A stretch of DNA of 64,000 nucleotides from Candidatus Methylomirabilota bacterium. Its GTDB lineage: Bacteria; Methylomirabilota; Methylomirabilia; Methylomirabilales; Methylomirabilaceae. The position numbers were made by a program, and so were the translations under genes. Below are positions 1 through 64,000 of this stretch, piece by piece. The notes below the pieces were generated by a model. That model did no database searches and was not told the origin of the DNA. It worked only from the letters and a program-made list of their open reading frames with translations. The stretch covers positions 21,792-85,791 of the forward strand of contig JACQQF010000054.1 in assembly GCA_016207095.1 (NCBI GenBank), read 5' to 3'. Positions within the stretch are counted from its first letter, which is position 1. Every line of letters begins with the position of its first letter.

Positions 1-144
1 CGTTGCCAACAAGCAGATTGGCCGCCCTGAGGGCTGTCTGATCCATTGCGCCTGAGGAGGGCACTCCGTATTTCTGACACCCGATCCTTCCCAGATCCTG
101 GACGGTGGTCAGTAATCCGGGCTTGACAACCTCAAGGGCATCCA
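1..144 (-). CDS. pxpC: 5-oxoprolinase subunit C (PxpC/KipA family), N-terminal part, runs off window
   Basis: Reverse-strand translation [48 protein letters not shown] is typical of KipA/PxpC N-termini; directly downstream of pxpB. Confidence 0.8.
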
Positions 145-150
145 TTGTCC

Positions 151-858
151 TTAGTGTCGTGCTTCGGTCGTTGCCTCTTGGGACTCTCGCTGCGGACTCT
201 GCACGAATCGTACCGTGTCTCCCGGAAGGATCGGTGTCGGGATCTGGCGTGATGGATCGAAGAGACAGAGAGAGGTGCGCCCGATGATTCGCCACCCGCC
301 CGGGCTCTCGAGGGGATACACGCCGGTCTGCGTCCCGGCGATTCCAATCGACCCGGCCGGTACCTTGAGGCGCGGCGTGTGAAGTCGAGGGACCGAGAGC
401 CGTTCCGATAACCCACCCAGGTAAGGAAATCCCCCGGTAAAACCCAGCATGTAGACATGGTAGAGCGGCTCAGTATGCAGACGGATCACCTCATCCTCTG
501 AGAGGCCCGTGTGGCGGGCAACGAACTCGAGGTCAGGCCCGCATTCGCCCCCGTAGACCGTGGGGATCTCCACCACACGTGATCCATGCTCCACCTGGTC
601 CAGTGTTAAGCAAAGAAGCGCGTCAATGTTCTCCTTCAGGGCACCCCGGCCGATCCTGAGTGGATCGTAGTAGATCGCCAATGATCGATAGGTGGGGACA
701 GCCTCTTGGACACCCGCAAGGCCGGCCCGCTCGACAGCCAAACAGAGGGCACGGACTTGCAGGTTCAACGCGACATCGATCCGGTCTCCCAGCTCCACGA
801 CCAGGCAACTCTCCCCGGCATCGATAAACCTAACCCCGATCCGAGAGTCACGTGACAC
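151..858 (-). CDS. pxpB: 5-oxoprolinase subunit B (KipI/PxpB family)
   Basis: ORF with [12 protein letters not shown]...[25 protein letters not shown]-like KipI signature. Confidence 0.9.
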
Positions 859-912
859 CTAACGACCTCCGAAACGTCTTGCGCAGACCTCGGCGTTTTG
901 CGACGGTACCAG

Positions 913-1021
913 CCTAGTGCCGTTCCAACTTTTTCGGAGAGATACTGACGCTATGCAGAGGCCGATTAAGTTGCCCACACATCATGGTGTCGCGATCCCA
1001 AATAGTTGGAACGGCACTAGG
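913..1021. mobile_element. MITE-like element, copy 1
   Basis: Perfect terminal inverted repeats CCTAGTGCCGTTCCAACT ... AGTTGGAACGGCACTAGG; CTAG at both ends. Confidence 0.8.
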
Positions 1022-1041
1022 CTCTCATTGTCGGTTCGGGG

Positions 1042-1818
1042 CTAACCGACAATGAGTTCCCCCAGCGGGACGGCCGCGACCCCAGCCACGCCCATCCGCT
1101 CCCGCAGCCGGTTTGCGATTGCCGCCGCGCTTGGCGTGTCACCATGCAGACAAACGGTGTCCACCGCGATGGCGATGGTCTTCCCGGTAACGGCTCGCAC
1201 CTTCCCGTCCACCATCATCAACACCTGATCGGCTACCACGTCGGGATCGGTGAGGAGCGCCCCAGGCAGTCGTCGAGAGATCAGGCTCCCATCCTCGTTG
1301 TAGGCCCGATCTCCAAACCCTTCCCTCGCAACCTTCAGCCCAGCTTGCTGCCCGGCTCTTAAAAGCTCAGAGTCAGGAGGACCGACCAGGATCAATGTGG
1401 GATCAGCTTCGGCAACCGCCTGCGCGATCTCCTGCGACAGCGATCGGTCCTTCACGGCAGCGTTGTACAGAGCCCCATGAGGTTTGACGTGTTGCAGCCG
1501 AAGCCCCTCGGCGTGAGCAAAGGCGGCCAGCGCGCCGATCTGGTAGAGAAGATAGTCCCTGGTCTCCCCCGACGAAAGCTGCATCGGCCGCCGGCCGAAC
1601 CCGAGCAGGTCGGGGTAGCCGGGGTGCGCACCAATCCTCACGTCGTGGGCCTTTGCGAGCATGACCGTCCGCCGCATCACCCGCGGATCTCCCGCGTGCC
1701 ACCCGCACGCGATATTCGCGGAGGTGATATGCGGCATCAGGGCCTCGTCGTCGCCCATTGCCCAGGCGCCGTAGCTCTCACCCATATCACAATTCAGATC
1801 GATCTTCATCACGGTCAT
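1042..1818 (-). CDS. pxpA: 5-oxoprolinase subunit A (LamB/YcsF family)
   Basis: MKIDLNCDMGESYGAWAMGDDEALMPHITSANIACGWHAGDP signature. Confidence 0.93.
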   Translation of the reverse strand: MTVMKIDLNCDMGESYGAWAMGDDEALMPHITSANIACGWHAGDPRVMRRTVMLAKAHDVRIGAHPGYPDLLGFGRRPMQLSSGETRDYLLYQIGALAAFAHAEGLRLQHVKPHGALYNAAVKDRSLSQEIAQAVAEADPTLILVGPPDSELLRAGQQAGLKVAREGFGDRAYNEDGSLISRRLPGALLTDPDVVADQVLMMVDGKVRAVTGKTIAIAVDTVCLHGDTPSAAAIANRLRERMGVAGVAAVPLGELIVG

Positions 1819-2055
1819 GGCCTGCTGACTTGCTGATCTAGTTCTGCAACTACGACTCCACCAAATACAGGAGGGCAGGCGCGAGCATCACGATCCGAGC
1901 AACTCCCTGACACGAGACGTGTTGACATGGCGTGGATTTTACAATACTGTCGCACGTAGTCAAAAGATTTCGGAGGAAACAGACTCTTCGGAGCTTGCAA
2001 CCCTGTTGAACCCCTTTCAGCATCCTGCTGATGCCAATCGTATAAGGAGGCAGTC

Positions 2056-2469
2056 ATGGCTGACACGATCCGTCGCGTCGATTACTTCTACATTCTCACA
2101 CCGAACAGGCCCGGAGCGGCGGCGCGGGTGCTGAAGGCGCTCAAGGACGCCAGGATCAATCTGTTGGCCTTCTCCGGCTTTCCCAAGGGCCGACGCGCCC
2201 AGCTCGATTTCATTCCCGCCAACCCGGCCGCCTTGGTGAAGGCCGCCAAGAGAGCTGGGTGGAAACTCAGTGCGAAGAAGAGCGGGTTCCTCATCCAGGG
2301 CGCGGATCGACCTGGCGCCGTTGCCGATATCCTGGGCAAGCTGGCAGATGCGAAGATCAACGTGACCGCCGTCGATGCCGTGTGCGCCGGGGCAGATCGC
2401 TACGGCGCGATCCTCTGGGTCAAGCCGCCGGACCTCAAGCGCGCCGCCAAAGCCCTTGGCGCTACCTAG
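2056..2469 (+). CDS. ACT domain-containing protein
   Basis: Two ACT-like repeats (FYILTPNRPGAAARVLKALKDARINLLAFS; GFLIQGADRPGAVADILGKLADAKINVTAVDAV); stop codon lies inside the MITE end. Confidence 0.8.
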   Translation: MADTIRRVDYFYILTPNRPGAAARVLKALKDARINLLAFSGFPKGRRAQLDFIPANPAALVKAAKRAGWKLSAKKSGFLIQGADRPGAVADILGKLADAKINVTAVDAVCAGADRYGAILWVKPPDLKRAAKALGAT

Positions 2470-2573
2470 TGCCGTTCCAACTATTTGCGCCAAAATGGTG
2501 AGGCTAGGCAAAGCGATCGTTCTTAGCAGGACTGCTGTCGGCGATTAGCCGCAACAAGTTGGAACGGCACTAG
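2466..2573. mobile_element. MITE-like element, copy 2
   Basis: CTAGTGCCGTTCCAACT ... AGTTGGAACGGCACTAG inverted repeat ends. Confidence 0.8.
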
Positions 2574-2824
2574 CAGGATATCACAGTCCCGGATGGGATG
2601 GTCATTGGCATCCTTGCGTTCGTCGTTCGGAAGCTGGTCACTGGATAGGCGCCGGATGGTGGAGGGGGAAATAGAGAGGATGGCCTCACGGTGCTGATGG
2701 CCACAGTCGCTCGGGCTTAGGCTGGCAGGTTAGGGGGCGCCCCGAGATGATCTGTGAGGATTGACCGCCGGATACTACGGTCTGTCGACGCCTGTGTCGA
2801 TCGCAGGCGCTGTCATCGATCCGC

Positions 2825-3751
2825 CTATTGCATCTCCCCGGCGTAGATCTTCATGATCCTTGTGAGCAGATCGATCGCGTCCGATCGCCTGCGCTGGAAC
2901 GAGTTGCGGCCGATGATCGTCCCGAACCCTCCGCCATCGCGAATCGCTCGGATCTCCTCCAGCACGGCGTTATCGTCCGCCTTCGCAGCCCCGCCCGAAA
3001 AGATCACAATACGACGCCCGTCGAAGGCGCTCTGGACCACATGCCGGACGCGATCTGCCAAGGTCCCGATCGGGACCTTGGCCTTCTCGTACACCTTCTT
3101 GGCCTCTGGCAGTTCGATGTGAGCGCTGGGCAGCTTCACCTTGATGAGATGCGCGCCAAGCTGCGCGGCGATCTGCGCCGCGTAGGCCACGACATCGATT
3201 GCCGTCTCCCCCTCCTTGGTCAGGTCTGACCCGCGCGGATAGGACCAGCAGACTGCGACCAGCCCGGAGGCCTTGGCCTCCGCGGCGATCTCGCGAAACT
3301 GCTGGTACATCGCGGTGCAATTGGCGGACCCTGGATAGATCGTGAAGCCGACCGCGACACACCCAAGCCGCAGGGCGTCCTTGACGCTCCCGGTCACTGC
3401 CGAGAGCGGATCTTTCTCGTCATGCAACACATCGTGGTTGTTGAGCTTCAGGATCATTGGGATCCGGCCGGCGAAGTCCGCAGCGCCCGCTTCGATGAAG
3501 CCGAGCGGCGCGGCGTATCCGTTGCAACGAGCCTCGATCGCGAGCTCGAAGTGATAATGCGGGTGATACGCCGGCGGGTTGACCGCGAAGCTGCGCGCCG
3601 GGCCGTGTTCAAAGCCCTGATCCACCGGCAACATCACCAGACGGCCCGTGCCGGAGAGGTAGCCATGGTTCAGCAGGCGCGCCAGGTTCGTCAGGGTTCC
3701 CGGATTGTCGCTGCTGTACCAGCCAAGAATCTCACGGATACGTTTGTTCAT
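2825..3751 (-). CDS. fbaB: class I fructose-bisphosphate aldolase (DhnA/FbaB family)
   Basis: ORF with MLPVDQGFEHGPARSF, AVGFTIYPGS, IIFSGG-type motifs. Confidence 0.88.
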   Translation of the reverse strand: MNKRIREILGWYSSDNPGTLTNLARLLNHGYLSGTGRLVMLPVDQGFEHGPARSFAVNPPAYHPHYHFELAIEARCNGYAAPLGFIEAGAADFAGRIPMILKLNNHDVLHDEKDPLSAVTGSVKDALRLGCVAVGFTIYPGSANCTAMYQQFREIAAEAKASGLVAVCWSYPRGSDLTKEGETAIDVVAYAAQIAAQLGAHLIKVKLPSAHIELPEAKKVYEKAKVPIGTLADRVRHVVQSAFDGRRIVIFSGGAAKADDNAVLEEIRAIRDGGGFGTIIGRNSFQRRRSDAIDLLTRIMKIYAGEMQ

Positions 3752-3829
3752 GCTGGTCTCCCTCCTGTGATCTATGCCTCCGGGTAAGGTGAGTGCAATA
3801 GTAAACGCATTACACTATGTTGCATTGTC

Positions 3830-3935
3830 ATTGCGAGCGACCGACGGGAGCGCGGCCATCTCAGCCCTCCCGCTGCGAGATTGCTTGTATACCGGGGACT
3901 CCACTCGGCTGTCTGCGTCAGCCTCGCAATGACAC
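3830..3935. repeat. Interspersed repeat of the TCATTGCGAGCGA...CGCAATGACA type
   Basis: gtcattgcgagcgac ... cctcgcaatgac ends are inverted; related, interrupted copy at about 24913-25052. Confidence 0.5.
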
Positions 3936-3966
3936 CTCTTTCAATGGGCTTGCATTAGGTCATTCA

Positions 3967-4998
3967 CTAGCGCTGCCCCCGGTAGAACTCCTCGACAAGT
4001 GCGACGTCATCGGCGCTGCCGATGATCACCGGCACACGCTGGTGATACTCTGACGGCTGGATGTCCAGAATCCGCTCGGTCCCGGTGCTGGCTCGGCCAC
4101 CCGCCTGCTCCACGACATACCCCATCGGCGCCACCTCATAGAGAAGCCGGAGCTTTCCCGAGGCCTTCCTCCCCCCGCCCACCTCTCCCGGGTACATGAA
4201 GAGCCCGCCTTCGATCAGCGTGCGATGGATGTCCGCCACCATCGAGCCGACATAGCGGTGCGAGTAGGGACGGCCAGTGGCCTTGTCCGGTGCGCTCAGA
4301 TAATCGACAGCCCGCCGAGTCTGTTCCGACCACCGGTGATAGTTCCCCTGGTTCACACTGTAGATCTTGCCTCGCTGCGGGATCCTGATGGCCGGGTGAG
4401 ACAGCACATACTCGCCGATCGTCTGGTCCAATGTAAAGCCGTGCACCTCCCGGCCCGCAGAGTAGACAAAGACGGTGCTTGGGCCATACATGACATAGCC
4501 GGCCGCCACCTGCTCGTTGCCCTTCTGCAGGACATCCGTCGCCACGTGATCCCTTCCCTGTCCGCGCCGGCGCCGCACCGAAAAGATCGTCCCGACTGTG
4601 CCGTTGACGTCGATGTTCGACGAGCCATCGACAGGATCGATGCAGACCACGTAACTCCCGTCGAGGCAGTTGCGATCGAAGTGAAGCGGCTCCTCCATCT
4701 CCTCCGAGACCATCGTGCAGACGAGCCGCGTCTCCTTCATCGCATTCACTAACACCTCGTTCGACCAAAGGTCGAGATGTTTCATCTGCTCGCCCTGAAT
4801 ATTGACTTCCCCGGTGGTTCCCAACCTCCCAACAAGCGCCGCTTGGTTCACCTCGTGCGCGATGACCTTCGAGGTCAGCCCGATCTGCAAGAGCAGCGCT
4901 CTCAGTTCGCCATCCGGGAATTTCTGTCGGTCATCCAAGAGATGACGAGCAAGGGTGATGCCTTTATCGATCATCTGGCCTTCATTCCCTGTCGTCAT
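3967..4998 (-). CDS. fbp: class I fructose-1,6-bisphosphatase
   Basis: CIDPVDGSSNIDVNGTVGTIFSV motif. Confidence 0.95.
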   Translation of the reverse strand: MTTGNEGQMIDKGITLARHLLDDRQKFPDGELRALLLQIGLTSKVIAHEVNQAALVGRLGTTGEVNIQGEQMKHLDLWSNEVLVNAMKETRLVCTMVSEEMEEPLHFDRNCLDGSYVVCIDPVDGSSNIDVNGTVGTIFSVRRRRGQGRDHVATDVLQKGNEQVAAGYVMYGPSTVFVYSAGREVHGFTLDQTIGEYVLSHPAIRIPQRGKIYSVNQGNYHRWSEQTRRAVDYLSAPDKATGRPYSHRYVGSMVADIHRTLIEGGLFMYPGEVGGGRKASGKLRLLYEVAPMGYVVEQAGGRASTGTERILDIQPSEYHQRVPVIIGSADDVALVEEFYRGQR

Positions 4999-5729
4999 GT
5001 GTCAGCTCGGTGTCGCACCATAACCGCCTCCCTGTCTTGTACAAGAACGGTGTCAGCCATGCCGATGAAGAGGCCGGTGCCGACCACCCCGGGAATCGAA
5101 ACGATCGCTTGCTCGAACGCGGTCGGATCCTGGATCGGAGAGATTGCACAATCAAGGATCTGATTGCCGTTGTCGGTCACATAGGCGCGGCCGTTGACCA
5201 GACGCACCGCAGCCTGGCAGCCCACCTCGGTGAGGCGGCGCCGGCAGAGAGGCAAGCCAAACGGCACCACCTCCACAGGCAGGATGCGGCGGCTCCCCAA
5301 GACCGGTACGAGCTTCTCAACTCCGACCAGGATCACGAAGCGTCGTGACGACGCGGCCACGATCTTCTCGCGCACCATCGCACCGCCGTACCCCTTGATC
5401 AGGTCAAGCCGGGGATCGACCTCATCGGCACCGTCGAACGTCACGTCGATCTGCCCGACCTCATCCAGTGTCGCCAACGGGATGCCGAGCTGCGTTGCGA
5501 GGCCAGCCGTCACCTGCGAGGTCGGAACCCCCCGCACGCGCAAACCGCCCTTGACCGCCGATCCGAGGGCGTGGATAAAGGCGGTTGCCGCGCGCCCAGT
5601 GCCCATCCCGACCACATCGCCATCCTTGACGAGCTCGATGGCCCGTGTAGCGATAGACGCGTGCTGCTCCTGCGCACCAGATCGACCGCGGCGCCCTGCC
5701 TGATTCTGTGCACCAGGTTCCCGGCCCAT
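4995..5729 (-). CDS. rpiA: ribose-5-phosphate isomerase A
   Basis: VGMGTGRAATAFI, DGADEVDPRLDLIKGYGGAMVREKI motifs; overlaps fbp. Confidence 0.93.
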   Translation of the reverse strand: MGREPGAQNQAGRRGRSGAQEQHASIATRAIELVKDGDVVGMGTGRAATAFIHALGSAVKGGLRVRGVPTSQVTAGLATQLGIPLATLDEVGQIDVTFDGADEVDPRLDLIKGYGGAMVREKIVAASSRRFVILVGVEKLVPVLGSRRILPVEVVPFGLPLCRRRLTEVGCQAAVRLVNGRAYVTDNGNQILDCAISPIQDPTAFEQAIVSIPGVVGTGLFIGMADTVLVQDREAVMVRHRADT

Positions 5730-6016
5730 CCAGCTCTCCCTTCCCTCCCCACTATCTGGACGCCCCGGTTGAACGAAGAGTCTTGAACAGCATGCGACTC
5801 AATCGTCAACGGAGCACACGGTACGGCGAGGTTACGCCTGCTTATACTATGTCCTGTGAGAGGATGTCAAGAGCGGGACGGAACCCTCCGAACGTAGCCC
5901 AGCTCCCTGGTCAGGTCAAGAGCGCGCTTGACCTTTTACTGATTGTGTGATAGCGAGAGGTCAATCGAACGGAAGTTGGCTTCCCCTCACCGAGACGGAG
6001 GCACGGATCTACTGAC

Positions 6017-7174
6017 ATGGGAATCGATAGGGGCGTCGCCTTACCGGCCGATCGGGTTCCCCCTACCCACCGCGCGTGGGTAGAGGTCAATCTCGCGGCG
6101 ATCAGAAACAACGTGCAGGCGATCCGACGACTGCTCGCGCCATCGACCCAGCTCATGTCAGTCGTGAAGGCCGACGGATACGGTCATGGTGCAGTGGCGG
6201 TCGCTCGGACCGCGCTGTCGGCCGGCGCCTCGTGGCTGGCGGTGGCCACGGTGGACGAGGGGATCCACTTGAGAAGGGCGGGGATCGAGGCGCCCATCCT
6301 GCTCTTCGGTCCGGCGATCTCGAAGGAAGAGGTCGAGGCTGTCGTGGAGCATCGCCTGCAGCCGACGGTCTGCAGCCTCGATCAGGCGCGCCGGTTTTCG
6401 GAGGCGGGTTTGGGGACGATCCGGATTCACCTGAAGGTCGATACCGGGATGTCCCGCCTGGGGGTCGCCTGGCAGGAGGGTCAGGATCTCGTCAGCGCCC
6501 TCAAGGCGTTGCCCAATGTCACGGTCGCCAGTGTATACAGCCATCTCGCCACGGCTGATGCGCCGGATAGCGGCACGGCGGCCGAGCAGCGTCGGCGCCT
6601 CTCCCATCTGCTGGACGTGTTAGACGCACAGGGGGCCCGACCGTCTCTGGTGCATCTGGCCAATTCAGCGGCAACCCTGGCAATCCCCCAAACCCACTTC
6701 GACCTGGTCCGAATCGGACTGGCCCAGTACGGCATCTATCCAGCCTCCCACCTCCGCCCGATCGTGCCCCTTCAGCCCGCCCTGTCTGTCAAGGCAAGAA
6801 TCGTGTTCATCAAGACGGTCCCGGCCGGAACCGGTGTCAGTTACGGCCACACCTTTCAAACCGGGCGCCCGACCCGGCTGGCCACAGTGGCCATCGGCTA
6901 TGGAGACGGCGTTTCCCGGGCCCTCTCAAATCGGATCGAGCTACTGCTCCGGGGCCGACGGGTTCGGCAGGTGGGAACCATCACGATGGATCAGTGCCTC
7001 ATCGACGTCACCGAGGCGCCGGAAGCCAGCGAGGGAGATACCACGACGCTGCTTGGCCAGGACGGGACGGAGCACGTCCAGGCTGGTGACTGGGCCGAGC
7101 GTCTCGGGACCATTCCCTATGAGATCCTTACTGCCCTCTCGGCCCGATTGCCCCGGATCTTTCGTCAGGGCTAA
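6017..7174 (+). CDS. alr: alanine racemase
   Basis: VVKADGYGHGAV PLP-lysine motif, GTITMDQCLIDVT C-terminal motif. Confidence 0.96.
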   Translation: MGIDRGVALPADRVPPTHRAWVEVNLAAIRNNVQAIRRLLAPSTQLMSVVKADGYGHGAVAVARTALSAGASWLAVATVDEGIHLRRAGIEAPILLFGPAISKEEVEAVVEHRLQPTVCSLDQARRFSEAGLGTIRIHLKVDTGMSRLGVAWQEGQDLVSALKALPNVTVASVYSHLATADAPDSGTAAEQRRRLSHLLDVLDAQGARPSLVHLANSAATLAIPQTHFDLVRIGLAQYGIYPASHLRPIVPLQPALSVKARIVFIKTVPAGTGVSYGHTFQTGRPTRLATVAIGYGDGVSRALSNRIELLLRGRRVRQVGTITMDQCLIDVTEAPEASEGDTTTLLGQDGTEHVQAGDWAERLGTIPYEILTALSARLPRIFRQG

Positions 7175-7332
7175 TCCCGACCGGTTCGGCAGTTTCAGGT
7201 TGACTGAGTCGAGAAATCCTGCTACACAATCGAGCGGCGCGCCGGTGCGCTGAACCCAGAGCGGCGCGAGGGCATGTAGACAGCGGTCACGCGATGTGGT
7301 ATAGTGACGTGTTGTTTCCGCTTAGAGGCCGG

Positions 7333-7422
<90 letters not shown>

Positions 7423-7451
7423 TCAATGCAGCCTCTGACCCCAATGTGTAG

Positions 7452-8753
7452 ATGAAAGTAGATATCGAAGAGATCAACAGCACCAAACGCACGCTTCGGA
7501 TTGAACTGCCACCCCAGAGCCTCCTGGACAAGCTGGAGGCCGCCTACCGCCATCTTGCCAAAGAGGTCCGCCTCCCGGGTTTCCGCCCCGGGAAGGTCCC
7601 GCGGGACGTGCTCCGCCTTCGGTTCAAGGAGAGAGCCAAAGAGGACGCCCTTCGGGAACTGATCCCCGAGAGCTACACCCGGGCGCTCAAGGATGCCAAC
7701 CTCGATCCGGTAAGTGAGCCCAGGGTGGATGAAGTGGTTTGTGAGGAAGGGCAGCCCCTACGGTACCGGGCAAGTTTCGAGGTCAGGCCGACCTTGAAAC
7801 TGTCTGGACATACGGGGATTGAGGTCTACAAGGAGAACATCGAGGTTGCAGAGTCGGAGGTGGATAAGGCACTGGAGTACCTTCGCGAGCAGGCGGCGGA
7901 GTATGTGCCGATGGATGGCTGGCCGGCCCTGCGAGAGGACCTCGTGGTGGTGGACTACGAGGCCCTCCTCGGCAGTAAACCCCTCAAAGGGGTGAGCGGG
8001 CAGAACGTGTCGATCCTCCTCGGTGCCCATCAGTTCATCCCCGAGTTCGAGGACCAACTTCACGGCCTGAAAAAAGGAGAGGTGAAGGAGTTCCCCATCG
8101 AGTTCCCCGCCGACCATGCCCGACGAGAGCTGGCGGGAAAGCGGCCCCTCTTCAGGGTGATGGTCAAAGAGGTGAAGAAGAAGCGGGTACCGGCTCTGGA
8201 CAATGACTTCGCCAGATCGGCGGGTGAGTGCGAGACGGTCCCCAGTTTGAGAGAGAAGGTCAAGAAGGATCTGCTGGCCCACAAGGAGCGGGAACAGGCA
8301 GGCCGCCTGAAAGAACAGATCCTTGATAAGTTGCTTGCCGTGCATCCCTTCGATGCGCCGGAGTCGCTGGTGAGCGCGGAGACCGAGGATATGCTCGAAA
8401 ACCTGAGGCGCAGCCTGGCCGGCCGCGGTCTGACGGCCACTCAGCTAGAGGAAGAGATGGCTCGCGGGCATGCCAAGGCGACAGATCTCGCCAGAAAACG
8501 GGTACGGAGCTCTCTCGTGTTGGAAGCGGTGGCGGAGCAAGAGCAGCTCGTGGTGTCAGAGGAGGAAGTAAACCAGGAGGTCCGTTCCCTCGCCACTGCC
8601 TTCAATCAGGAGCCCACGGCCTTCAGCGAGATGATGCGGCGGGAGGGACGCCTCGAGGGAATGCGCCGGCGGCTGCTGGAGCGGAAGGCTCTCGATTTCC
8701 TGTACCAACGGGCAAATGTGGGGGAGGGGGTCAATCTCGTGACCCTCGCCTGA
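7452..8753 (+). CDS. tig: trigger factor
   Basis: [18 protein letters not shown] and trigger-factor domain organisation; upstream of clpP-clpX. Confidence 0.95.
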
Positions 8754-8772
8754 CCGCGGAGGGAGTACGCGC

Positions 8773-9402
8773 ATGTTCCTCGTTCCAATGGTGGTCGAGC
8801 AAACCAGTCGGGGTGAGCGGGCTTACGACATCTTCTCCCGCCTCCTGAAGGACCGAATCCTTTTCATTGGCACACCGATCGACGACGCCTATTCCAACCT
8901 GGTGATCGCCCAGCTCCTGTTCCTGGAGGCGGAAGACCCTGACAAGGATATCCATCTGTACATCAACTCACCGGGCGGATCGGTGACCGCCTCCCTGGCC
9001 ATCTACGACACGATGCAGTATATCAAGCCGGCCATGGAGACGATCTGCATGGGCCAGGCGGCCAGCGGCGCCGCGCTCCTCTTGGCGGCCGGCGCCAAGG
9101 GAAAGCGGTTCGCGTTGCCTCACGCCAGGATCATGATCCACCAACCCTATGGCGGCACCCAGGGCCAGGCAAGCGATATCCAGATCCAGGCGAAGGAGAT
9201 CCTCCGGATGCGCCAGGAGCTCGACCGGATCCTCGCCTCCCATACCGGCCAGCCGCTCGAACGAGTCGAGAAGGACAGCGACCGCGACTTCTTCATGTCG
9301 CCCGAAGAGGCCAAGGTGTACGGCCTCATCGACGAAGTGATCCACTCTCGCGTCGTCCTGGCGAAATCGGCGGCCGACGTCGCCGCGTTGCAGACTGCTT
9401 GA
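8773..9402 (+). CDS. clpP: ATP-dependent Clp protease proteolytic subunit
   Basis: [43 protein letters not shown] motifs. Confidence 0.97.
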
Positions 9403-9573
9403 TCACGAGGCGCCCCGGTGTGTCGAGCTCTCTCGTTCGACCAAAACGCGAATCCAGCCGCCACGGTGATCCTCATACCCATCATTGCGATCATCCCGGA
9501 TAGAAACAGTTGGAACGGCGCTCGCTGCGCCCTTCATTTCACGCTGCCGTAGCGGCACTCGGAGGAGGAGTCG

Positions 9574-10821
9574 ATGGCCAAGGCGGTAAAAGGGGGCGGA
9601 AAGCTCACCTGTTCCTTCTGTGGAAAGAACCAGGACGACGTTCGGAAGCTGATCGCCGGTCCCACGGTGTACATCTGCGACGAGTGCATCGAGCTCTGTA
9701 ACGACATCATCGCGGAGGAGTGGGAAGAGGAAAAGAGCAAAGGTTTCGGCGACCTCCCGAAACCGGCCGAGATCAAGTCGATCCTGGACCAGCACGTCAT
9801 CGGACAGGAGCGGGCCAAGAAGAGCTTGGCGGTGGCCGTGCACAATCACTATAAGCGCGTGAACGCCCGGATGAGCTTCGATGAGGTGGAGCTGACCAAG
9901 TCGAACATCCTGCTCATCGGTCCTACGGGATGCGGGAAGACCCTGCTGGCCCAAACGCTCGCGAAGATCCTGGATGTGCCGTTCACCATCGCCGATGCCA
10001 CCACCCTCACCGAGGCAGGATACGTCGGCGAGGATGTAGAGAACATCATCCTCCGTCTGTTGCAGGTCGCGGATTACGATGTGGAGCGGGCCGAACGCGG
10101 GATCATCTACATCGACGAGATCGACAAGATCGCCCGCAAGTCCGAAAACCCGTCCATCACGCGGGATGTCTCAGGGGAGGGGGTTCAACAAGCCCTCCTC
10201 AAGATCCTGGAAGGAACCGTGGCCAATGTTCCGCCACAAGGGGGCCGAAAGCATCCGCAGCAGGAATATCTTCAGGTTGACACCACCAACATCTTGTTCA
10301 TCTGCGGCGGGGCCTTCGTCGGCCTGGAGAAGATGATCGAGCACCGGATCGGGCAGAAGTCGATGGGGTTCGGCGCCCAGATCCAAGGGAAGCGAGGAAG
10401 GCGGATCAACGAGCTGCTGGCCGAAGTTCAACCGGAGGATCTCCTCCGCTACGGCCTGATCCCGGAGCTCGTGGGAAGGCTGCCGGTGGCGGCGGTCCTT
10501 CACGAACTGGATGAGAAGGCGCTGGTGCGGATCCTGGTGGAACCGAAGAATGCCCTGCTACGACAGTACCAGAAATTCTTCGACTTCGATCATGTGAAAT
10601 TGACCTTTACCGATGATGCCATCAATGCGGTGGCGCAGGAGGCCGCAAAGAGAGAAACCGGCGCCCGCGGCCTCCGTGCCATATTGGAAGAGATCATGCT
10701 TGATATCATGTATGAGGTCCCCTCGCAATCCGGAATCGCTGAATGCATCGTCAATCGTGAGGCGGTGATCGACCGGAAGGCACCGATCATGCTCTACAAG
10801 AAGAAGGCTGAATCCGCATAG
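9574..10821 (+). CDS. clpX: ATP-dependent Clp protease ATP-binding subunit ClpX
   Basis: Zn-finger [30 protein letters not shown]; Walker A GPTGCGKT; ClpX signature. Confidence 0.98.
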
Positions 10822-10895
10822 CGCGCCGCAGTCTCCCCAGCGTGCTGGGGAGTCAAGGCGCGCGAATCCAGAAAGACTAGGTTCCACTCGGATCG

Positions 10896-10924
10896 AAGAA
10901 CCCCTCTGTTAGGTTGGGGTTCTT
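10896..10924 (+). terminator. Putative terminator hairpin downstream of clpX
   Basis: AAGAACCCC-tctgttaggtt-GGGGTTCTT inverted repeat; no strong T tract. Confidence 0.45.
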
Positions 10925-11028
10925 CAATCCGCCTGATCGCATCCCCATTGCGAGCAACTAAATAGGCCGAAGCCCCGAGCCCTTCGGCTCCGCTCAGGAT
11001 ACACTCCGCGAAGGGGTGGCAATCCCAC

Positions 11029-11937
11029 ATGAAGATTCAATGGCAACGACACCTGTATATCGCAGGCTATGGGTTGCTGGCGCTCTCAATCTCCGGGTGC
11101 GCGGTTCTTGATTTCTTCAAATCCAAGGGGGCCCAGCCATCGGCCGGGTCGGACCAGGAGTTGCTCAGTCGCGCCGACGCGTCCATCGCCCGTAAGAAAC
11201 ACGACGAGGGGCGCACACACCTGCAGCGTTTGATCAACCAATTCCCTGAAAGCGAGCTGGTTCCGACGGCACGCCTTTACCTCGGTCGCTCCTATTTCAA
11301 TGAGAGGAAGTACGAGGAGGCGCGCGCCGAGTACCAGCGATTCCTCGAGCTGTTCCCGCAACATGAGCGCGTTGACGAGGCCCGCTATTACATCGGGCTG
11401 TCGTACGTCCGGCAGATGGAAAAGACGGACCGCGATCAGGCGTTCGCCAAAAAGGCGGTTGCGGAGTTTCAGGCCTTGACGAATGAGTTCCGCGACTCAC
11501 AGTACGCGCCCGACGCGCGGGCCAAGATTGCGCAATGCCGCCGGCAGCTCGCCGACAAGGAGCTCTACATCGGCAAATTCTACTTCAACCGAGGCTCCTA
11601 CGGTGCCGCGATCAAACGATTCGAAACGATTCTGAAGGAGTACCCGGGCTTCGAATACGAGGATCAGGCGCTTTATTACCTTGGGGAGTCGCTCTGGGAA
11701 CTCGAACAAAAAACCGCCGCCAAGACCACCTTCGAACGCCTCATCTCTCAATTCCCGGATTCCGACATGGCCCTCCTGGGTGCGAAGCGGATCGGTGTGA
11801 CCCTGGTCCAGAACCCGGCCAAGCGGAAGCCGGCGCCCGGTCTCTTCAGCACCGCGCTTGCCACCGTGAAGGACACCTTCTCCGAGTTGAAGGACTCCGT
11901 CATGGACAGTAGCATCTGGCAGGGCTTGGCGCCGTGA
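11029..11937 (+). CDS. bamD: outer membrane protein assembly factor BamD (TPR lipoprotein)
   Basis: Lipobox LSISGC; tetratricopeptide repeats; YfiO/BamD-like. Confidence 0.8.
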   Translation: MKIQWQRHLYIAGYGLLALSISGCAVLDFFKSKGAQPSAGSDQELLSRADASIARKKHDEGRTHLQRLINQFPESELVPTARLYLGRSYFNERKYEEARAEYQRFLELFPQHERVDEARYYIGLSYVRQMEKTDRDQAFAKKAVAEFQALTNEFRDSQYAPDARAKIAQCRRQLADKELYIGKFYFNRGSYGAAIKRFETILKEYPGFEYEDQALYYLGESLWELEQKTAAKTTFERLISQFPDSDMALLGAKRIGVTLVQNPAKRKPAPGLFSTALATVKDTFSELKDSVMDSSIWQGLAP

Positions 11938-11978
11938 TCCATCGGGGAAAGAGCGGGGGCACCCCGCGGTCGTAGCGG

Positions 11979-12947
11979 ATGGGCAGGCTGAGGCCGGCGG
12001 ATCGGCCGTCATCCCTTGGGCATCAGACCCGTACACTGCTCCGGCAGTATCATGTGCAGCCGAAGCGAGGTCTTGGACAAAGCTTCCTGATCGCGCCGAC
12101 CGTGCGCGATCTGATCCTACAGGCGGCGCAGTTAAGCCCGGATGACCTGGTGGTAGAGATCGGGCCCGGCACCGGCGTCTTGACGGAAGGCCTTGCCGAT
12201 CAGGTCGGCACGGTCGTGGCGATCGAGCGGGACCCGGGCCTCTATCGGTTACTCGTCGGGCAGCTTGGGGATCGGCCAAGGCTCTCGTTAATCTGCGCCG
12301 ATGCCCTCGTCTTCGATTACGTGAGCCTCCTGGCTGAGAAGCTTCTGCCGCATGGACGGGCCAAGCTGGTTTCGAACCTCCCCTACTCGGTGGCCACGCC
12401 CCTGATCCTCCGACTGCTCCCGCTCCAACGCTTCTTTTCCTTTCTCCTGGTGATGGTGCAGCGTGAGGTGGCACAGCGGCTTCTGGCCGCGCCCGGCCAA
12501 GAGGGGTACAGCGCCCTGACGCTGCGTTGTCTCTACGAGGCGGAGACGACCGCGGTGGGGAAGGTGTCAAGAACGGCCTTTCACCCGAAGCCCGATGTCG
12601 ATTCCACCCTGGTCCGTCTCACCCTCCTCTCCAGACCTCGGGTAGCGGTCAAACGTCCTGAGCTCCTGTTTCGCGTCGTGCGGGCTGCCTTCGGGCAGCG
12701 CAGGAAGACGCTTCGAAACGCCCTCCTGGGCGCCGGGATGATTGTGGATTCGACGGCCATGGAGCGAGCCCTTTTCGACGTTGACATCGATCCCAAGCGC
12801 CGCGGCGAGACCCTGACACTTGATGAGTTCGCCAGCCTGGCGGACCATTTGGATGCAATGGGAGTGTTCCCGCCCGATCGCCCTCACCCTCCCCTTTCCC
12901 CCGCTGGGGGAGAGGATCAAGGTGAGGGGGCCGGCGATGACCGATGA
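11979..12947 (+). CDS. rsmA: 16S rRNA (adenine(1518)-N(6)/adenine(1519)-N(6))-dimethyltransferase
   Basis: RGLGQSFLIAPTVRDLIL, VEIGPGTGVLTEGLAD, LVSNLPYSVATPLI motifs; C-terminal tail is encoded by a GC palindromic repeat. Confidence 0.93.
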   Translation: MGRLRPADRPSSLGHQTRTLLRQYHVQPKRGLGQSFLIAPTVRDLILQAAQLSPDDLVVEIGPGTGVLTEGLADQVGTVVAIERDPGLYRLLVGQLGDRPRLSLICADALVFDYVSLLAEKLLPHGRAKLVSNLPYSVATPLILRLLPLQRFFSFLLVMVQREVAQRLLAAPGQEGYSALTLRCLYEAETTAVGKVSRTAFHPKPDVDSTLVRLTLLSRPRVAVKRPELLFRVVRAAFGQRRKTLRNALLGAGMIVDSTAMERALFDVDIDPKRRGETLTLDEFASLADHLDAMGVFPPDRPHPPLSPAGGEDQGEGAGDDR

Positions 12948-13981
12948 AGCTCTCGGGCATCGGCGAGTCCGGTCTCGTGGAGCGAATCAGGCATTTACTC
13001 CCTCGCGCGAGCGATGCCCTCCTCGGGATCGGCGACGACTGCGCCGCCCTGCGCCCCAGGGAAGGCAGAGACCTTCTCCTGACGACCGACCTTCTGGTTG
13101 AGAACGTCGATTTCACCATGCAGACCATCACCCCCTTTCGTCTTGGGCGGAAGACGATGGGAGTGAATATCAGCGACATCGCCGCGATGGGGGGCCTCCC
13201 CCGAGCCGCACTGGTCGCGCTGGCGCTCCCGCCCGAAACGGAAATCGAGTTCGTGGACCAGCTCTATCGCGGGCTTCAGGATGAAGCCACACGGTTCGGG
13301 GTCGAGCTGATCGGCGGCGACCTCTCCGCCTCCCCCACCCTCGTGATCGGCGTCACCCTCGTGGGAGAGGTGGAGCCAGGGAGGGCCGTCACCCGATCTG
13401 GCGCAAAGCAAGGGGAACGGATCTGGGTCACAGGGCGGTTGGGCGCCTCGAGTGCGGGCCTTCTGGCGTTAGGGGCAGGATTCCGTCTGCGCGACGATGA
13501 CCAGGTCGAAGCCCCCTCCGATGTCTCCACCGAGCTGAGAGAGGCGGTCCGTCGGGCTCTTAACCGACACCTCTGCCCCGTCCCAAGGGTCCGGGAGGGA
13601 CGGGCGCTCGCAGAAGCCGGATTGGCCTCGGCGATGATCGACCTCAGCGATGGACTGGCCTCGGACCTGGGGCATCTCTGTCGCGAGAGCGGCGTGTCGG
13701 CAAGGATCAGAGAGGACCAGGTCCCCGTCGATCCGGCGGCGTCGGCCATCGCGCACTATCTCGGCAAAGACGCCATGACCCTGGCGCTTCACGGCGGAGA
13801 GGACTTTGAGCTTCTCTTTACATCTTCATGGGAACCAACTGAAATTCATGATATGTTTTCTGATGGTCCAGGCGTGACGGAAGTCGGGGAGGTCGAGGAG
13901 GCAGGTCACGGATGCCTACTGGTTCAGCGAACCGGCAATGAGGTTCCTCTCGCCGGAGGATACGATCACTTCCGGCGATAA
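12944..13981 (+). CDS. thiL: thiamine-phosphate kinase
   Basis: GIGDDCAALRP, LLTTDLLVENVDF, NISDIAAMGG motifs; ATGA overlap with rsmA. Confidence 0.94.
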   Translation: MKLSGIGESGLVERIRHLLPRASDALLGIGDDCAALRPREGRDLLLTTDLLVENVDFTMQTITPFRLGRKTMGVNISDIAAMGGLPRAALVALALPPETEIEFVDQLYRGLQDEATRFGVELIGGDLSASPTLVIGVTLVGEVEPGRAVTRSGAKQGERIWVTGRLGASSAGLLALGAGFRLRDDDQVEAPSDVSTELREAVRRALNRHLCPVPRVREGRALAEAGLASAMIDLSDGLASDLGHLCRESGVSARIREDQVPVDPAASAIAHYLGKDAMTLALHGGEDFELLFTSSWEPTEIHDMFSDGPGVTEVGEVEEAGHGCLLVQRTGNEVPLAGGYDHFRR

Positions 13982-14457
13982 TGATAGAAGGAGCGAGGTG
14001 GTCCTCGAAGATCGAGAAGAACGAATTCAGTCTTGCAGGGTCACGGCGTGAAGGGGGGACGACGATGGGGGTAGTGGGTCGGACTGTTCAAGGCGTGAGG
14101 GCCCTTGCGTCTTCGATTGCCGCCGGCTTTCGGGGCGTCGTCACGATCATGGCGTTCACCGAATCCGGTTGGATGCGGCAGTTCCACCTTTCGAAACGGG
14201 TCGTTGTCCTCTCCTGCCTGGTTCTCGTGCTCCTGATCTTCGGATCAACCATAACGCTGTTGAGCCTCGTCAAGGGACAGTACTATCTGACCCGGATGCG
14301 CTATTTGGAGCAGGAGAACCGAGCGATGACCTCGCTTCTCGAAGGCCAGGCCGAACAACTCAGCAAACTCAAGCTCGAGATGACCAAGCTCAAGGAGTTC
14401 GAGGAGAGCTTGCGACGGGTCTCCGGCCTCGGTGCGCGCCCCACTCCCAATCCCTAG
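13981..14457 (+). CDS. TM + coiled-coil protein resembling the N-terminus of M23-type peptidases but lacking the peptidase domain
   Basis: Single TM segment (VVVLSCLVLVLLIFGSTITLLSLV) followed by a coiled coil, then stop. Confidence 0.5.
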   Translation: MIEGARWSSKIEKNEFSLAGSRREGGTTMGVVGRTVQGVRALASSIAAGFRGVVTIMAFTESGWMRQFHLSKRVVVLSCLVLVLLIFGSTITLLSLVKGQYYLTRMRYLEQENRAMTSLLEGQAEQLSKLKLEMTKLKEFEESLRRVSGLGARPTPNP

Positions 14458-14772
14458 AAGCAACCGTCCGACAGCGCAGGAGGCAGACGCTCCTCATTGG
14501 GCCGTCAGGCATGAGACTTTCCGGCCCCTTCCCTCCTCGAACGAATCAGATGACCCTGATCCCTCACCATCCATAATCAGCGGTGTCCATCACACTGCAA
14601 GTGCCCCTTCAGCTATTCCGCCCTAAGCTGATGGACAACGTGCCGGACCAAGAAACGAGCATAGCAAGGCGCTGGCCACGGGGCCGACCGAGGCGTACAG
14701 TGTCAGGTACGTCGCAGGGAGTGCCCTGGGGGCCAGCAACGCCGCGAGGCGAAGTTGATTGGACCGGCATGC

Positions 14773-16197
14773 CTATGGCTCGCCCACCCGATGCAAGGTC
14801 AGAAGGTTGGTCCGGCCCTTCACACCGATGGGAGCCCCCGAGACAATGACCACGACATCACCCTTCGAGGCACATCCGTCCATCAGGAGAGCTTCGTCGA
14901 TCTTCTCGATCATCTCATCCAGGTGCGCGGTCGGAGCCATCACCTTCGGAATGACCCCCCAGTAGAGACACAGGCGTTGTCGAATCCGCTCATTAGGACC
15001 AAACGCGATGACAGGGGTGGCGGGTCTCAAGCGAGAGATGAGGCGTGCGGTGGAGCCGGTTTTCGTGAAGGCGACAATGGCGCGGGCCTTCGTGTCCACC
15101 GCGGCGCGACACGCCGCCTCGCTGATGGCATCGGGGAACGTCACGGCCTTGTCAGGTTCGTGGAGAGACGGCGCTCGGGGCGGCAGGCCATGGTCTGCCT
15201 CAAGCGCCACCTTCGCCATCACGCGAACCGCCTCCACCGGGTATGCGCCCGAAGCGGTCTCACCAGACAGCATCGCCGCGTCGGTTCCGTCGAATATGGC
15301 GTTGGCCACATCGGAGACCTCCGCTCTGGTTGGGCGAGGATGATCGATCATCGAGTCAAGCATCTGCGTCGCCGTGATGACCGTCACGCCGCGCAGATTC
15401 GCCCTCCGAATGATCTCCTTCTGTAGGAGCGGTAACTCCTCCAGCGGCATCTCCACGCCCAGATCGCCGCGGGCGATCATCACGCCATCGGCGGCCTCGA
15501 GGATCGCGTCCAGGTTGCGGACCGCTTTGGGCCGCTCCAGCTTTGCGATGATCGGGATGTCCGCCTTGCGCCCCCTCAGAAGCTCTCTGACCTTCGAGAT
15601 ATCCTTGCTCGTACGAACGAATGACAGGGCGACATAATCGACCTCATGCTCGATCCCAAACTCCAGGTCCATCAGGTCTTTCTCAGTGACGGCAGGAGCG
15701 CTGATCGCGACGCCGGGAATGTTCAGCCCCTTGTGGTTTGTCAGGACGCCGCTATGCAACACCTTGCAGATGACATGCACCCCATCCGTCTTGAGCACCT
15801 CGAGCTGGATCAGGCCATCGTCGATCAGGATCTGATCGCCGGCGTTGACCTCGGTGGCCAGGCGGTCATAGTTGACCGACGCGATCCTGTCTGTCCCCTC
15901 CACCTCGCGGGTGGTCAATGTGAATTGATCGCCGGCGTGGATGGTCGCGGACCCGCCACGAAACAGGCCCAGACGAACCTTCGGACCCTGCAGGTCCTGC
16001 AGGATCGCCACCGGCCGGTTTTTCTTGACGGAGAGCTCCCGCACCGTGCGGATCGCCTCGCCATGCTCTTCCAGGGTTCCGTGCGAGAAGTTCAGCCGGG
16101 CCACGTCCATTCCCGCATCGATCAGTCGAGAGATCACCTCCGGCTTGCTACTGGCTGGGCCGATCGTGCATACGATCTTGGTCCTTCGCTCTGTCAT
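14773..16197 (-). CDS. pyk: pyruvate kinase
   Basis: TKIVCTIGPASSKPEVI, MIARGDLGVEMPLEELPLLQKEII, TATQMLDSMI motifs. Confidence 0.97.
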   Translation of the reverse strand: MTERRTKIVCTIGPASSKPEVISRLIDAGMDVARLNFSHGTLEEHGEAIRTVRELSVKKNRPVAILQDLQGPKVRLGLFRGGSATIHAGDQFTLTTREVEGTDRIASVNYDRLATEVNAGDQILIDDGLIQLEVLKTDGVHVICKVLHSGVLTNHKGLNIPGVAISAPAVTEKDLMDLEFGIEHEVDYVALSFVRTSKDISKVRELLRGRKADIPIIAKLERPKAVRNLDAILEAADGVMIARGDLGVEMPLEELPLLQKEIIRRANLRGVTVITATQMLDSMIDHPRPTRAEVSDVANAIFDGTDAAMLSGETASGAYPVEAVRVMAKVALEADHGLPPRAPSLHEPDKAVTFPDAISEAACRAAVDTKARAIVAFTKTGSTARLISRLRPATPVIAFGPNERIRQRLCLYWGVIPKVMAPTAHLDEMIEKIDEALLMDGCASKGDVVVIVSGAPIGVKGRTNLLTLHRVGEP

Positions 16198-16216
16198 AGA
16201 GGCTCCGCGAACGCCA

Positions 16217-18753
<2,537 letters not shown>

Positions 18754-19293
18754 GGGTGTCCCTTCTCCCCTCCTCCGAAAGACGCGTTGGATGGCTGGGC
18801 TTCATCACCTGTCGCTCAGCAAGGCATTTCTGACAACCATCATCTATGAACCGAAGCCGCCGGGATACAGGCGACACCAGCGCCATAGCGACAAGTGTGA
18901 CCCGAAAAAGACCGCAGTTATTCTACCATCTAAAATACTCCTTAACCATCAGAAACCATGGGCGTGTCCTTCGCGCAATCGCAGCCATATCCTCTCCAAT
19001 TGTCACGCTCCTGTGGGCGGTTACCTCGCCGAAGCCTCGAATCAGACGCTCCACGCGAGCGATCCCGCGCTCATGGGATCTCACCATAATATTGATCTTG
19101 ACATTGTGGTGAGCCTGTAGCATGGTCAGCACGACTGGTGATTGCGATGGACCCGGGGTGACCAAAGAACCTCAGCACCCCTCGAACCTTGGTTGGTGCA
19201 CCACTCAGAATGACGCTCTCTTTGGCCCGCTTTGGCCCTGGGGGGCATTTGTGTTTTCGGGTCCTGGAGCAGAAGGTGAAGAGGAGGTGTGAG

Positions 19294-20895
19294 ATGAATC
19301 CCGGCAGACTGTTGCTGGTTGGGACCATCATGGCGCTTCTCGGTGCGTCCGCCGCGACAGGGCAAGAGAAAGCTCGTGAGTTTGAGAAACTCGGACAGGT
19401 CCATTTCCCCGTCTCATGCAGTGCCGAGGCCCAGAAGCAGTTCGATCGCGCCACCGCCCTCCTGCATTCCTTTTGGTTCGATGCGTCAGCCAAGGGTTTC
19501 GCCGTCGTCATCCAGACGGATCCAGGCTGCGCGATGGCGCACTGGGGCATCGCGATGACCCTGCTTGGGAACCCCTTCGCGTGGCCTCCGGCGCCGAAGG
19601 CGCTAGAAGATGGATGGGCCGCCGTGAAGAAAGCGAACGCCGCGGAGGCGAAACCCGCTCGCGAACTGGACTACATCGCCGCGATCGAGGTTTTCTACAG
19701 AGACTCGGACAAGGTCGATCATCGAACGCGAGCGCTTGCTTATGCAAAGGCGATGGAACGGGTATATCTCCGTTATCCGGACGATCGGGAAGCGGCTGTC
19801 TTCTACGCCCTCGCTCTGAACGCCACGGCGCTGCCGACCGATAAGACGTACGCCAATCAGATCAAGGCCGCCGGGATCCTCGAGAAGGTGTTCGCCGAGC
19901 AGCCGAACCATCCCGGCGCAGCACACTACCTGATTCATAGTTATGACTACCCACCCATCGCCGGTCGCGGCCTCTCCGCTGCGCGCCGCTATGCCGGCAT
20001 CGCCCCCTCTGCTCCTCACGCGCTCCACATGCCCGCGCACATCTTTACCCGGCAGGGGTTCTGGCAGGAATCGATCGAGTCGAACCGCGCCTCCAAAGCG
20101 GCCGCGTCCAACCACTTCGATCAGCTTCACGCCATGGATTACCTGACCTACGCCTACTTGCAAGGCGCACAAGACGTCGCGGCGAAGCGTGTCCTCGACG
20201 AAATGAACGCGATCGGGAAGGTCAACAAGGAACACCTCGTCACGGCTTATGCCCTCGCGGCCATTCCGGCCCGCTATGCGCTCGAACGACGTCGCTGGAC
20301 CGACGCCGCGTCTCTGAAGCTGGCCGAACGTGAATTTCCCTGGAGCCGGTACCCACAGGCCGAAGCGCTGATATATTTCGCCCGCGCCCTTGGATCTGCC
20401 AGGACTAGGGATACCGACGGCGCCCGAAAGGCTACTGAAAAACTGCAGTCGCTCCGCGACGATTTGGTCAAGGCCAACCAAACCTACTGGGCGGATCAGG
20501 TCCAGATCCAGCGGCGTGGAGCGGCGGCCTGGCTATCACGGGCTGAGGGAAGGAACGACGAGGCCCTGCAGCTCATGAGATCCGCGGCCGACCTCGAAGA
20601 CACAACCGAAAAGCACCCGCTCACGCCGGGCCCGATCGTCCCTGCGCATGAGCTCCTGGGCGATCTGCTGCTCGAACTCAATGAGCCAGGGGAAGCGTTG
20701 AAGGAGTTTGAGGCCTCGTTCCTTAAGGAGCCAAACCGTTTTCATGGAATCTACGGCGCCGCGCGGGCCGCCGAGCTTTCAGGTGATCGACAGAAGGCGA
20801 GAACTTACTACGCGAAGCTCAGGGCACTGTGTGAGCATTTCGACAGCGAGCGACCCGAGCTTCAGCAGGCGAAGGCGTTTCTTGCGAAGAAGTAA
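19294..20895 (+). CDS. secreted tetratricopeptide repeat protein
   Basis: Signal peptide MNPGRLLLVGTIMALLGASAATGQ; TPR-like repeats. Confidence 0.75.
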   Translation: MNPGRLLLVGTIMALLGASAATGQEKAREFEKLGQVHFPVSCSAEAQKQFDRATALLHSFWFDASAKGFAVVIQTDPGCAMAHWGIAMTLLGNPFAWPPAPKALEDGWAAVKKANAAEAKPARELDYIAAIEVFYRDSDKVDHRTRALAYAKAMERVYLRYPDDREAAVFYALALNATALPTDKTYANQIKAAGILEKVFAEQPNHPGAAHYLIHSYDYPPIAGRGLSAARRYAGIAPSAPHALHMPAHIFTRQGFWQESIESNRASKAAASNHFDQLHAMDYLTYAYLQGAQDVAAKRVLDEMNAIGKVNKEHLVTAYALAAIPARYALERRRWTDAASLKLAEREFPWSRYPQAEALIYFARALGSARTRDTDGARKATEKLQSLRDDLVKANQTYWADQVQIQRRGAAAWLSRAEGRNDEALQLMRSAADLEDTTEKHPLTPGPIVPAHELLGDLLLELNEPGEALKEFEASFLKEPNRFHGIYGAARAAELSGDRQKARTYYAKLRALCEHFDSERPELQQAKAFLAKK

Positions 20896-20998
20896 CTCGC
20901 TTACCCCGCACCCGGCGCAGGCCGGGAATACCAGCCTAGGTATCCGGACTCCGGGCTCGGTAATGTACTCACAGCTCCGGACAAGGAGGAAACAGACC

Positions 20999-22132
20999 AT
21001 GCCGCAAGGATTCAACTTAAATCGCCGGAACTTTTTACGCGCAGGTGCCGTTGTGGGAGGAGCGGTTTTGGTCGGCGCCCCCGTGGGCGGTTCGGGAAGA
21101 TGGCTGGCGCGGGCGCAGACCAGCGCGCCCCCAACCGTGGACCGTCTGGCGGTCCGGGTGGTCGTCGACAACCAGCATGACGTCATCGTCAAGAGCGCCA
21201 AGGTCGGCACGGTTGACGTGCAACGTGTCGGCTGGAGCCTGGGGCCGAATCTCAACAAGCAGCTCCACAGCGAGTTCGGTCTCGGCTTTCACCTCGAGTC
21301 CCACCGAGGCGGCGAGACGCGCAACTACCTCCTGGACTTCGGCGCCAGCCCGGTGGCCGAGCTGAACAACCTCGACATTCTCAAAGTCGACCTGGCCGCG
21401 ATCGACGCGCTCATCCTCAGTCACGGGCACTTCGATCACTTTGGGGGCCTGGTCCCGTTCCTGAAGCGAGACCGAGCGAAGATGCGCAAGGACCTAGGGC
21501 TCTATGTCGGCGGCGAGGATACCTTCTGTTACCGCTGGGTCGAGCCGCCGACCGGTCCGCGCCTGAGCACGGGAGTCCTCGATCGCCGAGACCTAGCCGG
21601 CGCCAACGTCCGGATCGTCATGGCCGAGAAACCCGCCGTCATCGAAGGACACGCCTTCACCACCGGCGCCATCCCGCGGAAGAGCTTCGAGAAGGCGTAC
21701 CCGACCCCCAAGGTGGAGATTGGGATGCGGGATGGAGCCGGCTGCGACGCGTCTCACTTCTCCAAGGAGGAGCAGGAGGGGAAGATCGTTGTCGATAAGT
21801 TCCGCAACGAGCACGCGACCTGTTTCAACGTCAAAGACCGCGGGCTGGTGGTGATTTCCTCTTGCGGTCATGCCGGGATCGTCAACACCGTCAAGCAGGC
21901 CCAGGCCGTCTCGGGCGAGAAAAAGGTCCACGCCGTGATGGGAGGCTTCCATCTCACCCCCGCGCCCGACTCCTACATCGCGCAGGTGGTCCAGGCCCTC
22001 AAGGAGATCGATCCGGACTACCTGGTCCCGATGCACTGCAGCGGCGCGGGATTCGTCCGAGCTGTGCAGAAAGAGATGCCGGACAAACTCATCGTGCCCT
22101 ACACCGGGACCCGTTTCATCTTCGGAGGGTGA
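20999..22132 (+). CDS. MBL-fold metallo-hydrolase, Tat-exported
   Basis: Tat-like signal NRRNFLRAGAVVGGA; SHGHFDHFGGL metal motif. Confidence 0.85.
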   Translation: MPQGFNLNRRNFLRAGAVVGGAVLVGAPVGGSGRWLARAQTSAPPTVDRLAVRVVVDNQHDVIVKSAKVGTVDVQRVGWSLGPNLNKQLHSEFGLGFHLESHRGGETRNYLLDFGASPVAELNNLDILKVDLAAIDALILSHGHFDHFGGLVPFLKRDRAKMRKDLGLYVGGEDTFCYRWVEPPTGPRLSTGVLDRRDLAGANVRIVMAEKPAVIEGHAFTTGAIPRKSFEKAYPTPKVEIGMRDGAGCDASHFSKEEQEGKIVVDKFRNEHATCFNVKDRGLVVISSCGHAGIVNTVKQAQAVSGEKKVHAVMGGFHLTPAPDSYIAQVVQALKEIDPDYLVPMHCSGAGFVRAVQKEMPDKLIVPYTGTRFIFGG

Positions 22133-22245
22133 GTCCGAACGTATCGTTGAAGTAAGGAGGCAGGGCGATCACCGAGAAAGACCAGCCCTTGATGGTCCCG
22201 GCAAAGTAGCAACACCTCGCTCACTCATGCCAAACGATATCCTGG

Positions 22246-23055
22246 ATGGCTGAAGATATCTCGCGTAACACGCTCGCCCACGCCCATCCGAAAGAGGTCC
22301 GAGGGCTGATCCGCCAGGGCAAGTGGCGGCAGCCGACAGCGGGCCTCTGCCAGGGGCGTGTCCAGGCCAACCTCGTCATCCTGCCGAGAGACCTCGCCGA
22401 CGACTTTCTAGTGTTCACCCAGCGGAACCCCAAGCCATGTCCGCTCCTCGAGGTCACAGGACCCGGCTCGATCGAGCCGGTCCAAACCGCTCCGGGCGCC
22501 GATCTACGTCAGGACCTTCCCAAGTATCGGATCTACCGCCACGGACAGCTCGAGGCCGAGGTGACCGACCTGATGGCGATTTGGCAGGATCACCTGGTGA
22601 GTTTTCTGTTGGGGTGCAGCTTCACATTCGAGGCGGCGATGCTCCAGGCAGGGGTCCCGGTGCGGCACCTTGAGGAGGGGAAAAACGTCCCGATGTATAT
22701 CACCAACCGGCCCTGCCTGCCGGCCGGCATCTTTCAAGGGCCGCTGGTGGTCAGCATGCGTCCGGTTCTACCCGTGCTCATCCCCCAGGCAATTCAAGTC
22801 ACCGCTAAATTCCCCTCCGCCCACGGCGGGCCGGTGCAGGTAGGCGATCCCGCCTCGCTAGGGATACAGGGCCTGTCGCGGCCCGACTTCGGAGATCCGG
22901 TGACGATCCGGGCGAGCGAGGTGCCGGTCTTCTGGGCCTGCGGGGTCACCCCTCAGGCGGTTGCGATGCGGGCGAAGCCGCCGCTGATGATCACGCACGC
23001 CCCGGGCCACATGTTCATTACAGATCTGAAAGACGAGGATTTAGCGGTCTACTGA
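22246..23055 (+). CDS. DUF1445 / putative hydro-lyase (D-glutamate cyclase-like) family protein
   Basis: GCSFTFEAAMLQAGVPVRHLEEGKNVPMYITN and WACGVTPQ...HAPGHMFITD signatures. Confidence 0.88.
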   Translation: MAEDISRNTLAHAHPKEVRGLIRQGKWRQPTAGLCQGRVQANLVILPRDLADDFLVFTQRNPKPCPLLEVTGPGSIEPVQTAPGADLRQDLPKYRIYRHGQLEAEVTDLMAIWQDHLVSFLLGCSFTFEAAMLQAGVPVRHLEEGKNVPMYITNRPCLPAGIFQGPLVVSMRPVLPVLIPQAIQVTAKFPSAHGGPVQVGDPASLGIQGLSRPDFGDPVTIRASEVPVFWACGVTPQAVAMRAKPPLMITHAPGHMFITDLKDEDLAVY

Positions 23056-23149
23056 CGGCTTGCTGTTGCAGCAATTATTGAATGACGTAAAGCCTGAAGG
23101 ACAATGCAGTAACATATTGAGTTATATGAACAACACGCGTATCACGTTG

Positions 23150-23226
23150 TGGTGGCGGTGACTGGACTCGAACCAGTGACTCCGCGGATATGAGCCGCGT
23201 GCTCTAACCGACTGAGCTACACCGCC
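23150..23226 (-). tRNA. tRNA with CAT anticodon (Met, or Ile2)
   Basis: Reverse strand GGCGGTGTAGCTCAGTCGGTTAGAGCACGCGGCTCATATCCGCGGAGTCACTGGTTCGAGTCCAGTCACCGCCACCA. Confidence 0.92.
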
Positions 23227-23516
23227 GTGAGAGTACCCTGAGCAGGAGTAACAGAAGAATCTACAGAGAGGGGCCCGGAGCGAAAAAAGAAAAACAGGGC
23301 CATTCCCCTGTTTCGCTGGCGGACCTCGATAATTATGTACGGTATACTGCCAATAATGTCAAGGGCTCTTTTCCCGTCGGCACTAATATGTTGACACAGC
23401 GCGTCGTTTGAAATACAATGCTTTGAACTGAAATCCTGCCCCGGGAGTTCCTCGGTCGTCTGAGTCGTTCAGGTCACCTGGAATCCCATCAACGAAAATT
23501 CGATTTGGAGGAGAAT

Positions 23517-23834
23517 ATGTTCGCAAGACAAGTCTGTCTGAAGCTTCGTCCGGGAAGGGCCATCGAGTACTCTCGAACGCTCGAGAACGAGATCATCCCA
23601 ATTCTGCGTGAGCAAAAGGGGTTTTCCGACGAGATCTCCTTCGTCTCGGGTGAGCGCAGCGAGGCCGTGGCTATCAGCCTGTGGGACGCGCCCGAGAGCG
23701 CAGAGGCGTATCATCGCGAAACGTACCCGGGCGTGTTGAAGGCACTCGAAGGCGTGATCGACGGCGAGCCGCAGGTGGATACCTTCGCGGTCTCCAACTC
23801 GACCTTCCACAAGATTCCGAACCTACCTCGGTAG
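23517..23834 (+). CDS. small antibiotic-biosynthesis-monooxygenase-like protein
   Basis: 105-aa ORF after GGAGGAGAAT; ABM-like pattern (LKLRPGRAIEYSRTLENEIIPILREQKGF). Confidence 0.6.
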   Translation: MFARQVCLKLRPGRAIEYSRTLENEIIPILREQKGFSDEISFVSGERSEAVAISLWDAPESAEAYHRETYPGVLKALEGVIDGEPQVDTFAVSNSTFHKIPNLPR

Positions 23835-23930
23835 TTTTCCACCCAACCTCTCGCTTTTCCTCTCCCCCACTGGGGGATGGGGGAGAGACGAAGGTGAGGG
23901 TGATCCTCAACGGCACGCGCGATGCTATTG

Positions 23931-24887
23931 TCAGAGCAGAGCGCCTTGCTTGCCCTTTCTCTCCTCGGGAACCCCGATCTTCTTGACGGCGTCCTTGATC
24001 GCCGGAAAGGCCTTGACGAACTCCTCACTCACCGTCGCCGTGGCCGGCACTCCAATCTGACGCGCCATCATCAAGGCATTCGCCGGCGCCTGGCCCCGCA
24101 CATGGTTGTTGAAGAAGATCAGGACTTTGGCCTGGCCTGTCGCCGCTATCCGCCGAACTCTCTCCGCGAACGGCTTCAGCTCCTCTTCTGAGTAGAGGTA
24201 GTCATACCGCTCCTCTGCCGTCTCGTGCGCCCTCCACTTCGCCCGGTTCCTGCCGTGAAAACGTAGGTACATGAGCCGCTGCGGCTCCAGCTCCTGCCTG
24301 ATCGTGCTCTTCAATTCCGGCATGTCGATGAAGGCCCACCCTGCGCCCCACGCGGCAAGGAGCGCCTCGGTCTCTTTTGAATACTGACCCCACGAGGCAT
24401 GGCGCAGCTCGACTGCCGAGGGATAGTCCGTGAACCGCTTCAGGATGTTCGAGACGGTCTCTTGGTTCTGAGGCGTTCTCCCAAACCACTCGGAGAACTG
24501 GACCAGCAGGCAGGCGAGCTTACATTCTTCAGCGATCGGATTGATGCCGCGCCTAAACTCGTCGTAGTCCTGTTGCGTCACGTCCGGCTCAGCGCCAGTC
24601 GCCCTTTTGAACATCCCAGGATGAGTGAACTTCTGCCACACCTTGATCGAGAACTCGAAATCCTTCGGCGTCATCTTGACCCAGTCCCTCGCGGTCCGAG
24701 GGTCGATGAGCCGATAGAAGGTGGAATTTACCTCCACGGTGTTGAAGACCTTGCTGTAGAGTTCCAGCTCGTTCCTGACCTTCGCCGGGTAGAAGATCCC
24801 GTTCCAGGTCCCCTCCCCCTTTGGATAGGACCAGCCCGAGGTGCCGACGCGTACGTGCTTCTCAACGGCCTCGTTCATCCCTGCCAT
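23931..24887 (-). CDS. DUF72 domain-containing protein
   Basis: VRVGTSGWSYP...FYPAKVRNELELYSKVFNTVEVNSTFYRL and YLRFHGRN signatures. Confidence 0.92.
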   Translation of the reverse strand: MAGMNEAVEKHVRVGTSGWSYPKGEGTWNGIFYPAKVRNELELYSKVFNTVEVNSTFYRLIDPRTARDWVKMTPKDFEFSIKVWQKFTHPGMFKRATGAEPDVTQQDYDEFRRGINPIAEECKLACLLVQFSEWFGRTPQNQETVSNILKRFTDYPSAVELRHASWGQYSKETEALLAAWGAGWAFIDMPELKSTIRQELEPQRLMYLRFHGRNRAKWRAHETAEERYDYLYSEEELKPFAERVRRIAATGQAKVLIFFNNHVRGQAPANALMMARQIGVPATATVSEEFVKAFPAIKDAVKKIGVPEERKGKQGALL

Positions 24888-25166
24888 CCACGCGATAAAT
24901 ACTTATACGCTGTCATTGCGAGCGACCAAGCTTCGCTGTTCCAGGTTCCGGGTTCCAGGTTCCACGTTACTTAGAACTTGGAACTCGGCACTTGGAACCT
25001 AGAACCCTGTTGAGATCGCCACGGCCACTTCGTTCCCTCGCAATACCTCATGAGCCGCTGGCTCACCCATGGGCAGGAAAGTCCAGCATCCTCCCCTCAG
25101 GTCCCCTCTCCCCATCTGTGGGAGAGGGTCTGGGTGAGGGGGACTTCCAGAGCAAGAACTATTCAT

Positions 25167-26018
25167 TCAGTGCCCCATCATGTCGCGGAGCGTTTTCTTT
25201 GTGAATCCGGCCGGGGGCTGGAATTCCGCGGCTGGGATTGATCGGCTTTCCGCCTTGACGACCTCCATCGTTACCTCACCCTCGCTACGGTGCACCGTGC
25301 GCACCGGATATCCCTCACCTGCAAGCTTCCAGGCCGGGTCATCCCTTCGGAATCCATGTTGCCCCTTCATACGGCTACATCGCGGCACCAGCTTGGCCAT
25401 CTCGGATGCGAATCGCTGGAGTTTCTGGGGGTCGATCTCCCGCCAAGCGGCGATCCCGCTGGCAAGCCAGAGCTCCGACTCCGGCTTCCCATCGGCCAGG
25501 ACGTCATAGCGAACCGCCGGGTAGCCCGCGATCGTAGCCTGCTGGCCGGTCTTCTTGAGCTCGACTTTCGGCTCAACGCAGTCTTGGGGCGCCGGCCCGG
25601 TCTTCGGCGTCCGGGAACGCATCATCTGCTCGACCACCTTTCGCTGCTCCTCCGGCATGTCCTTCATCTGTTCCAGCATCTGTTTCATCGCCTCCGCCAT
25701 CTCGCCCGACATCGCCTGCTGTACCCCCTGCAACATCTGTCCGAACTCCTGGACGGTGGTGCTGATGTAGTGCCTTCCTTTGTAATCCACCTGGGTAATC
25801 GTCTCGGCATTCAGGTCCAGAATAACTGCCGCGAATGGAGCCCCATCCTCTCCCAACATCAGGGTCTTCATCCGGTTGGCCTGCAGTAGTACCTGCTGGC
25901 GGGTGCCTTCGCCGCCACCCTTCATCACTTGATCGATAACCCACCCGGCGGACGCCTGGCCCGTCCACACCAAGGCGGTGACCAGGGCCGCGCATGCGAC
26001 CACTCGATATCGAGACAT
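25167..26018 (-). CDS. exported DUF4412-like protein
   Basis: Signal peptide MSRYRVVACAALVTALVWTGQASA; start set at 26018. Confidence 0.6.
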   Translation of the reverse strand: MSRYRVVACAALVTALVWTGQASAGWVIDQVMKGGGEGTRQQVLLQANRMKTLMLGEDGAPFAAVILDLNAETITQVDYKGRHYISTTVQEFGQMLQGVQQAMSGEMAEAMKQMLEQMKDMPEEQRKVVEQMMRSRTPKTGPAPQDCVEPKVELKKTGQQATIAGYPAVRYDVLADGKPESELWLASGIAAWREIDPQKLQRFASEMAKLVPRCSRMKGQHGFRRDDPAWKLAGEGYPVRTVHRSEGEVTMEVVKAESRSIPAAEFQPPAGFTKKTLRDMMGH

Positions 26019-26059
26019 TATCAGATCTCCTTTCATTGGATTATTGGATACCATACACC

Positions 26060-26863
26060 TCAACCCTCCGCCTTCTTGATCGCGTCCGACGTGCCGGCCT
26101 TGTTCAGGCCCGCCGACAGGAACGCGCCCGTCTCGGGGAGCTCGACGTGCAGGCCGGAGCTGTGATCGACCGCGAGTGTCGCGTCCTCGATCGTCAGGTC
26201 GAGGACGTGCCCGCCGCCCATGCGATCACCCGTAATGAAGTGCAGATGATAGCCCGCGACGGAGATCCCCTGCATGTAGTCGGGTGACCGGAACCCGGCG
26301 ATGATCCCGCTCACGTTCGTGAACTCGAACGTCGGCTGCGTCTGCACGACCTCGGTCAGCGGCTTGTAGGGCTTGGCCTGTCGCGGCACGGTGCGGGTCA
26401 GCACGCGTGAAAAGCGCCCATCGATCCGGATGGCATAAAAGAGGTTCCGGCTGGGTGCGAGGTCGTCGAGCCGCGCGTAGAGTTCGGACCGCGTCACAGG
26501 CTGCTCCAGCCGTCGCGTGACCTCGGGCGTGAAGAAGGTCATCACGGCAAACGGCGTCTTCTGCATGGGATCGACGACGTGCGCGGTGCCCTCCGATGTG
26601 AGCTGGAAGAACGTGCCGTCGATGGCGATCATCTCCCCGTCGAGGTCGTTGAAGGTGCCTAGGCCGAAGTCGCCGTGCTTCGCCAACTCGGCGTACGTGA
26701 CGTCGCCCTCATACACGCCCTCGAGCAAGGCGCTCACCATCGAGGTCTGCCACAGCTCGTGCGCCTGTGCGGCATCGTCGTGCAGCCGGCCGCCGCCGCT
26801 CCAGTGCGAGGCCACCGACCTGAGGAAGGCTCCGCAGGAGCCGAGAATGTTGTGATCGTGCAT
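26060..26863 (-). CDS. budA: alpha-acetolactate decarboxylase
   Basis: GDFGLGTFNDLDGEMIAIDGTFFQL and GYHLHFITGDRMGGGHVLDL signatures. Confidence 0.88.
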   Translation of the reverse strand: MHDHNILGSCGAFLRSVASHWSGGGRLHDDAAQAHELWQTSMVSALLEGVYEGDVTYAELAKHGDFGLGTFNDLDGEMIAIDGTFFQLTSEGTAHVVDPMQKTPFAVMTFFTPEVTRRLEQPVTRSELYARLDDLAPSRNLFYAIRIDGRFSRVLTRTVPRQAKPYKPLTEVVQTQPTFEFTNVSGIIAGFRSPDYMQGISVAGYHLHFITGDRMGGGHVLDLTIEDATLAVDHSSGLHVELPETGAFLSAGLNKAGTSDAIKKAEG

Positions 26864-26998
26864 GGTCTACCCCTCCCCTCAGCGGATGTGAGGAAAGACG
26901 ATATACAATACGCTGCCGTGGCAGCGTACACTCGATCGTCCCTCAGGGTGCGCTTCATCAAGACATTGAACGTTCAGTGGGCCTCAGGATCTCGATGC

Positions 26999-27559
26999 TT
27001 ATCTTTGGTACCTGCCCACCCGCTTGATTAAGCCGTTCGATGGTTCCCTTGTAGGATCGACGACTTTGCGTGAGGCCGCGATCCCGGTCACAGGCAGTTT
27101 CTCCCCGTCGACCAAGCCAACCTGAGCGAGCACCGAGGCTTGGTCCCAATAAATGCGCTCACCCGCGATCTTCCCGTCCTCAAACTGCACGACCACGACG
27201 ACGGCGACTTCAACTCGCCTGCCCGTGGGCGGCACGCCGGGGAGGATCCATGACATCTCGATCGTGTGTGTGAACTTGTGAATCAGTTCGTCGACGATAC
27301 GGTCCCGTCCCACTGTGCGCGCGACCGGGACAACCTCGGTACCTGACGGCTGGCCAGGAATGAAATACGTGCCGTAGAAGTGGCGAACCTCAGTATAGCC
27401 GACACCACCTGTCATCACGGGGACATGGTTGACGAAGGGGTCCGACGTCATCGTCGCCATCGTCGCCTCGATGCTCTTGGCCTGAAATTCGGCGGCCATG
27501 TGTCGCTCCCACACCTCAACCATCGTCCGTTGCTCCGGAGTAAGCTCATGACCACTCAT
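26999..27559 (-). CDS. SnoaL/NTF2-like (ester cyclase-type) protein
   Basis: NTF2-like pattern including FEDGKIAGERIYWDQASVLAQVGL. Confidence 0.7.
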   Translation of the reverse strand: MSGHELTPEQRTMVEVWERHMAAEFQAKSIEATMATMTSDPFVNHVPVMTGGVGYTEVRHFYGTYFIPGQPSGTEVVPVARTVGRDRIVDELIHKFTHTIEMSWILPGVPPTGRRVEVAVVVVVQFEDGKIAGERIYWDQASVLAQVGLVDGEKLPVTGIAASRKVVDPTREPSNGLIKRVGRYQR

Positions 27560-27747
27560 ACTCTACCGAACCTCCTTCTGTATCCCAGGTTACTGGCAGC
27601 CAACCGCGATCAGCAGGGCAACCAGGGAACAGGCCGCACTCGCCTCATGGTTACTCGCCAACTCATGCGACCCCTCCTTTCCGCTCCCGCGGTCCAACGA
27701 CACGAGCGAGGCCAGAGCGCGAGCCGCCCCATAACCCACGGACCACC

Positions 27748-28308
27748 CTAGTTGCCTTTGGGTGGGGGCAGGAAGGTGAGGCCGTAAGTCTTCCCCAGCT
27801 CCATCGCCTGTTCCGGGGTCGGCCTCGTGAGGGCATGGACCTCGTCGAAAAACCCAACGAAGCGGGCAGGAATGATCACCATCAGCACCTTGCTGGGCGT
27901 CGTCCCGACATTGCGGAAGGTATGCGGAATGTCCCTCGGGAGAAACGCGGTGCTCCCGGCTTTGGCGCGAACGCGCTGGTCCCCAAGCTGGAGTTCCAGC
28001 TCCCCTCCCAGCACATAGACCACTTCGTCTTCGTCCCGATGGACATGGAGGGGAGGGCCCCCACCGACGGGCGACACCTCCTCGATGACCGCATACCGGC
28101 CTTCGGTCTGCTCACTGCCGATCTTCACGGTAATGGCTTCCCCGAGCATCTGGAGGACGCGTTGTTCCCCAGGGCCAATGATGCTCTGGCCGTGCACGTC
28201 GGCAGCCTGCACCAGGGAACAACCTACCGCAAAGACCACCAATAGCGGCGCCAGACGCGGAGAGACGCGCTGCCCTGGACATTTCCAGTCGTTTGTGACT
28301 CGATGCAT
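27748..28308 (-). CDS. exported cupin-domain protein
   Basis: GGGPPLHVHRDEDEVVYVLGGELELQLGDQ cupin motif; signal peptide from 28308. Confidence 0.82.
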   Translation of the reverse strand: MHRVTNDWKCPGQRVSPRLAPLLVVFAVGCSLVQAADVHGQSIIGPGEQRVLQMLGEAITVKIGSEQTEGRYAVIEEVSPVGGGPPLHVHRDEDEVVYVLGGELELQLGDQRVRAKAGSTAFLPRDIPHTFRNVGTTPSKVLMVIIPARFVGFFDEVHALTRPTPEQAMELGKTYGLTFLPPPKGN

Positions 28309-28393
28309 GGTGTGGCCCTCCTCCCCTTCTCCCCAACCATTGAGTTCAGCCGCGCCCAGCTTCTGGGTCGATGGTCGGGCCAACGACCGCGGC

Positions 28394-29560
28394 TCAGCGG
28401 GGCGCCGCCGCCGGCAGAACCCGAAGCAGACGCCCCTCACCGCTGTCGGTCAGCACGTAGAGCAGTCCATCCGGTCCCTGCCGCACGTCGCGGATGCGCT
28501 CTCCCAGGTCGCTGAGGTACCGCTCCTCTCGCGCGACCCTGCCGTCCTTCAGTGTCAGCCTCACCAGGAGCCCCTGGTCCAGCGAGCCGATGAAGAGGCT
28601 TCCCTTCCAGTCGGGGAACGCGTCGCCCGTATAGAACGTCATGCCGGAGGGCGCGATCACCGGATCCCAGTAGTAGACCGGCTGCTCCATGCCGGGCTTC
28701 GCCGTGCCTTCGCCGATCCTCGCACCCGAGTAGTCCACGCCATAGGTGATGACGGGCCAGCCGTAGTTCTTGCCGGCCTCCGGCCGGTTCAGCTCGTCAC
28801 CGCCGCGCGCGCCGTGCTCCACGGTCCAGAGCTGTCCGGTCTGCGGATGGAGTGCGGCGCTCTGGACGTTCCGATGCCCGTATGACCAGATCTCGGGTCG
28901 CGCGCCGGCGCGGCCGACGAACGGGTTATCGCGCGCTACCGAGCCGTCCGGTTTGATCCGCATGATCTTGCCGATGCCGACCGACAGATCCTGCGCCCCG
29001 TCGGAGTATGCGGCCCGGTCACCCTGGGTCACGAAGAGGGTGCCGTCGCGGGCGAAGACCAGGCGGGATCCGAAATGGTTCGAGCCCCGCACCTTCGGCT
29101 GCTGCTGGTAGATCACCCGGACGTCCTCGAGCCGGCCCTCGCCGAGACGGCCCCGCGCCACGGCCGTGCCGGCCGTGCCACCTGCTCCGGGTTCCGCGTA
29201 GGACAGATAGACGAGGCGGTTGTCGGCAAAGCGGGGGTCCAGCGCGACATCGAGCAGACCGCCCTGCCCGCGTGCCAGGACCTGCGGCACGCCGGCGAGC
29301 GGCTCGGAGGCGCGACCGTCCCGTTCGACGATGCGTAGGCGCCCCGGGCGTTCCGTGACGAGCATGCGCCCATCAGGGAGGAAGACAAGCGCCCAGGGAT
29401 GCTCGAGCCCACGGGCGACGGTCTCGACGCGGACGGCCGCCTTCACCGGCGTCGGCGTCGGCGAGCGCGGCGCCTGGGCTTGGCTCTCCGCCAGCACCGG
29501 TGCGCCCGACGCCAAGCAGGCCACGATTACGATCCTCACCGTCTCGCGTGACATCTCCAC
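28394..29560 (-). CDS. PQQ-dependent sugar dehydrogenase (glucose/sorbosone dehydrogenase family)
   Basis: [25 protein letters not shown] and [34 protein letters not shown]. Confidence 0.92.
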
Positions 29561-29603
29561 CCCCCCCAGAGGTTCTGCGTCGGCTGAAGCGCGTCGTTAG
29601 GCA

Positions 29604-29936
29604 TCAATCCTGCAAACTACTCGGGGGCTGTAATCCAAGCATCTCGAACAATTCACGCATCTGCCGCTTTTTCTCCGGTGTGTCAATTTTCGCGTCTGCG
29701 GCATACTCCGACCAGAACAGGACATCGCGATAATCTCGCTTCGCGACGCTCAGAAAGTACCGAAGTTTTTCTTCGTCGCCTTCGCTCAGACTAATGATCG
29801 CCAACTGCACACGCTCGCGTTCACGCTCGTACGGATGAACGCCGTACGTGTCGAGCAGGGTCAGGACGCGTTCGCTTTCAGCACTTGGAAAGACGGAGCT
29901 TATGGCGGCGACCACGTCTTCGCGGGACTGGGCCAT
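29604..29936 (-). CDS. hypothetical protein, integron cassette gene
   Basis: ORF between attC-like sites; start MAQSREDVVAA at 29936. Confidence 0.6.
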   Translation of the reverse strand: MAQSREDVVAAISSVFPSAESERVLTLLDTYGVHPYERERERVQLAIISLSEGDEEKLRYFLSVAKRDYRDVLFWSEYAADAKIDTPEKKRQMRELFEMLGLQPPSSLQD

Positions 29937-29945
29937 GCTTGGGAT

Positions 29946-30023
29946 GCCCAACGCTGGCGCTCAGCCGCCGCGACTATAGGGCCCTCCTCACGGGTCGCGG
30001 TCGGCCGAGGCGTATGGTTAGCC
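29946..30023 (-). repeat. attC-like recombination site (array 1)
   Basis: - strand GGCTAACCATACGCCTCGGCCGACCGCGACC...GTCGCGGCGGCTGAGCGCCAGCGTTGGGC, imperfect palindrome with RYYYAAC/GTTRRRY-like cores. Confidence 0.85.
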
Positions 30024-30308
30024 GGCCCAGAATTTCCACCATTTCGGCTTCCGCCTATATACCGCCTCATAAACCGCGTCATGCATATCCTTCAGAAGTA
30101 GTGTTTCATCATCCCGAAGTTGGTGACTAAAGTCTTCTTGGACTTCGATTATCGCATCCAGAAAGAGCGCCCAACCATCGGTCAAACCAGTAATACAACG
30201 AAAGCCATCGTGAAGAATCTTGGCCGAAGCATCAGCACCTCGTGTCCTTAAACCCGAAATCAGATTGCGGGCTGCGCTAAATAATTCTTCGTTGGACGAA
30301 AATGTCAT
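30018..30308 (-). CDS. hypothetical protein, cassette gene
   Basis: Start MTFSSNEELFSAARNLISG at 30308, after the attC core; stop within the next attC. Confidence 0.55.
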   Translation of the reverse strand: MTFSSNEELFSAARNLISGLRTRGADASAKILHDGFRCITGLTDGWALFLDAIIEVQEDFSHQLRDDETLLLKDMHDAVYEAVYRRKPKWWKFWAG

Positions 30309-30322
30309 TTGAAAGCACAGCC

Positions 30323-30376
30323 GGCTAACGAACAAGCTCAGCCGGCGCAGGCGGTCGGCTGCAGCGAGAGTTAGAT
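30323..30376 (-). repeat. attC-like site (array 1)
   Basis: - strand ATCTAACTCTCGCTGCAGCCGACC...GCCGGCTGAGCTTGTTCGTTAGCC. Confidence 0.85.
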
Positions 30377-30458
30377 GACAGGCCGTCACAACATGATGAA
30401 AGCTTAGTGCGTCCTTTCGGTGAAAGCACGAGGAGGAACCCGGGCCGTGGAGAACTCA

Positions 30459-31148
30459 TCAATCGCCGGTTGGGGCAATCCGGAATTCAAGCAACGCCTC
30501 GGTTGCCTCAAGCGTCTCGGAAAGGCGTGACGCGCTAGACCGATCGATGGTACGGAGCACCATACTGTGATGGCGTACACGGCCCTCACCATCGAAGCGA
30601 TAGCTGAAATTGGCAATGCTGAATCCATGGCGCTCGATTAGTGCGCGCAGAGCGTCTTCTGTCATGCCAGCAGTGCGCGCAAATCGCACATCAAAGTGGT
30701 AATAGGCCTGAGTAGGCATTCGGGCCTCAATCCAACGGAACAGGGATAACACCCCAAGCGTGAGGATCACCGATACAGCGAGGGGAAAATAAAAGCCTAT
30801 TCCAGCCAGGATGCCGATAGCGGCCGTTATCCAGATCGACGCGGCCGTAGTGAGGCCTCGGACAGAAAGACCCTCCTTGATGATTACGCCGGCCCCGAGA
30901 AAACCTATGCCGGTCATGATGCCCTGAGCCATTCTTGTGGGATCGAGCCGGACCGAATCAGCGGCCGCCCGGACCCAATGGGCTTCGTATACAGTAACAA
31001 GCATCAGAAGGCTGGAAGCGGTGCAGACCAACGCGTGTGTTCGGAAGCCCGCAGGCCTTCCATGGAACGAACGTTCATACCCGATCACAGCCCCTGCCAG
31101 CAGCGCAGCCAGCAATCGCAGCACCATCTCTATGTCATCAGTGGTCAA
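30459..31148 (-). CDS. MgtC/SapB family membrane protein, cassette gene
   Basis: GAVIGYERSFHGRPAGFRTHALVC and GIMTGIGFLGAGVIIKEGLSVRGLTTAASIWITAAIG. Confidence 0.93.
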   Translation of the reverse strand: MTTDDIEMVLRLLAALLAGAVIGYERSFHGRPAGFRTHALVCTASSLLMLVTVYEAHWVRAAADSVRLDPTRMAQGIMTGIGFLGAGVIIKEGLSVRGLTTAASIWITAAIGILAGIGFYFPLAVSVILTLGVLSLFRWIEARMPTQAYYHFDVRFARTAGMTEDALRALIERHGFSIANFSYRFDGEGRVRHHSMVLRTIDRSSASRLSETLEATEALLEFRIAPTGD

Positions 31149-31207
31149 ATTCGCGGTCTCCTCGAATCTACCTTACGCCCTGCGCTTCCCTTGTTCCTAA
31201 TCATGTC

Positions 31208-31313
31208 ATTTAACGTCCGTGCTCACCTGCGCCGAGCCGCAAAGCGGCGAGGGTACGCGGGCGAGGGCCGCAGGCCCGAAGCGAAGCGCGTCAGGTGCAG
31301 CACGTGGTTGGAC
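31208..31313 (-). repeat. attC-like site (array 1)
   Basis: - strand GTCCAACCACGTGCTGCACCTGACGC...GCGCAGGTGAGCACGGACGTTAAAT. Confidence 0.85.
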
Positions 31314-31359
31314 GGCCGTTACTTTGACATGTGGCGTGATCGGTCCAGTGATCTTGCAC

Positions 31360-32193
31360 CTAGTCCCTGCGCAGGAGATACAAGTCTTGATGGAGAGCCC
31401 CCTGTGTGCCCGCCGGAATCATGTCCTTGACAGTGTAGCCCTCACTCATGCGCTGACGCACATAGACTTCGGGGTGATAGGCACTGCACAGATTCATCCC
31501 ACTCGCTTCCTCATAACGGACGACCAAGTCCCCTGCCGTAAACGCCTCGCGCTCGGGTGTCGTGAGCCTGTCCCGGAAGCTTTCTCCATGCGTGGTGAAA
31601 AGAAAATAGCCACCCGATCGAATAATCCGCTTTAGTTCCTTTATCCACAACCCTTGAAGTGCCTCCGACATGTGGGTGAAAACAGAAATCGCGTATACAC
31701 AGTCAAACATCCCGTCCCTATAGGACAAAGGCGGGTATAAGGTATTGGTCGAGAACTGGGCGAAGGGCAAACTTTTGCGGCACCATTCGATGAGTCGCAC
31801 GTTGTAATCCACCCCATAGAGTTGCGGGCCTTGGATGGAACGCCAATGTCGCAGAACACGGCCACAGCCGCAGCCAAACTCGAGGACCGCCGTCAAGCTT
31901 TCAACCCTAACCCCATCCTTGTGCAGTGTCCCGAGTAGGATCTGAAACATCGACTTGCCGAAATGAAGAAACCAATCGACATCCGGCGAGCCAGCCACCA
32001 GGACCATCAAGTCGGAAGGCGGAAGCGGTAAACCCTCGGCCTGGGATCGACTCTTCGCACCAGAAGCGTTCGTGGCGAGCGCTTTTTCGTATGTCCGGTA
32101 GGCAATTTTGAGCAACCCCAACTTGCGCAAGGCTTCCAGAACAAAGTTCAACACGCCCAAGTTCTGCATGGTGGTAACGAGTCTACGCATCAT
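31360..32193 (-). CDS. class I SAM-dependent methyltransferase, cassette gene
   Basis: VLEFGCGCGRVLRHW motif I and IRSGGYFLFTTHGE. Confidence 0.85.
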   Translation of the reverse strand: MMRRLVTTMQNLGVLNFVLEALRKLGLLKIAYRTYEKALATNASGAKSRSQAEGLPLPPSDLMVLVAGSPDVDWFLHFGKSMFQILLGTLHKDGVRVESLTAVLEFGCGCGRVLRHWRSIQGPQLYGVDYNVRLIEWCRKSLPFAQFSTNTLYPPLSYRDGMFDCVYAISVFTHMSEALQGLWIKELKRIIRSGGYFLFTTHGESFRDRLTTPEREAFTAGDLVVRYEEASGMNLCSAYHPEVYVRQRMSEGYTVKDMIPAGTQGALHQDLYLLRRD

Positions 32194-32232
32194 GTGTCGC
32201 GGCGACTCCTCTAACCTTTAACTTCACTGACT

Positions 32233-32337
32233 GTCCAACGTCGCGGCTAACCCACGGCCTGCGGAGCAGCGAAACATAGCGAGTTCGCGGTGGTACCCGA
32301 CCCGAAGCGGGCCGGCGGGTTTAGTCGCTTGTCAGAC
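32233..32337 (-). repeat. attC-like site (array 1), divergent core
   Basis: Palindrome GTCTGACAAGCGACTAAACCCGCCGGCC / GTCCAACGTCGCGGCTAACCCACGGCC (reverse complement of the other end). Confidence 0.65.
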
Positions 32338-32346
32338 GGCGGCGGC

Positions 32347-32646
32347 TCAACCGGCCAACACGAAGACTTCGCGCTCCAGCCTCGAACCCAGTCGATCTCG
32401 CTCGACCTCTAGGTCGTATGGCGCCTGAAGGTTCGGCCAGAACCGGTCGGTGGTGCCGAAGTAGCGAGCGAGCCGCAACGCCGTGTCTGCCGTAATCGCG
32501 CGACTGCCGTGCGCGATCTCGTTGACCCGCCGCGGCGACGCGCTGATCTCCTTCGCCGGCCGGTATTGGGAGACCCCCGGCGGCTTCAAGAATTCCTCCT
32601 GGAGCGCTTCACCAGGATGAACGGGCGACAATTTTCTGGCGGCCAT
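32347..32646 (-). CDS. higA: HigA-family addiction module antitoxin (XRE HTH)
   Basis: SPVHPGEALQEEFLKPPGVSQYRPAKEISASPRRVNEIAHGSRAITADTALRLARYFGTTDRFWPNLQ. Confidence 0.9.
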   Translation of the reverse strand: MAARKLSPVHPGEALQEEFLKPPGVSQYRPAKEISASPRRVNEIAHGSRAITADTALRLARYFGTTDRFWPNLQAPYDLEVERDRLGSRLEREVFVLAG

Positions 32647-32659
32647 GAACCCCTCCTGA

Positions 32660-32698
32660 CTCAGTGATAATCCACGATCTCAACGTCGTAGCCGTCGG
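32660..32698 (-). pseudogene. C-terminal remnant of a HigB/RelE-like toxin (DADGYDVEIVDYH*)
   Basis: Only about 13 codons, ending just upstream of higA; the rest is replaced by a fragment of the sugar dehydrogenase gene. Confidence 0.6.
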
Positions 32699-32825
32699 CG
32701 TCGGGGAGCGCGGCGCCTGGGCCTGGCCCTCCGCCCGCACCGGTGCGCCCGACACCAGGCAGGCCACGATCACGATCCTCACCGTCTCGCATGACATCTC
32801 CACCCCCTCCAAGGTTCGTCCGGGA
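32690..32825 (-). repeat. Duplicated 5' fragment of the PQQ-type sugar dehydrogenase gene (signal-peptide region)
   Basis: [35 protein letters not shown] versus [35 protein letters not shown] at about 29440-29575. Confidence 0.9.
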
Positions 32826-32934
32826 CATCGCAGGTAGGTGGCATGACACATCGTATCTCAGTCAAGTGGGAAGGCAAAGACAAAGTCAGACCAAACCAGG
32901 GCGGGAAAGCGTGCGGTGGGACCCAGACTGCCGC

Positions 32935-33096
32935 TTAATGGTCCAGCCGATTCGCAGCAGCGCGGAGGGCTAGAGCTTGGACCTTTGCTTTGGCGTCCTC
33001 CGGTGTCTGCCCATATGCGAGGACCCCAAGGAGGTCAACGACCTCTGCGATCCAGCGCCCATCCTCTTCTTGCTCAAGTTCAACCAAGAACGTCAT
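32935..33096 (-). CDS. short HicB-family antitoxin-like protein, cassette gene
   Basis: MTFLVELEQEEDGRWIAEVVDLLGVLAYGQTPEDAKAKVQALALRAAANRLDH; below the length cutoff of the supplied ORF track. Confidence 0.8.
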   Translation of the reverse strand: MTFLVELEQEEDGRWIAEVVDLLGVLAYGQTPEDAKAKVQALALRAAANRLDH

Positions 33097-33161
33097 AGTT
33101 TCCTCGCCTGGTTGAGCTTCATTCTACGCTTTCCCGCGCCAGTTGCAAAGCCCCGATAGTT

Positions 33162-33264
33162 GCCTAACGCGCGCGCTCAGCGACGCGCCGCGTGGCGCGA
33201 CACGTGCGTTCTCTCAGCACGGGGCGTGACATGCGAGTGTGCCCGCTGCAGCGCGTGGTTGGGG
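33162..33264 (-). repeat. attC-like site (array 1)
   Basis: - strand CCCCAACCACGCGCTGCAGCGGGC...GCTGAGCGCGCGCGTTAGGC. Confidence 0.85.
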
Positions 33265-33285
33265 TTCAAGGCAAAACAGCAGTGC

Positions 33286-33666
33286 CTACACCACCATGTG
33301 TTCTTGAACCCACCTCAGGAATTGCTCCCTACTGCACTTCCCCGACGCCACCTCAATGACAACCCGTTCGGACTCATCAATACTGGCCCGCAGTTCATGC
33401 CCATTGAGGACGAGAAACGTCTCCATGGCTGCGTGGCCAACACGCTTGTTTCCGTCAATGAAGGGATGGTTCTGGATGATCGAGAAGCCGAGTGCCACTG
33501 CTTTCTCCGCCAACGTGGCGTAGAGATCACGACCTTCAAAGGTCATCCGTGGCTGAGCGACGACCGACTCAAGTGCCCCAAGATCTCGAACCGCAGCGGA
33601 GCCACCCGTCCGCTCAACGATCAGGCGATGGAGCGCCAATAGCTCGGCCAGCGTGAGGTAGCGCAC
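33286..33666 (-). CDS. type II TA death-on-curing (Doc/Fic) family toxin
   Basis: HPFIDGNKRVGHAAMETFL Fic motif; follows the antitoxin ORF with a 1-nt overlap. Confidence 0.92.
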   Translation of the reverse strand: MRYLTLAELLALHRLIVERTGGSAAVRDLGALESVVAQPRMTFEGRDLYATLAEKAVALGFSIIQNHPFIDGNKRVGHAAMETFLVLNGHELRASIDESERVVIEVASGKCSREQFLRWVQEHMVV

Positions 33667-33860
33667 TAGCTGAGCCGCCGGTAAAGCTCCCGATTCTTCT
33701 CTAGGACTCGCTTGGCAGCCTGCCGGAAGTCACCCTCGGGCCCAGCCAGCAGGTCCCGCACGGCGGCTCCGACCAGCTCTTCGACGGCTACGTTGAGGCG
33801 CCTGGCCTCCTCTGAGAGCCGCCTCTGCTGCTCATCGGTCATCTCAACAGAGAGTTTCAT
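33666..33860 (-). CDS. antitoxin partner of the Doc-like toxin
   Basis: MKLSVEMTDEQQRRLSEEARRLNVAVEELVGAAVRDLLAGPEGDFRQAAKRVLEKNRELYRRLS; directly upstream of the toxin. Confidence 0.85.
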   Translation of the reverse strand: MKLSVEMTDEQQRRLSEEARRLNVAVEELVGAAVRDLLAGPEGDFRQAAKRVLEKNRELYRRLS

Positions 33861-33920
33861 GCTTCCTCCTTTCTGGTAATTCTACGCCAATCCAGAATTC
33901 CGAAGGCTGACCCACCGTAG

Positions 33921-33983
33921 GCCCAACGGCATGCCGCTGAGCGGCTGTGCGTCAGCACAGTCCGTTCCTGCGGCGTGTTAGAC
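33921..33983 (-). repeat. attC-like site (array 1)
   Basis: - strand GTCTAACACGCCGCAGGAACGGAC...GCCGCTCAGCGGCATGCCGTTGGGC. Confidence 0.85.
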
Positions 33984-34328
33984 CGCCCTCTCAGGCAGCG
34001 TGAGAACGAGGAGAGAAGTCTCCGCGTCAGCCTCAAAGGCCTGCATCGCTGCTTGCTGGCTTCGCAGGAAGCGAAGGATGGCGTCCGACCCGGCATTGCC
34101 TACCGATAACCAGATGACCTTCGGGGGAGCGCCGTGGACGAAGCTGAGTTGGCGAAAGTCGTTGTCTTTGGAGACGATCGCATAGGCTTGCTGCCGAGCC
34201 CGTTCCCAGATCATCGCGTCCGTCGCAGCCCGCAGGCCAAGGGAGCGAACATGGGCGCTACCCGGATACTCGGATTCGAGAGCTTGGACGAGCCTGGGGC
34301 TCAGATTCTCGTCGAAAAGCAGCTTCAC
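33978..34328 (-). CDS. DUF5615 PIN-like protein (putative toxin)
   Basis: KLLFDENLSPRLVQALESEYPGSAHVRSLGL...AIVSKDNDFRQLS. Confidence 0.9.
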   Translation of the reverse strand: MKLLFDENLSPRLVQALESEYPGSAHVRSLGLRAATDAMIWERARQQAYAIVSKDNDFRQLSFVHGAPPKVIWLSVGNAGSDAILRFLRSQQAAMQAFEADAETSLLVLTLPERAV

Positions 34329-34558
34329 GCCACCGAGGAACCCGTGAGCCGGCGCTCGCGGGCGGCAGCGAATGCCAAGCAGGCGCGGATGTCTTCCGCC
34401 GTGAGGTCAGGAAAGTCGCCCAGGATCTGGGCTTCGGTCATGCCGCCGGCGAGGTATTCGAGGACGTCGTAGACGGTAATGCGGGTTCCCTTAATGCAGG
34501 GCTTTCCGCTCCGAACTCCGGGAGTGACGGTAATGCGATCTTGCCAGGTCATAGACAT
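34325..34558 (-). CDS. DUF433 protein (putative antitoxin)
   Basis: ITVTPGVRSGKPCIKGTRITVYDVLEYLAGGMTEAQILGDFPDLTAEDIRACLAFAA; overlaps the DUF5615 gene. Confidence 0.92.
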   Translation of the reverse strand: MSMTWQDRITVTPGVRSGKPCIKGTRITVYDVLEYLAGGMTEAQILGDFPDLTAEDIRACLAFAAARERRLTGSSVA

Positions 34559-34611
34559 AAGTGTAACCCTCCTTGGCGGACGATACAAGCACTCATTATC
34601 CCACGAGTGCG

Positions 34612-34673
34612 GGCTAACGCAAAGCTAACCGGCGCGCGCCATTTGCGCATCCGTGTTCAGCGCCGGGTTAGGT
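34612..34673 (-). repeat. attC-like site (array 1)
   Basis: - strand ACCTAACCCGGCGCTGAACACGG...GCGCGCCGGTTAGCTTTGCGTTAGCC. Confidence 0.85.
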
Positions 34674-34678
34674 GACAC

Positions 34679-35365
34679 TCAGTTCGGCGCATCTGTTTTG
34701 CCCTGATTGCATGACCAACAGAGCGTTTGAAGATTCTTCGGATCGTTGGTACCGCCTTCGGCGACCGGAATGATGTGGTCAACCTCCAGTGTTACTTCGG
34801 AGTTCTTCTTTGGGCTGGCACCACACTTCACGCACTGCTCGCGATCTCGCTTTAGGATGGCGTACCGAAGCTTCTGAGAAATTGGTGGACGGGCTGGTCG
34901 CTCGCGCTCGACTCTCCGAAGGAGATCGGCCTCAGTGAGTTCACCGTTCTGGACCTCAACAATTCGTTTCGCCAAAGGTCCGACGCCGCCAAAGAAAGCC
35001 CCATACGTCTTGACGCGAAAGGGATACTTCTTGCGTTCAAGAAAGGCCTCAAGTTGCCTGAGTGATGGGACAGAGTGTTGCTCTTTCCAGCACGCCCGAA
35101 ACGCCTCGACCATCGCTGCGGGATCAACTTTCTGTCCGCGTACGGCCCGGAATCCTGCCTCGTGAAGCGCCTTTGCCCAACTCCCAAACTGCCGCCGGAT
35201 GGTGTCAGATGTGACCAGGCGTTTCTTCCAGCCGTCGTACTCACGCATGCCGAAGGTTTCGCACTGGTGTAGCCGACCGTACTCCCTCAACGACGCGACG
35301 ATCTCCGCTCTCGACGCATGGGTTTTGACGCGATCGATTTCAAAGCGAAACGGTGCGTCGGTCAT
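34679..35365 (-). CDS. HNH endonuclease with homing-endonuclease-associated repeats, cassette gene
   Basis: QFGSWAKALHEAGFRAVRG-type repeats plus HNH core CVKCGASPKKNSEVTLEVDHIIPVAEGGTNDPKNLQTLCWSCNQGK. Confidence 0.9.
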   Translation of the reverse strand: MTDAPFRFEIDRVKTHASRAEIVASLREYGRLHQCETFGMREYDGWKKRLVTSDTIRRQFGSWAKALHEAGFRAVRGQKVDPAAMVEAFRACWKEQHSVPSLRQLEAFLERKKYPFRVKTYGAFFGGVGPLAKRIVEVQNGELTEADLLRRVERERPARPPISQKLRYAILKRDREQCVKCGASPKKNSEVTLEVDHIIPVAEGGTNDPKNLQTLCWSCNQGKTDAPN

Positions 35366-35370
35366 GTTTC

Positions 35371-35450
35371 ACCTAACGCTCCCAGTAACTGGCGCGCTGT
35401 GTCGGCAGCGCGCCGTCGGCACAGCGTCCGCGTTAACTGGGCGGTTAGAG
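35371..35450 (-). repeat. attC-like site (array 1)
   Basis: - strand CTCTAACCGCCCAGTTAACGCGGAC...GCGCCAGTTACTGGGAGCGTTAGGT. Confidence 0.88.
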
Positions 35451-35451
35451 G

Positions 35452-36099
35452 TCACGTTCTTTGGCAACCCCAATCCGTGTCCGGCGGGAACACTGTCCTC
35501 ATGTCTTTGGCACCTCCGTCCGCGTCGGTGACCATACGCTGAACGTTTGTTTGTTCGCGGGGGAAGCCATCGAATATCAAACTGAGAATCTGGGGTGCCG
35601 TAACGAAGAGTTGATTGCACCATCCGGTTTCGGAAACTACGCCGTCCCAAAGTTTCTCGCCGGTGGTCGCTCGGGAGATGCGAACAGCGATGGTCTTGGT
35701 GTACAGGCGGGTCGAGCCGGCCACCGTTGTGGCTGTTGAGTACGACGGGCTGAAGCTGACAGTGTTTCCCCAAACGTAAGCGGTCTGTGGGGCTCGATTG
35801 ATTATGGTATACGCCGAGGACACCGATCCAGCAGGAACCGTGTCATAGGTGAATGACACAAGGAAGTCCGGCGACGCTTCCGTGAAGCGGTAACCAAGCT
35901 TTTCAAGCTTGTACCGCAGCATTCGCTCGATCTTGTTTCCTACAACGAGATTGCCGTTGACGAGCCGAACTGCAAAAGTGCCGGTTCGTGGCAACTCCGC
36001 GTAGAGGTTTGTGTTGGACACCCCCTTGATCATCGCTGCGCACCCGGTCAAAGCAGCAACAAATCCCAACAGGACAACGGTTCGCCAATCTCTGAGCAT
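35452..36099 (-). CDS. DUF4136-like lipoprotein, cassette gene
   Basis: Lipobox LTGCAA; ERMLRYKLEKLGYRFTEASPDFLVSF pattern. Confidence 0.7.
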   Translation of the reverse strand: MLRDWRTVVLLGFVAALTGCAAMIKGVSNTNLYAELPRTGTFAVRLVNGNLVVGNKIERMLRYKLEKLGYRFTEASPDFLVSFTYDTVPAGSVSSAYTIINRAPQTAYVWGNTVSFSPSYSTATTVAGSTRLYTKTIAVRISRATTGEKLWDGVVSETGWCNQLFVTAPQILSLIFDGFPREQTNVQRMVTDADGGAKDMRTVFPPDTDWGCQRT

Positions 36100-36108
36100 T
36101 GTTGTGAC

Positions 36109-36215
36109 CTCTAACGGATGGCGGCTCAGCGGCCGTCGGGTCGGACGGTAGCAGGGGCTTGCCACCAGCGGTCAACAGGACCGTGGCCGCGGACCGCCGC
36201 AGCCGCGAGTTAGAC
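36109..36215 (-). repeat. attC-like site (array 1)
   Basis: - strand GTCTAACTCGCGGCTGCGGCGGTCC...GACGGCCGCTGAGCCGCCATCCGTTAGAG. Confidence 0.87.
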
Positions 36216-36701
36216 ACCCTCGGCGAGCTTAGCGGTCAGATCCCTCGCTCCCTTGGCGTCCCACAGGTCGCGGATCATCAGGACGCTTCCATTAACGTGG
36301 CGACGAAAGCGTGCAAGGCGCCGCACAGTGGCGTATGGTAGCTGGACGGCCCTGCGAACAGTGTAGTCCTCGTTGAAGATGACCGCGATGAGGAAGTCGA
36401 AGTGCCGCTTCTCTATCGCTCGGATGGCGCTGAGCATCGTCGCCTTGCTCGACGGTGTTTCCCGCCTGGCCTTGATCTCGAAGCGCCGCCCCCGACCGTC
36501 GACCGCATCAAAACCTGCGGTGGAGTTCTCCGCGAGACGCAGGCGGAGTCTCTTGGCGACGAGCCCTTCGGCATAGTCCGCGACAGGGTTGTTCCCGCTC
36601 CGGCTGATCCCGCGACGACGCAACTCTGCCGAAACAGCACCGTGGAGCTTGAGAAGGTTGCGCGCCGAGAGGCGAGGCAGATCAGTCAACGCGGGAGCCA
36701 T
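36210..36701 (-). CDS. hypothetical protein with possible PD-(D/E)XK nuclease-like motif, cassette gene
   Basis: NPVADYAEGLVAKRL...TAGFDAVDGRGRRFEIKARRE (D...ExK spacing). Confidence 0.6.
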   Translation of the reverse strand: MAPALTDLPRLSARNLLKLHGAVSAELRRRGISRSGNNPVADYAEGLVAKRLRLRLAENSTAGFDAVDGRGRRFEIKARRETPSSKATMLSAIRAIEKRHFDFLIAVIFNEDYTVRRAVQLPYATVRRLARFRRHVNGSVLMIRDLWDAKGARDLTAKLAEGV

Positions 36702-36705
36702 GTGC

Positions 36706-36778
36706 GTCTAACGCTCGCAGTCAGCGGCCGCGGGGCGAGCAGCGCGAGCCCCCGGTCCGCTGCAGTGCGATGTTGGAC
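36706..36778 (-). repeat. attC-like site (array 1)
   Basis: - strand GTCCAACATCGCACTGCAGCGGACC...GCGGCCGCTGACTGCGAGCGTTAGAC. Confidence 0.9.
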
Positions 36779-36804
36779 GGCAAGCGCATCCGGGTCACCT
36801 GAAT

Positions 36805-37326
36805 CTACGGCACCACGACGATCGACGTTTTGCTTCCTCGACAGATCTTCTCGGCGACTGTTCGCAGATGTTCCCGGTCTTTGGCCCCCACGGTTCCGCA
36901 GTGGATTATCAGCACGGTTCGATCACGATGCGCCAACGCAAGCATCGCCTGGCCTATCCCTTGCGTTAGCTTGGCGGCATGTCCAATATTGCCGAGGCAT
37001 TTCACTTCGATACCGATTGATCCTTGAGCGGGATGTTTGACGACGATGTCCAGGCGGCTGTTGCTGCCCAGCACGTTCACGTCGGGACCGCGATCTTCGC
37101 AACAGAAGGCCTTCCAGGCCGCATCTGAACGTCCGTTGCGTTCCTTCGTGTGAGAGGTCAGGCAAAAGGCGGCTGTGTCCTGCACGACCTCGGACATAAG
37201 CTTGACCAATCGGTCCCATACGGCGGCCTCAAAAGCAGATTCGCTTTCGTACGTCTTAGAGTAGCCCGATTCGGCAAGCCGCTTCACGAGAGCGACATTC
37301 AAATCTTCAATAGTCGCATAGGGCAT
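36805..37326 (-). CDS. hypothetical protein with possible D...ExK nuclease-like motif, first cassette of array 1
   Basis: SRLDIVVKHPAQGSIGIEVKCLG. Confidence 0.55.
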   Translation of the reverse strand: MPYATIEDLNVALVKRLAESGYSKTYESESAFEAAVWDRLVKLMSEVVQDTAAFCLTSHTKERNGRSDAAWKAFCCEDRGPDVNVLGSNSRLDIVVKHPAQGSIGIEVKCLGNIGHAAKLTQGIGQAMLALAHRDRTVLIIHCGTVGAKDREHLRTVAEKICRGSKTSIVVVP

Positions 37327-37345
37327 GAGCGTAGATTCCGTTCCT

Positions 37346-37420
37346 TGCCGTCTAACTATTAAGTGAGCGGCGGGAGGCCCCGGTTATTCTGGCGGGCTAT
37401 CCCCGACAGCTCGGATCACG
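37346..37420 (-). other. attI-like junction of integron 1
   Basis: GTTAGAC core (37350-37356 on the opposite strand) between the first cassette and the 3' end of intI remnant 1; TAACTATTAAGT shared with 53336ff. Confidence 0.55.
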
Positions 37421-37565
37421 GTTTTTGCATGTAAGTACCCGAAATATCGCTCCGTTCGCATACCCTGTCAAGCACTGTTTTGATTGCAATAGGCTGCCTG
37501 CTGGTCGGTCTATTGCGCTATTGGCCCGCAGCCTATCCCGTTCACAAACTACCCGTTCGTCCAGC

Positions 37566-38429
37566 CTAACTCAGTCGATCCGCAGGGCTGTAGACCCCAC
37601 GCCCACCCCGATTTAGAACATGGGTGTAGATCATGGTCGTGCTCACATCCCTGTGCCCCAACAGCTCCTGAACCGTTCGAATGTCATATCCATCCTCAAG
37701 GAGGTGGGTGGCGAAGGAGTGCCGCAAGGAGTGGGAACTGGCTGGCTTGGCGAGCGCTGCCCGACGGGCGGCGTCTTTGACAGCCTTCTGGACCACGGAC
37801 TCGTGCAGATGGTGCCTAGCGCATGCCGGTCAACCGGTCCATGTAATGCTTCGAGGCTGGGAAGACCCATTGCCACGCCCATTCCTTATCCGCGTTGGGG
37901 TACTTGCGTTGAAGGGCGTTCGGCAAAGCCACACGACCCAACCCCCGCTCCAGATCGCGCTGGTGCTGCCGTCTCACGAGATTGAGGTGCCTGGCAAGCG
38001 GCTCTTTTACCGCCGCGGGGAGCATCGTCAGGCGATCTTTGTTTCCTTTGCCCTCTCTCACGACAATCTGGTTACTGGTGAAGTCGAGATCCTTCACTCT
38101 GAGCCGCATGCATTCCATCAGACGAAGGCCGGCTCCGTAGAGCAGCGTCGCGATCATCCATTCGGCGCCGCCGAGACACCCAAGTAACGCCTTCACCTCT
38201 TGCCGGGTCAGAACGACAGGCAACCTGTGCGGCCTTTTGGCTCGAACGACGCCGTTCACGTACCCGATGTCTTTCCCCAAGACTTCTCGGTACAGAAACA
38301 GGAGGGCGTTCAGCGCCTGGTTTTGGGTCGAAGCGGCGACATGGGAATCGCTCGCCAGGCTCGATAAGAACCTTGCAATCTCGCCTTCGCCCATTTCTGC
38401 CGGATGGCGCTTGTTGTGGAAGAAGAAAG

Positions 38430-38431
<2 letters not shown>
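37566..38431 (-). pseudogene. intI: integron integrase (IntI) remnant 1: 5'-truncated and frameshifted
   Basis: FFHNKRHPAEMGEGEIARFLSSLA...[111 protein letters not shown]; one extra nt at about 37816 breaks the frame; N-terminus lost at the dnaE2 junction. Confidence 0.93.
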
Positions 38432-41552
<3,121 letters not shown>

Positions 41553-41692
41553 CGATTAGAAAGTCCCCTTCCCCCTTACCTTCATCCTCTCCCACAGCGG
41601 GGGAGAGGATATTTTGTTTTCCCTGCGGGTCGTAGAGAACCCAGGATTTCTCTCCGTGATAACATCCTTTTATACCAATCAGTTATGAAGAT

Positions 41693-43135
41693 TTAGTCAA
41701 CTTTTCCATGAAGAAACCACCGCTGGCGATCCGGGTCATAAAAGACCCAGAGCATCTCGCCGTGCCGCGTCTCCACAAAGTAGTATTCGCGATGCACCTC
41801 CCGCATCCACCACCCACCGCTGACGATATGCGGCCCGTGGAGCGTGATAGAGGGGCGACCTGGAGTTGCCAGTGGAACCGGCTTGGCGAAAATCCGGCGC
41901 ACCAGGTTTCGCAGCATCACCTGCCGTGGCTTAGGGAGTACCACCTGCTCCAGCGGCTCCCACTTGAAGCTCGCCTCCGGGAGGTGCCCGTCTGTGAGTC
42001 GCGCCCGCACGACCGCCCCGTCGCCGAACGTGGCCCGAACGCGGGCCAGCGACCGGTTGGCCGCATCAAGATCGCGCCGGGACCGCTCGGCGAAGAGCCG
42101 GAGCTGTTCGGGCGTCGCCGGGACCCCGCTCGCCGTGAGTTCGATCTCGATCACTCCGGCAGGAAGCGCAGCCGCCTCCAGCCGCAGGCGGACGAGATCG
42201 AGCACTTGTACCGCGTCGAGCGTGGGAGCCGCGGGGCAGACGCGCTCGTCACGCCATCCCCTCCCGTCGAGCAGGAGGCGAAGCGTGAGTTCCGCGAGCG
42301 CCTCCCCTCGGGCAACGAGCGTCAGGAGCAGCGGATGGAGGAACCGCTTGACAAGGAAGAGCAGGCGCGTCGCGTTGGTCTCTGGTTGATCGAGGATGAG
42401 CGACTGTCGGACCGGCTCTTCGGCGTGGTGTGGCTGGAGCGGTGCCCACAGATCGCCGGATGCCGCTCGGTGGAAGCGATAGGCCTCCGACCCAAAGCGT
42501 TCGAAGAGCCCTCCGGCAGGAAGGGAGAGCAGCGCGCCGACAGTCGCCATCCCGAGCTTCGAGAGCGTGTCGCGGAGGTTCGGATCGAGGTCCAGGCGGT
42601 CGAGCCGAACCTGCTGCGCGGCAGCACGCTCCTGACCGGGGTTCTCGAAGACTACCGTTCCCTCGCGTGCGCTGGCCACGGCATAGGTGCCGAAGCGGGT
42701 GAACCCCACTACCACCGTCGCGCGGAAGCCCATGCTGCTGAGATCGGTGAAGATCGCGCGCGCCCATTCCTCGAGGGACGCATAGAGGCGACCCAGTCCT
42801 GCCCCGCTCAGCCAGAAAACGCCGGGTTCTTCTGGAGACGGTTCGACCTCGGGAGTGAAGCGCCCGAGTCGCTCCGTGAGTGTCGCGACCACTTCGGCGA
42901 TCTCGGCGGGCGGGACCACGCCGGCCCGCAACTCGGCCGTGAGCGAACAGCCGGCAGCATAGCGGAGGCCGGAGAGCACGCCGGCGCGACGCGCCGCCTC
43001 GTTCACCCAAAGGATAAGCCCCTGCGGCCTGTCCTCCGCCACCACGGCCACCGGGTGGGCCACCCATTCGGGATGACGCCGCAGCAAGAGCTGCAACGGA
43101 AACGCGGCGAGGCTAACGCAGGCCAGCCGGTCCAT
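41693..43135 (-). CDS. imuB: DNA polymerase Y family protein ImuB
   Basis: Y-family-like ORF MDRLACVSLAAFPLQLLLRRHPEWVAHPVAVVAEDRPQG; upstream of dnaE2. Confidence 0.9.
   Translation of the reverse strand: MDRLACVSLAAFPLQLLLRRHPEWVAHPVAVVAEDRPQGLILWVNEAARRAGVLSGLRYAAGCSLTAELRAGVVPPAEIAEVVATLTERLGRFTPEVEPSPEEPGVFWLSGAGLGRLYASLEEWARAIFTDLSSMGFRATVVVGFTRFGTYAVASAREGTVVFENPGQERAAAQQVRLDRLDLDPNLRDTLSKLGMATVGALLSLPAGGLFERFGSEAYRFHRAASGDLWAPLQPHHAEEPVRQSLILDQPETNATRLLFLVKRFLHPLLLTLVARGEALAELTLRLLLDGRGWRDERVCPAAPTLDAVQVLDLVRLRLEAAALPAGVIEIELTASGVPATPEQLRLFAERSRRDLDAANRSLARVRATFGDGAVVRARLTDGHLPEASFKWEPLEQVVLPKPRQVMLRNLVRRIFAKPVPLATPGRPSITLHGPHIVSGGWWMREVHREYYFVETRHGEMLWVFYDPDRQRWFLHGKVD
43112..43134 (+). 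repeat. 23-bp direct repeat, copy A (imuB start)
   Basis: GCTAACGCAGGCCAGCCGGTCCA identical to 44994-45016. Confidence 0.95.
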
Positions 43136-43565
43136 TTTTCTCCACCTTCGCTCAGTGAAGAGAACGCGCTGTTAGGCGAGTCCCTCGCGGAACATGGCTT
43201 TCAGTTCAACAAGCGCCATACCCTTGATTTCATCAGAACCGTTGTGAAGAAACCCGTTGCATCTTCCCCATCAACAGGATGGTTCCTTTTTTCTTTGCCG
43301 GGAGTAATTCTTACATCGTTTTGATCGTCCATCCCGCCAGGGTTTGGCCGCTTAAACCGTCACTAACCCCCTCCAGGCGCCGAAAACCCGGCCTTAAGGC
43401 GAGACGTAAGCACAGCGGGCACGTTGCTTGCCTATGAATGTACAGAACGTACAGGCCGCAGGTATTGGTCATCGCCTTGGCGCCGAGGCTGCCATCGGCC
43501 AGAGGTCGCTCGCGAGACGCCGGCTTTGAGCAGCGAAAACGATTCCTCGCCGACACGGCGCGGGG

Positions 43566-43964
43566 GTGGGACATGTATGCCAACCTCTATTCTGGGGGGA
43601 TTCACTGATGGCACGAAGACTCACACGGCACATCCTGCCGATGCCAACACGGCTCATCGGCAGACTTCTGGTGATTTGGATCGGGTGTTTTTCCGCTACC
43701 GCCTTTGCGGCGCCTGGCCGGACGTCGGTAGTTCCATCGCCACGTTCGACTCGAGAGGTCGGCCTGGCCCGAATCGTCTCGGTCGTGAAAGACAGGGTTC
43801 CGGATCGCGAATTATTGGAGAAGGCACAGGCGAAACTTCTCTCGTTGAGCGATCGACAAGTCCGCATCGCGGCGGCCCTCGCTGAGCGAATCGCAGAGGA
43901 GAGCCATGGGGCAGTCGCGGAAACAGCGTTCCTCCTGTTGACCGTTTTGATCATCTTCTCTTAG
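43566..43964 (+). CDS. hypothetical exported/membrane protein
   Basis: ORF with N-terminal hydrophobic segment and C-terminal TM; within the insertion between imuA and imuB. Confidence 0.5.
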   Translation: MGHVCQPLFWGDSLMARRLTRHILPMPTRLIGRLLVIWIGCFSATAFAAPGRTSVVPSPRSTREVGLARIVSVVKDRVPDRELLEKAQAKLLSLSDRQVRIAAALAERIAEESHGAVAETAFLLLTVLIIFS

Positions 43965-44007
43965 GTCTGCACCCCGGATTCCCGCTCAAGGGTTCTTTCC
44001 AGACCAC

Positions 44008-44982
44008 ATGGGCATGAAGATGAACAGACTGTCGCATGCGGTCAGACAAGGGTCCGTTCGAGTCGCGTCCCGCGTGGCGATGGTCGTGGTGAACACTGCC
44101 AGGCGGTCGGCGGATGTCGTGTATCACCTCGCGATCCTCGGCTTGAGCGCTGGGATCGCCCTGTCGCTCCCCGTCACCGCCGGCTTCCTTGCCAGAAATC
44201 TCCTCTACTACTGGTCTCGCATCGAAGACGAGAAGATCTTCTTGATCTTGGTTGAGATCGCGGTGGCGGTGATACTGGTCCTCCTGTTGAGTTCGGTCGG
44301 GAGGAGCTGGCGCGATGGACGATTCGCGAAGATGGCGAGACGCGCTGGGATGCTGTCCGCGGCATCCGGTGGAGAGTTCTTCGCCAGACGACGGATCAGA
44401 AGATTGAAGGTGCGGCAGGGCTTTGGCCGTGATCTCATGCTGATCGGATCGACCGGCGCCAGGACCTTCGTGGACCCGAAGGGAGACCTGTATAGCGTGC
44501 TACACAGTTGCCGTGAGGCGAAGATTATGCTCCTCGATCCCGAAAGTGAGGGTGCGAGGGCGCGCGCCAAGGCCATTCTCCACCCGGACGTGACAGAAGA
44601 GGTCTTTCGGGAGCAGATCAGGAAGAGCATCGCGTTCCTCAAGGCGCTCAAGGAAGTCCAAAAGACCATCAGACTCAAGCTCTATGCGGATCCACCGTTC
44701 CTCAAGCTGGCGATCCTCGGCGACTACATCTCGATGCAGTACTATCACGCGGGCATGGATGTTCAGATGATGCCCGAGTATTTGTTCAAGCACGATCAAA
44801 ACCCGGCGAGCCTGTATACCCCCCTGTATCAGTATTTCCTGGCCAGATGGAATGACCCGGACATCTCGGAATATGACTTCGAGACGGATGAGCTGGTCTT
44901 TCGGGACCCGGCCGGCAATGAGGTGAAGCGAGGACCGTTCAGCAGGTCTGGAGCCGGGCAGGCGAATGCCTCTCGCGCCTGA
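44008..44982 (+). CDS. hypothetical membrane protein
   Basis: Long ORF, two predicted N-terminal TM segments and a soluble C-terminal domain. Confidence 0.65.
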   Translation: MGMKMNRLSHAVRQGSVRVASRVAMVVVNTARRSADVVYHLAILGLSAGIALSLPVTAGFLARNLLYYWSRIEDEKIFLILVEIAVAVILVLLLSSVGRSWRDGRFAKMARRAGMLSAASGGEFFARRRIRRLKVRQGFGRDLMLIGSTGARTFVDPKGDLYSVLHSCREAKIMLLDPESEGARARAKAILHPDVTEEVFREQIRKSIAFLKALKEVQKTIRLKLYADPPFLKLAILGDYISMQYYHAGMDVQMMPEYLFKHDQNPASLYTPLYQYFLARWNDPDISEYDFETDELVFRDPAGNEVKRGPFSRSGAGQANASRA

Positions 44983-44993
44983 ACGCCAAGGCT

Positions 44994-45016
44994 GCTAACG
45001 CAGGCCAGCCGGTCCA
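44994..45016 (+). repeat. 23-bp direct repeat, copy B (imuA end)
   Basis: GCTAACGCAGGCCAGCCGGTCCA identical to 43112-43134. Confidence 0.95.
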
Positions 45017-45645
45017 CGGCAGACCTCCGCATGCGTCCATGTCGGGCCCCGGCGCTTGTCCTTGAGGACGGCGAGCCCACATGAAAACCGGTCATCGCAG
45101 ACTTTCTGCCTCTGCGCCTGGACCCGGAGGGAGACGAGCGAGCCCAGCGACGGTAGCTCGCCGCCCTTCTCCGTCAGGCAGAGAATCGCGGTCTGGTGCT
45201 TCTGTGCCAGTCCAGTCAGGCGCGTCTGGAGCGGGATGGGCACGTCGGCGCCGGCACCGAGGTCGAGCACGATCAGGCCGAAGGCGCCCGACCGCACGAG
45301 CTGGTCCGCGACGCGACCCACGGCCTTGGCATTAGCGACTCGGACGACCACCAGGGCGCCCAGATCAACCCCTCCCTCGGCCGCGTCTGGCGGGTAGAAG
45401 CCGCGTTCCTCCAGCGCGATCCAGGCGACCGGTTCACCCTGCCGCTGCGCCTCCAGCACCAGCCCGAAGGCGAGCGTGAGCGCCGCCGTCGCCCCCGCCG
45501 CCGAGATCTCCACCAACCGCCCGGCAATCTGCTCCAGCCCCCACGGCCGGCCTGATGGCTCAACAGCCCTTTGCCAGACGCGCACCGCCGCGACCACCCC
45601 TTGCAGCTTCCCCAACCCTTCTTTCCCATAATGTGTATTATACAT
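44995..45645 (-). CDS. imuA: ImuA-like (RecA/SulA-related) SOS mutagenesis protein; start codon uncertain
   Basis: Divergent RecA-like core with imuB/dnaE2 context; LGLIVLDLGAGADVPIPLQTRLTGLAQKHQTAILCLTEK. Confidence 0.75.
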   Translation of the reverse strand: MYNTHYGKEGLGKLQGVVAAVRVWQRAVEPSGRPWGLEQIAGRLVEISAAGATAALTLAFGLVLEAQRQGEPVAWIALEERGFYPPDAAEGGVDLGALVVVRVANAKAVGRVADQLVRSGAFGLIVLDLGAGADVPIPLQTRLTGLAQKHQTAILCLTEKGGELPSLGSLVSLRVQAQRQKVCDDRFSCGLAVLKDKRRGPTWTHAEVCRGPAGLR

Positions 45646-45654
45646 TTGACTAAT
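45635..45654 (-). promoter_or_regulatory. Candidate LexA box overlapping the imuA promoter
   Basis: ATTAGTCAAATGTATAATAC (- strand), 18/20 identical to the lexA upstream motif. Confidence 0.65.
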
Positions 45655-45732
45655 CCCTCAGCGAAAAAAAATTCCGAACTCAAGGCCACAAAAATCCCAG
45701 GCGAAAACCCCGACTGCTCAGAACTCTCCACC

Positions 45733-46644
45733 TCAGCGGAAGAATGTAACCTGTCCTGCCCCCGTGTTCCCAGTGCTCCTCTGGACCGCCAGTATCGTCA
45801 CATCGTAGAAGCCCGGCTCAGTCACGTTGTAGGACCCTTCATAGAGGCCTGACACGCCGGAGCGAGAGAACGCAAGGGGGACCACAGCTACGACGGCGCC
45901 TGAGCCCAGGTTGCGGACATGAGCTGTGACATTGAAGTCTGAGGGGATCCACAGCAGACCTATATTGATCGGACAGCCGCACATCATCGCCACCTTGGCC
46001 TTCAATGGAACCGTCGAGGCTGAAGAAGGAAGCTGCATGTGAGTAGGAGGATCCAGTACCTGGACCAGAAGCCCCGAGATCTCCACACCCACCTCAACAT
46101 CATTGCCAGGCACTGCCCACTGAGTAGCTACTGCCCTGTGGGCGGTCTGCAGGCCGCCTATTGCACCAAAGACTGAGACCTCAAGCATTGCTGGACGCTC
46201 GAGCGCTATCTCAGCGCTGAAACGGGAGCTGTTCGGGCCTGCCACGAGCCAGTGGATGCGAGGAGGGCTGCCCGGAGTGACAATCGCCCTGGAGGAGGCG
46301 TTGGGCACGTGGCTGTTGCTCACGCTTCCTGAATCGCCTGAGGTCACACCGCTTGCTAGAAGCTCGCCCGTGTGGCTGTTGCGAACTGTCACCTGGCTAC
46401 CGCCGATGTCATCGCCCAGGTACTTGCCCCCTTTGGCCTGGACCCGAACCAGAACCCGTGTCTTCGGGCCGTTGAGCGATTTTCTTTGCCCAGCATTCTC
46501 TGCGACCTGCCATGCTATGTCACTTGGCACGGAATATGGCGTATCCTGTGAAGCTGCCTCCATCGGGCTCTGCGCTTGCACTCCGGATAAACACAGAATC
46601 GAGACGATCATTGGGAGCATGGGGTACGACCGATGTCTTTTCAT
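45733..46644 (-). CDS. hypothetical secreted protein
   Basis: Signal peptide; Ig-like/beta-rich sequence. Confidence 0.6.
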   Translation of the reverse strand: MKRHRSYPMLPMIVSILCLSGVQAQSPMEAASQDTPYSVPSDIAWQVAENAGQRKSLNGPKTRVLVRVQAKGGKYLGDDIGGSQVTVRNSHTGELLASGVTSGDSGSVSNSHVPNASSRAIVTPGSPPRIHWLVAGPNSSRFSAEIALERPAMLEVSVFGAIGGLQTAHRAVATQWAVPGNDVEVGVEISGLLVQVLDPPTHMQLPSSASTVPLKAKVAMMCGCPINIGLLWIPSDFNVTAHVRNLGSGAVVAVVPLAFSRSGVSGLYEGSYNVTEPGFYDVTILAVQRSTGNTGAGQVTFFR

Positions 46645-46792
46645 ATCCGCAATCCCTATAAGAGATTAATCGGCACCGGTTGCCGCGTCAGCCCCGAGTC
46701 GGACCAGGCGTCGCGAACACAGTGAGCGTCCACTGCAGCGAGGAGTTATGGGGCGCTTCTGCTGGCGACATGGCGGAATAAGCTCCTCGGCG

Positions 46793-48244
46793 TCACGGGC
46801 AACGAAGACCATCGACCAGTTTATATCCTGGACCGCCCGTCCCGCCGCTCTGCTCCCACACCCGCTCTACTGTAAACTCGCACCAACAATAGCCTCCTGC
46901 GTCACTTCCGACAAAAGCAAGGAACCGGTTCTTGTCGTCCACCTTTCTTCTTCCTCGCGTCCCGACTGACGGGACATCTACCCACCGAATAAGTGGACCC
47001 TCGTGCACCTTACTCTCACTCTCCGCGTCGTAGTCATCACTCCCCCATTCGCGTGCCGAGAGCTGCGGGTACTCCGGCGCACCAGCCGCATTCCCATGAA
47101 GGAGGATCAATTCCCGATCGCCACCCCCTTGGACCGGCAGACGTAAGGTACTTGTCTGCTGTTGCATGTCGTCGAATCTCGGAAATAATCTGGTACTGGG
47201 ATTGGCGATCAGCCGATCGTCGGCCTTGGTGGTGCTTTTAGTCAGCAACCCCTCTTCACAATCTGCGGCAGCGCTTCCGCCCGTGAGCGTAGCTTGCACC
47301 TCAAAACCAAAGCCCACGCGGTCAACGGGATTCGGGGCGGGGCGAGGGTCCAAGGTTCCGAGTGGACATGTGTACGCATACTTGTTCACACCACACGGCG
47401 AAGGAGTCGGTTGAGGATCTACCCGCTTACAGAACGGAGATATAAGCGGCTTTCCGTTCTCCTGGCAGTAGAAACCTGAGTCTCCCGTGATCTGAACACT
47501 CATGGTGCTACAGCCGCAGCCAGCGGAAATGGGAATCCACATATCCTCGTACGGCGCCTCTGGAATCGGCCCATCGGGGACCTTTAGTAAAGATGAACCG
47601 CTGGTCTTGCCGCCGAGACTGTCGAACACTGTGAGGTCTACTCGCACTTTTTCTTTCCCTTTCGGGATGAGATAAATGAGCCTTGGGGCCTTTGTCTCTA
47701 TACGTTCGGAATCCACTGACCAAAGATACCGATCTATCTGAGCACTGAGAGACCAATCGGTGCTGGCTACGAAGACTACCTCATACCGGGTGTCTACGGG
47801 TCTTATTTCTTCCAGAGAGACTAGCACTTTGGGAGGCGGATGAATCGAAAAGGAGACAGACTGGGAGCCCTTGGATCGAACAGTGGACACCTCCGCCATT
47901 AGCGCATAGTCCCCAGGGGCTGCATGCGAAGAGTGGAGTATTCCTGTGATGACACCATCGAGAGGCTGCAACCTGGAAGTGATACTGATGGGAATCGACG
48001 TTTTCTCATCAGCGCGAACCACTGCGAGCTTTACACTTGTGCTCCCAGGATCGTAGGGCGAATCGATCCTAACTTCGATAGTGGTATCGCGGTTTGTGAA
48101 TACGACTTCGCCAGACAGTGGACTCAAGATCGTCAGTTTCAGAGGTGTTTTGGAGTTCTCCAGCGGTGCACACGCAACGAATAAAGCGGACAGCAGATTA
48201 ATGACTGCAATGCTGGGAAAACGTCTAGACAGGAGTGGGCTCAT
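46793..48244 (-). CDS. hypothetical lipoprotein
   Basis: Signal peptide with FVACAPL lipobox; 483 aa. Confidence 0.6.
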   Translation of the reverse strand: MSPLLSRRFPSIAVINLLSALFVACAPLENSKTPLKLTILSPLSGEVVFTNRDTTIEVRIDSPYDPGSTSVKLAVVRADEKTSIPISITSRLQPLDGVITGILHSSHAAPGDYALMAEVSTVRSKGSQSVSFSIHPPPKVLVSLEEIRPVDTRYEVVFVASTDWSLSAQIDRYLWSVDSERIETKAPRLIYLIPKGKEKVRVDLTVFDSLGGKTSGSSLLKVPDGPIPEAPYEDMWIPISAGCGCSTMSVQITGDSGFYCQENGKPLISPFCKRVDPQPTPSPCGVNKYAYTCPLGTLDPRPAPNPVDRVGFGFEVQATLTGGSAAADCEEGLLTKSTTKADDRLIANPSTRLFPRFDDMQQQTSTLRLPVQGGGDRELILLHGNAAGAPEYPQLSAREWGSDDYDAESESKVHEGPLIRWVDVPSVGTRGRRKVDDKNRFLAFVGSDAGGYCWCEFTVERVWEQSGGTGGPGYKLVDGLRCP

Positions 48245-48420
48245 TGGGTTTTCTCCTCCTCATTCTTGAAATGCCACCCGTTCGGAGCCAGGAGATCTCC
48301 CTTGATCTCCGGAAGCCTAATCCACGAGAAGCCCTTCGGCGCTGGAGGCAAGTCGAGCGCGGCGCCCGGGACAGCGACGAGTATAAGGAATACAATGGCA
48401 AGCCCTGTGAGCTTCCGCAT
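48241..48420 (-). CDS. small exported protein
   Basis: MRKLTGLAIVFLILVAVPGAALDLPPAPKGFSWIRLPEIKGDLLAPNGWHFKNEEEKTQ; ATGA-type overlap with the downstream lipoprotein gene. Confidence 0.6.
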   Translation of the reverse strand: MRKLTGLAIVFLILVAVPGAALDLPPAPKGFSWIRLPEIKGDLLAPNGWHFKNEEEKTQ

Positions 48421-48440
48421 AGAACTCTCCTGTTGGCGCG

Positions 48441-48500
48441 GCCTAACAGGCGGGCTCACCTGCGCCGCTCTGCGGCGTCAGCCGCGGCCCGAGGTTAGGC
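48441..48500 (-). repeat. attC-like site (array 2)
   Basis: - strand GCCTAACCTCGGGCCGCGGCTGACGCC...GGCGCAGGTGAGCCCGCCTGTTAGGC. Confidence 0.85.
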
Positions 48501-49067
48501 CTTACGCCCACTGGCTTCCTTGAGCGTGACTACCTCGCCGGAGACACTCCGTGGCACAAACGATTCACGGTCGAACCTGTGCTGAAGCCACAAGGGGGCC
48601 AATCCGATGATGGGAATCGCGATGTCCGTGTAAAAGATGACCCCGGCATTACCTGGTGCGAAGTTATGAGCCACGATCATCTGATGAACGTGGCCTGCGG
48701 CGGCGCCAAGGAGGAAGATTGCGGGTCCAATCACCGCGGCGACGCGCAAGCCGAAGTCGCCCCGGAACGCAAGCAAGCCGACTATCGAGTATCCCAGGCT
48801 CGCCATCCCAACCTCTGCCTGGAACGGGCTCGGTCCCCAGCCGATGAACTTGGCGGCCGTGTCGCCAAAGAAGACATGGACTACAAAGTTGTAGAAGAAG
48901 GACATCCCGACCGAGAACAGCAGGAAGTATGAAAACACATCCTCGACCACCAGGGAAGGAGTCAGCGGGCGAGGCCTACGCCACAAGGAGATTCCAGTAG
49001 CGATCAGCCCCAAGACTAAGAAGGTCAGGGTGAAGTTTTGCAGCACAATACGGATGAAAGTTTCCAC
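48495..49067 (-). CDS. DUF6790-like membrane protein, cassette gene
   Basis: Multi-TM ORF; stop codon falls inside the attC. Confidence 0.65.
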   Translation of the reverse strand: METFIRIVLQNFTLTFLVLGLIATGISLWRRPRPLTPSLVVEDVFSYFLLFSVGMSFFYNFVVHVFFGDTAAKFIGWGPSPFQAEVGMASLGYSIVGLLAFRGDFGLRVAAVIGPAIFLLGAAAGHVHQMIVAHNFAPGNAGVIFYTDIAIPIIGLAPLWLQHRFDRESFVPRSVSGEVVTLKEASGRKA

Positions 49068-49102
49068 AGATCACCTCTGGTCGATCGATCCCAAGTATGG
49101 TG

Positions 49103-49189
49103 GCATAACGGCTCGCGATTGAGCCGCGGCGGAGTAGTCGATTTCTGAAATCTGCCGCACCCGCCGACGGCTCCAATCGCTTGTTAGAT
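49103..49189 (-). repeat. attC-like site (array 2)
   Basis: - strand ATCTAACAAGCGATTGGAGCCGTCGGCGG...CCGCCGCGGCTCAATCGCGAGCCGTTATGC. Confidence 0.85.
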
Positions 49190-49217
49190 GGTGCTCACTT
49201 CCTCGTACGGTGAGGCT

Positions 49218-49412
49218 ATGAAAGTAGCGTTTGATCTGCCGCCCGCGCAAGCCGAAAATCTTCGAGAAGAGGCCAAACGCCCTGGAATCGACCCGGCCGA
49301 CCTGGCTCGTGCCGCTGTGACTGACCTGCTGGCTACCCGCGACAAAGATTTCCGACCCGCCGCCGAACGCGTACTCCGGAAAAACGAAGAGCTGTACCGC
49401 CGACTCGCCTGA
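49218..49412 (+). CDS. orphan antitoxin, same family as 33666-33860
   Basis: MKVAFDLPPAQAENLREEAKRPGIDPADLARAAVTDLLATRDKDFRPAAERVLRKNEELYRRLA; shares the ...KNxELYRRL C-terminus. Confidence 0.82.
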   Translation: MKVAFDLPPAQAENLREEAKRPGIDPADLARAAVTDLLATRDKDFRPAAERVLRKNEELYRRLA

Positions 49413-49430
49413 ATGCGACACCTGACGTTG
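49413..49430 (+). pseudogene. Doc-like toxin stump (first 6 codons MRHLTL)
   Basis: Directly after the antitoxin stop; matches MRYLTL of the intact toxin at 33666, then homology is lost at the intI remnant. Confidence 0.6.
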
Positions 49431-49431
49431 G

Positions 49432-50158
49432 GAAAGCCGTGGAACTCCACCGCCAGGACCATGGGCTCCTATGCTTCCAGGACCGACCTGAGCGTTTGAA
49501 GATCCCGCTCCACGAGAGGTGTCTGAAAAGGGGCTCCTTGAGGGCTGCGGGCAGCACCGTGTAGCGATCCCTGTTGCCCTTGCCAGCTCGGCGATGATCT
49601 GGTCCCAAGAGAAGTCGATATCCTTGACTCGGAGGCGGCAACGCTTCATCAGCCGCAATCCTGCCCCGTAGAGAAGCACGGCCATCAACTGCGGCGTGCT
49701 TTGCAGGCAGCCCAGGAGGCGCTTGACCTCCTCTTTGTGGTCAAGATGACGGGTAGCCTCCTTGGTCTCTTGGCGCGCACGACTCCCTGGATCAGGCCAA
49801 TCTCCTTCTCCAGGACTTGGTGGTAAAGAAACAGGAGAGCATTCAGCGCCTGGTTCTGGGTCGAGGCGCTCACGTGAGAGTCGCGTGCCAGGCTAGAGAG
49901 AAACTGGCCGATCTCAGTTTCTCCCATCTCTGATGGGTGTCGCTTATTGTGAAAGAGAGTGAAACGCTTGATCCACCCAACATACGCCTCCTCGGTCTTG
50001 TAGCTATAGTGGCGAGTGCGGATCGCCAGGCGCACTCGGTCAAGGAGCTTGGGTTTGGCCGGAGGCGGCGGCGGAGGGTTGACTCCGGCAAGTTTCCAAC
50101 TGCCAGCCGTCTGATGGGACGGGCGTTGGATGATCCCCCTTCCATTGAGATTTCCCAT
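49432..50158 (-). pseudogene. intI: integron integrase (IntI) remnant 2: intact N-terminus, frameshifts, C-terminus deleted
   Basis: PPAKPKLLDRVRLAIRTRHYSYKTEEAYVGWIKRFTLFHNKRHPSEMGETEIGQFLSSLARDSHVSASTQNQALNALLFLYHQVLEKEIG...; frameshifts at about 49737 and about 49590. Confidence 0.92.
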
Positions 50159-50199
50159 ACAGTCCTTCCTCTCCAAGAAGAAGGAACCAACAGTGGCAC

Positions 50200-50955
50200 C
50201 TACTCGTACAGAGGGACGCCGCCTTCCGGTGAGGGAAAGCCATCGTTCCCCGCGAAGGCCCACAGGTACGCCTTGCTGAGGACCTTGCCGTTCGTCTCCC
50301 CGGAGAAGCTGTGGTCGCAGTCAGGCACGCCCCGCGCGTGTATGGCCCTGGCGCTCTTGGCCAGCGACGGCATCATCACGGCCAGGATGGCCGCTGCCGG
50401 GTCCTGCTCTCCGTACGCCACGTACACCTCACCCGTGTAGCGCCGCACGCCGCCCAGGAAGAACCAGTCCACGCTGTCATAGGCCGAGACGAGGAGAATC
50501 TTCGTGATCGGCGCAAAGACCGGCGCCACGGCGCCTGCGACGGAACCGCCAGCCGAGAACCCGGCGAGATGTACTTCGGGCTCTTTGGCGCCGCACAACT
50601 GCTCCGCGTGCTTCAGGCAGTGCTCCACCAACGCGGCCATGCTCTCCACATAAATCAGGCTCCAGCTCGCATCCCGGTACGAGTAGGGCTCGTTGGGGTA
50701 CTTGAGTTGGGCGTCCGGGAAGGGCGGGTTGAAGCTGACCAGGGTGGCGATGCCACGGGCCTGCAGGTGCTCGCCCAGCCGCACGTAGCGGTTGCCCGCC
50801 CCCTCCTTGACTTCACCCGCCCCCGGCGCCTGGATGAGGAGCTTGCCCGACGTGGTCGGGAACGCGATGAAGGGCGCCTCGTAGGGCACGGTCTGCCCCT
50901 GGTATCCCGTCGTCGTAAGCTGGAGGGATCCTGCTTCCATTGTCATGGTCATCAC
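50200..50955 (-). CDS. alpha/beta-hydrolase fold protein
   Basis: VHLAGFSAGGSVAG nucleophile elbow; overlaps the GNAT gene. Confidence 0.75.
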   Translation of the reverse strand: MMTMTMEAGSLQLTTTGYQGQTVPYEAPFIAFPTTSGKLLIQAPGAGEVKEGAGNRYVRLGEHLQARGIATLVSFNPPFPDAQLKYPNEPYSYRDASWSLIYVESMAALVEHCLKHAEQLCGAKEPEVHLAGFSAGGSVAGAVAPVFAPITKILLVSAYDSVDWFFLGGVRRYTGEVYVAYGEQDPAAAILAVMMPSLAKSARAIHARGVPDCDHSFSGETNGKVLSKAYLWAFAGNDGFPSPEGGVPLYE

Positions 50956-51971
50956 TCGCGAGCCTTCCGGACCCGCTCGCGCTCGCTGTCAACGTAGGCG
51001 AGCAGATCTTTCGCAAACGGGCTATCGATCTGGAGCAAAGATGGATCAAGGTCTTCAACGAGGAACTGCAAAAGCAGGGCGTCGCCGTCGCTGGCGAAAG
51101 CCGGCCCCAACCCGCTGAAGAAGCACCCCTCCTCCTCGGCGGCGCGGCACACCTCGGCCGTCCCCGCCTGGGCCAAGGGCAGTTCCAGGGAAAGGGCCTT
51201 CGCCCCACGCCCCTCGCACAGCTCGTGGCGGGCCCGGCGAACGGCAGCAGCCGTATCGGCCCCCACCCGGCGCACCCGGATGGTCCCCACCTGCACGGCC
51301 GCGTCGTACTCCACCGTGATCTCTCCCGTCCCCTCCGCCGGCGCGCCTTCTCGTAACTCGACAGGGATGCCGTACTGCCGGTAAATCCGAGCACTCATCT
51401 CACGGTGGTGTATGGCCACGTGGAGGATCTGCCTTGGCGGGTGTAGGTACTCGAAATAGATCACGAGGCTCATCCGCTGCGGCAGCGGTTCCGGCATGTT
51501 ATGGAAGGAACGCGGCCACAGCCCAAGCGCTACCCCGCACGGGTGCGCCCCGAAGTGCTCCTCGGCCTTCTGGGAGAAGAGGTGGTTGGTCACCGGATAC
51601 CCGACCAGGCCCGTCAGCCCGAGGCGGATTGCCTCCTCGCGCAGCAGCACCCGCATCTGTTCCATAAGGTGATGATGCCGGTGCTCCGGTCGCACGATGG
51701 CATCGCTCGACTCCGCGATCGCCTCCAGGTGGGGCCGTTCCAGGGCGTAATGCCCGACCACCTCGCCGGCCGAGTCCAGGGCGACGACGGAGACCAGCTT
51801 CCCGGCTTCGTTCAGGCGGATGATCTGCTCCGGGTCGTACAGGTCTCGCGGGTAATAGGTATCCCCGTACACCACTTCGACCAGCCGGGCCACGCCCGCC
51901 GCATCACCGGGGCATAAGCGCCGGATGGTGTGCCCGTTCGCGGTTAACTCCTGGGAAGATGGGTTGCTCAT
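50952..51971 (-). CDS. GNAT family N-acetyltransferase-like protein
   Basis: IRRLCPGDAAGVARLVEVVYGDTY ... IVRPEHRHHHLMEQMRVLLREEAIRLGLTGLVGYPVTNH; start set after the attC. Confidence 0.75.
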   Translation of the reverse strand: MSNPSSQELTANGHTIRRLCPGDAAGVARLVEVVYGDTYYPRDLYDPEQIIRLNEAGKLVSVVALDSAGEVVGHYALERPHLEAIAESSDAIVRPEHRHHHLMEQMRVLLREEAIRLGLTGLVGYPVTNHLFSQKAEEHFGAHPCGVALGLWPRSFHNMPEPLPQRMSLVIYFEYLHPPRQILHVAIHHREMSARIYRQYGIPVELREGAPAEGTGEITVEYDAAVQVGTIRVRRVGADTAAAVRRARHELCEGRGAKALSLELPLAQAGTAEVCRAAEEEGCFFSGLGPAFASDGDALLLQFLVEDLDPSLLQIDSPFAKDLLAYVDSERERVRKARE

Positions 51972-52024
51972 GGACGGAGCCTCTCTCTGCTCTCCCGCCA
52001 TTCCCTCTCGAATCGAGATCGGGC

Positions 52025-52096
52025 GGTTAACGGGTTGGTGATGAGCGGCGCGCCTCAGCAGTTGCACTGCCAATCCGCTCCAACCGGTGGTTAGGC
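52025..52096 (-). repeat. attC-like site (array 3)
   Basis: - strand GCCTAACCACCGGTTGGAGCGGATTGGC...GCGCGCCGCTCATCACCAACCCGTTAACC. Confidence 0.85.
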
Positions 52097-52097
52097 T

Positions 52098-52334
52098 TCA
52101 TAACGCATCCCGACCCTCAGGCTTAACGTCCCTCACCTTGGACATGGCGCGCTCGAATTTACGGCGACTCCCCCGCTTGGCACGCTCTTCCAAGTACTCG
52201 ACCGTCATCAGCGCCGACAACTTCTCCGCCAGCGCCGTGGCGATGAGTTGATTGATCGACACGTCTTCTCTCTTGGCCAACTCCCGAACACGCTTATGAA
52301 GCGATTCCGGGAGGCGCAGACTAATCGTGCTCAT
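52098..52334 (-). CDS. ribbon-helix-helix/CopG-type antitoxin
   Basis: MSTISLRLPESLHKRVRELAKREDVSINQLIATALAEKLSAL. Confidence 0.88.
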   Translation of the reverse strand: MSTISLRLPESLHKRVRELAKREDVSINQLIATALAEKLSALMTVEYLEERAKRGSRRKFERAMSKVRDVKPEGRDAL

Positions 52335-52756
52335 GGCATGCCTCCTATCACTCGTAGAAACTCCCTTGGTGTTACCACGCGGATGCCAAACCGCTCCGAC
52401 CCTGAAAAATCCCGTATGTTATGGGTCACGATGAAATCACACCCGGCCTCCACTGCCAGCTCAAGAACATGATCATCTTGCGGATCCTTCAGGAACGGCC
52501 GCCATAAAAAATGAATTATGTGCTTGCGAGCCACACTGCAGATGTAGTCGAGAATATCGTCAAGGTCGGCGGACGCAAGCCCGATCTCTCGTACGATCCG
52601 CTTGGCCGCGTCTTCGTACTCCACGATGAGTGGGACCGAGATGTTGATCTCAAAATTGCCGCGATCGAGCAGCGTGAACAGCCTATAGGATGCGCCCCGG
52701 CGGGAGCGCAAAGCGGAAATGAAAACGTTGGTGTCGATGACAATCTGCCGGATCAT
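52331..52756 (-). CDS. PIN-domain toxin
   Basis: IVIDTNVFISALRSRRGASYRLFTLL and GCDFIVTHNIRDF; precedes and overlaps the antitoxin. Confidence 0.9.
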   Translation of the reverse strand: MIRQIVIDTNVFISALRSRRGASYRLFTLLDRGNFEINISVPLIVEYEDAAKRIVREIGLASADLDDILDYICSVARKHIIHFLWRPFLKDPQDDHVLELAVEAGCDFIVTHNIRDFSGSERFGIRVVTPREFLRVIGGMP

Positions 52757-52759
52757 GAC

Positions 52760-52777
52760 GGTATCATATACGATACC
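52760..52777. promoter_or_regulatory. Candidate operator palindrome of the PIN/RHH module
   Basis: GGTATCATATACGATACC, perfect 6-bp arms just upstream of the PIN start codon. Confidence 0.5.
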
Positions 52778-52810
52778 ATTCTTTCGGTCAAGTCACCCCC
52801 CGAAATGCAA

Positions 52811-52906
52811 GCCTAACTTTTGAGGTAACCGGCCGCCGGAGCGCGAAGCGCGGAGGGAACCTGCAAGCGCAGCTTGCAGGCGGTCCGGTTGACCGAGAGG
52901 TTATGC
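52811..52906 (-). repeat. attC-like site (array 3)
   Basis: - strand GCATAACCTCTCGGTCAACCGGACCGCC...CCGGCGGCCGGTTACCTCAAAAGTTAGGC. Confidence 0.87.
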
Positions 52907-53317
52907 ATTGGGATTGCTTACTCGATTGATGAACTCGAAGAGCCAAGTGCCTGCCGCCAACGAGCCCAGGTGCCAAAAGATGTTTACAGGCTGAAACGGT
53001 ACGGCGTCAATTTGCTTGAATAACCCAGCGACACCAAAGCAAGAAAGAATGATGGCCACAGCCGCGAAAGGAATGCTGGAAAGAAAATGCGCTGAGACGT
53101 AGACCAGCAACTCATAGAGGACAAGCAGGGCTATTGTTACCAAGAGCATTGTGACGACAACTTTCGCTCCAAAAACGAAATTGCCCGACAGGAAAGTGGC
53201 GCTTTCAAGAACTCTGTCGTGCACGTGAGAAACGTCGAAATCCACGAAATACGCTAACCAGAACAGTGGAATTATCAAGAAGCTGCTGCTCTTCTTGATG
53301 GTTTCAAAGTGCTCCAT
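52901..53317 (-). CDS. hypothetical membrane protein, first cassette of array 3
   Basis: Multi-TM ORF with stop codon inside the attC. Confidence 0.6.
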   Translation of the reverse strand: MEHFETIKKSSSFLIIPLFWLAYFVDFDVSHVHDRVLESATFLSGNFVFGAKVVVTMLLVTIALLVLYELLVYVSAHFLSSIPFAAVAIILSCFGVAGLFKQIDAVPFQPVNIFWHLGSLAAGTWLFEFINRVSNPNA

Positions 53318-53329
53318 GCGTCCTCCTAA

Positions 53330-53400
53330 GATGCATAACTATTGAGTATACTGGTCAATATAGCCCAGGCTTACGGCAGTACAGCACGGATACTGAGCTC
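53330..53400 (-). other. attI-like junction of integron 3
   Basis: GTTATGC core (53333-53339 on the opposite strand) followed by TAACTATTGAGT, matching the attI-like junction at 37350. Confidence 0.55.
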
Positions 53401-53499
53401 TTGATGCCGACGGCGATTGTGGTGCGATTTCCATACCTTACCCGGAATACTTTAAGCCCCTAGACCGATGAAACACTGCGACTCTGGCAGTATAGCACC

Positions 53500-53672
53500 T
53501 TAGGTGGCGCGGCCATCAGGAAGAAGGGCCAGGCCATCGACCGGGCTACGAACGCCGCGCCCTCCACGGTTCAACGCATGAGTGTAGATCATGGTGGTGC
53601 TCACATCTTTGTGCCCCAAGAGCGCTTGAACTGTCCTGATGTCGTAGCCGTCCTCGAGCTCAACCTTCACTC
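53500..53672 (-). pseudogene. intI: integron integrase (IntI) remnant 3: C-terminal fragment only
   Basis: [52 protein letters not shown], parallel to the C-terminus of remnant 1. Confidence 0.9.
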
Positions 53673-53755
53673 ACTTCTCCGCCTCATCAACGTCCCAGAA
53701 AAGCGGGAACTTGTCAACTCTCAAGATCCCTCACCGAGCAATGTGCCGAGCCAGG

Positions 53756-54349
53756 CTACAGCTTTCGAAAGACGCCGATGACCTTACCCAGGATCCGGAA
53801 GCGCTGGCCTTCCTTGAGCCGGATGGGCGCGAAGGCCTTGTTCTCAGGCTTGAGGATCACCGTCTTGCCATCCACTTGGAAGCGCTTCACCGTGACCTCG
53901 TCATCGACCATCGCCACCACGACCTCACCGGGGATCGCTTTCGGCTGCACCTTCACGAGCATGAGGTCGCCATCGAAGATGCGGGCATCTCGCATGCTGT
54001 CGCCCTGGACCTTGAGGAGGAAGGTCTGCCCGCCCCCGGTCCACTCGTGGGGGAGCGGGTAGCTCGCCTCGATGTGCTCCTCGGCGAGGAGCGGCCTGCC
54101 GGCTGCCACCCGGCCGAGCAGCGGCGTGAGCGTGGCGCGCGGCTCCTGGCGCAACCCAATGCCCCGCGACCGCCTGCGTGTGCGGGTGAGGACCCCGGCT
54201 CGCTCGAGGCGCTCGAGGTGGTACTGGACCCCCCGAAGGTAGATTTTGCAGTGCTCGGCGATCTCGCGCAGCGTCGGCGAGGCGCCATGCCGGGCCTTGT
54301 AGTCCGCAATAAAACGGAGGATCTGCCGCTGCCGGTCCGTCAGTTCCAT
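53756..54349 (-). CDS. lexA: LexA repressor (S24 family)
   Basis: MELTDRQRQILRFIADYKARHGASPTLREIAEH; VQGDSMRDARIFDGDLMLV. Confidence 0.95.
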   Translation of the reverse strand: MELTDRQRQILRFIADYKARHGASPTLREIAEHCKIYLRGVQYHLERLERAGVLTRTRRRSRGIGLRQEPRATLTPLLGRVAAGRPLLAEEHIEASYPLPHEWTGGGQTFLLKVQGDSMRDARIFDGDLMLVKVQPKAIPGEVVVAMVDDEVTVKRFQVDGKTVILKPENKAFAPIRLKEGQRFRILGKVIGVFRKL

Positions 54350-54400
54350 CGTGTCCCCCCGCCTCCAACCTCCTTGTTCTCTTTCTTCTCCCCTTATCTA

Positions 54401-54420
54401 GTATTATACTTATGACTAAT
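54401..54420 (-). promoter_or_regulatory. Candidate LexA box in the lexA promoter
   Basis: ATTAGTCATAAGTATAATAC (- strand), overlaps a -10-like TATAAT. Confidence 0.65.
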
Positions 54421-54468
54421 AACGTCAAGAAAAAAATTCGCTCCTTTTCAGCCCCTTGTCAGGTATTC

Positions 54469-54984
54469 CTACAGCCAGCGGCGGACCGACGCCTTATATC
54501 GTAGATACTCATCTCCAAATTTTTGCGCCAAGTACCTCTCCTCCCTCGCGATGACCCCGTACGAGATTAGAACAAGCGTGGGGATCAATATTCCCAGAAG
54601 CCAGGCGCTGTTGACCCAAATCCCGATTCCGATGTAAAGGAGAGTGAAGGATAAATAGATGGGGTTTCGACTGAACCGATATGGTCCGGTCCTGAGGATG
54701 GTAGTGGTCGGCCGATGCGTTTGAATCGCCGTTCCAGCGGCAAGGAACTCCCGCACAGAGAGCGTGAACAGCACTATAGCAACCAGAATCAACGAACCTC
54801 CGACCGTGGCCTCTAAGGGAGCCGGGAGCACTTTCAACGGCCACACGAATTGAAGTGTTAACCCGATGAGTATCGAGTACAGGTAGATGAGGGGTGGTCT
54901 CGTGACCACCCCGGGGTTATCGTGCGCGGCCTGGATTTTATCGGCACCGAACTCCAAGGGGCGATTTCTAGCTTCTTCGGACAT
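54469..54984 (-). CDS. isoprenylcysteine carboxylmethyltransferase-like membrane protein
   Basis: TGPYRFSRNPIYLSFTLLYIGIG and ARRYLAQKFGDEYLRYKASVRRWL-like C-terminus. Confidence 0.88.
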   Translation of the reverse strand: MSEEARNRPLEFGADKIQAAHDNPGVVTRPPLIYLYSILIGLTLQFVWPLKVLPAPLEATVGGSLILVAIVLFTLSVREFLAAGTAIQTHRPTTTILRTGPYRFSRNPIYLSFTLLYIGIGIWVNSAWLLGILIPTLVLISYGVIAREERYLAQKFGDEYLRYKASVRRWL

Positions 54985-55167
54985 GTTCTCCTCACACGCG
55001 ACGAGACGTTAGTGTGGTGACCCAGAAATAGCTTGGCAGGGAACCCGTACGGGCTCAGGGTGAACGGAAGGGTGTAGGTGGGCCTTCACGCCCAGCACGC
55101 CCATCGCCTCTCCAGTCGGTGAGGCGACTCATTTTCACTCGCTGAGGCAATCGGGTTGTGGGCCCGT

Positions 55168-55665
55168 TCAGATCAAGGCCGCGAGCGCAGGAAACCGGGC
55201 CCGAACCAGCGCCAAGTCATCCGGGGTATCGGCCAGCAGGTTGAATTCGCGAAACTCGAATCCGGGTCCCACCGAACACCCCACCAGGGTGTACTCGCCC
55301 AAAGATCGAGCCGCTTGCCAACACCCACCTGGAACGATCTGGACCGGTCGGCACTCCTCGCCGGCCGGCCCGAGCCGGCGATGCTGCGCGACGGTCCTGG
55401 CCGCATCTAACCAGATGAGCTCGAGCGGATCACCTTCGTAGTAGTGCCAGATCTCGTCGGAGACCACGCGGTGCCAGCGGCTGTGCTGCCCCGCCACCAA
55501 GAGGAAATAGATCGTCGTGATCGCGGCATGATCCCTTACGGCGTCGCTTGCCCGGACCCTCCGGGGTGAGCGGAACACCTCTCGATAGTACCCGCCTTCG
55601 GGATGCGGCGTCAGATCAAGGAGGCGAATGAGGGTTGACGCGCGTGGATGCATGGATGCGACCAC
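55168..55665 (-). CDS. cupin domain (DUF985) protein
   Basis: LIRLLDLTPHPEGGYYREVFRS...SRWHRVVSDEIWHYYEGDPLEL. Confidence 0.92.
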   Translation of the reverse strand: MVASMHPRASTLIRLLDLTPHPEGGYYREVFRSPRRVRASDAVRDHAAITTIYFLLVAGQHSRWHRVVSDEIWHYYEGDPLELIWLDAARTVAQHRRLGPAGEECRPVQIVPGGCWQAARSLGEYTLVGCSVGPGFEFREFNLLADTPDDLALVRARFPALAALI

Positions 55666-55689
55666 AGGAGCTCCGCTGCCCGCTAGCCG

Positions 55690-56886
55690 TCACCGGCCAC
55701 CTTCCGTCACCTGGACGATTCCGGCCTTCCAGTTTAGACCCCTGGTGTCCAAGCCTTCGAGGCCCTGGTGCGCCTTTCGGGCGAACTCGTTCGTGAATGC
55801 AGCTCTCTCAGCCGGCTTCTTGATCACGCCGTACTTCAGGGCAACGTCGGCCGTCTGCTTCCACAGCCTCTCGTCCATGATGCCAATACCATCAGGCGAG
55901 GGCCAGATGAGCTTGTTGATCTCGTTCATCTGCCAGGTCTGGTGACCTTTGCCGAGCGTCGGTCTCTGCGTGAGAACGAAGCTGACGCAGTCGTCCTGAT
56001 GATCGCGGCAGTACATCCACCCTTTAAACGACGCCCGCAAGAACCGCACGGCGATGTCCTGGTTCACGGCGGCCTTGATCCAATCCTCCCTGACGAAGAT
56101 GCCGTCCTCGAGCATGGCCGTGCCTTCCTTGTTGAAGTCGATGATGTTGAGATCCTCGAGCTGGTATCGCTTGCCCGTGACCGGGTTCTTCGCCTCGAGC
56201 ACCTGCGCCAGTTCGTTGTAGGTCATGGCCGCCGCCGCCACGACCTGCTTCTGGAGCAGCAGGTTCATATCGAACGGCTGAGAGACGATCTCCACGTCCT
56301 TCCTCGGGTCGAGATTGTGCTTGGCAAGAGTGGCGAAGAGCTCGTGCTCGTTACCACGCAACCAGACGGCGACTCTCTTCCCCTTCAGGTCGGCCGGTCC
56401 GCGAATGTTGGACTCCTTCAAGGAGATCTCGCGCATACCACTGTACTGGAATACCTGAGCGATGGTCGTGAGCGGCGTGCCCTGGTCGCGGAACGACAGC
56501 AGACTTGGCAGCCAGTCCAGAGCGAACTGGGCGCTGCCACCAGCCTCGACCTGCTCAGGCACGATGCTCTCACCGGGGTGGCGGATCGTTACGTCCAGAC
56601 ACTCATCCCTGTAGTAGCCCTTCGCACTGGCAGCGTAGTAGCCTGCGAACTGGGCCTGAGCGATCCACTTCAGTTGGAGCGTGACTCTATCAGAGGTGGA
56701 ACACGTCCTTGCGGCAGCGGCCGGAGCCTCGGCGAGAGCGGCCATCGGCGCCGGCGCGGCCGCAGACCCGGCAGCGACCAGGCTCAGCGTCAGGATGCGC
56801 AAGGCAACAGACGACCCAAGTGTCCGATTCATGGCGTTTCTCCCCGCGGATTCGAGACGCTCAATCGAGATTCGATGGCGCTTCAC
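55690..56886 (-). CDS. ABC transporter substrate-binding protein (NMT1/THI5-like)
   Basis: VTLQLKWIAQAQFAGYYAASAKGYYRDECLDVTI signature. Confidence 0.9.
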   Translation of the reverse strand: MKRHRISIERLESAGRNAMNRTLGSSVALRILTLSLVAAGSAAAPAPMAALAEAPAAAARTCSTSDRVTLQLKWIAQAQFAGYYAASAKGYYRDECLDVTIRHPGESIVPEQVEAGGSAQFALDWLPSLLSFRDQGTPLTTIAQVFQYSGMREISLKESNIRGPADLKGKRVAVWLRGNEHELFATLAKHNLDPRKDVEIVSQPFDMNLLLQKQVVAAAAMTYNELAQVLEAKNPVTGKRYQLEDLNIIDFNKEGTAMLEDGIFVREDWIKAAVNQDIAVRFLRASFKGWMYCRDHQDDCVSFVLTQRPTLGKGHQTWQMNEINKLIWPSPDGIGIMDERLWKQTADVALKYGVIKKPAERAAFTNEFARKAHQGLEGLDTRGLNWKAGIVQVTEGGR

Positions 56887-56901
56887 AATGGCACGAAGAG
56901 T

Positions 56902-57513
56902 CTACAGACTGAATCGGAGTGGGTCACCCTTCCATGGGTACTCGTCGAGGACGGAATGCGCCATCGTCATCAATCTGTCACAGGCATCTTGAATTTTCAC
57001 ATGTTGAAGATAGGTGATCAACAAGGGTCGATTGGGAAGGAGATGGGTTTGGCGGCTTCGAGCCGGTGCGAACAATGTATAGCCGAGAGACATCATCGTG
57101 TTGACCCGAGGTGCTTTCTCGTACACCGCTCCGAGAACTGAGTAGATTGGTAGATTCAAAATGCCAAGGAAGAAATAGTATCGCAGCGCAGCGTTCAGCG
57201 CCCTCCCACGGTACTCCTCTTTGGTGGCTCCTCGGTCTAGTAGCAGCGATGGGAAGACATAGGCATCAGGGAGCGTGCACTGGATTCTTTCCTCAGCCTC
57301 CTGTTTGTCCCTGGCGATTCCGCCGCGCATCGTTGAGATCGCCTTACCAAGCTCGTCCCACGCCGCCAAGACGACATCGTGATCATCTCGTTCATTCCAG
57401 AGCAATACCGTCGGCTCGGCGAGTCTGAACTCTTCGGCGCGCATGTACTCCGACAGACGAAGCGAGTATATCTCCGGCGCATCAGTTCTCGTTGCTCTTC
57501 GAATACACCTCAT
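56902..57513 (-). CDS. GNAT/N-acyl amino acid synthase (FeeM)-like protein
   Basis: IRRATRTDAPEIYSLRLSEYM... pattern; tentative family call. Confidence 0.5.
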   Translation of the reverse strand: MRCIRRATRTDAPEIYSLRLSEYMRAEEFRLAEPTVLLWNERDDHDVVLAAWDELGKAISTMRGGIARDKQEAEERIQCTLPDAYVFPSLLLDRGATKEEYRGRALNAALRYYFFLGILNLPIYSVLGAVYEKAPRVNTMMSLGYTLFAPARSRQTHLLPNRPLLITYLQHVKIQDACDRLMTMAHSVLDEYPWKGDPLRFSL

Positions 57514-57528
57514 ATGCGCTGATGCCGT

Positions 57529-57706
57529 CTAGTGCCGTTCCAACTATTTACACCAAAATGGTGAGGCTAGGCAAAGCGATCGTTCTTAGCAGGACTGCTG
57601 TCGGCGATTAGTGCCGTTCCAACTTTTTGGGCAAAACGATATCTCTTGGCGATTAACCGAAACGAGTTGGAACGGCATTAGCCGCAATAAGTTGGAACGG
57701 CACTAG
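57529..57706. mobile_element. MITE-like element copy 3, interrupted by a second element
   Basis: Outer part nearly identical to copy 2 at 2466-2573; CTAG at both ends. Confidence 0.85.
57608..57681. mobile_element. Nested MITE-like element inside copy 3
   Basis: TTAG-TGCCGTTCCAACT...AGTTGGAACGGCA-TTAG: shared TIR with 4-bp direct duplication TTAG. Confidence 0.85.
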
Positions 57707-57779
57707 CAAATCGGAGGGTCAGTCACGAGCGCCTCTTAGACGTCGGCGAATGATGCTTCCAGGCGAGGATGCAGAGAGG

Positions 57780-58307
57780 CTAGGGTCTGATCTCGAGATG
57801 AGGGTGCCGGCGCCAGAAATACCCGGCCATTGCGGCTGCCGCCAGCAGGTTGCCAACCAGGATCGCCTGCCAACTAAGCGCGCGAAGGATACGCTCCTCG
57901 AACAGGGTGGCGACCACGAGGAATCCGAACTCGAACACCACAAAGAGCAGCAGGATGCCGAACCCGAGGTTCGGGTTCCGCTCTGCCAATCGCAGGAGCC
58001 GAGAGGCGAGTCCACCGAGAAAGGCAAAGATCAGCCCGTGAATCCAGGTGTACATCAAAACCATCTCAAAGGAGACCGGCAGGCTCTCCGGCGAGGCGAG
58101 GCTCTCTCCGCGCCGGAAGAGGGCCGTTCCAAGGACAGTCGGCGTGTAGAGGGGTTGCCCGTTGATCGTATCCAGGATCAGGAACCAGATGGCAATCGTC
58201 GCCGCCCCGATAACTCCGGCGACGATCCCTTCCTGGTAGAGCCTGGACAGTTCCGCCGTATCGCTGCCTTGCAGAACCGGGCTGATCAGATCGGACTGCG
58301 TGACCAT
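57780..58307 (-). CDS. hypothetical membrane protein
   Basis: Multi-TM 175-aa ORF. Confidence 0.65.
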   Translation of the reverse strand: MVTQSDLISPVLQGSDTAELSRLYQEGIVAGVIGAATIAIWFLILDTINGQPLYTPTVLGTALFRRGESLASPESLPVSFEMVLMYTWIHGLIFAFLGGLASRLLRLAERNPNLGFGILLLFVVFEFGFLVVATLFEERILRALSWQAILVGNLLAAAAMAGYFWRRHPHLEIRP

Positions 58308-58528
58308 GGCACCCTCCTTTCCGGCTCCGGGTCGCCCTGTGACACCGGGTCTCTTAGTTCATTCTATCTGTACCGTGACGACCGGACAAGCACAAAACCG
58401 TTTCGATTCTGCGGCAGCATCGGTAGCCCTCTTTTCCATACCGAGAACGTCCAACGTTCCCGACGCCACCCAGGATACGTGCGACTCCCAGCCGCTAACG
58501 GTCGCTGGTGGTCAGAAACAGGCGCTCC

Positions 58529-59539
58529 CTATCGGCTGGACGCAGCGCTGGCCAGATCAATCGCCACCCACGCCATCCCGGCCGCCACGCGAGCCAATCT
58601 CGCGTAGTCGATCTTGTCCGGCGTATCCGTCACGCTGTGGTAATGCTCGTATCGGAACAGGGCGGTGTCCGTCACCATGATCGCGGGATAGCCCTCTTTC
58701 CAGAAGGACCAGTGGTCAGACCAGCCGATTCCCATGATCCATCCCGGGGCGGCGACGCCTTCCGATGGAAAGGCGGCATGCTGCCGGAATGACCGGATGC
58801 TTTGATGAACCAGTTTCCGCGCAGAGATGTTTCCCACGAAACCAAGGAAATTGCCTCTGCTCGGGTAAAACAACCTGAAGAGAAAGGGATATCCCTGGCT
58901 GCCCTTTGCGTCGCTGAAGTACCCGACCGATTCCAGCGACAGCATCGCGGCGATTTTCTCGCCACGCTTCCGCGCGCGGCGCGCATAGACGCGGCTCCCC
59001 ATGTCATCCGTCTGAAAGAACGGGGGCTCTTCATTCACAAAGGCGACGAAACGGATGCTTCGCGCGAGCTTCTTCCCTGCGAGGAGCCGAGCGAGTTCAA
59101 GCACTGCGGCGGTGCCGGTGGCGTTGTCATCTGCGCCTGGAGAACCCAGGATCGAGTCATAATGAGCGCCTAGCAGAACGATCTCATCCGGCAGGACAGC
59201 GCCAGGGAGCTCAGCCTCGAGGTTCCTTATCGTGGCGCCTGCAACGACGAAATCCTGAGAGGCGACACCATAGCCCGACTCCCGGAATCTCTTTTCGATA
59301 TAGTTGGCCGATGCCTCAAGCGCTTCACGTCGCCAGAGGTTCCTCTCTCCAATCTGCCCCGCCAGCGTCCAGACGTGCTCCCTGAGACGATCCCGCAGCT
59401 CAACCTCATCCACAGAAAGGGGTGGCACCGATTCAGAGTATGATCGACCGGGCATGCTGGTCATATACACACTGCTCAGAACCAGAAGTATTATGGCAAC
59501 CGCCAGAAGCCACCTTCCTGCGCGAGGGCCAGGAGACAT
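58529..59539 (-). CDS. M28-family zinc peptidase
   Basis: IVLLGAHYDSILGSPGADDNATGTAAVLELARLL...FVAFVNEEPPFF. Confidence 0.93.
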   Translation of the reverse strand: MSPGPRAGRWLLAVAIILLVLSSVYMTSMPGRSYSESVPPLSVDEVELRDRLREHVWTLAGQIGERNLWRREALEASANYIEKRFRESGYGVASQDFVVAGATIRNLEAELPGAVLPDEIVLLGAHYDSILGSPGADDNATGTAAVLELARLLAGKKLARSIRFVAFVNEEPPFFQTDDMGSRVYARRARKRGEKIAAMLSLESVGYFSDAKGSQGYPFLFRLFYPSRGNFLGFVGNISARKLVHQSIRSFRQHAAFPSEGVAAPGWIMGIGWSDHWSFWKEGYPAIMVTDTALFRYEHYHSVTDTPDKIDYARLARVAAGMAWVAIDLASAASSR

Positions 59540-59577
59540 AGGTCCCTCGTTGTTCTAGTGAACCCTTCCCGCTTCTC

Positions 59578-60054
59578 TCATCCGGTTTTCGTGTGGCGAC
59601 CTCGTTCTCGTTTCTCAACATACTGCTGATGATAGTCTTCCGCTCTGTAGAACTGCGACGCAGGTGTGATTTCCGTCGCGATCGGATTCTTGTACCGGCC
59701 ACTCTTCTGGAGGTTCTCCTTTGACGCGATCGCCGCAGCCTTCTGCTCCAGAGTGTGAAAGAATATCGCAGACCTGTACTGTGACCCAACGTCCGGGCCT
59801 TGCCGATTCAGCGTCGTTGGGTCGTGGTTGTCCCAGAACACGGTGAGAAGGTCTTCATAGGTGACCCTGGACGGATCGTATTCCACCTCCACCGCTTCCG
59901 CATGCCCCGTTCGCCCGGAACATACATCTTCGTATGTCGGGTTGTTGAACGATCCGCCAGCGTATCCGACCGATGTGGACATCACGCCCTTGACTTTACG
60001 AAACGCTTCCTCTACCCCCCAAAAGCATCCCGCTGCAAACGTGGCCTTTCCCAT
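59578..60054 (-). CDS. msrA: peptide-methionine (S)-S-oxide reductase
   Basis: [21 protein letters not shown]...[21 protein letters not shown]. Confidence 0.96.
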
Positions 60055-60195
60055 CTCTCATCTCCTTCCCACTCATTCGACTCAACGCCGAGTCCGCTCT
60101 CTTTGTGCCCACGGCCACGGCTTAGTTGCCTGGGCCACTCAGGGAAAGCGTGCCGACCTCCGAAGACAACCACGGCAGCCCAGGTCAACAGGACA

Positions 60196-60303
60196 CTAGT
60201 GCCGTTCCAACTCTACCTGCCTAATATCACAATGACCCACAGGCATCTGGATCGGCCGTCGCAAAACCTTGTCAGTTGTCCGAACAAGTTGGAACGGCAC
60301 TAG
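60196..60303. mobile_element. MITE-like element, copy 4
   Basis: CTAGTGCCGTTCCAACT...AAGTTGGAACGGCACTAG ends with unrelated interior. Confidence 0.8.
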
Positions 60304-60629
60304 ACAAGCGCATACGTAATTAACCCGCAGATTAAGGCCATCAGGCACAACGCGACGAGGAAGACCACGTCAGCAACGATCTCCAAGCCGCGCATCCGCC
60401 GCCTGGCTCTGGCTCTCAATGCCCAATATGACAGCAAGCAAGAGAGCAGAAACAAGGCCGCATCGATCGCCAGAAGCTCGTCTCCATACGTCTCCAGCTC
60501 CCTGATATGTACGAGCAGCTTGAAGATGCCTAGCACGGTAAGGCACACACCGAGCAGCGCGGCGGACACAGAGAAGATCAAAAGGCAAAGGTCAACCTCC
60601 AACTCCTGCTCCATCTGCTTCTCACTCAT
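60300..60629 (-). CDS. hypothetical membrane protein
   Basis: TM-rich ORF; stop codon provided by the MITE end. Confidence 0.5.
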   Translation of the reverse strand: MSEKQMEQELEVDLCLLIFSVSAALLGVCLTVLGIFKLLVHIRELETYGDELLAIDAALFLLSCLLSYWALRARARRRMRGLEIVADVVFLVALCLMALICGLITYALV

Positions 60630-60741
60630 ACCGTCCCCTCCGACAATCCGTGAGGCCTAACGTAACCAAACCACCTTGCCCGGCCTTGCCGGTTGACTTT
60701 CTGCGTACACCCCATGGACCCCGCGAAGGGTGTCGGCGAGG

Positions 60742-61092
60742 TCACTGGCGGTCTTCGATCTGTTTGATGCTGGAGATCCCGACAATCTCGTTCTGGACCT
60801 CGAGTACGAAATGGACCATGTCGCCCTTTTTGAGTCCCCGGAGCAGCTCGACCTTGTGCACTTCGAAGCCGTGCCGCATGGGGCGAGGCATGAATCCAGG
60901 GATAGGCCCGTGGGCCAGGAACAACATGCGCTTTTCCTCGTCCACCCCCAACACGCGGCCATCTCCTTCCAATCGAGATTGCGCGTTCACATTCAGGGCG
61001 ACGGCCAGGCACAGACTAAAGAAGAGCGCGATCGATAACACCCAACGGCCCCAATGCGCGACCCTCACGTCCATATTGAGCTCCTTTCGCAA
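60742..61092 (-). CDS. hypothetical exported protein, possibly CopA/CusF-like small beta protein
   Basis: Signal peptide ALFFSLCLAVALNVNAQ; GRVLGVDEEKRMLFLAHGPIPGFMPRPMRHGFEVHKVELLRGLKKGDMVHF. Confidence 0.6.
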   Translation of the reverse strand: MRKELNMDVRVAHWGRWVLSIALFFSLCLAVALNVNAQSRLEGDGRVLGVDEEKRMLFLAHGPIPGFMPRPMRHGFEVHKVELLRGLKKGDMVHFVLEVQNEIVGISSIKQIEDRQ

Positions 61093-61213
61093 GCCGACCG
61101 AAACCTTCCCTTGATACCCCTCCCAGGGGTCGATGTCAAAGGAAAACGTTGCGGCGAAGGGTCAGTACCCGCACTTCTTTCGAGCATCAACGCCGCATGT
61201 TCGGACACTGTGT

Positions 61214-61744
61214 TCATGATGAGCAATACGGCCAGCCGAGATCCTGATCTGAAATGACCTCGACCTGAAGAGGCCACTCGATTCCGAACACCGGATCATC
61301 GTAGCGCACACCTCGGGCTGATTCCGGCGAATAGGGTTGTGAGAGCTGGTACGTGACTTCTGCCGCATCCTCCAGCGTCAGAAAGCCATGGGCGAAACGC
61401 TCAGGCAAATAGAGCATTCGATAATTCTCTGCCGTCAGTTCCACCCCTGTCCACTTTCTGTAGGTGGGAGAGTCCGGCCGCAAATCAATGATCACGTCGT
61501 ATATCGCACCCCGAGTGCAGCGCACGAGCTTGATTTCTTCATAGGGTGGGCCCTGATAGTGCATGCCCCGTAGCGTGCCTCGTTTCCTGTTGAAGGAGAT
61601 GTTGGTCCGAACCATCCGTGAGACCAAACCATTCGCTTCAAACTTCTTTTGACACCATGCTTCCGCAAAAAAGCCGCGCTTATCTTCGATCCTTTCGATG
61701 TCGATGATAAACGCGCCTTTTAGCGGCGTTTCCAGAAAGATCAT
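61214..61744 (-). CDS. rfbC: dTDP-4-dehydrorhamnose 3,5-epimerase
   Basis: NISFNRKRGTLRGMHYQGPPYEEIKLVRCTRGAIYDVIIDLR; start MIFLETPLKGA at 61744. Confidence 0.93.
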   Translation of the reverse strand: MIFLETPLKGAFIIDIERIEDKRGFFAEAWCQKKFEANGLVSRMVRTNISFNRKRGTLRGMHYQGPPYEEIKLVRCTRGAIYDVIIDLRPDSPTYRKWTGVELTAENYRMLYLPERFAHGFLTLEDAAEVTYQLSQPYSPESARGVRYDDPVFGIEWPLQVEVISDQDLGWPYCSS

Positions 61745-61781
61745 GCTGACCTCCAACCGTGACCGGCGCGAGGTAGGTTCG

Positions 61782-62759
61782 TCATCTCGGGATGGCGACC
61801 GCGAACGGCATCTTCCCGACCGGGACCGTCGCGATGACCTTCTCGGCCGCGACATCGATCACGGAGACCGCGTCGCTGCGGCCGCAGGCGACGTATAGGC
61901 GGCTCTCATCCGGCGTGAACGCCATATACCAGGCGCGTTGGCCGACAGGGATTTTCTTGGTGATGGTCATGGTGTGCGCGTCGATCGCGTAGACGGCGTG
62001 ACTCCGCCCGTGGGCCACATAGAGCTTGCGACCGTCTCGCGTCACCAGCACCCCCACTGGGCGCTCGCCCACCGGGATGCTCTTGATCACCCGGTGGGTA
62101 GCCGTGTCGATCGCCGACAGCATACCGGGCTGGGACTGCTCGCTGGCAATGTAGGCGCGCTTACCGTCCGGGCTGAAGGCGATCCCCCTGGGGTTTTTCG
62201 GCACGGCGATCGTCGCCACGACCTTGAGCGCCTTGGTGTCGATCACCGAGATGGTGTTCGAGGTCTCGTTCGAGACATAGGCGACAGCCCCATCGGGGCT
62301 GAGGACGATCGTCTCGGGCTCCACCTGGACCTCGATGGTCGCGACCGTCGTCCCCCTACTCGTGTCGATCACGGTCACCGTCCCGCCGTTCTCGTTCACT
62401 GCATAGAGCCGGGAGCCGTCAGGGCTGAGCGCCAGCCCTTCGGGGTCCACTCCGGCAGGCCACGCCTCGATCTCCTTCCCGGCTTCGGCATCAACGACAC
62501 TGACACTGTCTGAATTGCCGTTGGCCACGTAGAGTCGCCGCCCATCCGGGGAGATCTCGATCCCCCTCGGGCGCTTACCTACGCGGATCGTTCGGACGAC
62601 CGCATTGCTTGCCGTGTCGATGACCGTGACGTCATCGGACTTCTCATTGGTCACATAGGCCATCGGGCCGGCCGCAGCAACCGACGAGACATCTGCGAGA
62701 AGCAAGAACAGCAAGGCCGTAAGGGACCACCCCTTCCAACAACCCACCTTTCGCGTCAT
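61782..62759 (-). CDS. YncE-family beta-propeller protein
   Basis: Repeated YVTNEKSDDVTVIDTASNAVVRTIRVGKRPRGIEISPDGRRLYVAN blades; signal peptide. Confidence 0.92.
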   Translation of the reverse strand: MTRKVGCWKGWSLTALLFLLLADVSSVAAAGPMAYVTNEKSDDVTVIDTASNAVVRTIRVGKRPRGIEISPDGRRLYVANGNSDSVSVVDAEAGKEIEAWPAGVDPEGLALSPDGSRLYAVNENGGTVTVIDTSRGTTVATIEVQVEPETIVLSPDGAVAYVSNETSNTISVIDTKALKVVATIAVPKNPRGIAFSPDGKRAYIASEQSQPGMLSAIDTATHRVIKSIPVGERPVGVLVTRDGRKLYVAHGRSHAVYAIDAHTMTITKKIPVGQRAWYMAFTPDESRLYVACGRSDAVSVIDVAAEKVIATVPVGKMPFAVAIPR

Positions 62760-63086
62760 CTACCCTCTCCCTCGTCTAAGGCACCCCTGTTCACGCACGC
62801 GATGTGAGGATGCATCCGTTTTTGCATTCGCGCCGCACCCGTTTTCCGGAGCGCCCGCCACCTGCTCGATTGGTGGCACCGCTCAGGACGATTCACCCGT
62901 CAATGATCCCCAACGGGTGGCCGAGAATCCATCGGTCAATTCATGCAAGGCGTAACCCTAACCGTGTTCGTGAGAAACAGGGATTAGGTATCACAAAATC
63001 GGCGGGCTGTCCATCAGGGAGATTCTTAGGGGTAGAAAGACGAAGGAGTAAGCACTGATACGGGATCGAATCGGGGTGACTTGCCC

Positions 63087-63767
63087 CTATCGGGCCTCCT
63101 TGAGCAGGGCTTGAATGTCCCGGAATGCCTGGCGCTCGTCAAAGAACGAGAGGCTATAGATCTCTCGGATGTTTCCCCGCTGATCGACGAGATACAGCCG
63201 TGCCGGATGGTCGATCTCCCCGTCCGGCTGCGGACGAGTCCACTCGTCGTAGGCGGTAAGCACCGGCTTCAAACGCTCCGGCTCCTCCCGGAGAAACCGC
63301 CATCCATCTGACCCCGCACGCAAGCGCGCCGCATAGCGGCCGAGCACCTCTGCCGAGTCCCGATACGGATCCACCGTGATCGAGAGGAACTGTGCCTCAC
63401 GCCGTCGAAGTCCTGAGCGCGCAAGGCGGGCCTGGAGCAGAGCCATCCGTTGGGTAAGGAGGGGACAGGCGGACGAACACGCTGTGTAGATGAAGCTGAT
63501 CAGCACCACTTTGCCCCGCAACTCTGACAATCGAATGGGCCGGCCGGACGTGTCGAGCAGCGTAAAGTCAGGCGCCGGCTTAATCAGCGGCAGCCTCGCC
63601 GCGGGGGCGAGCGCCGGACGGCTCGATTGGGCTGCGGGCGGGTCCTGGTGGGCGGCGGCGCGTGGCGTCCCACTCAGCGGGACAGTGCAGGCGCAGAGCA
63701 GCGCCAGCGCAGCCATCCGAGCGACAGATACGGCGGCTAAAGAATCCAGCACGGTTCCTTTTGTCAT
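63087..63767 (-). CDS. SCO1/SenC family protein
   Basis: LRGKVVLISFIYTACSSACPLLTQRM; start ATG at 63767 overlaps the upstream rhodanese stop (ATGA). Confidence 0.9.
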   Translation of the reverse strand: MTKGTVLDSLAAVSVARMAALALLCACTVPLSGTPRAAAHQDPPAAQSSRPALAPAARLPLIKPAPDFTLLDTSGRPIRLSELRGKVVLISFIYTACSSACPLLTQRMALLQARLARSGLRRREAQFLSITVDPYRDSAEVLGRYAARLRAGSDGWRFLREEPERLKPVLTAYDEWTRPQPDGEIDHPARLYLVDQRGNIREIYSLSFFDERQAFRDIQALLKEAR

Positions 63768-64000
63768 GGAGCGCCTGATGCAAGCGGAAACCCCCCGTCG
63801 CGCCATGCCTCAAAGCCGCCCGCTAGCGGCCGCACCCGGATAATGCCCCGGCGCCGAAGCAGCAGCGCCACCCGGGCGCTGGTCGCTTCGCTGGGTCAGG
63901 TACAATACAATACGACGTCGCGGTCACGAGGAATCTCCTGGTGCCGCCGCTCAAGCTCGTCTGGAGAGAAGCGAAGAGCACCGGGCACGCTTGCGCCATC
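63764..64000 (-). CDS. rhodanese-like domain protein with in-frame TGA (candidate selenocysteine), truncated by window edge
   Basis: DGASVPGALRFSPDELERRHQEIPRDRDVVLYCT[TGA]PSEATSARVALLLRRRGIIRVRPLAGGFEAWRDGGFPLASGAP*; TGA at 63896-63898. Confidence 0.7.

Follow-up and report, generated by a model that had tools for sequence, protein, structure and literature searches.

A stretch of 64,000 nucleotides from a Candidatus Methylomirabilota bacterium (the window) contains palindromes and recombinase fragments that sit among the genes of an SOS locus, raising the questions of whether they represent integrons, how many there were, whether they still function, and what the SOS surroundings signify. 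The IntI assignments, attC sites, attI-like motifs, array logic, synteny, and shared operator-like motif described below were all computed.

attC sites and cassette arrays

Two attC covariance models were used, R1 built from 18 class 1 plasmid attCs only and R2 from 28 attCs of other genomes in the phylum, none of them from the window. The alignments were confined to the first 30 and last 30 bases because full-loop alignments misaligned some sites; covariation is present in the attC training set, and the E-values are rough, coming from a short calibration. All 14 palindromes that the initial annotation had proposed as attC sites are recovered by R2 on the - strand (E 1.9e-12 to 0.012 in 64 kb), and R1 matches eight of them, seven at E <= 0.02 (including 48441, 31208, and 30323) and 49103 at E 0.9. 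With filters off, R1 lost long-loop sites that the default mode found, and no absence was therefore judged by R1 alone. The 14 sites lie within 23 kb on one strand, and their identification as attC is upheld. Other R2 matches up to E 10 in the 64 kb are two of the 14 sites read on the opposite strand and 43111-43177 (E 0.33), a weak attC-like match that was taken as chance. A simple consensus scan was too strict, finding 7 of the 14, and an Rfam scan of the window returned two tRNAs only. Stop codons do fall at or within several of the sites, as had been noted (for example, one gene ends at 36210, within the site 36109-36215). When the bottom strands were folded, a check proposed earlier, the result was divided: about half of the sites folded clearly better than their shuffles, and 32233, 52025, and 30323 did not; some attC sites look weakened.

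The starts and ends of the cassettes match as IntI recombination predicts. In array 1, 64 of 70 positions pair between R' at the cassette start and the R'' of that cassette's own attC, compared with 51 of 70 for the R'/R'' pair inside a single attC site; cassette start and own attC end are complementary at 84 of 91 positions, a total reached by 0 of 100,000 permutations. All intI remnants and attC sites are on the - strand with attI between intI and the first cassette, intI, attI, and cassettes are likewise co-directional in the congener G013, and the orientation is thereby the reverse, Treponema-type one. The attI-like motif of array 1, GCTCACTTAATAGTTAGAC, is also found 3' of intI in G013, G010, and G007 and on contig 20 of G013. 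Array 3 has an attI-like site of a different type, GACCAGTATACTCAATAGTTATGC, and sites like it follow intI remnants in G007, G003, G002, and G006. Both motifs, 3' of intI, are conserved across species; no attI was found for array 2. A promoter-like site, a candidate Pc, is present at 37443-37471 (-), one having been seen where 0.6 is expected by chance.

Table 1. Coordinates of integron and SOS features in the window
Feature	Position	Strand	Evidence
attC, array 1	36706..36778	-	R1 E 1.2e-6, R2 E 1.9e-12
attC, array 1	36109..36215	-	R2 E 2.3e-4
attC, array 1	35371..35450	-	R2 E 0.012; R'' fully complementary to own cassette start
attC, array 1	34612..34673	-	R2 E 7.5e-6
attC, array 1	33921..33983	-	R2 E 8.5e-6
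attC, array 1	33162..33264	-	R1 E 0.008, R2 E 3.7e-8
attC, array 1, weak fold	32233..32337	-	R2 E 2.8e-5, fold z -0.4
attC, array 1	31208..31313	-	R2 E 6.3e-8
attC, array 1	30323..30376	-	R2 E 8e-9
attC, array 1	29946..30023	-	R1 E 1e-4, R2 E 1e-10
Truncated attC half-site (R'' GCCTAAC), distal end of array 1	29577..29602	-	Sequence; 6/7 match to own cassette start
attC, array 2	48441..48500	-	R2 E 2.8e-5
attC, array 2	49103..49189	-	R2 E 2.6e-8
attC, array 3	52025..52096	-	R2 E 1.6e-5
attC, array 3	52811..52906	-	R1 E 3.2e-6, R2 E 2.9e-9
attI-like site, array 1	37350..37368	-	Motif also 3' of intI in congeners
attI-like site, array 3	53333..53356	-	Similar sites in congeners
Cassette 1 gene, no assigned function	36805..37326	-	ORF between attI and attC
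HNH endonuclease cassette gene	34679..35365	-	PF01844
Cassette with DUF433-DUF5615 (PIN-like) pair	33978..34588	-	PF04255, PF18480
Cassette with Fic/Doc gene and small partner gene	33286..33860	-	PF02661
MgtC family cassette gene	30459..31148	-	PF02308
Cassette with PIN toxin-like and HicB/RHH antitoxin-like genes	52098..52756	-	PF13470, PF05534
intI remnant 1	37572..38427	-	IntI profile 31-230 and 232-315, N terminus deleted
intI remnant 2	about 49560..50157	-	IntI profile 1-152, frameshifted thereafter
intI remnant 3	53530..53658	-	C-terminal 43 aa, IntI profile 273-315, 67.9 bits
dnaE2 (error-prone DNA polymerase), intact	38430..41552	-	PRK05672 1359 bits
imuB	41693..43135	-	PF00817; 63-67% identity to congener imuB
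imuA	44995..45645	-	PF00154, weak NF033429 ImuA, synteny
lexA	53756..54349	-	TIGR00498 201 bits
Putative SOS operator TTAGTCATAAGTATA, upstream of lexA	54405..54419	-	
Putative SOS operator TTAGTCAAATGTATA, at imuA	45639..45653	-	

Integrase remnants and the number of platforms

The recombinase fragments are IntI, as first annotated, and not XerC/XerD or phage integrase. In profile searches, remnant 1 scores 265.8 and 124.5 bits against TIGR02249 and 73 bits or less against Xer models; IntI and Xer are related, and Xer models hence also match IntI. The intact IntI of G013 aligns with V. cholerae IntI 2a3v over 314 residues, the IntI-specific segment included (E 1.8e-94, versus 1.7e-34 for XerA). 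Three remnants are indeed present, but both peptides quoted in the initial annotation come from a single one (37.57-38.43 kb), read in two frames, and the other two hold other pieces. The frame of remnant 1 is broken once, near 37815, by a single base; in the tree it falls closest to the dnaE2-linked IntI of G013, from which it differs by dN values of 0.18 and 0.09 (Nei-Gojobori), only dN being given because dS was saturated. Remnant 2 scores 130.1 bits over IntI profile 1-105 and is nearest to the dnaE2-linked IntI of G008 and G057; remnants 1 and 2 are on separate branches, with modest support. Remnant 3, ~100 bp past lexA, has its best match in a remnant on contig C74 and is 74% identical to remnant 1 over 129 nt.

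As judged from these overlaps, two platforms are proven, because remnant 1 overlaps both remnant 2 and remnant 3 in the IntI profile; a third is only probable, because remnants 2 (1-152) and 3 (273-315) share no profile overlap. The earlier estimate of at least two and probably three platforms is thus secure in its first part, and the attI-like site belonging to remnant 3 and its C74 match make the second part probable. It is somewhat unlikely that the remnants are pieces of only one or two integrons split by duplication or rearrangement, a reading with which the missing overlap and the 74% identity would agree but which is opposed by the overlaps of remnant 1 with both others, the different branches of remnants 1 and 2 (modest support), the second-type attI-like site of array 3, the C74 match, and the further rearrangement needed to place a C-terminal before an N-terminal piece on one strand. 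Very improbable is an assembly artefact, a chimeric contig or frameshift errors making intact integrons look broken: although the assembly is of metagenome type and the remnant 1 frameshift is one base, remnants with the same neighbours occur in congeners, including the single-contig genome G006, and the N-terminal deletion of remnant 1 and truncation of remnant 3 go beyond single-base errors. The chance that Xer or phage-type recombinases accompany fortuitous palindromes, with no integron at all, is negligible; the Xer matches are what it has in its favour, and it is refuted by the IntI scores of remnant 1, the clustering of attC sites, and the cassette logic.

The locus is, by its sequence, an integron remnant and not an active integron. 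The loss of integrase function that had been proposed appears real, since all three copies in the window are broken and no complete IntI above the curated cut-off was found in the genome, with the caveat that the genome (103 contigs) is 95% complete and that the frameshift of remnant 1 rests on one base. The immobility ascribed to the cassettes would hold only in cis; an IntI acting in trans could still mobilise them through their attC sites.

The SOS locus and its counterparts in relatives

The integron remnants sit inside the lexA...imuA-imuB-dnaE2 region of the window, remnant 1 starting <=7 nt from the dnaE2 stop. A 1.86-kb insertion parts imuA from imuB, and the operon itself may therefore be disturbed here. 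The initial annotation was silent on the surrounding SOS operon, on the reversed orientation, on the attI sites, and on the repeated dnaE2-intI scars in congeners. Among congeners with an assembled dnaE2 3' end, window included, intI or a remnant lies behind dnaE2 in five of five (the window, G013, G005, G006, and G010). An intact intI directly follows dnaE2 in G013, and in G057, with a dnaE2 81% identical, intI is open to the contig end behind dnaE2; in both, the intI ribosome-binding site is within ~20 nt of the dnaE2 stop, with no space for a separate intI promoter. G035 has an intI remnant beside dnaE2, and dnaE2 3' fragments beside intI fragments are recurrent. The states make up a decay series, with G013 and G057 at the intact end, the window, G005, and G010 deleted, and G006 near-erased. 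The linkage is restricted to the genus Methylomirabilis plus G057 and G035: on the Rokubacteria side of the class, the majority of intI genes are unlinked to dnaE2, and none of 80 named dnaE2 loci, 70 of which have >1 kb downstream of dnaE2, has an IntI match, so that no general linkage exists. Family f5 has intI 1.0-1.5 kb downstream of lexA, separated from it by other genes, an arrangement that was not counted as operon membership. An operator-like motif gives 16 matches in 15 genomes genus-wide, and 0 for a reversed control, located at lexA, at imuA, and at one free-standing intI copy each in G006 and G008; because it was derived from the lexA and imuA promoters, only its occurrence at intI, in two cases, is an independent test.

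It is distinctly unlikely that these are ordinary decayed chromosomal integrons (CALIN) beside dnaE2 by chance, or at an insertion hotspot, in a position without regulatory meaning. The ribosome-binding sites of the G013 and G057 intI and the operator of lexA/imuA carried by the free-standing intI of G006 and G008 argue against such a reading, which gains from the narrow distribution of the linkage, from other intI neighbours elsewhere in the class, and from the recurrent paired fragments, a pattern expected of an insertion or recombination hotspot.

Proposed mechanism and relation to known systems

We consider it likely that the locus, in a Methylomirabilis-type bacterium, comprises decayed sedentary chromosomal integrons whose integrase would once have been co-transcribed with the SOS mutasome, a regulatory coupling that we infer. 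Each unit would have been laid out as intI, attI, and cassette array on one strand, with IntI recombining folded attC bottom strands with the adjacent attI, so that cassettes were added next to intI. The ancestral intI would have closed the SOS operon, its start lying at the dnaE2 stop or immediately behind it as in G013 and G057, and LexA may have bound the operator motif TTAGTCNNANGTATA; with intI in that place, DNA damage would have relieved LexA repression at the imuA promoter and mutasome and integrase would have been expressed together, the transcript presumably continuing through attI into the cassettes. Breakage here consists of a 5' deletion and frameshift in remnant 1, frameshifts and truncation in remnant 2, and reduction of remnant 3 to 43 aa, leaving attC clusters without a working integrase. 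On a wider proposal our judgment is evenly divided, namely that in Methylomirabilis and some relatives intI is a structural member of the mutasome operon (imuA-imuB-dnaE2-intI), one LexA-controlled transcript driving error-prone synthesis, cassette recombination, and read-through cassette expression, and that platforms behind dnaE2 were replaced repeatedly, each leaving a scar of dnaE2 3' end and intI.

Integrons under SOS control are known mainly in Proteobacteria, through LexA boxes in the promoters of intI. In class 1 and Vibrio integrons, the LexA box is in the promoter of intI itself (PMC3108266, the text of which mentions neither dnaE2, imuB, nor operons); here IntI would likewise be tied to LexA via a putative operator-like motif, but the link would be mainly positional, at the end of the imuA-imuB-dnaE2 operon. 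The locus resembles other mutasome operons of that kind in gene order and apparent LexA control but includes, in fourth place, intI or what is left of it, and the interval between lexA and imuA has been entered by cassettes or arrays. In the reverse-orientation integrons of Treponema (T. denticola), intI is transcribed toward attI, with genus-wide gain and loss (PMC3607928, in the consulted passages of which no lexA or dnaE2 link was found); as in those integrons, intI runs toward attI in the same direction as the cassettes, but here it follows dnaE2 and the integrases are broken. Like members of the named class (term from PMC7923331), the present arrays are sets of attC sites that lack a functional intI, except that recognisable intI remnants adjoin them and two have attI-like sites. 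The integron-like elements of Pseudomonas, which insert into rulB and have three predicted recombinases of another kind (PMC4542609), are also recombinase-bearing and associated with an SOS mutagenesis polymerase gene, but the present locus has an uninterrupted dnaE2, and its recombinase is a genuine IntI accompanied by attC arrays. No integron report for this uncultured methane-oxidising lineage was found in the open-access literature searched.

The series from G013 and G057 to G006 provides a natural record of integron platform loss and replacement. Given the coupling proposed above, two sources of variation, an error-prone polymerase and cassette shuffling, would have been joined in one operon, and DNA damage could have set off mutation and gene shuffling together.

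attC Sites and Integrase Remnants

The initial annotation had placed about 14 attC sites in this locus, and two attC covariance models, both of which gave significant matches, bear this out. Model R1, trained on 18 attC sites from class 1 integron cassettes on plasmids, recovered 8 of them at E ≤ 1, all on the - strand, and the sole extra match up to E 10 in the window was the complement of the site at 48441. Model R2, trained on 28 attC sites that R1 had detected in genomes from elsewhere in the phylum, recovered all 14 at exactly the coordinates first assigned to them (E 1.9e-12 to 0.012). Its other window matches up to E 10 are the reverse reading of two of these same sites and a single weak match. 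In the R2 training set the R and L box pairs covary, with 60 cells showing changes on both sides versus 21.5 ± 3.6 when shuffled, and the covariation is lost once the partners are slid. R2 gives 30 matches genome-wide, and since about 17 of these are on other contigs, the window has about half of all integron sites in the genome. The further matches are on contigs C18, C74, C89, C97, C98, C99, and C10, and C74 also has an intI remnant.

Remnant 1 scores 265.8 bits (profile positions 31-230) and 124.5 bits (242-315) against TIGR02249, whereas XerA, XerC, XerD, and related models give at most 73 and 89 bits for its two parts; TIGR02249 is also the best-scoring model for remnants 2 and 3, which do not overlap along the IntI profile. 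The assignment of these pieces to integron-type integrases therefore stands against Xer. The intact IntI of the congener G013 likewise matches Vibrio cholerae IntI (2a3v) at E 1.8e-94, versus 1.7e-34 for XerA. Remnant 1 lacks its N terminus and contains one frameshift, but its amino acids remain close to those of G013 IntI (dN 0.18 and 0.09, with dS saturated), which suggests that its decay is recent. No IntI above the cut-off was found by a genome-wide profile search of the 94.9%-complete assembly, in agreement with the loss of integrase previously proposed, and integrase activity has probably been lost in this genome.

Coordinates of features in the window, with loci of related junctions
Feature	Position	Strand	Remark
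intI remnant 3	53530-53658	-	
attI-like motif GACCAGTATACTCAATAGTTATGC	53356-53333		ahead of array 3
intI remnant 2	49560-50157	-	
Small gene	49188-49412	+	resembles partner of Fic cassette
attC site	49103-49189	-	array 2
imuA-imuB insertion	43112-45016		1.86 kb
dnaE2 end	38430		
intI remnant 1	37572-38427	-	
attI-like motif GCTCACTTAATAGTTAGAC	37368-37350		between intI and cassette 1 of array 1
Partner of Fic cassette	33666-33860		
Repeat of dehydrogenase gene start	32693-32811		inside array 1; 92%
Half attC (GCCTAAC)	29602		end of last cassette, array 1
Dehydrogenase gene, first 119 bp	29450-29568		glucose/sorbosone dehydrogenase
dnaE2-intI junctions with TFRHSFATH breakpoint			L123, L126, L138, L139, L141, L142

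Linkage of intI to the imu Operon

The window is part of contig 27 (21792-85791) of a 2.9-Mb genome in 103 contigs, whose nearest named relative by dnaE2 is 'Candidatus Methylomirabilis oxygeniifera' (84%); one congener, G006, is assembled as a single contig of 2.75 Mb, and the genus is probably Methylomirabilis (NC10). The order on the - strand is lexA, remnant 3, attI, array 3, a two-gene pair, remnant 2, array 2, imuA, an insertion, imuB, dnaE2, remnant 1, attI, and array 1. In congeners imuA and imuB overlap, but here they are separated by the insertion, whose genes are on the opposite strand, which has a 23-bp direct repeat, TGGACCGGCTGGCCTGCGTTAGC, at both flanks, and whose main gene has homologues at other places in two congeners (G008 and G010).

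The IntI sequence of remnant 1 begins within 7 nt of the end of dnaE2. In G013 the full order lexA...imuA-imuB-dnaE2-intI is present with intI open along its entire length, and the dnaE2 stop TGA, which overlaps an ATG, is followed by GAAAGGAGATCGCCATG. In G057 the imuA-imuB-dnaE2-intI series stays open as far as the contig reaches, and AAAAGGAGGTCTCCATG lies about 20 nt past the dnaE2 stop. C-terminal IntI remnants follow the dnaE2 stop in G005, G006, and G010, and intI or a remnant is found behind dnaE2 in all five congeners (the window counted) in which the 3' end of that gene is assembled. G035 has a distant dnaE2 (47%) with an internally deleted intI behind it. In the rest of the class intI is beside other neighbors. 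A search of 80 named dnaE2 loci gave no IntI match. In another family of the order, two loci (L128 and L131) have an intact intI 1.0-1.5 kb 3' of lexA on the same strand, with nucleotidyltransferase-like genes in the interval.

The GCTCACTTAATAGTTAGAC motif also occurs 3' of intI sequence in G013, G010, and G007, and on contig 20 of G013, and GACCAGTATACTCAATAGTTATGC resembles sites that follow intI remnants in G002, G003, G006, and G007. Because these attI-like motifs lie between intI and the cassettes, intI is directed toward attI and the cassettes, an atypical arrangement that it shares with the integrons of Treponema, as described in PMC3607928.

Cassettes and Probable Platform Turnover

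In an array built by IntI, the first bases of a cassette (TTRRRY after the cut G) derive from its own circular attC, so that R' at its start pairs with R'' at its own end; the R' of the same site belongs to the next cassette, and own-cassette pairing is thus expected to exceed same-site pairing. In array 1, own-cassette boxes pair at 64 of 70 positions versus 51 of 70 for same-site boxes, and the own-cassette total for the three arrays, 84 of 91, was equaled in 0 of 100,000 permutations (mean 68.9). The final cassette of array 1 has half an attC as its end, and this is fused to the leader of a gene for a glucose/sorbosone dehydrogenase. The start of this gene is repeated inside the array, as though cassettes had entered between two copies. 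The cassettes encode an HNH endonuclease, DUF433-DUF5615, a Fic/Doc pair, HigA, PIN with an RHH partner, MgtC, a methyltransferase, and unknowns, and include several toxin-antitoxin-like pairs, which are usual in sedentary arrays and able to hold arrays in place. The small gene listed in the table abuts the R'' end of the attC site at 49103 in the opposite orientation.

In addition to the full gene, 3'-terminal fragments of dnaE2, most of which have intI fragments and attC sites behind them, are present in G006, G007 (two units in tandem), G008, G013 (contig 20), and G014, and contig C98 of the present genome has two dnaE2 3'-end scars. It looks as if new dnaE2'-intI-array segments arrived repeatedly, probably by recombination at the end of dnaE2, and displaced older platforms. 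Several dnaE2-intI deletions in different species have a common downstream breakpoint inside intI (TFRHSFATH) and at least three differing upstream breakpoints.

Putative SOS Control

The integron as such is of a known kind, but we found no report of the variant proposed here, in which a reverse-oriented intI belongs to the imu operon: dnaE2, imuB, and operons are absent from the text of the main survey of SOS-controlled intI (PMC3108266), and a search of the open-access literature gave nothing relevant that links integrons to Methylomirabilis, Rokubacteria, or dnaE2.

In six genomes the promoters of lexA and imuA have in common the motif TTAGTCNNANGTATA or a sequence close to it. A scan of 15 genomes with the exact pattern gave 16 occurrences (0 for the reversed control), 13 of them at lexA or imuA and two upstream of a free-standing intI (G006 and G008). 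The remaining occurrence is ahead of a family-B DNA polymerase gene (L178, 1501-3014, on contig 192 of G003), on an integron contig where attC sites and an intI remnant adjoin it. The true IntI, the attC sites, the attI-like motifs, the cassette logic, the synteny, and the shared motif are direct results of the computation. The distribution of the motif supports, but does not prove, control of intI by LexA, by way of its own promoter as well as by way of the imu operon. LexA would repress imuA-imuB-dnaE2-intI, DNA damage would induce these genes jointly, and the transcript may read through into the cassettes.
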